From NCBI RefSeq assembly GCF_036669915.1, contig NC_089317.1:5454411-5518410 (forward strand): a stretch of 64,000 nt of DNA, in the 5' to 3' direction. Position 1 is the first letter of the stretch; each line of letters opens with the position of its first letter. The DNA is from Pocillopora verrucosa (lineage: Eukaryota > Cnidaria > Anthozoa > Scleractinia > Pocilloporidae). Below the pieces are notes generated by a model. That model had not been told where the DNA came from. It did no database searches and worked only from the letters and a program-made list of their open reading frames with translations. The translations under genes were made by a program, and so were the position numbers. Positions 1 through 64,000 of the stretch are shown piece by piece.

Positions 1-330
1 GTGTTTAATCACTGTAGTTGATTGAAAGGGTCTTTTGTTTACCAAGCAGAGTTGACAATATTCAGAAGCGTATTCGCTTGGGTAAACAGACGTCTCGTTC
101 GCGCATTTGTCGTCCACTGTCTTCTCGTACCGTACACCAAGCTTGATCAATTCGTTGGTCGCCATTGAGGTTTTCATTTCACGCGTGAGTGCTGTTAGAT
201 CAGCAGTATGGACAGAACAATTCCAGTTACATCGAATTTCACTGCCGGAGCTGTAACTGTACGAGTTGTATGCAACGTGACTCAGAACAACCATAAAAAC
301 CACCAAACGAATTCGAGAAGTTGAAAGCAT
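1..330 (-). CDS. Polytopic membrane protein family, copy 0 (5' part only, cut by window edge)
   Basis: The reverse strand reads open from an ATG at 330 to the window edge, giving about 110 residues that align along their whole length with the N-terminus of the intact gene at 10587-12692. Visible features are a start MLSTSRIRLVVFMVVLSHVA, which acts as a hydrophobic signal peptide, then an ectodomain beginning with R-C-N-W-N-C, a CANE segment and a C-x-x-C-L-V-N-K segment, with cysteines in the same places as in the paralogues. The ATG was chosen because the same ATG context ends the shared upstream sequence in all three copies. No stop or frameshift is seen in the visible part. The rest lies outside the window, so intactness is unknown. 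The family is unrecognised; see the 10587 copy. Confidence 0.75.
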   Translation of the reverse strand, partial: MLSTSRIRLVVFMVVLSHVAYNSYSYSSGSEIRCNWNCSVHTADLTALTREMKTSMATNELIKLGVRYEKTVDDKCANETSVYPSEYASEYCQLCLVNKRPFQSTTVIKH

Positions 331-420
331 CCTTAAGGATCGATAGATGTCTACAACCGTCTAATTGAGGCTAAAGTTAGTAAAATATCAAATCCCCTCT
401 AAAACCAAAGTCGTGTTGAC

Positions 421-480
421 GGCTGCACAAGCGGATAAATTTGCCGAATCAACATTATTTACGCTCGCTTGCGCTTCAAG
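421..480 (-). promoter_or_regulatory. Conserved upstream element of the membrane-protein family (copy 0)
   Basis: On the minus strand this stretch reads GCGCAAGCGAGC, then TCGGCAAATTTATCCGCTTG about 90-140 bases before the ATG. The same two blocks, with few changes, precede the genes at 10587 and 16145. It could be core promoter or 5' UTR; I cannot distinguish these. Confidence 0.4.
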
Positions 481-530
481 AAAAGTCTACGTAATGCACT
501 AATTTGTAAATTGAAACTGAAAGTAAAATA

Positions 531-2668
531 ATATGACCGGAAGCAATAGGATAGTGAGGGGAGGGAGGGTGGGGGAAGAGTAGTTGTAGTTAGCGTAGAC
601 CACAGAGACAGACTGATGAAAACTGCCCAAATACATAAGGGTTCCTGTGGAATGAAAAATAATTTAAGTTAATGATTCTTATGTATATTCTCTTATCGAC
701 AACGATATTCGTCATCACAGTGGTCAAAATGCGTGACTATTGCGTGACACGTTGACGTAAGCAGCATTAAACCAAAACAGAGACACGAGTATGTAGAGAT
801 GCTTGTTACTGTTGTAGCCAGCTTCCCGGGCATTGCTTAGGTTTCGCCTGCTTATTTAGTCCGTTATAAATACTCGTGTCTGTGTTTTGGTTGTAGGACT
901 CCATCGCTTTAACGAGGAGCTTGTTTCTTCAACATCTGAGAGGAATCAGTTGTCCTCACGACAATTGTTACTTGTCCCTGACTTCTTTTAAGCCTACTTT
1001 TAATGTTTTGGGCATCCCTAGAGGAGGGTCTCAATAGCGTAATAGCTTTTACAGCTAATGGTAAAAATTTTAGCCAATTTACAGCTAACAGGTGAGATCT
1101 TTTCATTGCGGTCGCCCAAAACGCTGTGACGGCGGTTTCGAATTGTTTTGGTATCCACCTACCAAATAGGAGGCAATTTGAAATTTGATTTACCTATATT
1201 TTTGTTGTCTTTTAGCTGTCATGTATAACAGTTCAAATAAATATGTTAAGAACAAATAATGTTGTGTTTTCGATTTAGAATTAAAAGAAGAGCGGTTCCC
1301 GATCCTTAGTGAAAAGGGTATCCCTTCCCAGATTGATGAGAGCCATTCCCCATACCTGCATTCAACAGATCCAAATAAATTGTTTACGTACCCTCGCAGT
1401 CATTACAAGATTTGGAGGAGGGAATTTTCAAGTCTCTCGTGAATCCTGTTCAATGTCGTACTCCTGGTGGAATATTGTCATATTTTCCTGTTTACACATC
1501 CTATTTTGTAGTCGTTATTCTTATCTCCATTATACTCAGAAGATCACAGTCATATGAACTATGCAAACAAATATTGCTTCTCAACTACAGTCTTCGTGTC
1601 TGATTTAAGAAACACCAAAATTCTCAGGGATATTTGTATGTCGTAAACTACTAGGGAAGAATTTTATTTGAAATATCACAGTTGTTTACCTTTACCTTAG
1701 CATAGAAAAGATTAATTAACTCAGTGATATACCAGCAGGTGCCCTTTCCCAATGAGGCTGCCTGCAGTGTTTTCAATTTGTGGACACATTTTTATTAACC
1801 GTACTGCAGTGAAGTTGGAACAAATTATAAAAAGCTTAGAGTGTGCAATATTTCTACGGCAGAATTGAAAATTAAACCACTGATTACTCTTCGATGCTGG
1901 GTCTTTTTACACAAATGCTTGTGAAAGCGAGGCTTTGATGTATACCTTCGCCGAGGGTATACCTCACTACCGGAGAAGTTTCTGTTGATGGGCATAATCA
2001 TATAGCCAATACTCAGCATCCTTGGATGGTAACTAAAGAAGCCTCAAGTCAATAACTGGCCGTAACAGTGGCAAGATATATATATCCAACTATTTCTTAA
2101 ACATGTATTGTAATGTTTTATAGATTCTGTTTATAATTGATAATAGATTCTCTGTAATGGAAATGCTTGATGTGAAGTTATTACACATTTGCATTTAACC
2201 TTTGTTTCTCGTCAAGTGGGGCAAGGCCAACACGCAATAGAAGTAAACAGCACACCATACTTGGTGATCAATAAGCGCAGCGAAACTTGGTTTTTGTGAT
2301 ACAATATGCCTTAAAAAAAATTAAGCCATTGTCTCTGAATTTTGTCTAATAAACCCACAGAACATCGATCACTAGTTATGTTACGATCATTTCGTCTTTA
2401 TCTTTCATTTTTCAACTGTTTCTTCATCGTCAATTAACGAGGTTTTCCAGAAAACTGTAAACCAACATTTCTTGTACTGAAAAAAAAAAGAAGCGTGGAC
2501 AAGTAACCTCGTTTTGCTACAGCTCCTTTACCAGGGAAAACCAGGAACTCGGCTTAATGCCATATAAACATTAGAAAAAGCAAACTTAAGTTTTATTTCT
2601 TCACCTTTGGTAATCATCCCAAAAGAACTTTCGAAAGAGCATGCACACAACTGATACCTATTAGAGTA
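531..2668. other. No supported gene; AT-rich intergenic DNA
   Basis: Only short open frames are present. A frame at 1412-1603 encodes a hydrophobic run (YFVVVILISIILRR), but it has no recognisable relatives in the window and no clear start or splice context, so I do not call it. A GC-rich 'ggagggaggg' run lies near 558-575. I see no repeat shared with the rest of the window here. Confidence 0.5.
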
Positions 2669-2914
2669 ATGATCTGCAAATTGTTGTTAAGAATGACGTT
2701 TTTCTTGGCTTTGTTAGCTCAGTTTTTCTTTTTCTCTATCGAAACCAGCATTAATTCTGAACCTGCTAAAAGATTTCTCCTAACGGTACTGAGTGGTTCA
2801 TTGCCCAAAATAATTGAGATATTTCAATCTGCAAGGCAGAAAAATATTGAAGCTCGTAAAATTTTTCATAGGTACAAGAAGATCATGACAGTTAAGACTG
2901 AAGGGGTTATTTAA
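2669..2914 (+). pseudogene. C-terminal relic of the polytopic membrane protein family
   Basis: An 81-codon frame aligns with the last two membrane segments and following tail of the 701-aa protein at 10587-12692. Both have a hydrophobic stretch, then a short polar loop, then L-L-T-x-L-S-G-S-L-P-K-I-x-E-I-F, matching LLTFFTLSLPKIVAIYI in the intact copy, followed by a basic helix (Q-K-N-I-E-A-R-K). Nothing of the N-terminal or central part is visible upstream, so this is a fragment rather than a gene. It is more divergent than the other copies, which suggests an older duplicate. Confidence 0.55.
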
Positions 2915-3527
2915 CATTGCGCGTTATGGTTGGCCTGTTTCGGCATTTACGAGTGAGTTCAGTAAGGCATTCCCCGGTGTATGGGATGTGTGGTCATAGA
3001 CTTTCGTTTCGTTGTCAATATTGAGCCACTGAAACATAGACTGATGATGTTGACAATCAACGTTAAGTGCACATTTTGGACGGGGCATTTGATTGAAACA
3101 GAGAAAGATAGAAAAGAAGACAGCGAAAGAAAAGAAGAAAGAAAAAGAGAAATAAATAAAGAAAAATGAAAGAAAGTAAGACGAAATAGATCAAAGATGC
3201 AATAGATATGTTTATAGATATTTTTGTCTGCAGCTTGCGAATATGTCTGTTATAGATGTTGCAAGATGATATATGTAAATGTAAATGTAAATGTTTTCAA
3301 GCATTCTCTTTTGTGGAAGAGGAGTAATTTTCGACAATGATTTCAGCATAATTTACACAAAGTGAATTAAAAATCTGATAGCAATTTCAAATTTCTTTGA
3401 GACACTCAATCTTAAACTATCATATGGGTCTGGAAAATAGGAAATATGGTCAACATTGACAAGTAACGAGTAGATTTACCTATCCGTTTAGATAAGATCG
3501 TATGCAGTCACATGACCATCGGCCATA
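2915..3527. other. No gene seen; low-complexity patches
   Basis: The stretch holds a purine-rich run around 3105-3180 (GAAA/AAAG-rich) and three tandem copies of AAATGT near 3275-3292. I see no coding or RNA signal. Confidence 0.4.
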
Positions 3528-3600
3528 TTTCTTGTTGAAATAAGAGTGCTCAGTGTGACTAAACTTTAGTCACACTGAGCACTCTTATTTCAACAAGAAA
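3528..3600. repeat. Near-perfect 73-bp hairpin (36-bp arms, 1-nt loop)
   Basis: Bases 3528-3563 are the exact reverse complement of 3565-3600, with a single C at 3564 between them. The arms run from TTTCTTGTTGAAATAAGAG to GTGACTAAA. This is either a fold-back transposon remnant or an inversion junction. The tiny loop also raises the chance of a sequencing or assembly fold-back artefact. Confidence 0.9.
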
Positions 3601-4130
3601 ACTGGTAAAGGTAACAATGATTTCTCGTGCAATTTGGTGTTCATAGGCAAGAGTAACTTGTTTCAAAGAAAACACAATTGAACGAGTCCGTAGGGCAAGT
3701 GCAATTTGTAGTCTTTGAAAAATTTACAAGTGCTTATTACATCAAATTGCACAAGAATTGATGTCGTTACTTGTTAATAATGTACATGAGAAAACATCAC
3801 GGAGTCATGACAGACGTAAATTTTGAAAGCGTGCAAGTGCTATTTGTAATTTGCACTTGTGTTACAACTTTGCACTCGTATTACACGAGAATACACTCAT
3901 TTTAAGCCAATCAGAAGCGCGTAATTTTTTTCAAGTATTTCAATATATGCAATATAGTGTTGTATCAATATGGTGGTTATGCCATTATGTGCTTTTGTGA
4001 AGCCCTTTGCAATGTTATTAATCGTTATAATATACATCTCTTTATGTAATGGTTAACGCTTTAGACACCAAGATTGATGGTATCACATTTCTCTTCATAA
4101 TATTCTTGACAAGTAAAGATTATGAGAATC
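3601..4130 (+). repeat. Family-associated repeat, copy L1
   Basis: This stretch shares long stretches with 12885-13420 and 18435-18960. Common blocks are GTGCAATTTGGTGTT, 'gtaatttgcacttgtgttac' and TGTTACACGAGAAT, followed by CTTTAGAC-CCAAGATTGATTG. In the other two places it directly follows a copy of the membrane-protein gene, so this copy marks a block whose gene has decayed or been lost. I see no coding capacity. Confidence 0.7.
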
Positions 4131-4400
4131 TAAGAAGTGATCACCGATACTCTCGTGTTGAACGCTGGTACATTTCTCCTCGCTTCGCTTACTTCACTTG
4201 AAAACATCATACTCTGCCTGAGTGCCTGTTCTAGCTGCTGCAGGTCGCTGTTGCCTTCGTTCGGTTCACTCTTCTTTGATTTCTCCGGCTTATGTTCCCG
4301 CGGAAAATCTAGCAGTAAACCGCTTTCGGCGCCTTCGGGTATTTCCATTTCGTTCGTCGACTCATCCCAAGCAGGATGCAGTATATTTTTCCAAAATTAT
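4130..4400 (-). other. GC-rich exon-like open frame of unknown identity
   Basis: The minus strand is open for about 85 codons, from near 4400 to a stop at 4130. Its base composition is distinctly richer in GC than its surroundings. The predicted peptide is charged and soluble-looking, with segments such as PEGAESGLLLDFPREHKPEK and a helix LQQLEQALRQSMMF. It sits between the L1 repeat and the ABCC exon relic and is absent from the corresponding places in the other duplicated blocks, so it is an insertion. It could be an exon of a captured gene. I do not recognise it. Confidence 0.3.
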
Positions 4401-4403
4401 TAC

Positions 4404-4482
4404 CCTAAATTTTTGCCTCCTTCAGTCATGGGACGTAAAAGACCCTCTTCCAGTCCTGACGCAAAGTTCTTCAAATGACTTA
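4404..4482 (-). pseudogene. Relic of an ABCC transporter exon (copy 1)
   Basis: On the minus strand this matches the second half of the exon at 21259-21093, with residues [20 protein letters not shown]. The 5' splice-site context is altered (TTAGGGTAAT instead of TTAAGGTAAT). Sequence past 4482 stops matching the exon, so it is truncated in mid-exon. It is an isolated fragment inside a duplicated block and cannot be functional on its own. Confidence 0.7.
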
Positions 4483-5500
4483 TGCAAAAGGAACTAATAG
4501 CTTGATTTTCAAAGTGTTCACTTACAAATAGCTTCTCTTGTATCCAATTTTATGCAAACCTTTTATGATAAGATTTCTTTACGGCCGGGAAAACAAAGAA
4601 CCTACAAAAATTTGCAAAATCAGCTCCAAAGGTGAGGCTTTGTTGTTCAGTCGGTAAAGACACTAAAACTAGAAGTTTTAAAACTTTAAAACTTTAAACT
4701 TTTCTAAGCTTGTTTTACCTCATTTGTTCAACTGGAAATCGCTTATGAAGATTTCATGACTCACGGTTTAGTAACAACACCGAGATAACTCAAGCAATTA
4801 ATGTTTGATAGCAATGACTGTAATGGTCATGAATGCTGATTACCGGAGGTTGAATCAGCAAAGCGCAAGATGCCAGTACGATGGCAACTGCTCTCACCGA
4901 CTTTATGGATCAAAATAATCCAACCTCAAGGATTAACCTTCCTTCTATTGCGATTTGAATCGAATGAACAACCAGCCCCTCAGCAAATTAGTACTCGCCA
5001 AACCGGCCAGAAATATAGTAAGCCCTTTGTTGTGACGGCAAAGATGACCAGCCAATTCAAAAGGATTGTGGGAAGGACTCTGTGTAATCATCTGGCCAGG
5101 CGATAACACGATGCCAACTAGATAACGACATTCTTTTTTTTGCCGACTATCAAGAAGTTCTTCCTTGGGGATGCAAATACAAAATTTCACCACCTGAAAA
5201 TTTCTAGAATTATGCAGCTGGTGAAAACAGAAGATGAAAGGTTGTTTTCAATGATGCATTTGCATCGAAGACGGTAGCCTGCTCCAGTCTTCCAGTCGGT
5301 AAAACGGAGCGCGATATTAAAGAATTACGCACAATCAAAACATTCCTCCCTTTTTCGCCCCCATCCAAGCTTCCCGCTCTTTTCGCTCTTCCACCACTAT
5401 AATGCTTTTAATTTTACTATTGGGTTTCGTTTAATAGTGTTCCACCAACTGAACGCCTAGAAAAAGCTAAGGAGATAGATGCCAAATTGTGTGTTACAAG
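4483..5500. repeat. Segmental duplicate shared with 14790-15900
   Basis: Long matches include 'ctaatagcttgattttcaaa', TCGCTTATGAAGATTTCATG, CGATTTGAATCGAATGAACA and CCAACTGAACGCCTAG. The order is the same as in the block after the intact membrane-protein gene. No coding frame is conserved between the copies, so I treat it as noncoding duplicated DNA. Confidence 0.65.
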
Positions 5501-5972
5501 CGTCAGTAAGTCTTGCGACAATCTAGTCTAAATCCAGGATACGAATTATGTCCACCCACTGAATTACTCTTCGATATTTTTTCATCGAGAGTAATTAATC
5601 AAAAAGTAGTGTGCATGTAAGTTTTGCGGCCGTGGGTATTTTGTGATGGAACTTAACTAATACAATTTAAAAAAAAATCAAAATTGCTGTGGCGCCTATG
5701 GGTCACCATATTATGATGGAACAGTTGTGAAGACAAAACACCCACTCAAAGTTTCATAACAGAGCCGCAGTTTTACTTGGGAATAAATGAAGCTATTCAC
5801 GCGCACCTTGTTATCTTGCCTTTAATTCTGTTAAAAGAACACTGCTTCTTGTAGTTTTAAGTAAGAGATAAATACCGAAAACGGAGGTAATAATTCATAT
5901 ACATCCCGAGGGCGGTAGGGCCGAGGGATGTCTCTGGATTAATACCGACGTATTGATTCTGTTTTAGACGGC
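5501..5972. other. No gene seen
   Basis: AT-rich DNA with a palindromic patch near 5905-5935 (ATCCCGAGGGCGGTAGGGCC, then GAGGGATG). The far right may hold a few decayed codons of the recombinase-like relic that begins at 5973. Confidence 0.35.
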
Positions 5973-6137
5973 TTGGTAGCTAGTGATGAGCCTGCTCCAC
6001 GAAATTCGTGTGTGGAAGAATTAAAGCAAGTAGTGACTGAGGAAAGCATCAAGCATGGACGGACGGACCCATCGGATTTCCCAGAAGCAGTAAGGAAGAT
6101 TTTGATCGTCGACGATGAAGAACTTGAGAAGAGGAAG

Positions 6138-6168
<31 letters not shown>

Positions 6169-6326
6169 GTACATCGTGGGCAGTTCGTACCTGGTCTGAA
6201 TGGGCAGTGGAGCGAAACAGAATGATCGCAATCAAAGGTGAAAGTAGAATTACACTTCTCCAAGTCAATCCTGATATTCTCAATATCACTGACAACGAGG
6301 AACTTAATTTTTGGCTGAGAAAATTG

Positions 6327-6361
<35 letters not shown>

Positions 6362-6529
6362 TGTTTACCCGCCAGACACTCTTTATCAACTTTGCTGTGA
6401 TCTTCAGCGACACAAGCGAGACAATGGTCAGCCTGAAATAAACTCCTCCTCGATCCCTCATTTGAGCACTTTCAGGACTGTCTAGACGCCAAGATGAAAC
6501 GTTTAACTGGCATGGGTATAGAATCGAAT

Positions 6530-6563
<34 letters not shown>

Positions 6564-6694
6564 GAAACAAGCTTTGGAATCTCGGGCTGTTAGGAGACTC
6601 GTTACCGAGAGTTCTGTTGGATACCATGGTTTTTCTAACTGAAAAAACTTTTCCCTTCGAAGCAGAAAAGAGCACCGTAACTTAAAATTCATTT

Positions 6695-6738
<44 letters not shown>

Positions 6739-6900
6739 GTTTAGCGGATTAAAGCATCCATCCTTCAAGCCAAAGCGAATCGAAGACTATGCAAACAGCG
6801 GTACATCTGAACGCTTTTTATTTCAGCTGTATAAGGAATATGTATCCGAGTGTCCTGAGTTGGCGATGGTGAAAAATGTGTTGTACTTAACTCCAAAACG
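5973..6900 (+). pseudogene. Degenerate tyrosine-recombinase-like gene (KIAA1958/ZMYM/QRICH1 type), N-terminal and central part
   Basis: A 170-codon frame carries the signature of the DUF3504-type family of KIAA1958, QRICH1 and ZMYM2-4, which is related to Crypton tyrosine recombinases: R-x-S-T-S-W-A-V-R-T-W-S-E-W, then NxEELNFWLRKLVVEVRKK and YPPDTLYQLCCDLQRH. Near 6446 the frame shifts by one base; the new frame reads PSFEHFQDCLDAKMKRLTGM and EDExNKLWNLGLLG, then shifts again. At 6760-6890 another frame gives FKPKRIEDYAN and LYKEYVSECPE, as expected for the next part of this family. With several frameshifts it is not a working gene. The matching C-terminus is at 8893-9291, separated by an insertion. 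Family assignment is from memory of conserved segments. Confidence 0.7.
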
Positions 6901-7436
6901 CGTATTTAAGCATTCAGATCATGGTAAGTCGATAACGCAACAAATGAACAGAGTTTTATCAAATGACGTGGCTTAAGAGAGGATGTCAGCATCCATCCAA
7001 CAAATTTGAAATTTTTGGCAAGTCGCCCCAAATTTTTTTTCTCTCCTACTTTCATATTTTGAAGCCTAATATGTCCTGATAATTGTGGTGTATTTTTTTG
7101 TGAAAATATATTTTAGTTTCCGAGAAATTATTTTTTTCGTTCGATATGACAGAATCTACTGAGCTTCTAACTTTTAAAAGACAAAAGGATGGTTATAAAG
7201 TTACTGTAAAGATTTCTTTCTGTATTTGTGTTGTTCTATCGTGAGACGAACTCAAAGTCCGGAAAAATTCGCTTGCTAGCGACTATGAAATATACATGGT
7301 ATGCCTACTTGTCGCCACCGTTTATTGGCATGAACCCCTACAATTTGTCAAAAAAAATCTAACATAACACAAGCTACATACTGATCTAGCTAATTGATCT
7401 ACTGTATAAGCGTCTCAGCTTATATGCTAACATGGA
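6901..7436. other. No gene seen inside the interrupted recombinase relic
   Basis: AT-rich, with no open frame of note. It lies between the two parts of the recombinase-like relic and so belongs to the inserted or decayed middle. Confidence 0.35.
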
Positions 7437-7783
7437 GATTTGCTGTTCATTTAGTTATCGAGAAGACCGACGTTGCATATCTCAGGTCGTTCCCTTGCGT
7501 AGTTGTAAAAAAGACATTTCAAGTCACTTGCGGAGATCCAGAAACTGAAGTTGATCTTATTTTGTCGCGTGCCGGCATCTTCGAGACGCCAAAAGATACC
7601 GATGATTTCACAATTTTCCCCACTCATAGATCAAATCTCGGTGATTCCATTAGTAGATGTAGAGTGCCTAAAGAAGTGTACGGCCTTGTTAAAGGTAGGG
7701 TTACTTCGATTCCAAAGGCCGATTGGGAAATTGGAAAGCGTGTACCACAGATAGTACGCAAGATGTCTGGAAAATTCATTTAA
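7437..7783 (+). other. Exon-like open frame with an HR-x-x-LG / C-R-x-P pattern; unknown
   Basis: After a possible acceptor (TGTTCATTTAG) the frame reads open to a stop at 7783. The later part has an arrangement T-I-x-P-T-H-R-x-x-L-G-D followed by C-R-V-P-K and a basic tail, which reminds me of a cysteine/histidine-containing module repeated in uncharacterised cnidarian proteins. That resemblance is weak and from memory. It lies in the DNA interrupting the recombinase relic, so it may be part of an inserted element. No start codon or second exon can be assigned. Confidence 0.3.
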
Positions 7784-8159
7784 CCTGGCTAGTTACCACC
7801 TTGTGCAAAATTATGCGTCCCGTCATACTTAGGTCTCGATTGGGAATTGGTCAATAGGTTACAAAAAATTCAGACAGAAGCGAAGTTTTCAATACTAATG
7901 TCTGAACACTTGGTGGGCTTCCCGCCGTCTGGCGGGACGCGTAATTATGCACACAGTGGTAAAGGGCCTTTCCACACTAGCTACCAGACACTGACAAAAC
8001 TTTTTTCTCTTCACCGAAAATCACATCAAAGTTTGTCCTTGCTAAATTTCAAGTGCGCTACACGTATCAGCATCCCTCGGGGAACCCCTATACATAAGAT
8101 GAAATAATTATAAAAGGTACCTGAGTCTTATCCGTGTGGGAGTAACAACAACTGATGTC

Positions 8160-8815
8160 TGATGCATCCTCACGACAAACATCCTCACCCATTTCCGATC
8201 GACTCCTCCCCCTCCCACCTTGTCAGCATATAAAAACAAAAGGTGTGATTTGCCAACTACAAGCCGTCAATCTCACCTCATAAAATTCACGTGAATTAGT
8301 TATTTACTTATAAAAACTTTAAAGCACTGATCTGTCAGCTTGACAAAGCTGTACTTTTTTTTGTTTTGTTCGTCTTGACATAATTTGGTGGGGATTAAAA
8401 TAACAGTACGTCTGCATTTGTTAAACAGACTATTCAAGTGCATTCAGAACTCGATGTGTGCACTTCTAGTGTATTGAGTATTCTTTTGTAACATAGCCAA
8501 AGATCTTGCGATATCCACTGTTCAAGCCTTTTTTTCTTTTCAAAGAGGCATCAGAATTATTTTCATGTCAAATTTGCAGTAATTAGTAAACTGCTTGCGT
8601 GTCACCCTTTGTTTTTGAGGTGTCCGACCAAGTATGACTGAAAATGGCAACTCGCTTTGATAGGAATCCTTTTGTTGTTGCTTCTTACTTCCTGAAATTA
8701 TCACTTGAAATTCGCTCGGTAATATAAAAAAAAAAACAACGCGAGTAATACATATATATTCAAATTTTTTCATCACATAAAAAGTTGTAGGGTCTGATAG
8801 CATCTTAGGGACGGA
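8160..8815 (+). repeat. Arm of a ~650-bp inverted duplication (partner 22497-23165)
   Basis: Read in reverse complement, this stretch matches 22497-23165 nearly from end to end. Matches include ACAAAAGGTGTGATTTGCCA, TTCACGTGAATT, TTTGATAGGAATCC and CATCACATAAAAAGTTGTAG. Both copies abut the same MITE terminal sequence (TTAGGGACGGACCATTAGA). No coding frame is kept. Confidence 0.8.
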
Positions 8816-8880
8816 CCATTAGATTTTTGATTGAGGTGGGGTTGTTGGGGGGGTTGGGCGACAACCCCCCAAAAAATTAG
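8809..8880 (+). mobile_element. One end of the TTAGGGACGGACCATTAGA MITE-like element
   Basis: The terminal sequence of the element at 22205-22500 occurs here once, followed by a short G-rich then C-rich stretch (GGGGGGTTGGG ... CAACCCCCC). No second terminus is present, so this copy is truncated or internally deleted. Confidence 0.6.
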
Positions 8881-8892
8881 CTCTGAAAAGAA

Positions 8893-9291
8893 ATGTGTTC
8901 TTTTTTTATTTTGCATTTTGGTATGGAAATTCTGCAGTGGGTCATAACATGCTTGAAGGAACTGTGAAAAGGCTTTGCAAAGTCGAAGAAATCGAGGGCC
9001 AATTCACCAAGCACAGCCGGCCGTGCAACAACAAAAACTCGAGCACTGAAAAAGGGAATTCCAGATAAGTTTGTTATGCAGCGTACCGGGCATAGAGATG
9101 ATAGGTCTTTGCAAAAATATGAACTCCCGGAAACTTCAACTAAGATTGAGTTTTCAAAAGCTTTCGATGGTAGTGAAGCCGTGTCACTGTCTGATTCCAT
9201 TGTTAGTGAAAAGGCGCCATTAAAGCGTGAAGTCGAGCTGCAAGAAGAAATCACTTGTAAATTGTCTAATCTCGAAAGACTGGAAACTTAA
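8893..9291 (+). pseudogene. Degenerate tyrosine-recombinase-like gene, C-terminal part
   Basis: In one frame the DNA encodes M-L-E-G-T-V-K-R-L-C-K, then I-E-G-Q-F-T-K-H-S, the region that precedes the catalytic R in this family; it breaks at a stop near 9066. In the adjacent frame it continues with QRTGHRDDRSLQKYELPE, the H-x-x-R...Y end of the catalytic domain, then a charged tail ending at 9291. The order and spacing fit the C-terminus of the recombinase-like relic starting at 5973. Small deletions remove part of the arginine motif (the expected R-A-T after H-S-L). It is a pseudogene. Confidence 0.65.
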
Positions 9292-10440
9292 TTGAAAAGA
9301 AACATTTATTTTCTTTCTATATCGTTTGTAGTAAGGTACATTTGTCGGAAATTTAGGCTGAAATTTGTCAAAAGGAAGAATTTGATGTTCTCAGGAAGAA
9401 CAAGGATCAACTGAGTAATTGGAAAGTAAATAATTGATGAGGGATTAATATGTAGAAATTCTAATAAATTCTTCGCTTCAGGTATTTATTTGTATAAATT
9501 CCTGAAATGAGGGATCTATACAGATAAATCCCTCATTTACAATCAAATTTAATTCATCAGCTCTTCCCTGCTACATTATCAAGCCCTCCCCGGACTTTCA
9601 GTTAGTTAATATTCAAGAGGGTAGTAAGTTAAATAAAGGTTGCTGAATAACGAAAGAAAAGTTGTGCATCATGAAATATTAGAATTTAAAAAAATTAACA
9701 CTCGTTTTCGCAGTACTATAATTGAGGATGGCTTCTTTCGAACAATTCTCCTTGTTGATAAAAGATGGGGATATGGGTCACATAAGTTAAACATTGCCCA
9801 AAATTTTGTAAAACAAATAACACATTTTTGACGTTGTGCTACCTATTTTTAAATCATCTTCTCCTGTTAAACCAAATATTAACTATCTTAGATATAACGT
9901 CGTCAAAGAAAGAACATTACTTGCTAATTTTAAATTGTATTATTAGTTATTTTCCCATGCTTTGATTTGTGAAACTGTACCCTGGAATCACGAGAAAAAC
10001 ATTGTCATTTATACAAAGTATTTTTTTTTATCTCTTTGAATTAAGAACAATTTTATCATGACTTTCGTTACACATAGAATGCACCAAAGACAGAAATAAC
10101 AGTAAGATTTTACGATCTAAAAGACCGCAAAAAGGAATGAAAAAATGATGATAAGTTTAAGAGCCCATTCAGTGATAAACCAGCTTCAAATATTCCTTCA
10201 GGCATAAGGATTTTTCCACAGCGAATTGGGAACCAAGCACATTTACCTTTTTATCTTTCCCCTTCTTTCGTTAACAATTTCATTAAATTAAAAAGTACAA
10301 CTAATCCACGTTCTGTTTTAATTTACACAATATTATTTGCAGGAGCCTCCTGCATTTACGCAATTTCAGGAATTATCCCATCCGCCCTTAGTTATCTGAA
10401 ACCGTTCCCATCAACTCATTTGCTTCCGGTCATTCATTTC
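9292..10440. other. Intergenic DNA before the intact membrane-protein gene
   Basis: AT-rich, with short direct and inverted copies of ATAAATCCCTCATTT / AATGAGGGAT around 9435-9540. No coding or RNA signal is seen. Confidence 0.4.
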
Positions 10441-10560
10441 TAAATTTAACTATTGCGTGAACATTTATCAAAACGCAAGCGAGCAACTCGGCGAATTCAT
10501 CCGCTTGTGCAGTCATTGCAAACCTTGCAAATCATCAAAACGGTAGTCTCGTTTACACAG
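10441..10560 (+). promoter_or_regulatory. Conserved upstream region of the intact membrane-protein gene
   Basis: The blocks TAAATTTAACTAT-GCGTGAACATTTATCA and GGCGAATTCATCCGCTTG (each with a few differences) are shared with 15965-16060 before copy 2 and, in part, with 421-480 before copy 0. They lie 30-150 bases before the ATG. I see no clear TATA box. Confidence 0.45.
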
Positions 10561-10586
10561 TTTTGGACATCTATCAATCCTTGAGG

Positions 10587-12692
10587 ATGCTGTCAACTTT
10601 TCAAATTCGTTTTGTGGTTTTGATAGTTGTTCTAAGTTACATCGTAGACAACTCGCTCAGCGACAGCCCCGGCAGTGAAATACAATGTAAGTGGAATTGT
10701 TTTGTCCACATGGCTGATCTAACGGCGCTTATGCGAGAAATGGCGAATTCATCGACGATGAACAACAAATTAATCAAACTCAGTGTACAGTACGAGAAGC
10801 TAATAGACGACAAATGCGCGAACGAGAAGTCTGTTAACTCGAGCGAATTCTCTTCTGAACATTGTCAAGTCTGCTTGGTAAACAAACGACTCTTTCCCTC
10901 AATGACATCGAATAAAAGCTCGATAAATCTGTCTCTTCATAAAGAACACAGAGAAATACGTGCCATTTGTATTTTGAAACCAACGAGAATAACTGTTTCA
11001 AGCCCTATGGACTACAGCAGCCGTTCTTCCACCATTTGTCATCTTATTAATTTCGAAGCTGGATTTGAAAGCATCGCTTATTATGCTATGGAAACAGATC
11101 CTCTTGGACTGTGCATGAATTTTACCATACCAGACAGGACGAACAGCACTAAAGGACTACAAGGAGCTTTGGATCCTAGGAGATGGCCAAAGATGGTGTT
11201 GGATGTCTTCGTAGTTGTCTTCTTCGAAATTTTCCAGTATTACTCTCTGGCCTTTCTTTGTCTGTTCTACCCGACGGAAATCTTACAAGATGGCGTTACT
11301 CATATCATTCTTGAGGGAGTAAGTCCTGTTAGTCTCCGAAGCTTTGCAGGAAATTATTTCTTTTCTAGAAAAGAGGGAATTTGGTACAAGGCAAAAACAT
11401 TCATTTTGAGAGTTTTTATTATACCTCTTCCATTTCTGGTTACTGCAACCGTCTTTGCGGATTTTGAACTTTATGACCCTTTGACAAAGATATCATTCAA
11501 TAGGCTCTTCATAGTGTCCGGGTTTTGTTATTGTTGTCAGGCTTTTTACATATCATCTTACTCAAAAAGGTCATTAAAAGCAAAGCCTTGTTTCCTTTGT
11601 AAGTTTTTCAAGCCAGCAATCCCTTCTTGTCATGATGAAATTCCTCGGCTAATTAAAAACCATTTGCGCCTCCAGCCTTTGATCTTAGTAGAATGTTGGA
11701 GGTTTTACAAATGGTGTTTTATAAAGTATTTTGAAAAGTGTGCCACGGTGGTTCCTTCCTGCAGATGTTCTCGAGTCTTTGTGATTCGTCTTGTACTATT
11801 TATCTCTTTGTTGCTCTGTATACCCGTTGTGGTAGTAGCGTTATTGATTGTTGTAAGTTTATTAACTCTCATAGGAATTTATTTCACAACTCCTGCAACT
11901 GCCTTATGCATGGATCACTATGACAGACCGAGTACGAAAGAAGTATCGATTTCATTATACATCTTCTCTTTTCTCCCACGTTTTGTCCTTTGGAGCGTTT
12001 CATGGTATGGTGTCTCTAATCTTTTGCATTTAGCAGGTTACGGTGCTCTGAATGCTTCATGGGGTGTTTTACAACTCTCTTTCTGGGAGGAACATTTTCC
12101 ATACGTGTCTTGTTCTATTTTTGTTTTGTATTACACTTGGTCAAGCTACAGCTCTTTTACGAAAACATACCACGAGCTTGCCCTGACTTTATACGATTGC
12201 TACAAGGGCTCAAAACGAACCCAATCTCAAGATTTTCCTTTCACCTCTGATCAGCTGCCAAAACTACCCAACAATTCGCACGATCTTGACAACGTGATAG
12301 CAATCCCAAAAGAGCTCTTCGAAATGGCACGCGAAGAACTTTCGCCTCTCAGAGAAGGTGTCTCCATACTAATTTTGAAGATCACGATGATCGTGTCTTT
12401 TGTGCTTATTGTGTTTTCGTTAGCTATGGTGTCCAGCTTTGACACAACGCCTTTGGTGAAAACTTTGTTAACGTTTTTCACTTTATCGCTTCCCAAGATC
12501 GTCGCCATCTACATTGATGAAGGGTGGCAGAAAAAATTGCGAGCAAAGGTTATGGAGGAAAAGGTTCCAAAGATTGTGGAAAAATTCATCAGTGAAACTT
12601 CTATGACAACTCGAGGACTGAGAGACAGAAATGCAAACAGCGACGAAGTGATTTTAATAAATGAAGACTGGGTTGAACTTGCCATCATGTAG
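10587..12692 (+). CDS. Intronless polytopic membrane protein with cysteine-rich ectodomain (copy 1, intact)
   Basis: A 701-residue uninterrupted frame. I chose the ATG at 10587: upstream codons in frame lack an ATG, and the protein then begins directly with a signal peptide (FQIRFVVLIVVLSYIV). Residues about 25-200 form an ectodomain with eight cysteines (about 34, 38, 77, 93, 96, 128, 151, 176), an even number that suits disulfides, and six N-x-S/T sequons. After this come about eight hydrophobic segments (near 205-228, 272-293, 306-325, 397-432, 454-482, 495-518, 592-617, 620-642). A cysteine-rich loop F-L-C-K-F-F-K-P lies near 336-345, and a charged cytosolic-looking tail of about 50 residues ends the protein. 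I recognise no known domain. Function is unknown; the architecture would suit a surface receptor, channel or transporter. Paralogues are at 1-330, 2669-2914 and 16145-18243. The absence of introns could reflect retroposition or simple ancestry. Confidence 0.85.
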   Translation: MLSTFQIRFVVLIVVLSYIVDNSLSDSPGSEIQCKWNCFVHMADLTALMREMANSSTMNNKLIKLSVQYEKLIDDKCANEKSVNSSEFSSEHCQVCLVNKRLFPSMTSNKSSINLSLHKEHREIRAICILKPTRITVSSPMDYSSRSSTICHLINFEAGFESIAYYAMETDPLGLCMNFTIPDRTNSTKGLQGALDPRRWPKMVLDVFVVVFFEIFQYYSLAFLCLFYPTEILQDGVTHIILEGVSPVSLRSFAGNYFFSRKEGIWYKAKTFILRVFIIPLPFLVTATVFADFELYDPLTKISFNRLFIVSGFCYCCQAFYISSYSKRSLKAKPCFLCKFFKPAIPSCHDEIPRLIKNHLRLQPLILVECWRFYKWCFIKYFEKCATVVPSCRCSRVFVIRLVLFISLLLCIPVVVVALLIVVSLLTLIGIYFTTPATALCMDHYDRPSTKEVSISLYIFSFLPRFVLWSVSWYGVSNLLHLAGYGALNASWGVLQLSFWEEHFPYVSCSIFVLYYTWSSYSSFTKTYHELALTLYDCYKGSKRTQSQDFPFTSDQLPKLPNNSHDLDNVIAIPKELFEMAREELSPLREGVSILILKITMIVSFVLIVFSLAMVSSFDTTPLVKTLLTFFTLSLPKIVAIYIDEGWQKKLRAKVMEEKVPKIVEKFISETSMTTRGLRDRNANSDEVILINEDWVELAIM

Positions 12693-12884
12693 TCCTTAAA
12701 GATACCAGCTTATGGCTGAAAAACAAGGTAATTTGGTATTATCAACAGAGTTCATGATGTAAATTGGCCACCGCAGAGAGTCTCAAAGCTGACGTTTCGA
12801 GCGTTCGTCAGTCGCTCTGACAGCCTTAGGGCTTTTTTCTGTGTCTTGTAAATTATCTGAAAATAATCGCATTGATGGTAGTAT
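12693..12884. other. 3' flank shared with copy 2
   Basis: The sequence after the stop (AGTCCTTAAAGATACCAG) is repeated after copy 2 at 18243. It then enters a common interspersed sequence, CTCAAAGCTGACGTTTCGAG, also present near 18333 and 21045. Confidence 0.6.
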
Positions 12885-15800
12885 AGGTAACAACATAATT
12901 TCAAGTGCAATTTGGTGTTAATTTGCACGGGTAAATTTTTGAAAGATAAGAAAATTGCACGAGCCCGTAGTACAAGTGCAATTTGAAGTCTTTGAAATAT
13001 TTACACGTGCTTATTACACCACATTGCAAGAGAAATCATTTTATCACTTGTTAATAATGAACATGAAAAAAACATCACAGAAAGTCGAGACAGACAGACA
13101 AATTTTGAAAGCGTGCTATTTGTAATTTGCACTTGTATTAAAACTTTGCACTCGTGTTACACGAGAATGCTCTCATTTTCAGCCAATCAAAAGCGCGTAT
13201 TTTTTTCCTGTACATCATTATATGTAATATACTGTTGTCTTGGTATATTAATATTCTGGTTGTGCCATCATGTGTTTTTGTGAAGCCCTTTGCACTGTCA
13301 TTAATTGTCATTAATCTCGTTATATAATGGTTAACACTTTAGACCCCAAGATTGATTGTGTCACATTTCTCCTCACAATATTCTCACGAGTAAAGATCAT
13401 GAGAATCTAGGAGATGATCACCGAAAAGAGACTACTCTCATGTTGAACAATTACCCACAATTCTTGTTCTAAGAAAATGTAAGGAGACCAGAGATGAGAA
13501 TTTACATGTTTATCAAGGGGCTTAAAGAGTTCAACTCGATAAGTTTGTTCCTCTCATAACTTGTTTTTTAGATAATTTATGAAGTGGAGTTTTACAACGC
13601 TTTAAATATTTCCGCCAAGGAGCAATTGTAATCGTGAATATTAAGAGAGCATATACAAAGTAGGTTAAAGATGAGAAGTTTTACAAGAAATTATCATTTC
13701 ATTACGCGACGATTTCTTAAATCTGTTATATCTACAAAAACAGACAAAAAGTTGTGTTCGTTTTACATTATATTCTGTTACTAGTTCCATATCCATTAGT
13801 AAAAACCGCATTCTGTAAATAGTACACTTAAGTTTAATTCCTAGTTTAAAACACTGTGCTGAAGAAAGCCTTAGAGGGATAAAACTGTTAAGGAATGTAA
13901 ACCGTCTTTGTTTACGTCATGAGGATGACCACGTTATTTTTAAAACGTGTCATATTAAGATTAGATTTAAAAAGTAATGTTCTCTGGTTGTTTGAATACA
14001 GTTTTTCATTAAAAAATATACTTTGTGTTTGACACTAACTCTGCTGTCACTTAAGGACTCCTTATAACAACATGCCCGGCCAAAAAAAGACAACATAAAA
14101 CACTTGTAAAAGCCTGGACTGGAAGCGGAGAGAGAGAGGGTTGTGTCTGACAATAAACCCTGCCAATAAAAAGCTGAAACCAATATTAGGGGGTGAAGAG
14201 GAGGAAAATGGGGACAGGGGGTAGGGTGAAGTGGTAAATGAAGGGAGGAGGGGAGGGGGAAAGGGGTAAATGAAATGAAAAGGGGAAGGATAATTTTCCA
14301 AATGCATTTTTGGTCGTAGATTAGAATTTCAAGGAGAAGGTAATTCAAGAGCACAAATGCAAAATAATTGGTTCTAATTAACAACTATACACATTGCTAG
14401 CGAATCGAGATCAGCCCAACACCGCACAGTTCACACCAAGTTGTCTGCTACGACTAAAATAACTGATATCATTTCCTTTTTCTTTATTTTCTAGCTAATA
14501 CTGCCAAAATATCCTTTCCGACAGCATCTCGGAAATTGGCTATTTCTTGGCTGACCAACACTGAAAACAGGCTGAGAAAAATGACATTACTCGTAGTCTT
14601 GAGATTCAGCCAAAAAGGCAAAGACACACCGATTCCCTTAAGGTAAGAGATAATTCCCCCTCAGAATTTCGGACGCTATTCGAATCTGTCAGTTAACGAA
14701 ACTTAAGTTCCAAACTTATAACCTTAAATTTTCGCCTCCTTCAGTCACGGGATGTAAAAGACCCTCTTCCAGTCCTGACGCAAAGTTCTTCAAATGACAC
14801 ATGCAAAAGGGACTGATAGCTTGATTTTCAAAATGTTCACTTATGAATAGCTTCTCTTGTATCCAATTTTGCACAAAATTTTGCGATAAGATTTCTTACG
14901 GCCGGAAAACAAAGCACTTACAAAAATTTGCAAAATCAGTTGTTACCTAATTTGTTCAACTGGGAATCGCTTATGAAGATTTCATGACTCAGAGTTTAAT
15001 AACAACACCAAGATAACTCAAGCAAGTAATGTTTAATAACAATGAAGGTAATGATCATGCATGTATGCTGATTACCACAAGTTGAATCAGCGAAGTGTGA
15101 GGCACCAGTGGAATAGCAATTGCACTCACCGACTCTATGAATCACATGGTCCAACTTCGAGGATTAACTTTCCCTTCTTTTGCGATTTGAATCGAATGAA
15201 CAACCAGCCCGTCAGCAAATTAGTACCCGCCAAACCGGCCCGAAATATGTCGGAATTGCTTTGTAGTCAGCCCTTTGTTGTGACGGTAAACAAAGGTGAC
15301 AACTCGCAATTTTTTTAGAATTATGCAGCTGGAAAACAGAAGGTCAAAGATTGTTTTTGATGATTCCTTTGCAAAACTTACACTTGATGGATAAGAATAT
15401 CAAACCAAACTCTAAGGTGGTAGCCTGCTCCGGTCTTCCAGTCAGTAAAACGGAGAGCGATATTAAAGAATTGCGTACAATTCAAACCTACTGGGCCTTA
15501 GCTAGCATAATTGCCTCGTCTTGATTTTGGTCCAAGATTGACTTTTCTGAAGAAAAATGCCACTGGAAATGCTTAATAGAGCGTTTCTGAGCCTCCAGAT
15601 TTCAAAATTTTCTTGGGGGGGGGGGGGGGGGGGGGAGGGCATGCCCCTAGGCCCCCCTTAGCGGCTCGCGCCTTCCGCGCTCGAAACTTGCCTCGTCTTG
15701 TTCTGAAGTCTGGCTATGGCCCTGACCTACCTCCATTTTCGCCCCCATCCAAGCTTCTCGCTTTTTTTTCGCTTTACCAAGACTATATTGCTTTCAATTT

Positions 15801-15954
15801 TACTACAGCGCTCCGTTTAACAGTGTTCCACTAACTGAACGCCTGGAAAAGGCTACGGAGATAGTGGCAAATTGTGTGTTACAAGCGTCAGTAAATCTCG
15901 CAACAATTCCAATCTAACTCCCGGACACAAATTATTTACATGTACTTGACTTTC
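12885..15954. repeat. Segmental duplicate block L2 (downstream of copy 1)
   Basis: The first part matches 3601-4130 and 18435-18960. The part 13830-14450 matches 19075-19640, including GACGTTTACATTCCTTAAC-type sequence and 'cttaaggactccttataaca'. The part 14790-15900 matches 4483-5500. A G-run of about 20 at 15616-15637 sits in a small GC-rich patch (15638-15690). A broken ABCC exon is at 14723-14799. I see no intact gene; open frames at 13950-14384 are not conserved in the duplicate. Confidence 0.65.
14723..14799 (-). pseudogene. Relic of an ABCC transporter exon (copy 2)
   Basis: On the minus strand it encodes [20 protein letters not shown] and keeps the splice donor context (TTAAGGTTAT). 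It matches the 3' half of the exon at 21259-21093 and stops at the same place as the relic at 4404-4482. The sequence beyond this breakpoint is the same in the two relics, so they share one duplication history. Confidence 0.75.
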
Positions 15955-16100
15955 AGTTTCAATTTCTAAATTTAACTATCGCGTGAACATTTATCAAAAA
16001 GCAATTGAGCAAAAATTGTGCTTACTCGGCGAATTCATCCGCTTGTGCAGTCATTGCAAACTTTGCAAATCAACGCGGCTTTTGTGTGAAGCAGAACAAA
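15955..16100 (+). promoter_or_regulatory. Conserved upstream region of membrane-protein copy 2
   Basis: This repeats the upstream blocks of the intact copy, including CTCGGCGAATTCATCCGCTT and GTGCAGTCATTGCAAA, with a short insertion before them. Confidence 0.45.
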
Positions 16101-16144
16101 ATAGTCTCATTTAGACAGTTGTGGACATCTATCAATCCTTGAGG

Positions 16145-18243
16145 ATGCTATCAACTTTTCAAATTCGTTTTGTGGTTTTGATAGTTGCTCTGGGTCACGT
16201 CGTGGACAACTCGTTTAGCTACCGTGCCAGCCCCGGCAGTAAAATACGATGTAAGTGGAATTGTTTTGCCCACGTGGCTGATCTAACGGTGCTTAAACGA
16301 GAAATGGCGAATTCAACGACGATCAACAACAAATTAATCAAGCTTATTGTAAGGTACGAGAAGCAAATAGACGACAAATGCACGAACCAGAAGTCTGTTA
16401 ACTCAAGCGAATCCTCTTCAGAACATTGTCCAGTCTGTTTGGTAAACAAACGACTCTTTAACTCAATGACACCGAATAAAAGCGCGATAAATCCATTTCT
16501 TCACAAAGAACACAGAGAAATAAGTGCCATTTGTACTTTGAAACCAGCGAGAACGACTGTTTCAAGCCCTGTGGATTACAGCAACCGTTCTTTCGCCATT
16601 TGTGAGCTTATTAATTTCGAAGCTGACTTTGAAAGCATCGATTATCATGCTGTGGAAACAGATCCTCTTGGGCTATGCATGAATTTTACCATACCAGACA
16701 GGACGAACAGCACTGAAGGACTTCAAGGAGCTGTAAAGCTCAGGGGATGGCCAAAGACGGTGTTGGATTTCTTCTCCTTTGTATTCATCGGAGTGTTCAT
16801 ATATTACTCTCCGGCCTTTCTTTGTCTGTTCTACCCGACGGAAATCTTGCAAGATGGCGTTACTCATATCATTCTTGAGGGAGCAAGTCCCGTTAGTCTC
16901 CGAGGCCTTGCGGGAAATTATTTCTTTTCTAGGAAAGAGGGAATTTGGTGCAAGGCAAAAACATTCATTTTGAGAGCTTTCATTATACCTCTTCCATTTC
17001 TGATGATTAGTGCAACCGTCCTTGCGGATTTTGAACATAGTGCTCCTTGCAGTACCCTATTAAGCAATAGGCTCTTCGGAATATTGTTTGGTTTTTGTTA
17101 TTGTTTTCAGGCTTTTTACATATCATTTTTCTCCAAAAGGTCATTGAACTCAAAGCCTTGTTTCCTTTGTAAGTTTCTTAAACCAGCAATCCTTTCCTGT
17201 CAAGATGAACTTCCTCAGCTAATTATAAACCATTTGCGCCTCCAGCCTTTGATCTTGGTAGAATGTTGGAGGTTTTGCAAACGGAGTTTCCTAAATTATC
17301 TCAAAAAGTCCGTCACGGTGATTCCTTCTAGCAGATGCTCTTTAGGTTTTGTGATTCGTCATATACAATTTATCTCTTTGTTGCTCTGTATACCCGTTGT
17401 GGCTGCAGCGTTATTGATTTTTGGAAGTTTATCATCTTTCATAGGCATTATCTTCACTGCTCCTGCAATTACGTTATGCAAGGATCACTTGGACAGACCG
17501 AGTAATTTAAATTCAAAAATATCGCTTTCATCATTCATTCTCTCTGATGTCACACACCATGCCCTCTCGTGCGTTTCATGGTAACAGCTTTTGGTGCTCT
17601 GAATGCTTTGGTAGGTGTTCTACAACTCTCTTTCTCAGAGGAACATGTTCCATACGTGGCTTGTCCTGTTTTTATTTTGTATTACATTTGGTCAAGCTAC
17701 AGCTCTTTCACGAGAACATACCACGAGCTTGCCCTGACTTTATACGATTGCCACAAGGACTCAAAACGTACCCAATCTCAAGATGTTCCTTCCAGCTCTG
17801 ATCAGCTGCCAAAACTACCTAACAATACGCACGATCTCGACAACGTGATAGCAATTCCAAAAGAGCTCTTCGAAATGGCATGTGAAAAACTTTTGCCTCT
17901 CAGAGAAGGTGTCTGCCTACTGATTTTGAAGATCTCAGTGCTTGTGTTTTCTGTGTTAATTGTGTTTTCCTGGGCTACGATGTTCAGCTTTGACACAACA
18001 CCGTTGATGAAAACTTTGTTAACGTTTCTCACTTTAGCGTTTCCCAAGATCGTCGCCATCTACATCGATGGAGGATGGCAGAAAAAATTGCAAGAAAGGG
18101 TTGGGAAGGAAAAGGTTCCAAAAATTGTGGAAAAATTCATCAGTAGAACTTCTATGACAACTCGAGGACAGAGGGACAGAAATGCAAACATCGACGAAGT
18201 GAATTTAGTAAATGAAGACTGCATTGAGCTTGTAGTCATGTAG
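16145..18243 (+). pseudogene. Polytopic membrane protein family, copy 2 (frameshifted)
   Basis: Closely related to the gene at 10587 over its full length, including the signal peptide, the eight ectodomain cysteines and the C-terminal tail. The frame is open from the ATG at 16145 to a stop at 17584 (479 aa). In the place where the intact gene has 34 bases (after TTTCATGGTA, coding WYGVSNLLHLAGY) this copy has only 9, a net loss of 25 bases that shifts the frame. The rest (from about 17578 to 18243) stays open in the new frame and matches the last four membrane segments. As read, it would give a truncated protein with the signal peptide, ectodomain and first membrane segments. A sequencing error is less likely because the loss is long. 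It may still be expressed as a short form. Confidence 0.75.
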
Positions 18244-19640
18244 TCCTTAAAGATACCAGTTTATGGCTAAAAAAACAAGGTAATTTGGTTTTATCAACTG
18301 AGTTGATGATGTAAATGGGCTACAGTAGAGTCTCAAAGCTGACGTTCCGAGCGTTCGTCATTCGCTCTGTCAGCCTTAAGGTTTTCTTCTGTCTTAGAAA
18401 TTATCTGACAATAATCGCATTAATATTAGTATAAAAAACAGTATGATTTCAAGTGCAATTTGGTGTTAACATGCAAGAGTAAATTTTTTAAAGATACGAA
18501 AATTCCACAAGCCCGTAGAGCAAGTGCAATTTGTTATCTTGGAAATATTTACAAGTGCTTATTTCACCACATTGCAAAAGAAATCATGTAATCTCTTGTT
18601 AATAATGTACATGAAAAAAACATCAAAGAAAGTCGAGACAGACTAAATTTTGAAAGCGTGCGCGTGCTATTTGTAATTTGCACTTGTGTTACAACTTTGC
18701 ACTCGTGTTACACGAGAATACACTCGTTTTTAGTCGATCAGAAGCGTGTAATTTTTTCACGTACATCATTAGATATAATATACTGTTGTCTGGGTATATA
18801 TCACTTAGGTGGTTGTGCCATCATGCGTTTTTGTGAAGCCCTTTGCAATGTCATTAATTGTTATCTCGTTATATAATGGTTAACACTTTAGACTCCAAGA
18901 TTGATTGTATCACATTTCTCCTCACAATGTTCTCACGAATAAAGATCATGAGAATCTTGGTAGTTTTACAGATAATCAATTCGTTGGCATTTGTTAAATC
19001 TGTTATATTTACAAAAACAGACCAAAAACTATGTTCCTTGTTATTGGTCCATAGCCATTAGTAAAAAACCAGATTCTGTAAATATAATACTTAAGTTTAA
19101 TTCCTAGTTTAAAATACTGTGATGAAGAAAGCCTTGGAGAGATAGAAATGTTATGGAATGTAAACCATATCTGTTTACATCACGTCATGAGGATGACCAC
19201 GTTATTTTTAAAACGTGTCATATTAAGATTAGATTTAAAAAGTAATGTTCTCTGGTTGTTTGAATACAGTTTTTCATTAATAAATATACTTTGTGTTTGA
19301 CACTGACTCTGTTATCACTTAAGGACTCCTTACAACGCCACGCTCGGCCAAAAGTAGACAACATAGAACACTTCTTAAAGCCTGGACTGGATGAGGAGAG
19401 AGAGGGACAACAAATCTTGCCAAGAAAATCCTGAAACCAATATATGGGGGTTGAGGAGAGGAAAAGGGGGGCTGGGGAGCGGGAAAGACATAGATGAAGT
19501 GAAAAGGGGAAGGATAATTTTCCAAACGAATTTTTTGTCGTGGATAAGAATATTATGGAGAAGGCAATTCAAGAGCACGGACGCAAAACAATTACTTGTA
19601 ATCGCCAAATAAACATTCCCTTAATCGAGATCAGCCCAAC
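18244..19640. repeat. Segmental duplicate block L3 (downstream of copy 2)
   Basis: It repeats 12693-14450 in order with small deletions, including the post-gene flank, the GTGCAATTTGGTGTT repeat and the ATTTAAAAAGTAATGTTCTC segment. No gene is supported. Confidence 0.7.
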
Positions 19641-19859
19641 ACCACACAATTCACGCCAAGTTGTCTGCTAGGACCCAAATCGCAGATATCATTCCCTTTT
19701 CTTTTTACGCTGATACTGTTAAAATATCCTTTCCGATAGGTCAGTGATAACATAAGCGCATCGTGCATCAGCTCAAAAGTAATGCCTACGTAGCCACTCT
19801 TCCCGATTTCCTTCAGAGGCACTTTCGCTTTGTGATGCCGTCATGAGGTGCCTAGCTTC

Positions 19860-22204
<2,345 letters not shown>

Positions 22205-22500
22205 GGGACGGACCATTAGATTTTCGATGCGGGGGGGGGGGGGGGAGGGGTCTTTTGCCAATTGCACTTTGTGTTTTCTTCCATGCTCGATGATTTTTTT
22301 CGGGGGTTACTGCCCAACACCCAACACCCAACACCCAACACCCAACACCCAACACCCAACACCCAACACCCAACACCCAACACCCAACACCCAACACCCA
22401 ACACCCAACACCCAACACCCAACACCCAACACCCAACACCCAACACCCAACACCCAACCCCCCCCCCCCCCCCCGCATCAAAAGTCTAATGGTCCGTCCC
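22205..22500. mobile_element. MITE-like element with terminal inverted repeats and an internal minisatellite
   Basis: The ends are inverted copies: TTAGGGACGGACCATTAGA with TTTTCGATGCGGGG on the left, CCCCGCATCAAAAGTCTAA and TGGTCCGTCCCTAA on the right. G- and C-runs of about 14 and 16 bases lie just inside the ends. No coding capacity is credible. A TA or TTA target is possible, but the duplication is short. A second, truncated copy begins at 8809. Confidence 0.75.
22313..22458. repeat. 7-bp minisatellite (CCCAACA)n, about 21 units
   Basis: CCCAACA repeats almost without error for about 146 bases. On the other strand it is TGTTGGG. It differs from the animal telomere unit TTAGGG. All six frames stay open in places simply because the unit is 7 bases; these frames are not genes. 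Confidence 0.95.
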
Positions 22501-23165
22501 TAATATGCTATCGGGTCCTACAACTTTTTATGTGATGATAGAATTTGAATAAATATGTATTACTCGCTCTGTTTTTTTTTTTTTGTTTTTTTTTTTATAT
22601 ATTACCGAGCGAATTTCAAGTGATAATTTCAGGAAGTAAGAAGCAACAACAATAGGACTCCTATCAAAGCGAGTTGCCATTTTCAGTCATACTTGGTCAG
22701 ACACCTTGAAAACAAAGGATGACACGCAAGCAGTTTACTGCAAATTTGACTTGAAAATAATTCTGATGCCTCTTTGAAAAGAAAAAAAGGCGTGAACAGT
22801 GGATATCGCAAGATCTCTGGCTATGTTACAAAATAATACTTAATGCACTAGAAGTGCACACATCGAGTTCTGGATTCACTTGAATAGTCTGTTTAACAAA
22901 TGCAGACGTACGGTTATTGTAATCCCAACCAAATTATGTCAAGACGAGCAAAACAAAAAAAAGTACAGCCGTCCTGCCTCGCAGCAGGATAGATTTTGTC
23001 AGCATAAAAATCTGACTGATCAGTGCCTAAAAGTTTTTATAAGTAAATAACCAGTTCACGTGAATTTTACGAGTTGGCAAATCACATCTTTTGTTTTTAG
23101 GTGCTGACAGGATTGGTGGGGCAGGGGGAAGAGGAGTTTATCGGAAATGGGTGAGGATGCTTGTC
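22497..23165 (-). repeat. Arm of a ~650-bp inverted duplication (partner 8160-8815)
   Basis: This is the reverse-complement match to 8160-8815, beginning immediately at the right end of the MITE-like element. Small differences (single-base changes, poly-T length) show the copies are not recent. Confidence 0.8.
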
Positions 23166-23639
23166 GTACCTTTCAGGGGTCAAAATCAGTTATCTGGTAT
23201 CTCTAACGGTGTCTCAAACTTTAGACCTAAAGAGTACTCCCCGAATCGAAAAGATAGATACACGTGTAAAGAAAAGCTTTAGACTTCTTTAAGGGCATTA
23301 ATTGTGAATCAAATGAATACACCTTTCATGGGAAAGACGAAAGATTACCAGCCAAAGACTATGGATATGTTTCTGACAGCGGTATAAAATTAATAAATTT
23401 TGACACCTAATAAACTCAAATTATCTGATAGATTATGGAGTTATTTGTGACCCTTAATATCAAGCTAGTAACAAAATCTGCCTCTTTTTTTATTTTCATC
23501 TTTTTCTTCGTCGATATGTAGCAGGACAGTGATTTTTTTAAACAGCAGACGGCAGGGCCAGCAAACCATTTCTTCGTCTTGGTGCTTTTCTGGGTCTACC
23601 GTTTCGATTGGCAGGGCCAGATGTGCTGTCAGGGGAACT
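23166..23639. repeat. Block-R spacer of the MGN cluster, copy 1
   Basis: Shared with 32440-32880, 44725-45100 and 58975-59440. Common words include CTCCCCGAATCGAAAAGATA, TTTCATGGGAAAG and CAAATTATCTGATAGATTAT. It always lies just 3' of a class-A minus-strand copy and is probably its 3' UTR or flank. Scraps of frame are not conserved. Confidence 0.6.
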
Positions 23640-23906
23640 TCATTATTTGGATCTTCTACAAAAAAGAACTCCCAGTCGCCAATTCCAGCCTAAATGAAAA
23701 ACTCTCTTCCTGATTGTAAAAAAAGTGAATTCACCATTTGAAAGATCTGCTCCCATGTTGGTTGCCTCTGAGGTGTACGAGATGGCAGCTTGCTTCTCCT
23801 CGAGATCTTTATGCTGTCCTTCGTTTCCACATCGTTTGGTAATCTTTCTTCCAAGGAACATCGACTCAATCTTTTTAAAGTAGGAGATCATGATACTTCG
23901 GTAGTC
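23640..23906 (-). pseudogene. MGN-family exon 2, class A, broken copy
   Basis: After an acceptor (CTTTTAAG) the minus strand starts D-Y-R-S and has FLGRKITKRCGNEGQHKDLE, clearly the class-A exon of 45529-45101. It has lost the K-T-T-L-K-F-L-Q segment, and further on a base change or deletion shifts the frame so that the core GDWE-FFSE is read out of frame (visible as NWRLGVLF in the ORF). No exon 1 is found upstream on this strand. Pseudogene. Confidence 0.7.
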
Positions 23907-24039
23907 CTTAAAAGGAAAAATGAATGGAATGTCATTACTGTATGTGATCCAAAAGGAAGCATCATATCGCTAGTCAGTGAATCAGTATTGAAGAAGTGGG
24001 CAGCATAACCTTACCTCGAACTCCGAGGAACACCTCCCC

Positions 24040-24590
24040 CAACCCCCCTCACCCTGAGTCTGCTGTGGATGTCAACCACAGAAAAATAGCGATATAATAC
24101 GTATTTCAAACATTATTTTCTACACCCGTTTTCAGGCTCTCTGCAATAAAAAATTGGCAATTTTCACCCAAAAACTATGCTAGCAGGATAGATTTAGTGA
24201 GTTCGCTTCCTCCGTTTATCATTTGGAGATGATATGTCAATTTGGTATTGCTGCAATCACCTATCTGCTGTGACCAACTTCAAACAGTCGTCTAATTGTG
24301 CCTTCAGAATGAGCGGCGCACTACCAACACCTTCGCAATGACAACTGATTGATTTTTCAATCCTCATCTTCAAAAATTGTCATAATAACTCATAAGCAAT
24401 CTCGAAGTATTTCACGTTTTATAAACAACTTTTAGTGTTTTTGCGGTTTTGGATGATTTCTTCTGCGGTTTTGCGAGTTCGAATAGACCCCAATGCCCTC
24501 CTCTATTTAGTATCTGGAGCAAATATCCCTTTTAAATTTAAATAGGGACGTCTTTAGTCGGCACTATTTGTAAGACTCGAGGCATCAGTT
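24040..24590. repeat. Spacer between class-A and class-B copies (block S, copy 1)
   Basis: Shared with 45680-46010 and 59870-60340: ATTTTCTACACCCGTTTTCA, GCTAGCAGGATAGATTTAGT, CCTCCGTTTATCATTTGGAG and AGAATGAGCGGCGCACTACC. Its fixed position shows that the A-spacer-B arrangement was duplicated as a unit. Confidence 0.65.
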
Positions 24591-24622
24591 GAGTGAGTTT
24601 TAAGAGTTTCTTCCTCCGTAAC

Positions 24623-25093
24623 CTAAAGAGGTGTACTAACATTGGACGTGGGTTCCTGAACTTCACAGGTCAGGGCTAATGGTCCACGAACGTCGGTATT
24701 TGGTGACTGTGACCACCAAGACAAAAGGTTTCTGAAATAGGAATTGCAGTCTTTACTGCTTGAAAACTGTTTGGGGCCCTCACGAACACAGTGGCCATGT
24801 ACAACATCCTTTGCGTCCTCTGAAAAGAAAAACTCCCAATCTCCATTTCCAGCTTGAATGATAAACTCTTTCCCTGGCTGCGATATAATGAAGGCAGCGT
24901 TTGTTAGATCAGCGCACATGTCATTTGCGTTCGAGATGAATGAGATGGCAGCTCGCAGAAATTTTAAGGTTGTCTGATCCTCTTCATTGAGATTTCCATG
25001 CTGTTCTTCGATTCCGCATCGCTTTACGATCTATTTTCCGAGAACTGTTGATAATATTTTATCAACTCTAAAAATCATTTTGCTTGGGTAATC
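24623..25093 (-). pseudogene. MGN-family exon 2, class B, with a nonsense codon
   Basis: After the acceptor TTCCAG the frame starts DYPSKM and follows the class-B exon of 60920-60384 closely. The codon for Glu in L-G-K-E-I-V is TAG here (25033-25031), an in-frame stop soon after the start. The downstream part stays open, with ADLTNAAFIISQPGKEF and GDWEFFFSEDAKD. The C-terminus ends early, at S-N-V-S-T-P-L. No exon 1 is found upstream. A likely pseudogene that decayed recently. Confidence 0.75.
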
Positions 25094-26309
25094 CTGGAAT
25101 GTAAAAAGCGAATAAAAAATGCTTCTAGTAGCTTGCCAGATTCTCAGGAAATTCTGACGCCATCTTCCCCCAGCTTTCTTTTTTTTGTAATATGTTTGCA
25201 CTCATTTATATTTAATAATCGATCCGAAATTTCTTGGAAATGCAGCTAAACCTCTCTAGTAAACAATAATTATGGCAGATGAAGGCATTAAGATTAGCCT
25301 GTATGTACATTTTCAAAAGCAGAAAAATGTTCATATCTATTAATAAGCTGTTTGCTTAGTGCATGTTTCATGTGACAAACCCTTAAAATGTTGGTTTTCA
25401 CGCCTTCCCAAAGTTTGTTTAAGGCAGGTGTTCCCTCTGGCGAGATCAATTTCGTTTATAACATAGCGCGTAAATTTCAATTGCGCGAGCGTGCTTCACA
25501 TTCCTATGGTGCACGCTCATGACGTCAGCAAACAAACCCCTCGAGAAAAAAAAATTTCCATCGGTTACGCCTCGAGCAACTCTTACGCATCTTTCGTGCT
25601 CTCCAAACTTCCCGCGTACTTCATATCTCGATGGACGTACGCTTACGTATAAACCAATTGTTAAGTATACAAGTGCAATGTGTGAAGAAACATTGCCAGC
25701 CCAATCGAGGCAAAATAGACTTAAGAGCGTGTCCACGAGAGCACCGGGCAGTCGTGCTTCATGCCATCTCACCGATTTCAATGAAACTTTGCCAGTTTGA
25801 AGGGTCTAGCCCAAAACTAAAAAAGACAAACTGTTTTCTGTTTTGTTTTTTTCCGGGGGGGAGATAGACCACCCCCCCCCGGTTTTTTCTTGGTCTTCAC
25901 CAAGGAAATCGCTTCAAAATAGGTAAAATGTATGAAGCTCTCACTGTGATGGTATTTAACCAATTATTCTGAGCGTTTGCACACATATTTTTCCATCCTT
26001 AGTTAATGTCCGCCGCAAGTATCAGTCAATTTGATTGACGGCTTGTCAATCAACACTAATCTTGATTCCCCTTTATAATCCATCATGTCATCTCTGAAAA
26101 TCATCAAAAAAAGATCTGGGCGCTACCGCATTTTTGTCTTGGATGCCTTTTAAAATCTGCGACTGTGACAAGTTTCTCTCAACTACACCTGTCACGCACC
26201 TCTTGCTTTAGGCGGTCACTTGACCGAATAAACCTACATTTTTTGGCTCTTTATACAAGATGATTGATCAAGAAAGGTGAAAAATGTGAAAAACTTTCGA
26301 GATTTTTTG
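25094..26309. other. No gene supported; partial repeat
   Basis: Bases 25387-25460 and 25672-25710 match 38815-38950 and are split here by a ~210-bp insertion. A G7/C10 fold-back lies at 25852-25882. Open frames at 25446-25867 overlap on both strands and are not conserved in the other copy, so I do not call them. Confidence 0.4.
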
Positions 26310-26495
26310 TAGGAATGGAAAATTTCACGTTTGGAAAGATGCATGTGGGCGAAAACTCGATGAGAAAATCGTAGCGTTTCTTTCTCTTGTCGTTTATTAC
26401 TGTGAAGATTTGCTAAAATCAGGAAATAGGGCTTTTGTACAGAACAAAACATTCATTAATCTATATCTTGATCGTCTATTATCATTATCGCACAA
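26310..26495 (-). repeat. Inverted partner of 29390-29575, with a conserved short open frame
   Basis: The minus strand matches 29390-29575 (plus strand) at roughly 80 percent by eye. Both keep the frame open, with matching residues such as LSKREI and KETLRFS. It may be a small coding exon or simply a multi-copy repeat. Confidence 0.45.
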
Positions 26496-28044
26496 AAAAT
26501 GAGGAAACTGTAACAAGAAAGGAGATTTTAAAGTCATGTCGCGTGCTTGTTGACGTACAAGTTCCTGTGTGTAACAACTTCGGCTTTTCCATACCGCGGA
26601 TGACGGAAAACTCTGCCCCCCTTATTTGATAGGAAATATCAATAGCCCCATAAAATTCATTAACTGCGCCATGTTTCCAGAAAATAAGACTGGACAATGT
26701 TCTTTCCACTTTCCACCATCAAGAAATTCCACGTAGATGTAGTATTTGTAGCATGACAGCGTGACCTTTCATGAGAAGTAAAAATTGTTTATCTTTTTTT
26801 TTTTTCAAGAAGATACTTCTAGAAAATTTTAATCCTTCTGTTATCTTATTTTCCTGTTTTTTGACTGCAAATATCATCTGCATTTGCTTTTCTTTTCGCC
26901 GATTGTCATGGCCTTTCCTGCGTGCACGTGCGAGACAGTTTATATACAGCACTCTTTCGAGTTTCTTTGAGTGGTGTCGGACTTAGGTGTGTAGGTCTGG
27001 CTCAAAAGATATCTGCACGCTGCAACACGGGTTCCTATGTTTGCTCCTTTTTCTTTATTTGTATTTTTTTTCTCTGCCTTGCATTATCACACATTTATAT
27101 TTCTTATTCTCTCAGCGCGTTCCCTCAGATTTGGAAGTAGGCTATGAAAAGTCAATATTGACCAGAACTGAAACCCTTTTCTATCACTATTTGTTTCAGA
27201 GAACCCCTGTTATTTATAACTTTTTTTCTCAAGAGAATGTATTTATATTTGCTATTTATTTCCATTAGAACATGACGCTAGGTCCTGATAAGTTTTTTTG
27301 TTTCGTGACTCCCAAAAACTGTGTTTGCGACAACATCAATTGAGAAATCAAAGGCAATTACGCCTGAGAAATTCGCTTTTAGCCTTCTACCCGCAGAAGG
27401 CAAATCCGTGTAATGAAACGTTCTAAGACCTTTATAAGCTATGGACTTTACGTGATGTTGAGGGGTCAAATATTTACACTAAATCCGTGACCCTCAAACG
27501 GATCACGGACTCGTACATGTAACGGAAAATGTCACACATATATCAACACCGTGGGCGCACCTGGCGAATTCTATCCACTGGCTTCAATAGATAAGAGACA
27601 ACTTAGTTACTTTTTGTATATGAGCAAGCTTATTTACCCTACTTGAAAAACTCCTTGATGAAGTCTACTCTTGTCAGACGAAACGCGTGGGAGATGGGTA
27701 CAAGTTTTTACTTTCTTAGTTCGTGCAGTGATGCTCACTAGTTTGTTCCGTCAAAAACGCTTTTAATGTGAAGTTACGTCGACCTCGACAGAAAAATTTA
27801 GCTCACCCTGTCATAATCAATGGTTTGATACCGTAACTACCCATTAAGGTACATCACTGGGCTTTGATCACAATAATGAAAAAAAATGTGCGTTTCATCA
27901 GGCTCGCCACATATATTTTTTGGAAAATTATTTTACTCGAGAGCGATGTCGCCTAGCTTGGTGCGTCTTGACTCTGGCCGACGAAAATTATCGCGGTGAA
28001 CCCCATGAAATTCTTGTCAAGTGTTTTAAAAACTTTGTCTACCC
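26496..28044. other. No gene seen
   Basis: AT-rich intergenic DNA with pyrimidine-rich stretches (27045-27075, 26790-26815). Short frames only. Confidence 0.35.
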
Positions 28045-28850
28045 TTGATTTGCACGCAGAAAAGAAAAGGTAAATTCCGAACGGTATTTAAAAATATTTC
28101 ATTTATCGGTCAATGTATGAACTGTTTTACAGCAGCGCGAAGAAAAAGCAAAATTGAAGCAACCGGCGTATCGGCGAGAACTATATCTAATCCGTCACAG
28201 ACAGAACATGAAAGCGATGATATTCTTGCTAAAAGGAAGAATGTATCGCGACGTTTCAGTCATTGAATGCCATCCAAAAGCACCCTAACAAAGACAAACA
28301 CAGTAAAGCTGACAAAAAAAATCCGCTTATGATAAGATCAAGAGGAAAAAGAAGAAGACCGGCTTGCCATTTTATAGGGGATGGCTACGTTCAAGGACGG
28401 ACCTCAGGTAAAATTCTGATGAACAATCCCTAACTAGCCAGGTGGACTTTGGATGGGCTCTTTGGAAAACACAAAAAGCAGCCACCTTTTCTCAGAAAAC
28501 AAAGAATTATCTCCTAGACGTGTGTTGGACAGTGGAAACTTTTAAGGCAACCGCCTCTAATGTGACTTCCCAAATATCGAGTTTAAGAGACGACACCAGC
28601 CAGAAATTTTGTCTAAGACTGACCAGTTGATAGAGCAGGAAATCGCTCAATACTTCAGCAGGTGATCTGCCGCTACAAAATTGGTTTATTGACGAGGTCC
28701 TTCTCTGTAAATATGAATGAGGGCGAAGAGGCCGATGCTGATGATCTACCTTCAGAAGTCGAAACTGACCGAACAAGGCAGAAGATAAGGAGGGACCTTG
28801 CAAAATTTAGACGAAGACTGCAGGAGAGGGTACAGCTGCTATTAAGCTAA
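28045..28850 (+). pseudogene. Degenerate exons of a repeated cnidarian-type gene
   Basis: Three broken frames follow one another: one with CFTAARRKSKIEATGVSAR, a second with K-N-Y-L-L-D then VTSQISSLRDDTSQKF followed, out of frame, by A-Q-Y-F-S-R, and a third with an acidic-then-basic helix (EADADDLPSEVETDRTRQKI). The layout (K-N-Y-L, then L-R-D-x-T, then x-Y-F-S-R, then an acidic tail) resembles multi-copy uncharacterised proteins I remember from coral genomes, perhaps transposon-derived. Stops between the frames make it a pseudogene. Confidence 0.4.
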
Positions 28851-29389
28851 AAAAAAGATAAAGACATTTGCCTCTCACTTTTCCTTCATATTTATTGTCT
28901 TTGCTCTCGAAAACAACTGACTTTGTCTTGGGATTTCATTAAGGGAAATTTGTAGGAAGCCTACTGGTCAAAATTCTGCTGGCTCCTTCTTAATAAATTT
29001 TACAAGTCACGCAATGAAACGCTGGCAATACTCGATCTAGAGAGATGTAGATTTATATGTAGTAATAGAATGCTTGAAAAAAATATGCAGATATTTTACG
29101 ATCGAAGCAGGAAAATAATCATAGAGATCTGCAGATTATTCTGAAATTGTTATCTAGCAGACAGCATGAACAACGCGCTTGAATAATTCCTACGGAGAGT
29201 CTTCGGCGGACAACAATTTTAATTTTATTTTCGGAATAGAAGCACAGTTTTTAGTCTGATAGAACTATTGATATTTGCTCTCAAGCGAGAGCACAGAATT
29301 TCTCGTCTGAAAAAGCCGAAGTTGTAGCAAACTGGAACTTGTGGTGATGTCAACCAACACGCAGCATGTGACTTTAAAATCTACTAAAA
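28851..29389. other. No gene seen
   Basis: AT-rich intergenic DNA without a notable frame or shared block. Confidence 0.3.
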
Positions 29390-29575
29390 TGAGCAATGAT
29401 GATGATAAACAATCAAATTATAGACTAATGAATGTTTTGTGCCGTAAAAGACCATATTCACGGATTTTAGCATATCTCCAAAGTAATAAACGACTGAAGA
29501 AAGAAACGCTACGATTTTCTCTTCGATTTTTCGCCTACACGCACCTCTCTAAACGTGAAATTACTAATCACTTAT
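29390..29575 (+). repeat. Inverted partner of 26310-26495, with a conserved short open frame
   Basis: The frame from the ATG at about 29430 (M-N-V-L-C-R-K-R-P-Y-S) keeps the same reading as its partner for about 45 codons. The two arms enclose about 2.9 kb including the 28-kb relic, which could mean a fold-back type element. Confidence 0.45.
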
Positions 29576-30349
29576 CTAATTGTAATTACAACAATAATGG
29601 CTATTGTAATTCGAAGCGCGCGCGAGCAATAAGCGTAATTTCAAGTCATTAAGAACGGATTTCTATTTCGGATAACAAACCTCTCTATGTTCTTTCTCAT
29701 GACCTCGGAGGGGCTGAGAATCTTGTAAAACGGAAAGATAGTGAACTGAAGGGTCAATCCCACAACACATTCATAAATATGCTAGCTGACTCCCAGCATA
29801 CGTGTGTGTGGGTCTCTAATTTGTTGTTTATGAACTGTCACTCTATTTCACAGGACATCCCCCGTTTCTCCTATATAATTATGTCCACATCCTGCACATG
29901 TTATTACGTATAATAAGAACATTTAGAAATGAGTTCTGTTCTTTTGTTTAATAAAGACGGCTTCTTAGCTCTAACTAAATAAAGTTTTTCCGTGAGGCAC
30001 AAGTGGCACCGCTTGCTTTTGTTGCTGTAGGCCGGGGCGGTCGCTAAAATACTCCAGTTAATTGTAAAATTGGTGTTGTTGTCTTTGAATGTCCAAATAT
30101 GCTTTGATAGTTCCGTGCTGTTCGAATAGTTTCTGTTCCGAAAAGAAAGTTTGTGTTGTGTAACGACATCAGCTAGTCCAATGTAATTCTTTCCGGTTGT
30201 GTCATTTTCTGTTGTTACGTTGGCGTTGTAGACGACGCTTGAAGTGAGGCAGTTGTTTTTCAGAGGGCACTAGTTTTTTTCCTGCAGTTACAATTGTTTT
30301 CCGTGGAGGGTGTCTTGCTTGTCTCGAGGATTTTTCTGTTGTGTTTCTT
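29576..30349. other. No gene seen
   Basis: T/G-rich DNA (30020-30320) with no conserved frame. I find no exon 1 of the MGN family on the plus strand here. Confidence 0.35.
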
Positions 30350-30933
30350 AATTATGACTTTCTAAGAACCTAACTAGGGGGAGTGGGAGCGCTCGCTTCC
30401 TCGCATGCAGTTGTCGCCTGAGTTCTACTCCCGATTCTGTCGGTACACGTGAGTTGATTTGATTGAGGTTTTTCAGTTTTTCTTTTGCTCTCATGATTTT
30501 TCCTCCATTGATGATTAAATCAATATCATTTTAGGATTGTAAAGAAGACCTAAGAATTCCTGTGGAAACAATTACCTCTCTTCCTCTTGGAGATGAGGTC
30601 GAAAATATGCAAGAAAAGGACGTCTTAGTGAACACGACTGAACAAGTATCAGATTTTTAATCCATTTCATACTTGTTGCAAAAGAAGATGGAGCTGATTT
30701 TGGAAATGCCGCTTTCATATTTAACCCATCCAGGCAGGCAGTTTGTTGTCATGGCAGGAAAGGGTGACTAGGAGTATTACTTTTTCGAGGATGACATCGG
30801 CAACATAACCGGTCGATGTGTTCGCAAACCCTGGCTAAGGTACCTTTGGAACAAAATCACATCCGCTTTTGTTCGTATCACCACGTTTTTGTCTGTTGCT
30901 GGAGTAGCCCTTGTGGCCTTAAAGTCTGCTTAA
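30350..30933 (+). pseudogene. MGN-family exon 2, plus class, broken copy with intron end
   Basis: Bases 30350-30534 match the intron ends at 42597-42767 and 63700-63875 (GGGAGTGGGAGCGCTCGCTT and TTCTACTCCCGATTCTGTCG). Exon 2 starts at 30535 after TTTTAG with D-C-K-E-D-L-R-I and P-L-G-D-E-V-E. A single-base change in length near 30610 shifts the frame. The tryptophan codon in the GDWE core is TAG (near 30770). The coding end (A-L-K-S-A-stop, 30933) matches the intact copy. No exon 1 is present. Pseudogene. Confidence 0.75.
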
Positions 30934-32225
30934 GAGTAATCTTGGAGAGCTAAATATAGGAGTTATGTCTCATTTAGTTATACATGTTAGAGCGGAAAAT
31001 ACACAAGCTAAAAATACTAGTTTAATTAATTTCTTTGCAATACGCAGAGCGGAAGTTGCCTTCTTAGTTCCGGATTGTTACGTTTGGAAAGCCGCTCTTG
31101 TAGATTAAATTATTGAATACTGATATTAAATACAGGGATATTTTGGACGCGACCTCGCTTTGAATAGGCCTCCGTGGAAAAAGAGAGTGTTATGAAGTGT
31201 TACGTTTCAAGGATTCACGATCGATTTCAGTGTTGTTTTTCTCCTCTAGTTGTGCAATTACTCGAACATGAAACTTTGTTTCTCGACTGGTCGTGTTGTG
31301 TACTTGACTTAATTTTGAGTTTTTGAAAAATCCAGTCGTTGAGTCTTATCAGATTCAGAAGCCCGCAAGGTCGAACTGGTAATTTTATCGTTTAATATAG
31401 TTTGTGCTGACTATTTTTGAGAATGATGTTCGTCGGTGTTCATGTTTGGATGTGCTGGATGGACTTGTATAAAAAATGCATTTCACCAGTTTGAACAAGA
31501 GATTTAACTCTGCAAAGACAGTCAGCTCATTACCCACAAGCCCACTAATAGGGTAATTAAGAGCGTGTACTAGGGTGAGTAAAAGAGAGACAAGTTAGTT
31601 AGGCATAGAAAGTAAAATACAGTAGAGGAGAACAAAGAGTCTTGGTGTCTCCTGATTGTGTTGGTCTTCTCAGAAGCTAGTTTTCCCCGTCATTGCATCT
31701 TTACAGAAGGTTAAACAATGGAAAACTGACAAAGTTACTCGGACACCCAACAACGAGAATGTTGCCAAAGTCGAAATAAAAGTGAAGAAAGTCTTTAAGC
31801 AAAAGGAGAGGCGTAAACATATTTTTATATTGTTTACTCCACTTTATTTGATTATTAATCGCGAGAAATGTATGGAAAATCCCTGCATGCAATGATGCAT
31901 GGTTCATATCTTTTTCTTACTTAACCCTTTAACTCCCGTGAGTGACCAAGAGAGAATTTCTCCTCACCAAATCAATACAATATCAAACAGACAAGTGATG
32001 AGAAAAAAAATATTTTAGCTAGGGGATTATTAGTTGATTCAGTACCAAATTCTAAGAACTAACATCATAAGAATTGTATGGCAGACACTAAGGAGAATTA
32101 CTAATGAGATCTCGGGAGTGAAATGGCTAAGGGAAACACTGAAGTACGGAGGCATCAAAAAATTGTTTCAGTTGATTTCCTAACCCTTTTTTACCTATTC
32201 TGTTCTTTTGATTTTATTTTTGATA
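30934..32225. repeat. 3' flank shared with 43182-44520
   Basis: Long, ordered matches to the flank of the intact plus-class gene, including TTTTGGACGCGACCTCGCTT, CTCTGCAAAGACAGTCAGCT and CTTAACCCTTTAACTCCC. Part is also found at 58600-58880. No coding frame is kept. Confidence 0.7.
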
Positions 32226-32410
32226 AATCAACAAACGTAAAGTTACTGTGATAGCTGGAGATTCAGTTAAAAAAAAAAACGTGCACATATCAATCAAACG
32301 GTGGTGGAGTGTTTGGTGAAAATTCACACATCATGGCGAGAGAAGTTTTACGAATTTGGACATACCCACGTCAAATTATTCCTTAACTTAACAAGCATGC
32401 TTTTGGATTA
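32226..32410 (+). pseudogene. Second exon-like module (YIKKRKV type), degenerate copy
   Basis: Related to 44523-44705. It has lost the frame early (the AGATTCAGTT region contains an extra GCTG) but keeps V-E-C-L-V-K-I-H, then W-R-E-K-F-Y-E-F-G-H-T-H-V-K. See the 44523 entry. Confidence 0.45.
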
Positions 32411-32439
32411 CATATCAATATCACAAGTAAAGTGTAAGA

Positions 32440-32880
32440 CTTCTGGCCGTAAGGTTTTGGACTGGAAAGTTGTTTATTATGTTGAAGAGTCAGAGTACTC
32501 CCGAATCGAAAAGATAGATAAACGTTTTAAAAAAAGTTTTAAACTTCTTGGTTTATCGATAAAAAGCCATTTATTGTCCTAGCTGTCTGCTCTCTCTCAA
32601 ATATCTTAAGTTTAAGTCTACTCTCAAATTTTGTTGACTTGGCAAGGCATTACTTGTGAATAAAATCGATACACCTTTCGTGGGAAAGGCAAAAGATTAC
32701 CAGCCAGAGGCTATGGATATGTGTCTAACAGCGGGATAAAATTGAATAAATTTTGATACGTAACAAACTCAAATTGCCTGATAGATTATGGAGTTGTTTG
32801 TCACCCATAATATCAAGCTAGTAACAAATTTTTTTCATCTTTTTCTCCGTCGAGATATAGCAGGACAAAGATTATTCTAG
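32440..32880. repeat. Block-R spacer, copy 2
   Basis: Matches 23200-23640, 44725-45100 and 58975-59440. It again lies just 3' of a class-A minus-strand copy. Confidence 0.55.
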
Positions 32881-33231
32881 GCAGCAGACGGCAGGGCCAG
32901 CAAACCATTTATTCATTCTGGTGTTGTTCTGGGTCTACCGTCTCGAATAACAGGGCCAGATGTTCTGTCAGGGGATCTGCAACTATACCAGAAACCTCGG
33001 GAAGCCTGCTTGGGACCCTTATGAATACAGTGGCCGTGAACTGTAATTTTTAGATCTTCTGAAAAAAGATCTCCCAGTCGTCATTTCCAGTCTGAATGAC
33101 AAAGTCTCTTCCTGGTTGTGAAAAAATGAATGCAGCATTTGAAAGATCTGCTCCCATGTTGATTGCCTCTGAGATATACGAGATGGAAGCTTGCAAAAAT
33201 TGCAAAAAAAGATCATGTTTCTTGGGTAATC
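32881..33231 (-). pseudogene. MGN-family exon 2, class A, broken copy
   Basis: After the acceptor TTTTTAAG the frame starts D-Y-P-R, but the sequence then jumps into the L-Q-A-S-I-S segment, a deletion of about 30 codons. Further on a one-base loss shifts the frame before the core, where the intact gene has GDWEFFFSED. The end retains AVHGHCIHKGPKQ-like DNA in another frame. Pseudogene. Confidence 0.65.
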
Positions 33232-33249
33232 CTTAAAAAGAAAATAAAT

Positions 33250-34589
33250 GGAATGTCATTGTATGTGATCCAAAAGGAAGCATTATATTGCTATCATCAT
33301 CCTGATGGTCAGTAACCAAGAGCTGGGCGGCGTGACCTTACCTCGAAATTCGAAGAATGCCTCCCCCTTTTACGAAATCGGTCCATCAAAAATCTATGTA
33401 AATTAGTTGAATGTGTGTTCACAGATGATCAAGAAAATAGAGAATAGGATACTTCCAAAGTGAGAGAGATAGTTGGGTTTTAAGGGAACAAATTAGGCCT
33501 GTGTATGAACCTGTATTAATCGGCATCTTATTCAGCGCCAATTATCAAAGACAATTGAGGGCCAGTTGTCTTTGGCTGTGGAATTTTAGTTATTTGATTA
33601 GCAAGCGAATGTCACCCTTGCTTTCAATGGTTATGAGGGGAAACCCCTTCCACGAAATCAGCTCAGCACAATCTTCTACAAATAGTTCCTCTGGAATTGC
33701 TCTCAATAGGTGTGCAGACAATAATTATACGCTCTTTGCCTTTGTTCGATTATAATTTGAGAGTGCCATAATTATTAATTTTTAGTTCCTTAATTATATT
33801 TCAGTAGTTCTGCTTTGAATGAGCGTTCAGTACAAGCAGGTGGAGGGGACTCACTAAGGAGTGATCGACCACGTCTGCTTAATATAGATGAACACTAAAT
33901 ATAGGCCTTGTGGAAATTTCGGTACTTTGACAACCGACCGCTAAAAAACAGAGCGACCAAGTAATACGGTGCCGCTTAGTACAGGCTTAATTTGTTCCCT
34001 AGATACCTCTCTTGCCCCTGGAAATCGATTTTTGTTCAATAACGAAGTAGCAGAGTACTCTAAATTTCTTACACAGGCGTGATTTAGGAGGAGGAGCGCG
34101 AAAAAGTCGGCAGTAAATTGATTGTTGCCATAAGTGATAGGGTTTTAAAATATCCAGAGGCAGCTGTGAACTGTGCGAGGAGAAAGTTTGTTTGAAAAGA
34201 CTTGACCTCGTCAATATAGTTTGCATTTTTTTTGTGTGTAATGAACCATTCCTTTAGCATTTCCGCCTCATTGTAATGTACAAACTCCGACATTCAGGAG
34301 ATTAAGTTTGGTAGGTCCTTTTTAAATGAAATGTCCACTTTTAAATGCAGGCTTTACTTCCTTCAGTGGTTTTATAGTTACTTCGCCAACACAGCCATCA
34401 CGTTGTCGAAAAGGGTAATGATTTTTATTCTACCTTGTGCCATAGGTCAATAACTTTGTCACCGCAAACCGCTTTTTTCTATCACGCTGAAAATTATGTC
34501 AAAAGACGTCTTTATTTTTCTATCTGTGAAGGTTTGTAAGATATACATGCTCAGCTGTTGGTCCTAGCACTTCCAGACCATCTCCGTTG
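33250..34589. other. No gene seen
   Basis: The first 100 bases continue the class-A upstream flank (as at 23920-24010 and 45545-45660). The rest is unique AT-rich DNA. Confidence 0.35.
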
Positions 34590-36384
34590 CAAACTGCCAT
34601 GTTCAAGACCCAGCAATCCTCTGCATCCCTCAACTACCAATCAGAGAGGAGCTTGATGAACCACCTATTATCGAGGAGACTGTTAAAGCCATAGACCCGC
34701 TCAAAATTGAAAAGCAGCGGGATTCGATGGAATTCCAGCTGAGATCTGGAAGCATCGAGGTTCTACACTACACTGCAAGCTCCATGAACTCCTCGTCTGC
34801 TGCTGGGAACAGGGCAAGCTACCACAAGATCTTCGAGACGCAGTCATCATCACCCTGTACAAGAACTAGGGAGAACAATTTGACTTTTCCAACTATCGGG
34901 GGATCACCCTTTTGGCCTTCGCCCGTAAAGTCCTTGCCAGGATACTGCTCAACAGGCTTGTGCCATCCATCGCCAAAGAACATCTTCCGAAAGTCATTGT
35001 GGCTTCAGAGCCAACAGAGGCACAACGGACATGGTTTTCGTTCTCCGTCAACTCCAGGAGAAATGCCGTGAACAAAACAAGGGTCTGTATGCAACATTTG
35101 TCGACCTAACAAAAGCCTTCTACACTGTCAGCAGGTAAGGTCTGTGGTAGCTTCTTGAGCGTCTCGGCTGTCTTGGAAAATTCCTCAACATGGTGATCCA
35201 ATGCACGAAGACCAACACGGTCAAATCAGACTCAACCGAGACCCGTCAGATCCCTTCCCCATCGTTAATGGCGTGAAGCAGGGTTGTGTCCTGGCACAAA
35301 CCTTCTTCAGCATCCTTTTCAGCATGATGCTTAAGCAAGCCACTGTAGACCTAGATGATGAGGATGGCGTCTACGCCAGGTACCACCTGGAAGGTAGCCT
35401 GTACAGCGCTTGCAGGCCCATACTAAGACCCAGGAAAGGCTGGTGCGGGAGCTCCTCTTCGCATACAACGCTGCCCTCGTTACCCACGCAGAAGGAGCTA
35501 CACAGGGAATCACAACCTGTTTTGCAGGCACTGTTCAGTTCTTTGGCCTCGAGGTCAGCCTCAAGAAGACAGAGGTCCTTCACCAGCCCGCGCTCCAGGA
35601 GGAATACTACCCGCCCACCAAAACCATCGGCGAAACAGAGCTGAAATCAGTTCAGCAATTCACCTAAGTGGGCTGCACTATCTTATCCGACGCTAAGATC
35701 GACAAGGAAATTGACAACAGACTGGCAAAGGCTAACAGCGCCTTCGGTAGACTCTACAAGTGTGTGTGGAACAATAAGAGCTTGAAATGCAAGACCAAGA
35801 TCAGTGTTTACAGAGCTTCTGTACTCTCTACTTTGCTCTACGGCGTTTCCATCAGCATTGCCTTCATACCATCCTCAACATCCACTGGAGCGACTTTGTC
35901 ACCAATGTCGAGGTCCTCGAACAGGCTGAAGTTCCCAGCATTGAAGCCATACTGTCAAAATACCAGCTCCAGGCTGGGCGTGTGACCCGGATGGAAGAAC
36001 ATCGCCTTCCCAAGATCTTCATGTGTGACGCACCGTCAACTGGCTATCGAGACAGAGGGGCACCAAAGAATAGATACAAGGACTGCCTCAAGAATTCACT
36101 CAAGTCCTGCAACATCGACCCCCATCAGTTGACAATTATCACTGTCGAGCGGGACGGCTGGCGCCACACAGTCCACACAGCTGTAAAAAACTTTGAAACC
36201 ATACGCCATGAAGCCCTCAAAGAAAAACGTCAGCGGAGAAATACCAGAGCTGCTGCTGCCTCAGAGAACCAAAACCCTGATCAGAACCTCAAATGCTGCT
36301 ACTACACTCGAACCTACCTGTCCCGGATTGGCCTCGTCAGCCATGAGCGGGCCTACAGTGGACGTGGACGCCCTTCCTTTTAAA
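34590..36384 (+). mobile_element. Dead non-LTR retrotransposon (LINE), reverse transcriptase and C-terminal part
   Basis: Broken frames give reverse transcriptase blocks in order: N-Y-R-G-I-T-L-L, F-V-D-L-T-K-A-F, then VKQGCVLAQTFFSILFS. At the catalytic box, where F-A-D-D is expected, it reads FAYNAALVTHAEG, so the two aspartates are lost. Then come G-L-E-V-S-L-K-K-T-E and, after a stop, an ANSAFGRLYKCVW and K-T-K-I-S-V-Y-R-A thumb-like part. The end has a cysteine/histidine segment leading to SRIGLVSHERA. At least four frameshifts or stops are seen. The endonuclease domain is not visible, so the copy is 5' truncated. The clade is uncertain. GC content is higher than around it. Confidence 0.8.
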
Positions 36385-37001
36385 AAGGTTTGTTAATGTT
36401 ATAACGAGAATGCATACTTCAAAGAAAATTCTAAAATTATTATAAGTTGATTGACACAATGACTATTAAAATTACTTACATCTAAGCAGGTGTTCAAACT
36501 TTTTGCTGGAAAAAACTCTATGTTTGCGTCTTAAAAATTATTAGCGAAAATGTAAATATGCGAAAGTTTTCTTAATTTTTGCCTCACCACGTACAATGCC
36601 CGGTCACATTCGCGAATTTAACAGGCTAAAGCAGCATTCGAGCCACGATTTGGTACTTAAAATATGGAGGAATAATAACACTGAAGCGACTTTAAGAGTT
36701 TTTTTTCTCTGATTGTGAATTACGTCAGTATTAGCTCCACAGAAGAGGGGGGAGCGGTGCGAGAGATTAACTATATTTATGCAATCCCGTGTCCCACTGG
36801 GCCCCGGTAAGTACCAAGTAGTGGTTCTAGTTTCAAACTTACGATCTGACGCCTTAAGTGCGTGATGTCTGGACAAACAGGCAGAGAAATGGAATCTGTT
36901 TATAAAAAAACGGTATTTTCATGTATCTTAGTCACTGAAAAAGGATTTTTTTTAACTGATTTCCGCGTTATGAAAGTCTGAAGAAAATTTTCTTTATATT
37001 T
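36385..37001. other. No gene seen
   Basis: AT-rich DNA after the LINE. A poly-A-like tail at the LINE end is not evident. Confidence 0.3.
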
Positions 37002-37144
37002 AACAAATAGATTCCAAGTTGCCGTGCGTTTGTTCAGTAATAGATCAAAGATAACGTCAAAATGTGGTAAGAACAAAAAAGTGGCACACGAGGCCCAGCC
37101 GAGTGTGTCACTGATGTGACACGGCAACTTGGAATCTATTTGTT
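37002..37144. repeat. Fold-back element with 25-bp arms
   Basis: AACAAATAGATTCCAAGTTG with CCGTG (37002-37026) is the exact inverse of 37120-37144. Between them, GTGGCACACGAG and GTGTGTCACTGATG also pair partly. Next to it, TATATAATAAAG (37146) and CTTATTATATA (37260) form an outer inverted pair, and a (TA)n run follows (37265-37286). A MITE is likely. Confidence 0.75.
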
Positions 37145-38064
37145 TTATATAATAAAGAGTTAAAATATACGGAAAGAAACTTTTAATGATGACGTCATCT
37201 ATACATCTGTCCTCCAATAGATCATAAGTGAGAACCAATCAGAATGCCTGCAAAACTGAGCTTATTATATAAATATATATATATATGTTTGACCCCAAAG
37301 TCGCCATTTTGAATCTTGTTTAGCTACCTTGCCATTTACCTGTAACGTGGAAAAAACCTCACCCCTCTTTATCAATCCTCCCGACGATCTGTTTGAATAA
37401 CTAGGAGCTACACATAAAATTATTCTTGACTCAATTACCAGTTTTTTAAATCAAACAAAACATCAGCTGCTTACGAAAGCGAATATGGTCAGGTTATTAT
37501 TATTTTTTTTAAATGGCGGCGTCAAATGTTGGCATATTTGAGGATAATCTTTTAACTCTTTATGGGTTGCTCTTTGAAAATTGAATAAAGAGAGAGGGGT
37601 CATTTGAATTTTCGGTTTTGTGGTTTTGGTTATTATTTAGATCGGTTTTGGTGTTCATTGCGGTTTGGGGATATACCGTTTTAAAGCATTTGTTATCGGT
37701 ATTCCCAAAAATCGCCAATGGGTTTTCGGATTTGGTATCCGATGTGATTTTCGATTTTTCCTACTTTGGTTCTGGTTCCTCTTCGATCTGAGCGGCAACT
37801 ATGATTTTGAATAGCCGCGAAACCTCTGCATGCTTCACTTGTCACAGGAATGTGAAAATTTATCGGTTCTGATGGTTGTGCATGCAGTTTTCGGTTGTGA
37901 ACCAATTTTTTGCGGTTTTGCGGTTTTGGATGATTTTTTCTACGGCCTTGCGAGTTCTAATAGACCCCAATGCCCCCCTCTACTTAGTATCTGGAGTAAA
38001 TATCCCTTTAAACGTAAATAGAGACGTCTTTATTTGGCACTTATTGTAAGATTCGAGGCATCAG
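37145..38064. other. 3' flank of the class-B gene; no other gene
   Basis: From about 37900 the DNA matches the 3' flanks at 24420-24600 and 60250-60400 (TTTTGCGAGTTCTAATAGAC and CCCAATGCCCCCCTCTA). A quasi-repeat of TTCGGTTTTG / TTGCGGTTTTGG occurs between 37605 and 37930. Confidence 0.45.
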
Positions 38065-41000
38065 TTATGAGTGATTTTTACGAGCTTCTTCTTCCGTCAC
38101 CTCCGGAAGTGTAACCTTGAACGTGGGTTCCTGAGCCTCATAGGTCAGCGCTAACGGACCATTGGTAAAACGAACGGCGGTTTTTGGTGACGGGCACCAC
38201 CATGAAACCACCCAGAAAATTCTTAGACAGAAGTAAAATAATTTCCAAATACCCCTTGAAAACCGTTTAGGACCCTTGCGAACACAGCGGCCATGTACAA
38301 CATCGTTTGCGTCCTCTGAAAAGAAAAACTCCCAATCTCCATTTCCAGCTTGAATGATAAACTCTTTCCCTGGCTGCGATATAATGAAGGCAGCGTTTGT
38401 TAGATCAGCGCACATTTTATTTGCGTTCGAAATGAATGAGATGGCAGCTCGCAGAAATTTTAAGGTTGTCTGGTCATCTTCACTGAGATTTCCATGCTGA
38501 CCTTCGGTTCCGCATCGCTTTACGATCTCTTTTCCGAGAACTATAGATGATATTTTATCAACTCTAAAGATCATGTTGCTTGGGTAATCCTAGAAAGTAA
38601 AAAGCGAATAAAAATGCTTTTAGCAGCCAGCAAGATTCTCAGGAAATTCTCACGCCATTTTTTCCCTCAGCTTTCTGTTTGTTCTAATATGCTTGCTCTC
38701 ATTAATATTTAAAAATCGCTCCAAACTCAAGCTCAAAGTGTGAGCACTTTGAAATGATGTTGAGATCTATTATTAAGCTGTTTGCTTAGTGCTTGGGTCG
38801 CGTAACAAACCCTTAAATTGTTGGTTTTTACGTCTTCCCAAAGTTTCTCTAAGGCAGGTGGTCCTTCTGGCGAGATCGATTTCGTATAAACAAGTGCAAA
38901 ATGTGAACATGAAAGAAGAAACATTTCCAGCCCAATCGAGGCAAAATATATTTAAGCTTATCCTAAGAGTGAAGCTGGGATGTGCGGCTCAAGCTTCAAA
39001 TTTCCTCGACTAAAATGATATACATTCTTGTGTAGTGATAACCGTATGTAAAACACCACCTCTTGGATTATATTAGTCGTAAGTTTGACAACGATGTCAT
39101 TCAAGTTTTGAGCAAAACATAGGTTTGGTACACACATTAAGCGCAAAAAGGTCAACCATTTCATGGATAACTCAAATCAATTCAAATTCATCGAACGTCT
39201 ATCAATGTTTTGAACATATGACCTGTCACTCGACAACGTTTCACAGGCCTATTGAGTTCCGTTTTACCCAAGAGTATCCTTAGGTTCCGCCCAAATTTGA
39301 GAGCAACATTTTAGAGGTGAGTTTCAAGTCACTTTTTGATTCTTGACTCTAGGAACCGTTTTCGAAAAAATTGCGGATTCATTAGCCGTATTCATGGAAT
39401 ACATGTGGACGAAAGGTCAAACCACAGCGAGAAAATTGCGGATCGAAAAATTTCCGGATACGTGTGGACGGCGCCTAAGTCCGTCTGTTAGATTTAATAC
39501 GAGTCGAATTTACGTAATGTCCATGTAAAATGCGAGCTCTATTCAGTTTTAAATTTTGAAAGTTTTAATCGAATGCGACTCCAGTCTTGACCAGAATTAA
39601 TGCATGATTCATTTGTTACCACACTTACCCAGATATCCACAGTTGCAGATTCAAGGACATGCGCAATGAAAACGCACGAAAACGAAAGCAGTAGGGCAGT
39701 ATTCATTAATCGTCACTGCCTAAAATGAGAGTTTATTTATTTATTTTTCTCTCTTTCTCTTTCTTTCTTTCTTCGTACTTTCTCTTCCTTTTTCTATTTC
39801 ATTTTGTAAGAGATATTCGGTTTTTGAAGATAAAGAAGCATTTGGTTGGAAAGAAACGATTCACTCGTTTGCCAAGATTGATTTCGGAATATAACAAATC
39901 ACATTCATGAGCTGGAGTTGGATACAGACAGACTTAATGAGAAAAAAATCGGGTGCTTTAACTGTAACTTTATCGCGACAGTTCTCTTCAACAAAAACAA
40001 TATTTATTTTGCAAAAGTAAGCCTACAAAAGTCATTTTCTTGATGCCAAGACGATTTGGTTGAATGTTTTCTCATTTCAACAGAGCCGTCTTTAGTCGAA
40101 ATTACATTTGGCGCATATCCAGAATGCAATGTTTAAAACAAGCTTGAGTCAAAAATGATCGTAGCAGAAGTCATGTGCATGTGCTTATTCGCACACGCAC
40201 ATTTTGGTAAAAGTTAAGAGTTGAGGTCGTAACAGAGTACTCAGCAGCTACTCGGTGCATTTCTAAAACTAACAAGATCTAGTAATTCAAACCGCGTAAG
40301 GAATCAAAAATATAACAATACTGGCCCTCAGACCTCTCGCGAGTGTTTTAAAATTGAAGAGCTGAGATATCGCAGTGATTATATCTCGATCGTTTGCGAT
40401 CGTTGGAGACCCGAACAAGTTTGATTCCTACAATGAACTTGGTATTACACGTATGTCGAGTGTGTTGCCCTTTTTTCGCTTTGCCCCGATGTTTATGCAC
40501 GATTATTTAAAATTTCAGGGGTATCCGGAAGAAAAAAAATCAGAGTGGAGAGAATAAGCCCATATTTTCTTGGAAAAAAGATTGAGTCTCAGTGAATTCG
40601 AACAGATGGAGGTCAAATTTTTGAAAACGGCCATCCATTTCGTTGCACTACTATCTTTGGGATGAGGTCAAATATTTTTCTAAAATCCCCCAACACTTGG
40701 GAAACGCACTGTCAATCGTCAATGGAGGTAAATATTTAAAGAACGCCTTGGAAAATCCTTGAACTGTTTAAGTAAGTAGCTGCATACATAGACGGATAAA
40801 CATTTCTCATTAGCATATGAATACATACTTGTCGCTCTTCTTTAACGTAACCTGACATCATTCTAATGAAATATAGAACATTTCTTGTAGAAATAATTGA
40901 ACATTAAAACGCACTCAGTTTGCCTTAAAATGTCGGAATTTTGAAATTTTCCGGAGGGGAAATGCGTTTCGCAACCCCCCATCCCCTTACCTCCTTTACT

Positions 41001-41535
41001 GGCAACCATCTTCAGAGGTCACTCAAAAAAATTTAAACCAAATCTTGGATTCACCAGTAGATTCACCATGCATCGGTAAAACGTCAGATTATGTGTTAGT
41101 CATATGCGACAGTAACTTTAACAATTTGCCTTTACATTTTCAGAGTGAAATGCCGTGATCTCGCTTTTAAAGGTGTTGATGTATTAAGTCTTACTTTGCT
41201 GATTTTCAGAATTTCGGTTCACAGTTAATATGCTGTAATCTCGCCTTTAAAAGGTCTTATTACAATAAAGTTTGTCTTTTGATCGTCTAAATTCAAGTCT
41301 ATCATTTTAAGCTCAATCGAAGCAAAATAGATTTTAGTCTATTTTAGGAAAGAATGGAATGACATACAGCCTTGACTACAAAACTCCTTGCCTGTAACGA
41401 TGTGTCCTCTTGCAGTCCGAAAAATTATGTTAAACACGGCCTTTGAAGTCAAGTCAGTCGTAAGTCTGTAACCTGTAAGTCTGACTAAAATGAAAATTTC
41501 CTTACCAATGTCATTCTTGAATTGTTATTTCCCAT
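38065..41535 (-). CDS. MGN-family gene, class B, intact (184 aa)
   Basis: Exon 1 is 41535-41506, encoding MGNNNSRMTL with donor GTAAGG; exon 2 is 38589-38065, starting D-Y-P-S-N after acceptor TTTCTAG. Both ends are phase 0. The start is the only ATG of exon 1 with the G-x-x-x-S/T N-myristoylation pattern (Gly2, Ser6, Arg7). Residues about 18-40 give I-x-R-V-D-K-I-S-S and EIVKRCGTEGQHGNLSEDD, then a helix LKFLRAAISFI. The core is ADLTNAAFIISQPGKEF followed by G-D-W-E-F-F-F-S-E-D and HGRCVRKGPKRF. A hydrophobic C-terminal part (LRIFWVVSWW) and a Glu-rich end follow. I recognise no domain. It is read divergently from the gene at 42287 across a 751-bp shared region. Its ~2.9-kb intron holds a broken plus-strand paralogue (40517-40765). 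Exon pairing is inferred from conserved splice sites in four loci. Confidence 0.75.
38800..38895 (-). other. Conserved exon-like stretch within the class-B intron
   Basis: The minus strand encodes S-I-S-P-E-G-P-P-A-L-E-K-L-W-E-D-V-K-T-N. The homologous DNA at 25370-25450 keeps the same frame with conservative changes (S-P-E-G-T-P-A-L-N-K-L-W-E-G-V-K-T-N). It could be an alternative exon, a relic of another gene, or chance. No splice sites are clear. Confidence 0.3.
40517..40765 (+). pseudogene. MGN-family exon 2, plus class, degenerate, antisense in the class-B intron
   Basis: After TTTCAG the DNA reads G-Y-P-E-E-K-K, shifts frame in an A-run to give V-E-R-I-S-P-Y-F-L-G-K-K-I-E, shifts again to R-L-S-L-S-E-F-E-Q-M-E-V-K-F-L-K-T-A-I-H-F, and lacks the central core. 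It ends with Y-L-W-D-E-V-K-Y-F-S-K-I as in the intact plus-class C-terminus. The same relic in shorter form is at 61021-61150, in the intron of the other class-B gene. Confidence 0.6.
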
Positions 41536-42286
41536 CGTCCTGCTCTATTGCAGCTCGCTCAGGGAAGAAACAGATTTACTACATATTTAGTGGAAGACAT
41601 TTCACAATCATGCCGCACAAGGCCGAGTGGTTTTTAAGCATAGAGCCGAGTAAATTGTTCGCTTTATCTATCGTTCGTTCGTTGCTGGGAATTTTCCCTA
41701 ATAAAGAACCCGATATGGATTGATGGATACTATATGTTCCTTGCATAGAAAGGAAACCCCCTTGACAATGAGTCATCTTTTGTCCTTTTTTTCATTGGAG
41801 AACCCGAATTAGGGAAAAACCCGAGAGATGCAGGCACTGGAAGGCTGCTGTTTATGTTTCTTGATAGTTGCACCAAAAGCTTTACATAGGAATTCTTACA
41901 GAAATTAATTTTAAGTTATGCGCTTTCCAAACGCCTCGGAAAATATTTCATTGGCAGATCTCTTTTTTCAAAATAAATTCATCACATGCTGGGAATTTTC
42001 CCTTACACTTGAACTTTGACATTTTCTGTCTTCTTTGCGTGGTTGAAAATGCCACATGACAATGAGTCATCAAAACAAAATTTTCCATGGCCAATCAAAA
42101 TTGAAAGCAATCATGAGGGGGAAAAACCTTGATAACCTCAAAAGAGACAAAAACGCTAGCTGCCTCAGTAGTGTTACGGTTGTCTGTCTTGACTCCACAA
42201 TCTGCAGACAGCTTCTCCCATCACAAAATTGTGATTCTCGCAAGGATTTGGCCGAGCTATTTGTAATGAGTTAGCTCGACACGATT
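41536..42286. promoter_or_regulatory. Shared divergent promoter region 1, with four GGG(W)nCCC palindromes
   Basis: The 751 bp lie between the ATGs of two head-to-head genes. GGGAATTTTCCC occurs at 41687-41698 and again at 41991-42002; GGGAAAAACCC at 41812-41822; GGGAAAAACC at 42119-42128. These fit the insect Dorsal/Rel form GGG(W)4-5CC and resemble vertebrate kappaB sites. CCAAT lies at 42091 and its inverse ATTGG near 41805. The 62092-62841 region repeats this layout almost exactly. Rel control is inference from motif shape. Confidence 0.55.
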
Positions 42287-43181
42287 ATGGGAAATTTCAT
42301 TGGCAACGCTAGAATATTACCAGTAAGTATAACTCCGTCTTTGGCTCCGATTAGGAGATCAACCTGTAAATAATCTATCGATGAAACTCAAAGAAATTTG
42401 TCCCTTTCGAATTTGACTTGGTCAACACGAGTTTCGATATTAATCTGTTGTCAATACCTTCCTGAAAGTGAAGGGAAGTTTTCCGTTTTACCGAGTTCAT
42501 GCACTCAACATCATGCGCGATCGATGCCAGATCCTTCAATTAAACTTGAATTCGTTACTGATCGAGATTTCGAGATGATCGAGGGGATGGGAGAGTTTCT
42601 AAGAACCTTACTGAGGGGAGTGGGAGCGCTCGCTTCCTCACATGTAGTTGCGGTCTGAGTTCTACCCCCGATTCTGTCGATACATGTGGGTTGATTTGGT
42701 TGCTGGTTTTTTCCTTTTGCTCTCATCAACTTTCTCCTAATATTGATAACATCAATGTCATTTTTAGCATTATTCAGAAGACCTAAGAATTCATGTGAAG
42801 AAAATAACTTCGATTCCTCTTGGAGATGAGGTCGAAAAAATACGCAACAAAGGACGTCTCAGTGAACACGACCGAGCAAGTATCAAATTCCTAAAAGCGG
42901 CCATCCATTTCATACCTATGGCAAAAGAAGATGGAGCTGATTTTGAAAATGCCGCTTTCATACTTACCCACCCAGGCAGGCAGTTTGTTGTTATAGCAGG
43001 AAAGGGTGACTGGGAGTATTACTTTTCCGAGGATAAAATCGGCGACATAACCGGTCGATGTGTCCGCAGACCCTGGCTGATGTACCTCTGGAACAAAGTC
43101 ACATCTAGTTTTTCTCGTATCGCCACGTTGTTGTCTGTTGCTGGACTAGCCCTCAAGGCCTTAATGCCTGCTCAAGAGTGA
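42287..43181 (+). CDS. MGN-family gene, plus class, intact (149 aa)
   Basis: Exon 1 is 42287-42322 (MGNFIGNARILP, donor GTAAGT); exon 2 is 42768-43181 after acceptor TTTTTAG, starting H-Y-S-E-D. Both ends are phase 0. Gly2 and Asn3 fit N-myristoylation, with Gly rather than Ser at position 6. Exon 2 gives I-x-V-K-K-I-T-S-I-P-L-G-D-E-V-E, GRLSEHDRASIKFLKAAIHF, then ADFENAAFILTHPGRQF, A-G-K-G-D-W-E-Y-Y-F-S-E-D and I-T-G-R-C-V-R-R-P-W. The C-terminus has a hydrophobic helix (SRIATLLSVAGLALKAL), which may be a membrane anchor or amphipathic. It is shorter than class B, lacking the Glu-rich tail. Its partner on the other strand starts at 41535. Function is unknown; a small myristoylated, membrane-associated protein is inferred. 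Confidence 0.8.
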
Positions 43182-44522
43182 TCCTTTAGAACTAAATATC
43201 GGTGTTTTGTCTCATTTGGTCGTGCATTTTAGAGCGCATAAAACATTCTAGCTAAGGGTACCGGTTTAGTTAATTTCTTTGCGATACACAGAACGGAAGT
43301 TGCCTTCTTAGTTCCCGCCGGATTGCTATGTTCTGAAAGCCGCTCTTGTAGATTAAATTGTTAAGTACTGATAAGTAAATGCAGGGAGATTTTGGACGCG
43401 ACCTCGCTTTGAAAAGGCCTCAATGGAAAAAGAGAGTGTTGTGAAGTGTTGTTACGATTCAAGGTTATTCAAAGGTTAACATTCAAAGATTGTGTTAGTC
43501 TTACCCCTTTGGGATAGTTTTCCGTGTTGTCTTTCTCCTCTAGTTGTGCAATTACTCGAACATGAAATTTTGTTTCTGGACTGGTCGTGTTGAGTACTTG
43601 ACTTTATTTTGAGTTTTCAAAAATTCCAATCGTTGTGTGAGTCTTATCAGATTCAGAAATCCGGAAGGTTGAACTCGAAATTTTTTCGTTAAATATAGTT
43701 TGTGCTGACTATTTTTGAGGCTTGTTTCTCGAAAAATGGCGTTCGTCGGTGGTCATGTTTGGATGTCCTTAGTGGACTTGTATAAAAAAATACATTTGAC
43801 CAGTTTGAACAAGAGATTTAACTCTGCAAAGACAGTCAGCTCATTACCCACACTCCCACCAATAGGGTACTTAAGAGCGTGCACTAGAGCGAGTAAAAGA
43901 GAGACAAGTTAGTTAGGCATAGAAAGTAAAATAAAGTAGAAGAGAACTAAGAGTATTGGTGCCTCTTGCTTATGTGGGTCTTCTCAAAAGCTAGTTTTTC
44001 CTGTCATTGCATCTTTACAGAAGGTTATACAATGAACAACTGACGAAGTTACTCAGACACCCAACTACGAGAATGTTGCCAAAGTCGAAATAAAAATGAA
44101 GAGAGTTTTGAAACAAAGAAGTGAGACGTAAACATATTTTTACATTGTTTACGCTAATTTATTTGATTATTCATCGCGAGAAATGTATAGAAAATCCCTG
44201 CATTCAATGATGTATGGTTCTAACATTTTTCTTACTTAACCCTTTAACTCCCATGAGTGACCAAGACAGAATTTCTCCTTAACAAATCAATGCAATATCA
44301 AACAGTAGAGTGGTGAGAAAAGAAATGTATCAGCTAGGAGATTATTAGTTGATCCAATACCAAATTCTCAGCGCTAACATCATAAGAATTGTATGGCAGA
44401 CAGCAAGGAGAGGGAAACACTGAAGTACTGAGGAATTCCAAACAAAATATTGTTTCAGTTGATCTCCTAGCCTTTGTTACCTATTCTGTTCTTTTGACAT
44501 TGTGTTTTTGATTTCATCTTAG
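43182..44522. repeat. 3' flank of the plus-class gene, shared with 30934-32225
   Basis: Ordered matches run to the flank of the 30.5-kb pseudogene. The last part also matches 58600-58890. The flank was thus carried along in each duplication. A short frame at 43715-43912 is not conserved. Confidence 0.65.
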
Positions 44523-44705
44523 GTATATCAAGAAACGCAAAGTAACTGTGATAGAGATTCAGTTAGATAAAAAAGATGCAAATATTGATCAAACGGTGGT
44601 GGAGTGTTTGGTGAAAATTCACGCATCATGGCGAAAGAAGTTCCACGAATTTGGACACACCCACGTCAAATTATTTCCTAACTTAACACGCATATTATTA
44701 GATTA
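44523..44705 (+). other. Second exon-like module (YIKKRKV type), open copy
   Basis: After an acceptor (TTTCATCTTAG) a frame with one leading base reads Y-I-K-K-R-K-V-T-V-I-E-I-Q-L-D, then VECLVKIHASWRKKFHEFGH and T-H-V-K-L-F, to a stop at 44705. This makes about 60 residues without a break. Degenerate copies are at 32226-32410 and 58887-58940. Its DNA start resembles that of MGN exon 2 (ATATCAAGAAACG against ATTATCAAAGAAACG), so it may be a far-diverged exon 2 used as an alternative 3' exon. Read in phase 0 from MGN exon 1 it would stop early, which argues against simple use. Unrecognised. Confidence 0.4.
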
Positions 44706-44724
44706 AATATCAATATCACAGGTA

Positions 44725-45100
44725 ACGAGTAAGACTTCTGGCCGTAAGTTTTTGGACTGGAAAGTTGTTTATTATTATGTTGAAGAGTCAGAGTGCTACC
44801 CGCATCGGAAAAATAGATACACGTTTAAAGAAAAGCTTTTGACTTCCAAAAGGGCATTAATTGTGAATAAAATGAATACAACTTTCATGGGAAAGGTGAA
44901 AGATTACCAGCCAAAGGCTATGGATATGTGTTTGACAACGGTATAAAGTTGAATAAATTTTGATACGTAACAAACTCAAATTGTCTGATAGATTATGGAG
45001 TTATTTGCCACCCATAGTATCAAGCTAGTATCAAAATCTGCCTTTTTCTTGATTTTCATCTTTTTCTCCGTCGAGATAATGAAGTAGGAGAGAGATTTTT
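44725..45100. repeat. Block-R spacer, copy 3
   Basis: Matches 23200-23640, 32440-32880 and 58975-59440. It forms the 3' flank of the intact class-A gene. Confidence 0.6.
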
Positions 45101-46512
45101 CTAGGCAGCAGACGGCAGGGCCAGCAAACCATTTATTCGTCCTGGTTCTGTTCTACTGTCTCGGTTGGCAGTTTTGTCAGGGGAAGAGCAGCTGTTCCAG
45201 AAACCTCGGGAAGCCTTACGAACACAGTGGCCATGAACTGTATTTTTTAGATCTTCTGAAAAAAAGAACTCCCAGTCGCCATTTCCAGCCTGAATGACAA
45301 ACTCTCTTCCTGGTTGTGAAAAAATGAATGCAGCATTTGAAAGATCTGCTCCCATGTTGGTTGCCACTGAGATGTACGAGATGGCCGCTTGCAAAAATTT
45401 TAAAGTTGTCTTATCCTTTTCCTCGAGATCATTATGCTGTCCTTCGTTTCCACATCGTTTGGTGATCTCTCTTCCAAGGAACGTCGACGAAATCTTCTTA
45501 ACGTGGAAGATCATGTTACTTGGGTAATCCTTAAAAGCAAAATAAATGGAATGTCATTGCATGTGATCCAAAAGGAAGCATTATATTGCTATCATTATTG
45601 TCATCATCCTGAAGGCCAGTATTTGAAAACTGGACGGCATAACCTTACCTCGAATTACAAGGAATACCTTCCCCACCCCCGAGGCTGTCGTGGATATCAG
45701 TCACAGAAAAATAGAGATATAATACGTATTTGAAAACATCATTTTCTACATCCATTTTCAGGCCCTCTGCAATCAAAAATCGGCAGTTTTCACCCAAGAA
45801 CTATGCTAGCAGGATACATTTTAGCCAGTTTGCTTCCTCCGTTTATCATTTGGAGATGATATGTCAATTTGGCATTGCTGCAATCATCTCAGTGCAGTGT
45901 GCCTTCATATTGAGCGGCGCATTGTCAACACCTTCGCAATCACAACTGATTGATTTTTTAATCTCCATCTTTAAAAATTGTCATAATAGCTAATTAGCAA
46001 TCACAAGGTATTTCAAATTTTCTTAAATCTTCTTTCGATCATACGCTTCTTCGCTATCAAGTCGACAGTATGTGCACGGTTCACAAGATGTCTTCACCTT
46101 ATTGCGGATTCGCTTGGATTACTCGACAGCGACCCAAATAGTGAACAAAGTATGTCACGTTACTATTTCTGTCATTTTCAAGGTTTGACTATGACTGACT
46201 AGAGCTAAGTTACAATTTGAACTGACTATGAACATATATGGTTTTTGCTAAAATCTTTTGCTGTAGCTAGGTATATAGGAGCCCGAGGAATTGTCAATTC
46301 TTAGTAAAAGATTTCTTCAATGTACAAAAGACATGGCGCAAATTAATTTCTGTGACCTCTGTCTAAAGCCCCGGAGAACCAAGAGAAAACCGTTGCCTGC
46401 TTGTAATCAATCACGAAATTCTCAAATCAGGACCAAAATTTCATACTTTAACGTACTATTTTGAAACTAAAAATTTCCTTACCGATGTCATTCTCGACTT
46501 GTTGCTTCCCAT
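45101..46512 (-). CDS. MGN-family gene, class A, intact (152 aa)
   Basis: Exon 1 is 46512-46483 (MGSNKSRMTS, donor GTAAGG); exon 2 is 45529-45101 after acceptor TTTTAAG, starting D-Y-P-S-N. Both ends are phase 0. The N-terminus is a strong myristoylation pattern (Gly2, Ser6, Arg7). Exon 2 gives I-F-H-V-K-K-I-S-S, FLGREITKRCGNEGQHNDLE, LKFLQAAISYI, ADLSNAAFIFSQPGREF, G-D-W-E-F-F-F-S-E-D and H-G-H-C-V-R-K. The C-terminus lacks the hydrophobic helix of the plus class. Broken class-A copies are at 23640, 32881 and 59440. The gene is head-to-head with 47188 across 675 bp. Function is unknown. Confidence 0.78.
45680..46010. repeat. Block S spacer, copy 2, within the class-A intron
   Basis: Same sequence as 24040-24400 and 59870-60240. 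Here it leads directly towards exon 1 at 46512 instead of a class-B exon, so the class-B exon has been lost from this block. Confidence 0.6.
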
Positions 46513-47187
46513 GGTTTGTGAGTATGATTGGTTGACCCAAGGAGCGAACCTTCTCTAGGTAATTTCTCAGTTTTGTCCGACACGAGATGATGTAGCCGTT
46601 CGAAGGAGGCTTCCCTTTTCATTTTCACTCTCACCAGTTTATCTGAGGGCTTTTTCCCTTTACCTAAATGCGTGAAATATAATCCTTGATCAAACGGATG
46701 TCAGGGTTGCTTGGTGACGATGGATAATTGGTCATAAAAACAAAATTTTCATTGGCTAAGAAATGTAAAAAATAACATCGAAAAAAACAAGGGAAAACCC
46801 CTTGATCATTAAAACGAGAGCTGAGTACATAGGTCGCCCACACAATAAATACTGTCTCGGAATTTGAAAGCGAGAAAAATCCAAATTACGTTGGAACAAA
46901 ACACGGGAAAAAACCCATGAAAATCGAAAGCGCGAGAATTGCTTAAAATTAATGTTTCATTGGCTACAAAATATAAGTGGACTCAATTGCAAAAATTCGA
47001 GGGAAAAATCCCTGCAATTCGAAAGCGAGATAAAGAGTCGACTGGCAGATGAGGCTTTTATCCAGTACAACACCTTCTCCACATGCGGTGAAACTGTTAA
47101 AGTTACTCTGCGAATCGCCACTGAAACGAAGAAATATCGTCGTAAGAACCTCAACAATTTCTTCTCCCAAAGCTACAAAGACGCATG
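46513..47187. promoter_or_regulatory. Shared divergent promoter region 2, with four GGG...CCC palindromes
   Basis: The 675 bp lie between two head-to-head ATGs. Sites: GGGCTTTTTCCC (46647-46658), GGGAAAACCC (46791-46800), GGGAAAAAACCC (46905-46916) and GGGAAAAATCCC (47001-47012). The second is an exact Dorsal-type consensus. The flanks of the sites differ from those in region 1, so the palindromes are conserved better than their surroundings by eye. Confidence 0.55.
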
Positions 47188-48535
47188 ATGGGTAACACAC
47201 TTGATAAAGCACTTGGAAATAGGAGAATGGCTTCAGTAATTGTTAAATGTTTTTTTTTTTGGTGAAAGTTGCCAAACAAGTTAAACTAAAGCGAGCAGCT
47301 CCCAGTGAGACGAAAGAAATTTGTTTCGGTCTGGATTAGAATATGTTACATTTTTCAGTTTTCGCTCCGATCTAAAAATCAAGTTGTGTTGACAATAGCG
47401 CTAAGTTAAATGCACTATATTTCATTTTGACCGATCACTTCATTAGGAGTGGTGCTGAGTTCGTCACACTTACTAAAGAGGGGCGCTGAGATGCTATCGA
47501 TCAAGGTTCTATATGTTGTTTTTCGCCTCTTTCTGGTTCAATTAATGAGGAACTTAGATAGTTTTTTGAGGGTGGACGGTGATTGGAGGGAATGCGAACC
47601 AAAAAGAAGCAAGCACTCGTAAAAATTCCAAACTCTCTTGAATTTCTTTAGCTTGCGTGAATGTTATTGACCGCTGAATGTCGCATTTAATTTGGGGTAA
47701 CTATACGCCTAGAATAGATTCTAAGATCGGCGCAGCATTAGATACAGCAGCATGAACGAAGGAAAAGTTTAAGCAAGATAGGCAATAAGGAAAGACTAAA
47801 AAATATGGCGTTTCTAAACAGTGTGGCTGCTGAAGAGATCCTCGCAGCTAAGAACACTACAACTACACGTACGGGATTTGAACCCATGACCTCTGCGATA
47901 CCGGTGCAGCGCTCTACCAATTGAGCTAACAAGCCAACTGGGAGCTGGTCAATGAATTGGGTCCAAATAAACATCCAAGTGAATGAAGATTTTAGATATA
48001 TGAAAATTCATATATTTGTACTGCGGTGGAGAGATGAAATTAAGAGATCCTCGCAGCTGGCTGCTATTCTACATATTTTAATGATTAATGCTCATTTTCA
48101 ACGAGTCTTACTTCCTGATTTCAGGATTATCAAAGAAACGTCAGAATAGTTGTTAATAAAATCACATCTCCTGTTCTGGGAGCTGAGGTTAGAAAAGTGG
48201 AAAATAGAGGACGCCTCAGTGAAGACGACCGAACAAAAATAAAATTTTTAAAAGCTGCCATCAATTTCTTGCCGATGGCAATGGATGATGGAGCCGACCT
48301 AAGAAATGCCCTGTTCATCTTCGCACAATCAGGGAGGGAATTTACCGTCAAGGCTGGAAAAGGCGACTGGGAATATTATTTCTCCGAAGAAGGTTTTAAC
48401 AACATCACTGGTAAATGCGTTCATAGGCCCACGTTGCGGTTTATTTGGAATGGAATCACTTCGACTGTCTCCCGTTTATGCGGCCCCTTGTTATCTCTTG
48501 GTTCAGCAGTTGCACTAGCTTTGACTGCCGCTTAA
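47188..48535 (+). CDS. MGN-family gene, plus class, intact (152 aa)
   Basis: Exon 1 is 47188-47235, with M-G-N-T-L-D-K then A-L-G-N-R-R-M-A-S (donor GTAATT); exon 2 is 48125-48535 after acceptor TTTCAG, starting D-Y-Q-R-N. An ATG also lies just before, at 47185; I chose the second because it gives the M-G-N start seen in the paralogues. Asp at position 6 makes myristoylation less certain here. Exon 2 gives V-V-N-K-I-T-S, GRLSEDDRTKIKFLKAAINF, ADLRNALFIFAQSGREF, G-D-W-E-Y-Y-F-S-E and I-T-G-K-C-V-H-R-P, and a hydrophobic end CGPLLSLGSAVALALTAA. The ~890-bp intron contains a tRNA-derived SINE. Confidence 0.78.
47740..47960 (-). mobile_element. tRNA-derived SINE in the intron of the 47188 gene
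   Basis: On the minus strand, 47935-47863 folds as the left half of a tRNA, with box A TAGCTCAATTGG and box B GGTTCAAATCC and an anticodon loop with GGT (Thr-like). The first and last seven bases of the acceptor stem do not pair (GGCTTGT with ACGTGTA), and base 33 is C rather than T, so it is not a working tRNA. GAGATCCTCGCAGCT occurs in the element and again at 48046-48060. Confidence 0.65.
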
Positions 48536-50479
48536 AACTCCAGGACAACCGACACGTTCTTTTTTTTTTCTGTAAGCTCAAGCGTCTATTTTTAAGGTGC
48601 ACACAGGAGTCATCTAAGTTGGTTCTTCAAATGCTTACGGAATGAGTAATTTCGTTGAGACCAAAATTTAATGATATTTTTTTAGCATCTAATAATTACT
48701 AAGTTGATTATAGAGATAATCATAACCACTTCATTTTCCTCAAATGTGATCGGTACATTAGCTGATTATTTGTCACTAATCATTCTATACAGTTGTAATC
48801 GGACAGTTGGCTGAAAATGGACACCTGTAATCGGACAGCAACGTTGAAGCAGCCAATCATACTTATTCCACTCAGCTACATCCACCAACAACCTCTCATC
48901 CCGGGAAAAACTAGGGAATTTCCAAAATGGAGGATTTTCTAATTGTAAATATTGTCTCCTTTGGCGATGTTTGTTCTAGATGTATTTGTTTCTTCGAAAA
49001 TAGTAATGATTATGATTAGTTGGTAACAGGACTTTGGTCGTCCAATCATGTCTGTAATCATACTCGTGATTAACAAATCTGACGACCGCGAAGCGGGAGT
49101 CCGATTTTGTTAATCACTCGACGTATGATTACAGACAGAACTGGACGACAATCTTTCCCATCACCTTTCCCATCACTTTCTCGCGCCCTGATTCTTCGAG
49201 GACTACGTGATGTATCACCCCACTTGAGTTGATTACAGAGAAGGGGTGCCTAACGCTTTCATGCAAACGAACGCAGACACAGCTAGTACTCATTAACTGC
49301 TTTCATTCAGCTTTTGCTTGTGGCGTTATTAACTTGACCCAAGGGAATTATATAAATTGTTCATAGTCTCCTTCGTGACCTTATGAAGTTTACGCGCATA
49401 TCGTTTATTCAAGAATGTTCACTTCGCATTCGCCGAACAATTGCTAAATATATACGTGCCTTAAAAAAAAATTTACGATTTTATCGTAATTATCAATCGA
49501 AGATACTGCTTAAGTAGTAGTAGGTAGTAGTTTAAGCCTCAAAGGGGACTTTGTGGCTGAGACAAAATGCGAATTACTAGTATGTCGAAACTTGATGTGA
49601 CACTAGCTTTAAGAGAAATTTCCTGCTGTTACGTAAAGTAAGAAGATAAACTTAAATCTTCGACCAAAGAAATATGTTGGCTAAGTTGCCGATAATAAAG
49701 GTAACAACCCTGCTAATTGCGGGATTTGTAGATTTTTCTTTCCTTTTTTTACACTATTACAAATGATTTGCATGCAACTTTTCCGACAGCTTTACGGTCA
49801 CATTTTCTGAAAAAGTCTACTTCGACATATCAAATCAGTCGACAATGAATCGTTGGCTCCAGATTGCAATGCTAGGTTGAAGGGTTCTTTTCAGAACTAT
49901 TTTTTTGACAAACATTTTTCGTGCACTCGTGTGTACCACAAATTGAACTAAGAAAGAAGCTGCAATTCATTTTTTCTGAAAACGGACAGAACTTTTTGAT
50001 CACGGACTGGCAAACGGGAACGAATACAACAATGCAGTGCAAACAAGGTTCACACTCTCCAAAAATAAATTGGAGAAGGGATGGACTTGATATGTTTTAA
50101 ACCTTTTTATGGTCTTCAGTTAAAGCGGGTTCGCTTGGATCACTCAACCGCGACCCAAATGTCACGCTACGACTTCCATCTTTTCCGAAGTTTGGCTATA
50201 AACATCAGCACTATGATCCATCCGGGACTGATTGTAAATAAGTTTAAGTTTTGCAAGAAGTGTTTCACTTACGGCCAGATATATATAGAAGTCCCAGGAA
50301 TTTTCAATCACTGGTTCTCATGAAGCCTCATGTAAATTTTCAGTTGTTAGATAATGCGTAAATTTCAAGGTGACTTCTGTCTAAAGCCGAGTAGAACCAG
50401 TATAACCGTCGGTGGCAAGCAATCTGCTATCTTAAAACGATCAAAAGAGCACCAAAATATCCTGTAAAAATTTCCTTAC
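48536..50479. other. Intergenic DNA with one fold-back element
   Basis: Apart from the fold-back at 49037-49149 I see no gene or RNA. From about 50100 the DNA matches 46090-46450 (TTCGCTTGGATCACTC, CGCGACCCAAAT), which is the intron region next to class-A exon 1. Confidence 0.4.
49037..49149. repeat. Fold-back (MITE-like) element
   Basis: GTCGTCCAATCATGTCTGTA with ATCATACTCGTGATTAACAA on the left pairs with TTGTTAATCACTCGACGTAT and GATTACAGACAGAACTGGAC-GAC on the right. The loop is short (about 15 bases, GACCGCGAAGCGGGA). Arms are about 45 bp and imperfect. Confidence 0.7.
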
Positions 50480-50509
50480 CGATATCATTCTCGACTTTTT
50501 ATTTCCCAT
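50480..50509 (-). pseudogene. Orphan MGN-family exon 1 (minus class)
   Basis: Encodes MGNKKSRMIS with donor GTAAGG, so the myristoylation pattern is intact. No class-A or class-B exon 2 follows on this strand before the next gene's exon 1 at 46512. It is either a remnant or an alternative first exon that could splice to 45529. The second idea would need RNA evidence. Confidence 0.6.
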
Positions 50510-50932
50510 GGTTTCAAAGGGCAAACGTTCTCGGGGCACTATTCAACACCAGTTGATAAAAGTGTGTGAGAAGCAGTATCGAATTTTCATTTTCACTTTC
50601 GTGTAGAGCTGGGGGTTTTTCCCTTTAGCTTAAGGGCGTAGAATACAATTAATCCTTAATCATACAGATGTCAGTGTTGCCTGGTGAGGATGCATAATGT
50701 AAATGATCTAGTTGGAAAAAGCTAGGGAAAAAATCCTACAGAATTCAAAAGCGAGAGAAAGGCCAGAAAGATGCTTCGTTGCCATAGAGATGTAAACAAA
50801 GCAGTCAAAACAGTGCCAGGGAAAAACCCATGGAATCCGAGAGAAGGAAAAAGGGCAGTCGACAGCTCAGATTTCCACACCTTTCGTCACACAATTTCAA
50901 GCACCGTTTTCACCACGCCAAAACGACACATC
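50510..50932. promoter_or_regulatory. Shared divergent promoter region 3, with three GGG...CC(C) palindromes
   Basis: 423 bp between two head-to-head exon 1 sequences. Sites: GGGTTTTTCCC (50613-50623), GGGAAAAAATCC (50725-50736) and GGGAAAAACCC (50819-50829). Confidence 0.5.
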
Positions 50933-50968
50933 ATGGGAAACGCAATTGGCAATAGTAGAATGGATCCT
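50933..50968 (+). pseudogene. Orphan MGN-family exon 1 (plus class)
   Basis: Encodes MGNAIGNSRMDP with an intact donor GTAAGT. I find no plus-strand exon 2 before the next exon 1 remnant at 58493. Probably left after loss of its second exon. Confidence 0.6.
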
Positions 50969-53767
50969 GTAAGTATTAAATGTACTTTCAGATATAGTAT
51001 GCTGAACAATTTTAGGATACTTAACAAAGAGCTAGGCGAAATCAATTTTTTACTATCGGGGCTAGGGTCAAATAAATTTTGCTGCAAAATATAAGCAGTA
51101 TGCTTTTGAACGTCACTGCTGAAAACGTGGCATTTTGCCGAAAATTATGCGCAGAATCTTTCATTATGTTCAATTTAATAGCTTTTAAGAGCCCCCAAAA
51201 CTCCATCACCTATTCCTACCACAAACAGATAAACCTTTCTGGGAATAAAACGCTTACTGAAGTTCAGAACACAACGTTTTTATTGGATCAAATTGAAGAA
51301 ATGTAAAATGGTTTCCGTGTTTACATAGCCTGATGTAAACACTTGGGAGGTTGGGAGAACACGAGATAAGCGTAGGAAACCACGACGGGAAGCGGAGTGG
51401 TTTCCAGCTTATTAGTTATAAAATAACTATGAAAGAGCCTCTTCTTGCAACGAAGGAAAGCGACGTGCTTGTTGTTGTTGTTCCTTTGGCTTTTCGGCCG
51501 TTTCTTGAATACTGGGAAAATTAAACTCCAAAGAAAAATTAGGAAAATCTTCTTATTCCATTACTGTACTCAAAACAAACTTAAAGAAACTGAGTTACAG
51601 CTAAATAAATAGCAGGGAGGACTCCGCGAGAAGATTCCGTATGAAAACTGTGTTTACATACACTCATGTAAAATGGTTTTATGGCCAATCAGAGCGCGCG
51701 TACTATTTTAATTATTTTATAATTTTAAATTGCAAGCAAGAAATGAAGGCTCACTGTTAGGACTCTTGTAAAACTGTAATGTCAAGGGAATTTTTGAGAA
51801 ACTTAGTTGATATGCCGGCATCACGCTCAATACTCTGACAATAGGCCCAAAATAATCTCGTCATTATTGATCAAACATTAGCCGGGATTTAATATCCGTA
51901 TTCACAATATCATGTCTATTTAGGAATCAAAGTGATATTAAAGTGTAGGCAAGTTAGATACTAAAATGATATACTGATCGTCGATTACAGAAACTGCTGA
52001 CCCGTTGGGATAATCAGGAGAAATTTAATTTGGAGTGGGGCTCAAATTGATTTAAAAATTACTCAAGCTTCCTATTTCCATTTCTTCTACGAAATTAAGA
52101 AAGCTCACAGGCTGAATTTCTTCATGGCGAAAGTCCATACCTGTATTTTCAACATTGTTTCTTACAATTCTCTCATAATTTGGTCACTCTCAGGATACAC
52201 CCGAATATAAGCGAAACGACCGATTCATTGATCCACTGTGTTAATCTCACAAATGCAAACTTCGAAATTTTTAGAAAATACGACTCACGAAACAAATAAT
52301 AGGTTTACTGTAATATCCTTTTCAACTTAAAAACCTTAAATTCTTTCGTAGCTCATATTGTCATTTAATATCTCCTACATATTTGAGCCGATTTTCACCA
52401 AATTCACAGTAAATATGTCTCCAAGATAAGCAAATGTATTTTTTTTTTAAATTGAAAAAAAAAACGAGAAAGAAGGTAGCATCCATCCTCTCCTGTACGT
52501 CCGAGGGTTAAGATAGGATAATCGTTAACAGATGAATGAAAATGTGATATCTTTTAGGAGACTCATCTCAAACAAGTTCATTCGTTTGCCTCAAAGAGAA
52601 AACGATGCAGAATATTTACCAGAAACCATTATATAATTCCTATGAATCTATGTTTTGAAAGTAATAATCGATTTTGGCGTGGAAAGTGGACTTAAAACGT
52701 GTAGATTCAGTGACATCAAGCTTTCATCAGTTCGTTTTGGGTATCTCACCAATTTAGTGTCTTGCTTAAATCAACTCACTTCAAAATCGTTAGTACAATC
52801 ACATCTTTTACATGTATTCGAGGGTCTCAGTGGATGGGTTCAAGTGTTTTGTTTTAATCAATCAATTTTTTTTTTCATGTGGTCTGTCAAATGTGCGAAT
52901 TTTTAAAGTTTAGGGACCCGTCGGGAGGGGGTAAGGTGGACTTTGTTTGTGTCACAATACAATTTATTTGATTCCCCCCCCCTCCCCCCACCACTAAGGC
53001 TCCGCAGCTATCTAATGATCTTCCTCATTGGCAGTCAATTTTCTTTGCTCCTCCCTTTATCCTCTGTTAGCGACGACTAATCCCTTCTTCTGACCCCCCC
53101 CCCCCTGAAAACCACGTGATTCCCCAAAAAATATTCAGATGTTCAACAGCCTAAAATTGAATTTGTTCATGTTATGGAGGCAATATTTAAATATTTCAAT
53201 ATCATAAAGATACTACTATCGAGACTCTCTTTGAGGAGCTCTAAATCACGAGTCAGATGTCCACCAAAAGTTTGGTTAAAATATGTAATTAGGTTCTTAG
53301 AATATCAAAATCTATCATGGCCTTGCACTTCTGTGTAGCAAAATGTCACAAATGACAGCAATTAAAATATACATGCAATGGAAGAATTTATTTGAGGAAT
53401 GAAATTCATCACGTTCAAGAATGCTTCTACAAAATCCCGCGATGTACTACATATAACCTAGTGTGACAGAATTAACAGCCGTAACGAAGAAGCAAACAAT
53501 GTAACTAAACGTAGTGTGGTTAAAATACATCTTATTGGAGGAGACTATTTCGCTATTACGACTCCGGGGATTAACCGTGAGTTGTAAGAGATTATGATTC
53601 TAGCGCTATTTACATGTACGACTCAGTCACGCATTTCCATCCTCACATACAACACTCTTACACTCAAGCTAATGCTCAGACAATAAATCTATATGAGCAA
53701 ATAAATGATGCACTCAGTTGGAAAATAATTGACCATCACATAATGTCTTTTTCTTTGATGAGAGGAA
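50969..53767. other. No gene seen
   Basis: AT-rich, largely unique DNA. C-runs lie at 52974-52990 and 53094-53105. Short frames are not supported by splice sites or paralogues. Confidence 0.35.
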
Positions 53768-54070
53768 TCATGAGGCTGTTAAGGCTAAAACTACAAGAGT
53801 CACAACATATAGACTGATAACCTTCTTGAATTCGTCCCAAGTGTAATGAAGTGTTGGCTTGCGCAAGCAACGACCATGTATGTTTCCATTGAGAAGCTGA
53901 GAAAAGTAAAACTGGCATTCCTCTTTTTCCATGAAGTCGATTGCTGCTCGCAGGAAATTAAGGGTTACCTTCCTCGTTTCATCGAGGTAAGGATGGCTTT
54001 CTTCATCACCACACTTCTGCGCAAGGATTTTGTCAAGACGTACAACAGTAATTTCTGGAACATTTATTGC
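53768..54070 (-). CDS. Divergent MGN-family exon 2 lacking the core block
   Basis: From about 54070 the minus strand reads V-P-E-I-T-V-V-R-L-D-K-I, then K-C-G-D-E-E-S-H, LNFLRAAIDFMEKEECQFYF and H-G-R-C-L-R-K-P-T-L-H-Y-T-W, ending in a hydrophobic helix and L-A-L-T-A-S. The start is set by an acceptor-like CAGAG in phase 0. About 29 residues between the A-A-I helix and the F-S-E region are missing without breaking the frame, including the A-D-x-x-N-A and G-D-W-E parts. The open frame of about 100 codons suggests it has been under constraint or lost the block recently. No exon 1 is found. It is the most divergent copy here; the C-terminus is like the plus class although it lies on the minus strand. 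Confidence 0.5.
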   Translation of the reverse strand, partial: AINVPEITVVRLDKILAQKCGDEESHPYLDETRKVTLNFLRAAIDFMEKEECQFYFSQLLNGNIHGRCLRKPTLHYTWDEFKKVISLYVVTLVVLALTAS

Positions 54071-56356
54071 CTCTGCTCCAGAGAATTGACCAAAAAGAAG
54101 GGAACGCGATATTACAAAATGATCCACACTTTGCCCATGAGTTTCCACCCTCTAAACAAACGTATTGGATACTTCTCAACTGTTCTTTTTCACAAAAGCA
54201 ACCAGTCGCCCGTTTGTCCGTTGTTAAAAGGGAAGAGAGAGGAAAAAGATACAGCAAGCAAAAAGCAGGATCCTAACGGGGAGAAAACGCTACTGTTTTC
54301 CCTATTCGGCTCTTCAATTATGAATGAAACTCTAGTCGGCTGTATTATGTCTGCCTCCAAAGATTATCATTTAAGTATTACTCTAAAAGCAGTGAATCAT
54401 GTTCGATTCCTATTTTATCATCGTTCAGAGAATTATTTGCAGCGTAACCGTAAGTTTCGAGAACGTTAGAGCATTAGAAGCCACCGCTTCTTAAATAAAC
54501 TAATGTAACGAAATGAATCATATTGAAATTACCTATAAATTGTTTTCCAAATTTCACGCCATGTATCTGTAATCGTACAACCACGAATGATTACTCGATT
54601 CAAGTTTTCATGATTATTTTGCGGTGACAGTGTACCAGCCTCCCCTTGAAGAAAAATTTTACTACAATAGCGTCCTAAACTAATGGAGGTGAGAAAAACG
54701 ATTCTGGAGGGAGGAGGGGTTGGGCAGTAAAAGAAAAAGAGCAAGGTGTCTTGCCCGCGCTGCTCTTCCGCTACACAAGAGTCTGGTCGAATCCATGACC
54801 TGAAAAATCCATGATCATGCAGACAAACCGTATCCGTAAGCCTAAAACAAACATCCGTCGTTGTTCTCGATTTGGACAAAGGATGGCATGTTTAACCATT
54901 GCTATCCGGCGGATAAGTGATCGCAAAACGTATAGCGGTATCCACCGTATAGAGTTTTATCCAGTAGATAGCGTTATCCAACCTTCGAACAACTTAGGCC
55001 TGGAATTTATATTCAAAAGAAACCAATGGCAAGCTCTCCTCTCTTCCATCTTCTATATCTCCCTACCCGCAAGCGAGGAAAAATCTTCCTGATCGAAATT
55101 ATCACGAATTAGCCTTTGCTCAAATAGTCCTTCTTCAAAAAAGATTTGACTAATGTACTTAGAAACTAACTATACCCATGGATGAACTGATGGCTTTTAC
55201 TACACAAGATATTGGCGTATTGAAGTGTTACCTTTGAAGAAAGGCAGAAATCACTACTTGCACATGAAATTTAGCACTGAACACATAGATTATGTTGAGA
55301 TGTATTAACCTTTCTCATTCCTTGGCTACTTTTGAGGACACTCGAGGAACTTCCATCGGTGTTTACTATGCACGTAGTACTAAACCACTATTAAAAAGTC
55401 TAAACCTGGATGGAAAACTGGCTTTTTTTTCGAAGGATGCGAAGATATTTCGATCCATCAACATTTACGTCAGACTTAAATGGCGATCTCTGATCTCTCT
55501 CAAGGCATTTCGCACCGGAAAAAAGTTTCCCCTCAAACTTTGCCTTATAAACTATATTTGGTAGCAAGTAAATAAAACCACACTAGTTTCTGGAAATACG
55601 TTAAAAGAAAATTTTTAGAGCTCTTAATAGTCAAAGCTGCTTAAGGCCCTTTTTTGACCTCTTGCGACATTAAAATTTTCAAAAGTAGCCTGGTCCTCCT
55701 ATCACACCGCATGCAGCAAAAAATATTTTGTATTTTTGAACTGTGTGATATGTTAGGTGTATAAAAAGAATTTCAATTTTGATATTCCTTCATTCAGGGG
55801 TTTGTCATAATTTATTTAAAAACACTCGTTAAACAGCTTTCTGAAATTGGTCAAAAGTACTCTTTCTTTCTTGGTTGATATTGATCAAGTCCAGACCTGA
55901 CCATTGGAAACTCTGCTTGATTTCTTCTGTTAAGATGTTTGGCTGCAGAAAAATATGAAAACATCTTGCACTTATTAATTTTCCTCGCCGTGGTGACTTC
56001 AAACTTTTAGCGATTTTGTTAGCGTGAGAGCCGATTAAGCAAATTAGTTCACTGAGCAAACTCCGACCGTTTTATATAAGTTCTGACAGCTTATGCTATC
56101 CAAACCTGTATGAACATTTCAAAACCAAACTACAGGATTCTGTTTAGTGTAACAGGCGATAACAGCACATACTAAAATACACCGTGATCAGTGATACGTC
56201 ACGTAATTCAATTGTGTAATTATCCTGAATTGCTTCTCCTTTCTAAATAAACCAGCGATAACATCGTTTTTTGGATCAAAATTCTAGTCGGCAGGAATAA
56301 GAGAAATGTTGTCTGCACACCTATCTTTAAGACAGTTTCTATTCAGAACTTTAGCA
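54071..56356. other. No gene supported
   Basis: The 207-codon plus-strand frame at 53846-54469 is antisense to the divergent MGN exon and has no relatives. Around 54900-54980, GCTATCCGGCGGATAAG and TATCCACCGTATAGAG form a weak inverted repeat. Confidence 0.35.
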
Positions 56357-57665
56357 TGGATCCAATTCAAGTCTTTAATGCATTCATTGATAGCCTCGCC
56401 GATGCTGCACAAAAGCCCACGATTACACATTTGGAATCTCAAGTAGATTGTTGGGAAAAATGCTCCTTTCCTAAAACATTCTGAGTTTGCTCAAAAAGCT
56501 GAGGAAGCGTGCCAGCTGGTGTGCGATTTCATGGCTTTAAGAGATGGTAAAGCGTTATTTCAAGCGGTCGTAGACCATGCATGAACGGAAGTGCAAGACA
56601 GCTGTTGATGTTGGCCCTCGAACCCTTATGGTCGCCTATCAGAACGCTCCCACAAAATCACTTAAGACTCAAATACTAAGTATTTATGCTGATAGATTCT
56701 CAGCCAACGAGCTTAAACGCATATAAAAGCCATTTGAAAACCTCTCCGCTAGACACAGAGCACAGGCAAAGAGTGAGGTGCCCGTTGAGAAAATCTCACG
56801 TCACAGAATCCGTATACAACACCGTCAGCTAGACCACTTCTTAGAGTTCACTATGAGGCCATATTACTATCAAGACGTAGCCTACGGCACTTGCACCATC
56901 AAACTTGAGAGCGTTGAAGAGTTTGTTATGCCCAACATGGTGCGGACAGTGGCAGTGTTAATCAATACATGGACCCTTAAAAAGAGAATGGATTTCAACC
57001 GATAAGTAAATCCACGATGTGGTGAGTACTAGAAGTTCAAGAGGCCACACAGAAGAAATCATTGGGAGGTTTAGCAACACTGCAGCTGAGGGAGCGGATG
57101 GTTTTAAGAAATTTCTCCAAATTATAGACGAACTGGAACGCGTGGGAGCAGAAGAAGGATAGGTGTAAGGAAGTTCGGATAAAGCTTCAGGAGAGCAAGT
57201 TGTATTTGAAGACTACTGACATACCGTAATCACTGCAAAAAGCACCATAGGAAACGTGCCAATCACTGTAGGGTCTTTGCACCGAGCGATGCTGGTGATA
57301 CTGACTTTCACATTCACAACGTGAAGTGTGAGTATTGCGAGAAGCTGAAGAGTGTTCTTGAAGAAGTAAGAGCTGCTTTTTCTGAGTACACAATGCAGTT
57401 GGGTAAGGTTCAAGTGGAAGACCATCTGTGCGTAGCAAAAAATGCTGCCGCTAAGATCTTTGAATGGAAAGGGCATATCCTGACAGCAGAGGATCAGTGT
57501 TAGCGACAAATTCTTGATTCTTTGAAGGGAGATGAAGCATTTATAGTAGTTGACTGGCCAATAAAGTTCATAGCCGCTATAGCCGCGATGTAGTTCCGGT
57601 AAAAGCAAGCAGAGTGGTTTGCCCAGAGGGGAATCACTTGGCAGGTGAGTGGCGTTGTTGTAAGA
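56357..57665 (+). pseudogene. Degenerate copy of a multi-copy cnidarian gene, unknown function
   Basis: Broken frames in order: M-D-P-I-Q-V-F-N-A-F-I-D-S-L, then V-E-K-I-S-R-H-R-I-R and LDHFLEFTMRPYYYQDVAYG followed by M-P-N-M-V-R-T-V, a segment S-L-G-G-L-A-T-L-Q, then CEYCEKLKSVLEEVRAAFSE, I-F-E-W-K-G-H-I-L, and AEWFAQRGITWQVSGVV. I associate this order (Y-Y-Q-D-V-A-Y-G, C-x-x-C, E-W-F-x-x-R-G) with a repeated uncharacterised family in anthozoan genomes, often near mobile elements; that is from memory. At least five stops or frameshifts rule out function. Confidence 0.55.
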
Positions 57666-57792
57666 CAGGAGGAAGGCCTGGAGGTAACCTGCTACGTACA
57701 TCTTCTTAACAGTTGTAAACAAGACAGGTTTTCAGTTTTCAGGTTTTTCAGTTTTCATGTAGACGGACCAACATGACAAATAAAGAAATGGA

Positions 57793-57823
57793 CATCGGTG
57801 TCAAGTCATGCTTGACACCGATG
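57793..57823. repeat. 13-bp stem hairpin
   Basis: CATCGGTGTCAAG, five bases, then CTTGACACCGATG. A related right arm (GGCTTGACACTGATGACCATT) lies at 61368-61388. Eukaryotic context, so it is not read as a terminator. Confidence 0.7.
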
Positions 57824-57959
57824 AACATTTGATATATGAAAAATTCTTTCTTTTTGATCCAATTTTTGTTTAAACACAAAATTCAATTATAAAATTTAAA
57901 ACACACCATAATATTTCAAAGGTTTTTATATATAGTTTCTTATGTGAATACATAATTGT

Positions 57960-58492
57960 CACTCCTTTAAACGCAACCTGACATCATTTTGATGAAATAT
58001 AGAACATTGCAAAAATAACGAAACATTAAAACACAGTCAGTTTGCCTTAAAATCTTGGAAGTCGTATTTGTAAGGTCTTTGAAGTTCGAATTTTTCCGGA
58101 GGGGAAATGTGTTCGCAACCCCGAACATTCCATGTTGGGAATTTTCCCTTACGCTTGAATTTTGCCATAAGATATATAAATCTTTGATTGTCAGATTACA
58201 CATATTTTTTATCTTCTTTACGTGGTTGGGAATGCCACATCACGGTGAGTGATCAAAACAAGATTTTCCTTGGTCAATCAAAATTGAAAGCAATTATGAT
58301 AGGGAAAAACCCCGATAACCACAAAAAGGACAAAATGGCCAGCTGGCTCGGTAGTGTTAGGGTTGTCTGAATTGACTCCATGATCTGCAGACAGCTTCTC
58401 CCATCAAAAAAGCTTCTGGACAAAAAGCTACAAATCGTGATTCTCGGAGGGACTTAGCCAAGCTATTTGTCTTGAGTTAGCTGGACAAGGTT
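57960..58492. promoter_or_regulatory. Truncated divergent promoter block 4
   Basis: Matches 61560-62841 but with a deletion of about 800 bases that removed the minus-strand exon 1. It keeps GGGAATTTTCCC (58137-58148) and GGGAAAAACCC (58302-58312). Confidence 0.45.
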
Positions 58493-58528
58493 ATGGGAAA
58501 TTTCATTGGCAACGCTCGAATATTACCA
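58493..58528 (+). pseudogene. MGN-family exon 1 remnant with a lost splice donor
   Basis: Encodes MGNFIGNARILP exactly as at 42287, but the following bases are GAAATG instead of GTAAGT, so the donor GT is lost. The matching exon 2 is deleted: sequence passes directly to the 3'-flank repeat at 58590. Confidence 0.75.
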
Positions 58529-58559
58529 GAAATGATAACTCTGACTTTAGCTCAAGAGA

Positions 58560-59440
58560 TCAAACTGTCTTTGCGAAACTGCGACCAGGACAAAATGTCC
58601 TCTTACCAAATCAATACAATATCAAACAGGCAAGTGATGAGAATAAAGAAAAATATCAGCTAAGGGATTATTAGTTGATTCATACCAAATTCTCAGAGCT
58701 AACATCATAAGAGTTGTTTGGCAGACAGCAAGGAGAGTAACTAATGAGATCTTGGGAATGAAAGGGTTAAGGGAAACACTGAAGTACCGAGGAATCCCAA
58801 ACAAAAAATTGTTTCAGTTGATTTCCTAGCCTTTGTTACCTATTCTGTTCTTTTGATTTTGTTTTTGATTTTATTTTTGGTATAACAGGAAACGCAAAGT
58901 TACTATGATAGAAATTCAGTTAAATTATTCCCTAACTTAACACGCATATTATTAGATTACATATCAATATCACAGGTGAAGAGTAAGACTTCTGGCCTTA
59001 AGGTTTTGGGCTGGAAAGTTGTTTATTATTATGTTGAAGAGACAGAGTACTCCCCGAATCGAAAAGATAGATACAAGTTTAAAGGAAAGCTTTAGACTGC
59101 TAAAAGGGCATTAATTGTGAATAAAATGAATACACCTTTCATGGGAAAGGCGAAGGATTACTAGCCAAAGGCTAGATATGGCTAGATAGGTATGGATATG
59201 TTCCTGACAACGGTATTAAATTTAATAAATCTTGACATGTAACAAACTCAAATTGTCTGATAGATTATGGAGTTATTTGTCACCCATAGTATCAAGCTAG
59301 TAACAAAATCTTCCTATTTCTTGATTTTCATCTTTTTCTCCGTCGAGATGTAGCAGGACAGAGATTTTTCTAAGCGGCAGACGGCAAACCATTTATTCGT
59401 TCTGGTGCTTTTCTGGGTCTACCGTTTCGATTAGCAGGGC
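58560..59440. repeat. 3'-flank and block-R repeats, copy 4
   Basis: Bases 58600-58890 match 44270-44525; 58887-58940 is the start of the YIKKRKV module cut by a deletion; 58975-59440 is block R. Confidence 0.6.
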
Positions 59441-59725
59441 CAGATGTACTGTCAGGGAACTGCATTTTTAGATCTTATAAAAAAAGAACTCCAAGTCGCC
59501 AATTCCAGCCTAAATGAAAAACTCTCCTCCTGGTTGTAAAAAAATGAATTCACCATTTGAAAGATCTGCTCCCATGTTGGTTGCCTCTGTGGTGTACGAG
59601 ATGGTAGCTTGCTTTTCCTCGAGATCATTATGCTTTCCTTCGTCTCCACATCGTTTGGTAATCTTTCTTCCGAGGAACATCCACCCAATCTCTTTAACGT
59701 AGGAGATCATGGTACTTGGATTATC
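59440..59725 (-). pseudogene. MGN-family exon 2, class A, broken copy
   Basis: After the acceptor TTTTTCAG it starts D-N-P-S-T-M-I and has FLGRKITKRCGDEGKHNDLE. It shares the deletion of the K-T-T-L-K-F-L segment and the frame break before the core with the copy at 23640, so these two derive from one already broken ancestor. Confidence 0.7.
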
Positions 59726-59869
59726 CTGAAAAAGAAAAATGAATGGAATGTCATTGTAGGCGATCTATAGGGAAGCATTTTATCGCTATCATCATTGTCA
59801 TCATCTTGAAGGTCAGTATTTAAGAACCGGGCAGCATAACCTTACCTCAAATTCCGAGGAACACCTCCC

Positions 59870-60340
59870 CCCACCCCCCCTACCCCCGAGTCTGCTGTGG
59901 ATTTCAATCACAATAAAATAGTGATATAATACATATTTCAAATCATCATTTTCTAAACCCGTTTTCAGGCCCTCTGCAATCATAAATTAGAAATTTTGAC
60001 CCAAAACTATGCTAGCAGGATAGATTTAGTAAGTTCGCTTCCTCCGTTTATCATTTGGAGATATGTCAATTTGGCATAGCTGCAATTACCTCTCTGCTGT
60101 GGCCAGCTTCAAACTTGCGTCTGATTGTGCCTTTAGAATGAGCGGCGCATTGCCAACACCTTCGCAATGACAACTGATTGATTTTTCAATCTTCATCTTC
60201 AAAAATTGTCCTAATAGCTAATTAGCAATCACGAGGTATTTCACGTTTTATAACCAATTTTTTGAAGTTTTGCAGTTTTGGAGGATTTTTTACTACGGTT
60301 TTGCGAGTTCTAATAGACCCCAATGCCCCCCTCTATTTAA
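59870..60340. repeat. Block S spacer, copy 3
   Basis: Matches 24040-24560 in order and separates the broken class-A from the class-B exon, as at 24 kb. Confidence 0.65.
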
Positions 60341-60383
60341 TATCTAAAGCAAATATCTCTTTTGAATGTAAATGGGGACGTCT

Positions 60384-62091
60384 TTAGTTGGCACTAATCA
60401 TAAGACTTAAGGCATCAGTTGAGTAAGTTTTACAAGTTTCTTCGTCCGTCACCTTAGGAGGTGTAACATTGGACGTGGGTTCCTGAACTTCACAGGTCAG
60501 GGCTAATGGTCCACGAACGACGGTATTTGGTGACTGTGACCACCAAGAGAAAAGGTTTCTGAAATAGGAATTGCAGTCTTTTTTGCTTGAAAACTGTTTG
60601 GGACCCTCACGAACACAGCGGCCATGTACAACATCCTTTGCGTCCTCTGAAAAGAAAAACTCCCAATCTCCATTTCCAGCTTGAATGATAAACTCTTTCC
60701 CTGGCTGCGATATAATGAAGGCAGCGTTTGTTAGATCAGCGCACATGTCATTTGCGTTCGAGATGAATGAGATAGCAGCACGCAGAAACTTTAAGGTTGT
60801 CTGGTCATCTTCATTGAGATTTCCATGCTGTCCTTCGATTCCGCATCGCTTTACGATCTCTTTTCCGAGAACTGTTGATGATATTTTATCAACTCTAACA
60901 ATCATGTTGCTTGGGTAATCCTGAAATGTAAAAAGCGAATAAAAATGCTTTTAGTAGCTTGCAAGATTCTCAGGAAACTCTGACGCCATCTTCCCCCAGC
61001 TTTACAACCCTTAGGATTATGTCAGGATTATAATCGGTCGATGTGACCGCAAGCCTTTCAAGTACTGTTTGAGACGAGATCAAATTCACTTTTTTATAAA
61101 ATCCCCGAGTACTTGTCATCTACACTTTCAATTGTCGGAGGTGTTACATCTTTAAAGAATGCTTTGGGGCTCTCTTGAACTGTTAAAGTAAGTAGCTGCA
61201 TACATAGACGGATAAACATTTCTCATAAGTTCGTCGGAGTCGTTAATTGAACTATATAGCTATTTAATGATACACACTGCCACGAACTGCTCTAATTGCG
61301 AGAAACAGTAGTTTGTGGCCCGTAAAAAGATGTATACGAACCGCCATGACACTGAAAGCTTGCATGTCGGGCTTGACACTGATGACCATTTAATGAAAAA
61401 AGCTTATGAATTTCGATGCAAGGCTCAGCATTCTGCGAGATAGCATCCCTGAAAATTGTTTCTTGTTGTAATTTTTGTTTAAACACAAAATTCAAACATA
61501 ACATTTAAAATGCAGCATGATATTTCAAAGGTTTTCAAATACATTTATGTGAATACATAATCATCACTCCTTTAACTAAACTGGCATCATTTTGATGAAA
61601 TATAGAATATTTTTTGTAAAAATAATGAAACATCAAAAGACGCTCTCAGTTTGCCTTAAAATTTCAGATGTCGTATTTCTAAGGTTTTTGAATATCGAAA
61701 TTTTCCGAAAGAGAAATGTGTTTCCCTTCCCCTGCCTCCCTTACTAACAACCGTCTTCAGAGACTACTCGAATACATTTAAACCAAATATTAGATTCACC
61801 AGTAGATTCGCTATTCGTCAGTAAAATGTCAGATTATGTCATATGCGACGGTAACTTTAACAATTTGCCTTTACATTTTCACAGTTTATATGCTGTAATC
61901 TCGCTTTTAAAGGTCCTGTTGTGATAAATCTTGCTCTAACGATGTGTTAGTAACTATGTGTCCTCTTGTAGTCCGAAAAAATATGAAAAACACGGCCTTT
62001 GAAGTCAATACAATCGTAAGTCTGTAACCTCTAAGTCTGATTAAGATGCAAATTTTCTTACCAATGTCATTCTTGAATTGTTACTTCCCAT
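60384..62091 (-). CDS. MGN-family gene, class B, intact (188 aa)
   Basis: Exon 1 is 62091-62062 (MGSNNSRMTL, donor GTAAGA); exon 2 is 60920-60384 after acceptor TTTCAG, starting D-Y-P-S-N. Both ends are phase 0. It matches the 184-aa class-B gene closely: Gly2/Ser6/Arg7, EIVKRCGIEGQHGNLNEDD, LKFLRAAISFI, ADLTNAAFIISQPGKEF, G-D-W-E-F-F-F-S-E-D-A-K and H-G-R-C-V-R-E-G-P-K. The longer C-terminus has ALTCEVQEPTSNVTPPKV, then a charged end. It is head-to-head with 62842 across 750 bp. The 24-kb class-B pseudogene is its closest relative by eye. Function is unknown. Confidence 0.78.
61021..61150 (+). pseudogene. MGN-family plus-class exon 2 relic, antisense in the class-B intron
   Basis: Encodes I-I-G-R-C-D-R-K-P-F-K-Y, matching I-T-G-R-C-V-R-R-P-W-L-M-Y, then decays. 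It corresponds in position to 40517-40765 inside the other class-B gene, and the following DNA (GTAGCTGCATACATAGACGG) is the same in both. Confidence 0.5.
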
Positions 62092-62841
62092 CGTCTTACT
62101 TTATTCCAGCTCGCTCAGGGAAGGAACAGGTTTACTAAATATTTAGTGGAAGACATTTCCCAATCTTGCCGCACAAGGCCGAGTAGTTTTTAAGTATAGA
62201 GCCGAATAAGTCGTTCGCTTTATTTATCGCTCGTTCGTTGCGGGGAATTTTCCCTAATGGAGAACCCGATATGGATTGATGAATACTATGTGTTCCTTGC
62301 ATAGAAGGGAAACCCCCCTGACAATGAGTCATCTTTTGTCCTTTGTTTCATTGGAGAACCCGCATTAGGGAAAAAACCCGAGAGATGCAGGCGCCGGAAG
62401 GCTCCTGCTTATGTTTCTTGATAGTTGCACCGAAGACTTTACATAGGAATTCTGACAGAAATTCATTTTAAGTTATGCGCTTTCCAAACGCCTCGAAAAT
62501 ATTTCATTAGCAGATTTTTTTTTCAAAATAAATTTATCACATGCTGGGAATTTTCCCTTACGCCTGAACTTTGACATTTTTTGTCTTCTTTGCGTGGTTA
62601 GGAATGCCACATGACAATAAGTCATCAAAACAAAATTTTCCATGGCCAATCAAAATTGAAAGCAATTATGATGGGGAAAAACCCTGATAACCACAAAAGA
62701 GGCAAACACGCTAGCTGCCTCAGTAGTGTTAAGGTTGTCTGACTTGACTCCATAAACTACGGACAGCTTCTCTCATCACAAAGTCGTGATTCTCGCAAGG
62801 ATTTGGCCGAGCTATTTGTCATGAGTTAACTGGACACGGCT
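62092..62841. promoter_or_regulatory. Shared divergent promoter region 5, with four GGG...CCC palindromes
   Basis: 750 bp between two ATGs. Sites: GGGAATTTTCCC (62243-62254 and 62546-62557), GGGAAAAAACCC (62368-62379) and GGGAAAAACCC (62674-62684). The layout is that of region 1 at 41536-42286. CCAAT occurs at 62646. Confidence 0.55.
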
Positions 62842-64000
62842 ATGGGAAATTTCTTTGGCAACGCTAGAATATTACCAGTAAGTATAACTCTGTCTTAGGC
62901 TTCGATCAAGAGATCAAACTTTAAATAATATATTGATGAAACTCAAAGAAATTTGTCCCTTTCGAATTGGATTTATCCTCTTCCGTAAGTTAAATTCTCC
63001 TCGTCTTTTCGAAACTGAGATTGATTTATAGAGGCCCAAAGAGATTTAAACTAAGCCCCATCGTCTCAATGAATCCTCGGTAGCTTTAGGTGACTTGGTC
63101 GATACGAGTTTCGATATTAAACTGTCGTCAATACCTTCCTGAAAGTGAAGGGAAGTTTTCCGTTTTACCAAGTTCATGCACTTAACATCACGTGCGATCG
63201 ATGCCAGATCCTTCGATTAAACTTGAATTCGTTACTGGTTGAGATTTCCAATGGGAGTTCGGCAACCGTCGACAGATTACCATAGGAAAAAATGCGATTT
63301 ATATAAAAACGAAAAAGTAGCTGGGAACTTGAAAAAATAATTCGAGAATTAGTTCAGAATTTTTACGTAAGACCTTCTTACGGTGCCTTCACCCTTTAAC
63401 TCCCAAGGTCTCATTAGTAATTTTCCTTACTGTATGCCAAACGATTCTCATTATGTTAGTTTGGAGAATTTGGTATGGAATCAATTTGTAATCATTCGAT
63501 TCATTCTCGTCACTTGTCTGCATGATACTGTATGGATATAGTAAGGAGAAATTCTGTCTTGGTCACTCATGGGAGTTAAAGGCTGAACCACGGAGCTGCG
63601 TTACAAGCCAGTCCAGCATACTTATACGATTCGCAATCCGCACTACCTTGAATATTCGTCGGAAACGTTCTAAGGGTTTGGGGGGGGGGAGGGGATAGGA
63701 GAGTTTCTAAGAACCTTGCTGAGGGGAGTGGGAGCGCTTGCCTACTCACATGTAGTTGTGGCCTGAGTTCTACTCCCGATTCTGTCGATACATGTGGATT
63801 GATTTAGTTGCGGGTTTTTTTTCTTTTGCTCTCGTCAACTTTCTCCCAATATTGATCACACCAATATCATTTTAGGACTATCCAGAAGACCTTAGAATTC
63901 ATGTGAAGAAAATAACCTCGACTCCTCTTGGAGATGAGATCGAAAAAATACGCAACAGGGGACGTCTCAGTGAACACGACCGAGCAAGTATCAAATTTCT
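62842..64000 (+). CDS. MGN-family gene, plus class (3' part beyond window)
   Basis: Exon 1 is 62842-62877 (MGNFFGNARILP, donor GTAAGT); exon 2 starts at 63876 after TTTTAG with D-Y-P-E-D and is open to the window edge. The visible part reads I-H-V-K-K-I-T-S-T-P-L-G-D-E-I-E and GRLSEHDRASIKF, nearly identical to the 42287 gene. The ~1-kb intron ends with the shared GGGAGTGGGAGCGCT segment. No defect is seen in the visible part. Confidence 0.75.

Follow-up and report, generated by a model that had tools for sequence, protein, structure and literature searches.

What are the two-exon genes that recur along this 64-kb stretch of Pocillopora DNA (the window), and what might their products do? An earlier note had proposed at least five complete genes and one cut by the window edge, with a tiny first exon, a phase-0 intron and one main exon, and with no recognised domain.

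A family of two-exon genes

A tblastn search with the core sequences, combined with a scan for short MG-starting exons ahead of a phase-0 donor, found these six genes, and all five complete ones have the proposed structure, with first exons of 10-16 codons and GT...AG introns of 445-2916 bp. The type A genes lie on the minus strand: g38 (A1; 38065..41535; exon 1 41535-41506, MGNNNSRMTL; exon 2 38589-38068; stop 38067-38065), g45 (A2; 45101..46512; exon 1 46512-46483, MGSNKSRMTS; exon 2 45529-45104, then the stop) and g60 (A1; 60384..62091; exon 1 62091-62062, MGSNNSRMTL; exon 2 60920-60387, then the stop). The type B genes lie on the plus strand: g42 (B1; 42287..43181; exon 1 42287-42322, MGNFIGNARILP; exon 2 42768-43178, then the stop) and g48 (B2; 47188..48535; exon 1 47188-47235, MGNTLDKALGNRRMAS, with an extra ATG immediately upstream; exon 2 48125-48532, then the stop). 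The edge-cut gene is a plus-strand B1 (62842..64000; exon 1 62842-62877, MGNFFGNARILP; exon 2 from 63876) and is 90% identical to g42 across 40 residues. Both junctions named in the earlier note, 42322/42768 and 46483/45529, are exact. Its motif blocks fared unevenly: ADxxNA-FI and GDWE-xx-FSE occur in all five complete genes, whereas the other two are loose, PG(R/K)EF being confined to the three A genes (g48 has SGREF and g42 PGRQF) and C-V-R/H-x-P to the two B genes.

With a best E of 2e-110 between copies inside the window (tblastn of cores) and 200 proteins matching the cores at E<=0.01, it is near certain that the cluster is a real family; these values rule out chance. Splicing of exon 1 to exon 2 is supported by the 36 of 204 proteins among the matches listed, none sourced to ENA alone, in which an MG-N/S/G first exon is joined to the core. 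Spliced database relatives include P0023 and P0037 for g42 and P0011 for g45, and P0015 carries the same exon 1 as g48 joined to an exon 2 that is 98% identical to that of g48. The surviving genes look constrained: dN/dS is 0.11-0.61, below 1 in all nine computable pairs, though dS exceeds 1 in eight of the nine.

Judged by its named relatives among the matches listed, this is a stony-coral gene family. All 23 species-named relatives are stony corals, from seven genera, among the 204 distinct matches listed, at up to 120 per search, of which most carry no species name, in a word-based search that misses distant kin. Uncharacterized NCBI proteins of Acropora digitifera (LOC107333083), Stylophora pistillata (LOC111318938) and Oculina patagonica (LOC144664251) are members on sequence grounds and carry an MG-start ahead of this core; they are listed without function or domain, and the A/B pair and its promoter were seen in the Pocillopora window alone. 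Searches of the literature by seven locus names and by GDWE with cnidarian found no paper naming the family; its description as new calls for a caveat, its proteins being already present in public databases as uncharacterized, hypothetical or unnamed coral proteins. Another coral-restricted family of small proteins, which we take to be the SCRiPs, invites comparison. That taxonomically restricted family (PMC2652719) is cysteine-rich by its title, whereas the present one is not; more broadly, 192 orthogroups are reported as expanded in corals (PMC10236652).

The family matches no named protein family among those tested, in agreement with the earlier reading. A Pfam scan of 104 members gave a best E of 0.0076 and no Pfam family in more than one member, in a table that carries no cut-offs; the window exons and the double-core protein P0121 gave sub-cut-off Pfam matches only; NCBIfam gave a single match across six members, judged to be chance; and PDB sequence searches gave no relative. 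AlphaFold modelled the 103-residue core confidently (pLDDT 91, pTM 0.83), and fold searches with it found no convincing structural match, the comparison with human REDD1 (PDB 3lq9; 6-7% identity) lying inside the stated noise of the tool.

Head-to-head pairs

All eight exon 1s with an intact donor in this window fall into four head-to-head pairs, each joining an A exon (-) to a B exon (+) 0.4-0.75 kb apart. Two pairs are complete, one has its plus-strand gene cut by the edge, and one is a relic (50480..50968) in which the exon 1s at 50509-50480 (-) and 50933-50968 (+) both keep intact donors; no main exon was found nearby for either. Partners match by type, A1 (g38, g60) standing opposite B1 (g42, the cut gene) and A2 (g45) opposite B2 (g48), and the two A1-B1 promoters, p1 (g38/g42) and p4 (g60/cut gene), share 91% identity; both are what duplication of whole pairs in blocks would produce. 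The pairing, the common promoter elements, the myristoylation-type start and the coral-wide range all go beyond the earlier note.

Candidate regulatory sites between the paired genes

The promoters have in common a motif, GGG-W4-6-CCC, whose sequence resembles kappaB/Rel sites. It occurs at 41687, 41812 and 41991 in p1 (41536..42286); at 46791, 46905 and 47001 in p2, between g45 and g48 (46513..47187), which also holds a GGGAAAANNCC site at 46648; at 50613 and 50819 in p3, between the relic exons at 50509 (-) and 50933 (+), each site 104 bp from the nearer ATG; and at 62243, 62368, 62546 and 62674 in p4 (62092..62841). Two further sites, at 58137 and 58302, lie in p5, a decayed B1-side promoter copy followed by an exon 1 at 58493-58528 that has lost its donor GT (58131..58528, +) and for which no minus-strand partner was found. 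All 14 such sites of the 64 kb, under a motif chosen after the alignment had been seen, fall in these five family promoters, which total 2966 bp or 4.6% of the sequence; with GGGAAAANNCC sites added, the figure is 15 of 15. The site count of any promoter was reached in 0 of 2000 Markov simulations. The promoters are paralogous (beyond the p1/p4 identity, p5 is about 78% identical to both, and p2 and p3 match at 75-77% in part), and they therefore represent about two independent lineages, not five.

We favour, at slightly less than an even chance, the reading that the genes encode defence or stress effectors, inducible by Rel/NF-kappaB, tethered to membranes and expressed together in pairs, a function suggested by the sequence features. 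An NF-kappaB-type factor would switch on the A and B genes together upon an immune or stress signal, and their products would reach membranes as a co-expressed effector pair. In cnidarians, NF-kappaB is reported to be involved when pathogens or heat are met (PMC13042239); as context, IRF2 and NF-kappaB1 are given among anemone immune-cell markers (PMC13319465). The gain and decay of family copies suits defence genes; the family may be part of the immune or stress response of corals.

It is also conceivable, if somewhat unlikely, that the element is bound by a different factor (NFAT, a zinc-finger protein, or AP-1 and an unknown partner) and that the role of the genes lies in development, symbiosis or one particular cell type, not in defence. 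The triplets are separated by five or six A/T, instead of four, in thirteen of the 14 sites (by six in eight of them), which makes these sites longer than the canonical 10 bp. Enrichment is just modest for the pre-set consensus GGGRNNYYCC: the four pair promoters hold four of its eight window positions, two of them overlapping, p3 and p5 lack it, and simulations single out p4 alone, so the strict kappaB signal is less clear than that of the looser motif. AP-1-like TGACTCA occurs three times where 0.4 are expected, confined to p1 and p4, which are related to each other, and the kappaB-like sites are thus not the sole candidates. Moreover, NF-kappaB also acts in stress and life-stage change according to a 2026 review (PMC13042239), so that a defence role would not follow from true kappaB sites. 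Against another factor stand two sequences, GGGAAAACCC (46791) and GGGAAACCCC (62307, in the g60/cut-gene promoter), which match or nearly match sequences within probes bound by anemone NF-kappaB, the Nematostella protein having bound EMSA probes containing GGGAAAGCCC, GGGAAACCCC and GGGGAACTCC (PMC10329013). The Nematostella TRAF3 promoter, an NF-kappaB target described in the same paper, likewise carries multiple GGG...CC-type sites in the 1 kb upstream; the coral region differs in being common to two genes, in that most of its sites are 11-12 bp, and in that they are candidates by sequence.

Block duplication and decayed copies

Nine broken pieces accompany the genes, a count that makes the earlier estimate of about ten fair: the three stranded first exons given above and six decayed main exons. 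Two of the latter lie in 23541..25117 (-), one A2-like at 23.6 kb and one A1-like at 24.56-25.12 kb with two in-frame stops. Searches with the cores (tblastn) placed others at 30526..30936 (+, B1-like), 32880..33255 (-, A2-like) and 59480..59740 (-, A2-like), and a divergent decayed member at 53771..54151 (-) is missing about 28 core residues, GDWE among them. The blocks 23231-25177 and 59044-61003 share 88.6% identity. By our reading of the open reading frames, retroelement-like debris lies at 34.6-36.4 kb.

Such large duplicated blocks, the nine broken pieces and the strong promoter paralogy would also fit an account, in our judgement decidedly unlikely, in which head-to-head order and common sites are by-products of inverted and block duplication in an orphan family of rapid turnover, whose genes would lack common regulation and play a mild or redundant part; the dN/dS values below 1 in all nine computed pairs argue against it, though with dS above 1 in eight. 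At 50.5 and 58.1 kb the relic promoters also retain their sites, which is compatible with co-regulation and with a by-product alike.

N-termini, tails and putative membrane anchoring

The N-termini are probably myristoylated, as their residues suggest. PROSITE PS00008 calls for Gly2 with permitted residues up to position 7; this pattern fits 35 of 36 exon-1-bearing proteins, whose selection for N, S or G at position 3 tilts the result towards it, and 7 of the 8 window exon 1s, g48 failing with its ATGATG start and Asp6. Ser6 is present in 27 of the 36; in 23 an MG-x-x-x-S start is followed by a basic residue at positions 7-9, a likeness to the myristoyl-plus-basic anchors of the Src/MARCKS type; the anchor alone is in common, with no kinase or MARCKS Pfam match in the family. 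The products are probably small cytosolic proteins, in which exon 1 would supply a short myristoylated N-terminus and exon 2 a compact alpha/beta core, followed by a variable tail that is often L-x-A-L-like. Among the 186 of 209 proteins with a usable tail, 116 carry an L-x-A-L-like C-terminal motif against 30.4 in shuffles, and among the 70 non-redundant tails left by thinning 42 do so, against 11.7; as the tails had been seen before the pattern was written, this is a lead only.

That the family is a domesticated virus or mobile-element gene, its N-terminus a matrix-like membrane anchor, is very improbable: the 23 starts with Ser6 and basic residues and the local debris at 34.6-36.4 kb speak for it, but the intron is conserved, the alpha/beta core is unlike helical matrix proteins, the best BFVD fold match has E 0.11 with none at E<=0.001, and of 45 pattern matches in IMG/VR viral contigs none was confirmed by tblastn, at limited sensitivity. 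In prokaryote genomes, 101 pattern matches likewise yielded no tblastn-confirmed relative, at the same limited sensitivity.

A bolder form of the NF-kappaB-inducible effector reading, speculative and rather unlikely, would make the family an innate effector system specific to corals, its core of a new fold, in which myristoyl-anchored A and B paralogues under a bidirectional NF-kappaB promoter act together at membranes, perhaps as a heteromer, and whole A-B cassettes are amplified and turned over through an arms race or the control of symbionts. Lineage-specific genes possibly under NF-kappaB control are not easily named by their sequence, and the present family is of interest for its seven named stony-coral genera and its confidently predicted core with no convincing known match. 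If A and B are co-induced and NF-kappaB binds between them, the locus would provide a coral-specific effector family together with ready-made reporter promoters.

Other promoter elements

IRF-type GAAANNGAAA occurs three times against 0.6 expected, which is not compelling. With so few of these, a GAAAGTGAAAATGAAAA stretch next to the kappaB-like site of the exon at 50509 (-), of which part persists at 46512 (-), is suggestive and is not claimed as an element. TATAAA is absent against 2.8 expected, and CCAAT occurs 10 times against 4.5 expected.

Gene content and splicing

Our analyses demonstrate the family, its splicing and its pairing within this window. By tblastn of the main exons, combined with a search for short MG-starting exons followed by a phase-0 donor, the window contains five complete two-exon genes and one cut by the right edge, together with broken pieces comprising six decayed main exons and three stranded first exons. 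In the minus-strand gene g38, exon 2 starts at 38589, behind an intron of 2916 bp. Both junctions named in the earlier note coincide exactly with the splice sites mapped in the window; of its four proposed motif blocks, two hold in 5/5 genes and the other two are limited to A genes or to B genes.

Among the matches listed (best 120 of each search), a first exon starting MG-N/S/G is joined to the core in 36 of 204 distinct proteins, a count that leaves out P0033, P0052, P0065, P0086, P0101 and P0116, which have an MG start with a different third residue. The 36 derive from lgn (17, one also in jgi), jgi (1) and ncbi (18), with no ENA-only entry; the ncbi entries are gene models, and the lgn entries appear to be short assembled read contigs, which we read as transcripts. 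The 47235/48125 junction of the plus-strand gene g48 is supported because P0015 joins the g48 exon 1, in identical form, to a near-identical exon 2 (98% identity over 136 columns). For the remaining predicted junctions the support comes from relatives.

Head-to-head pairs and block duplication

Scanning the window yielded eight first exons whose donor is intact, and these form four head-to-head pairs. Pair 1 (41535 (-)/42287 (+), A1-B1) and pair 2 (46512 (-)/47188 (+), A2-B2) are complete; pair 3 (50509 (-)/50933 (+)) is a relic with main exons absent, probably A2-B2 by exon-1 and promoter similarity; and in pair 4 (62091 (-)/62842 (+), A1-B1) the plus gene is cut by the window edge. Type A, the minus-strand genes, has an MG..SRM start and a KRCG stretch; type B, the plus-strand genes, has four residues fewer at that position and a hydrophobic tail. 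In the tree, several forks of which are weak, g38 and g60 (A1) and g45 (A2) lie within a nine-row group including Oculina G029044 (support 99/94), g48 lies within an eight-row group including named Pocillopora and Stylophora proteins (96/87), and g42 stands apart with unnamed P0023 and P0037 and long-branched P0120.

Self-comparison of the window revealed block duplication: 42593-44846 versus 30356-32547 (81.7%), 59044-61003 versus 23231-25177 (88.6%) and 61950-62974 versus 41394-42419 (90.9%). A second coding-like conserved fragment (32283-32492, 44578-44790 and 58904-59044, (+)) lies tail-to-tail with A2-type main exons in three of four cases, duplicated together with the blocks; none was seen at the 23.6 kb A2 exon, the 44.6 kb copy contains a stop, and a Pfam scan of the 32.3 kb copy gave nothing above cut-off.

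KappaB-like sites in the shared promoters

Upstream alignment uncovered a GGGAAAAA-N-CCC-like element preceding each start. The window holds 14 sites of the pattern GGG-W4-6-CCC (28 strand counts), which was spotted first and tested afterwards; 14/14 fall within five family promoters, namely the four pair promoters and a decayed fifth copy (58131-58492, blastn), which together occupy 2966 bp, or 4.6% of the window. With GGGAAAANNCC added, 15/15 merged sites do so. In 2000 first-order Markov simulations per promoter, neither pattern ever reached its observed count, the promoters being kin: p1 (41536-42286), p4 (62092-62841) and p5 (the decayed copy) all derive by copying from one lineage, p2 (46513-47187) and p3 (within the relic pair at 50480-50968) from another. 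The pre-set consensus GGGRNNYYCC places 4/8 positions (two overlapping) in the four pair promoters versus 0.3 expected; p4 alone stands out (count reached in 8/2000 Markov runs), p1 and p2 do not (131/2000 and 124/2000), and p3 and p5 have none. Anemone NF-kappaB binds probes containing similar sequences (PMC10329013).

The relic pair's kappaB-like sites (50613 and 50819) are symmetric, each 104 bp from the nearer ATG and 310 bp from the farther. AP-1-like TGAGTCA, at 41769, 42063 and 62325, occurs in both A1-B1 promoters (3/9 of those in the window versus 0.4 expected).

Family size and host range

Profile searches retrieved 200 family proteins at E<=0.01 and 221 at E<=0.1; a divergent seed retrieved 143 at E<=10, with row 120 still at E 7e-35. 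Among the matches listed, 23/23 species-named proteins are from stony corals (Oculina 8, Acropora 7, Porites 3, Montipora 2, and Desmophyllum, Stylophora and Pocillopora 1 each). These seven genera cover both complex and robust corals, and the family therefore probably predates the split of the two. Relatives were looked for in viral contigs and prokaryote genomes, and none was confirmed. A two-core variant also exists: from a subfamily of 24 listed proteins (P0121-P0144, 239-257 residues) seven were read, and each of the seven carries two cores in a single chain.

N-terminus, selection and possible function

The PS00008 myristoylation pattern fits 35/36 exon-1-bearing starts, a count favoured by having selected starts whose third residue is N, S or G; the window gene g48, with ATGATG and Asp6, departs from the pattern. 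Ser6 is present in 27/36 starts, with a basic residue at 7-9 in 23/36. Tails are variable, with an L-x-A-L-like motif in 42 of 70 non-redundant tails versus 11.7 in shuffles. Nine of ten gene pairs yield dN/dS of 0.11-0.61, rough values as dS exceeds 1 in 8/9 (g48-g60 was not computable); the recent pair g38-g60 gives 0.61 at dS 0.19. The dN/dS of the nine pairs suggests constraint on the family proteins and gives no sign of positive selection overall. Taken as a whole, the reading in which the pairs are driven by a Rel/NF-kappaB factor and encode myristoylated proteins that serve as defence or stress effectors is tentative, falling a little short of probable; the suggestion is strongest for the driver, weaker for myristoylation and weakest for the role.

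Other features of the window

Two tandem copies of what we read as a large multi-span membrane-like protein lie at 10461-12692 and 16115-18243 (+), one as a single ORF of 743 residues and the other divided between two ORFs; a Pfam scan of 10461-12689 and 16115-17584 gave no match at E<=0.01. ORFs at 34568-36383 (+) resemble reverse-transcriptase debris of a retroelement, with all Pfam matches below cut-off. Above cut-off are a QRICH1-domain ORF (5943-6485 (+)) and an ABC-transporter ATPase ORF (20476-20787 (-)). A tandem repeat at 22152-22535 translates as CWVLGVG on one strand and NTQHPTP on the other.
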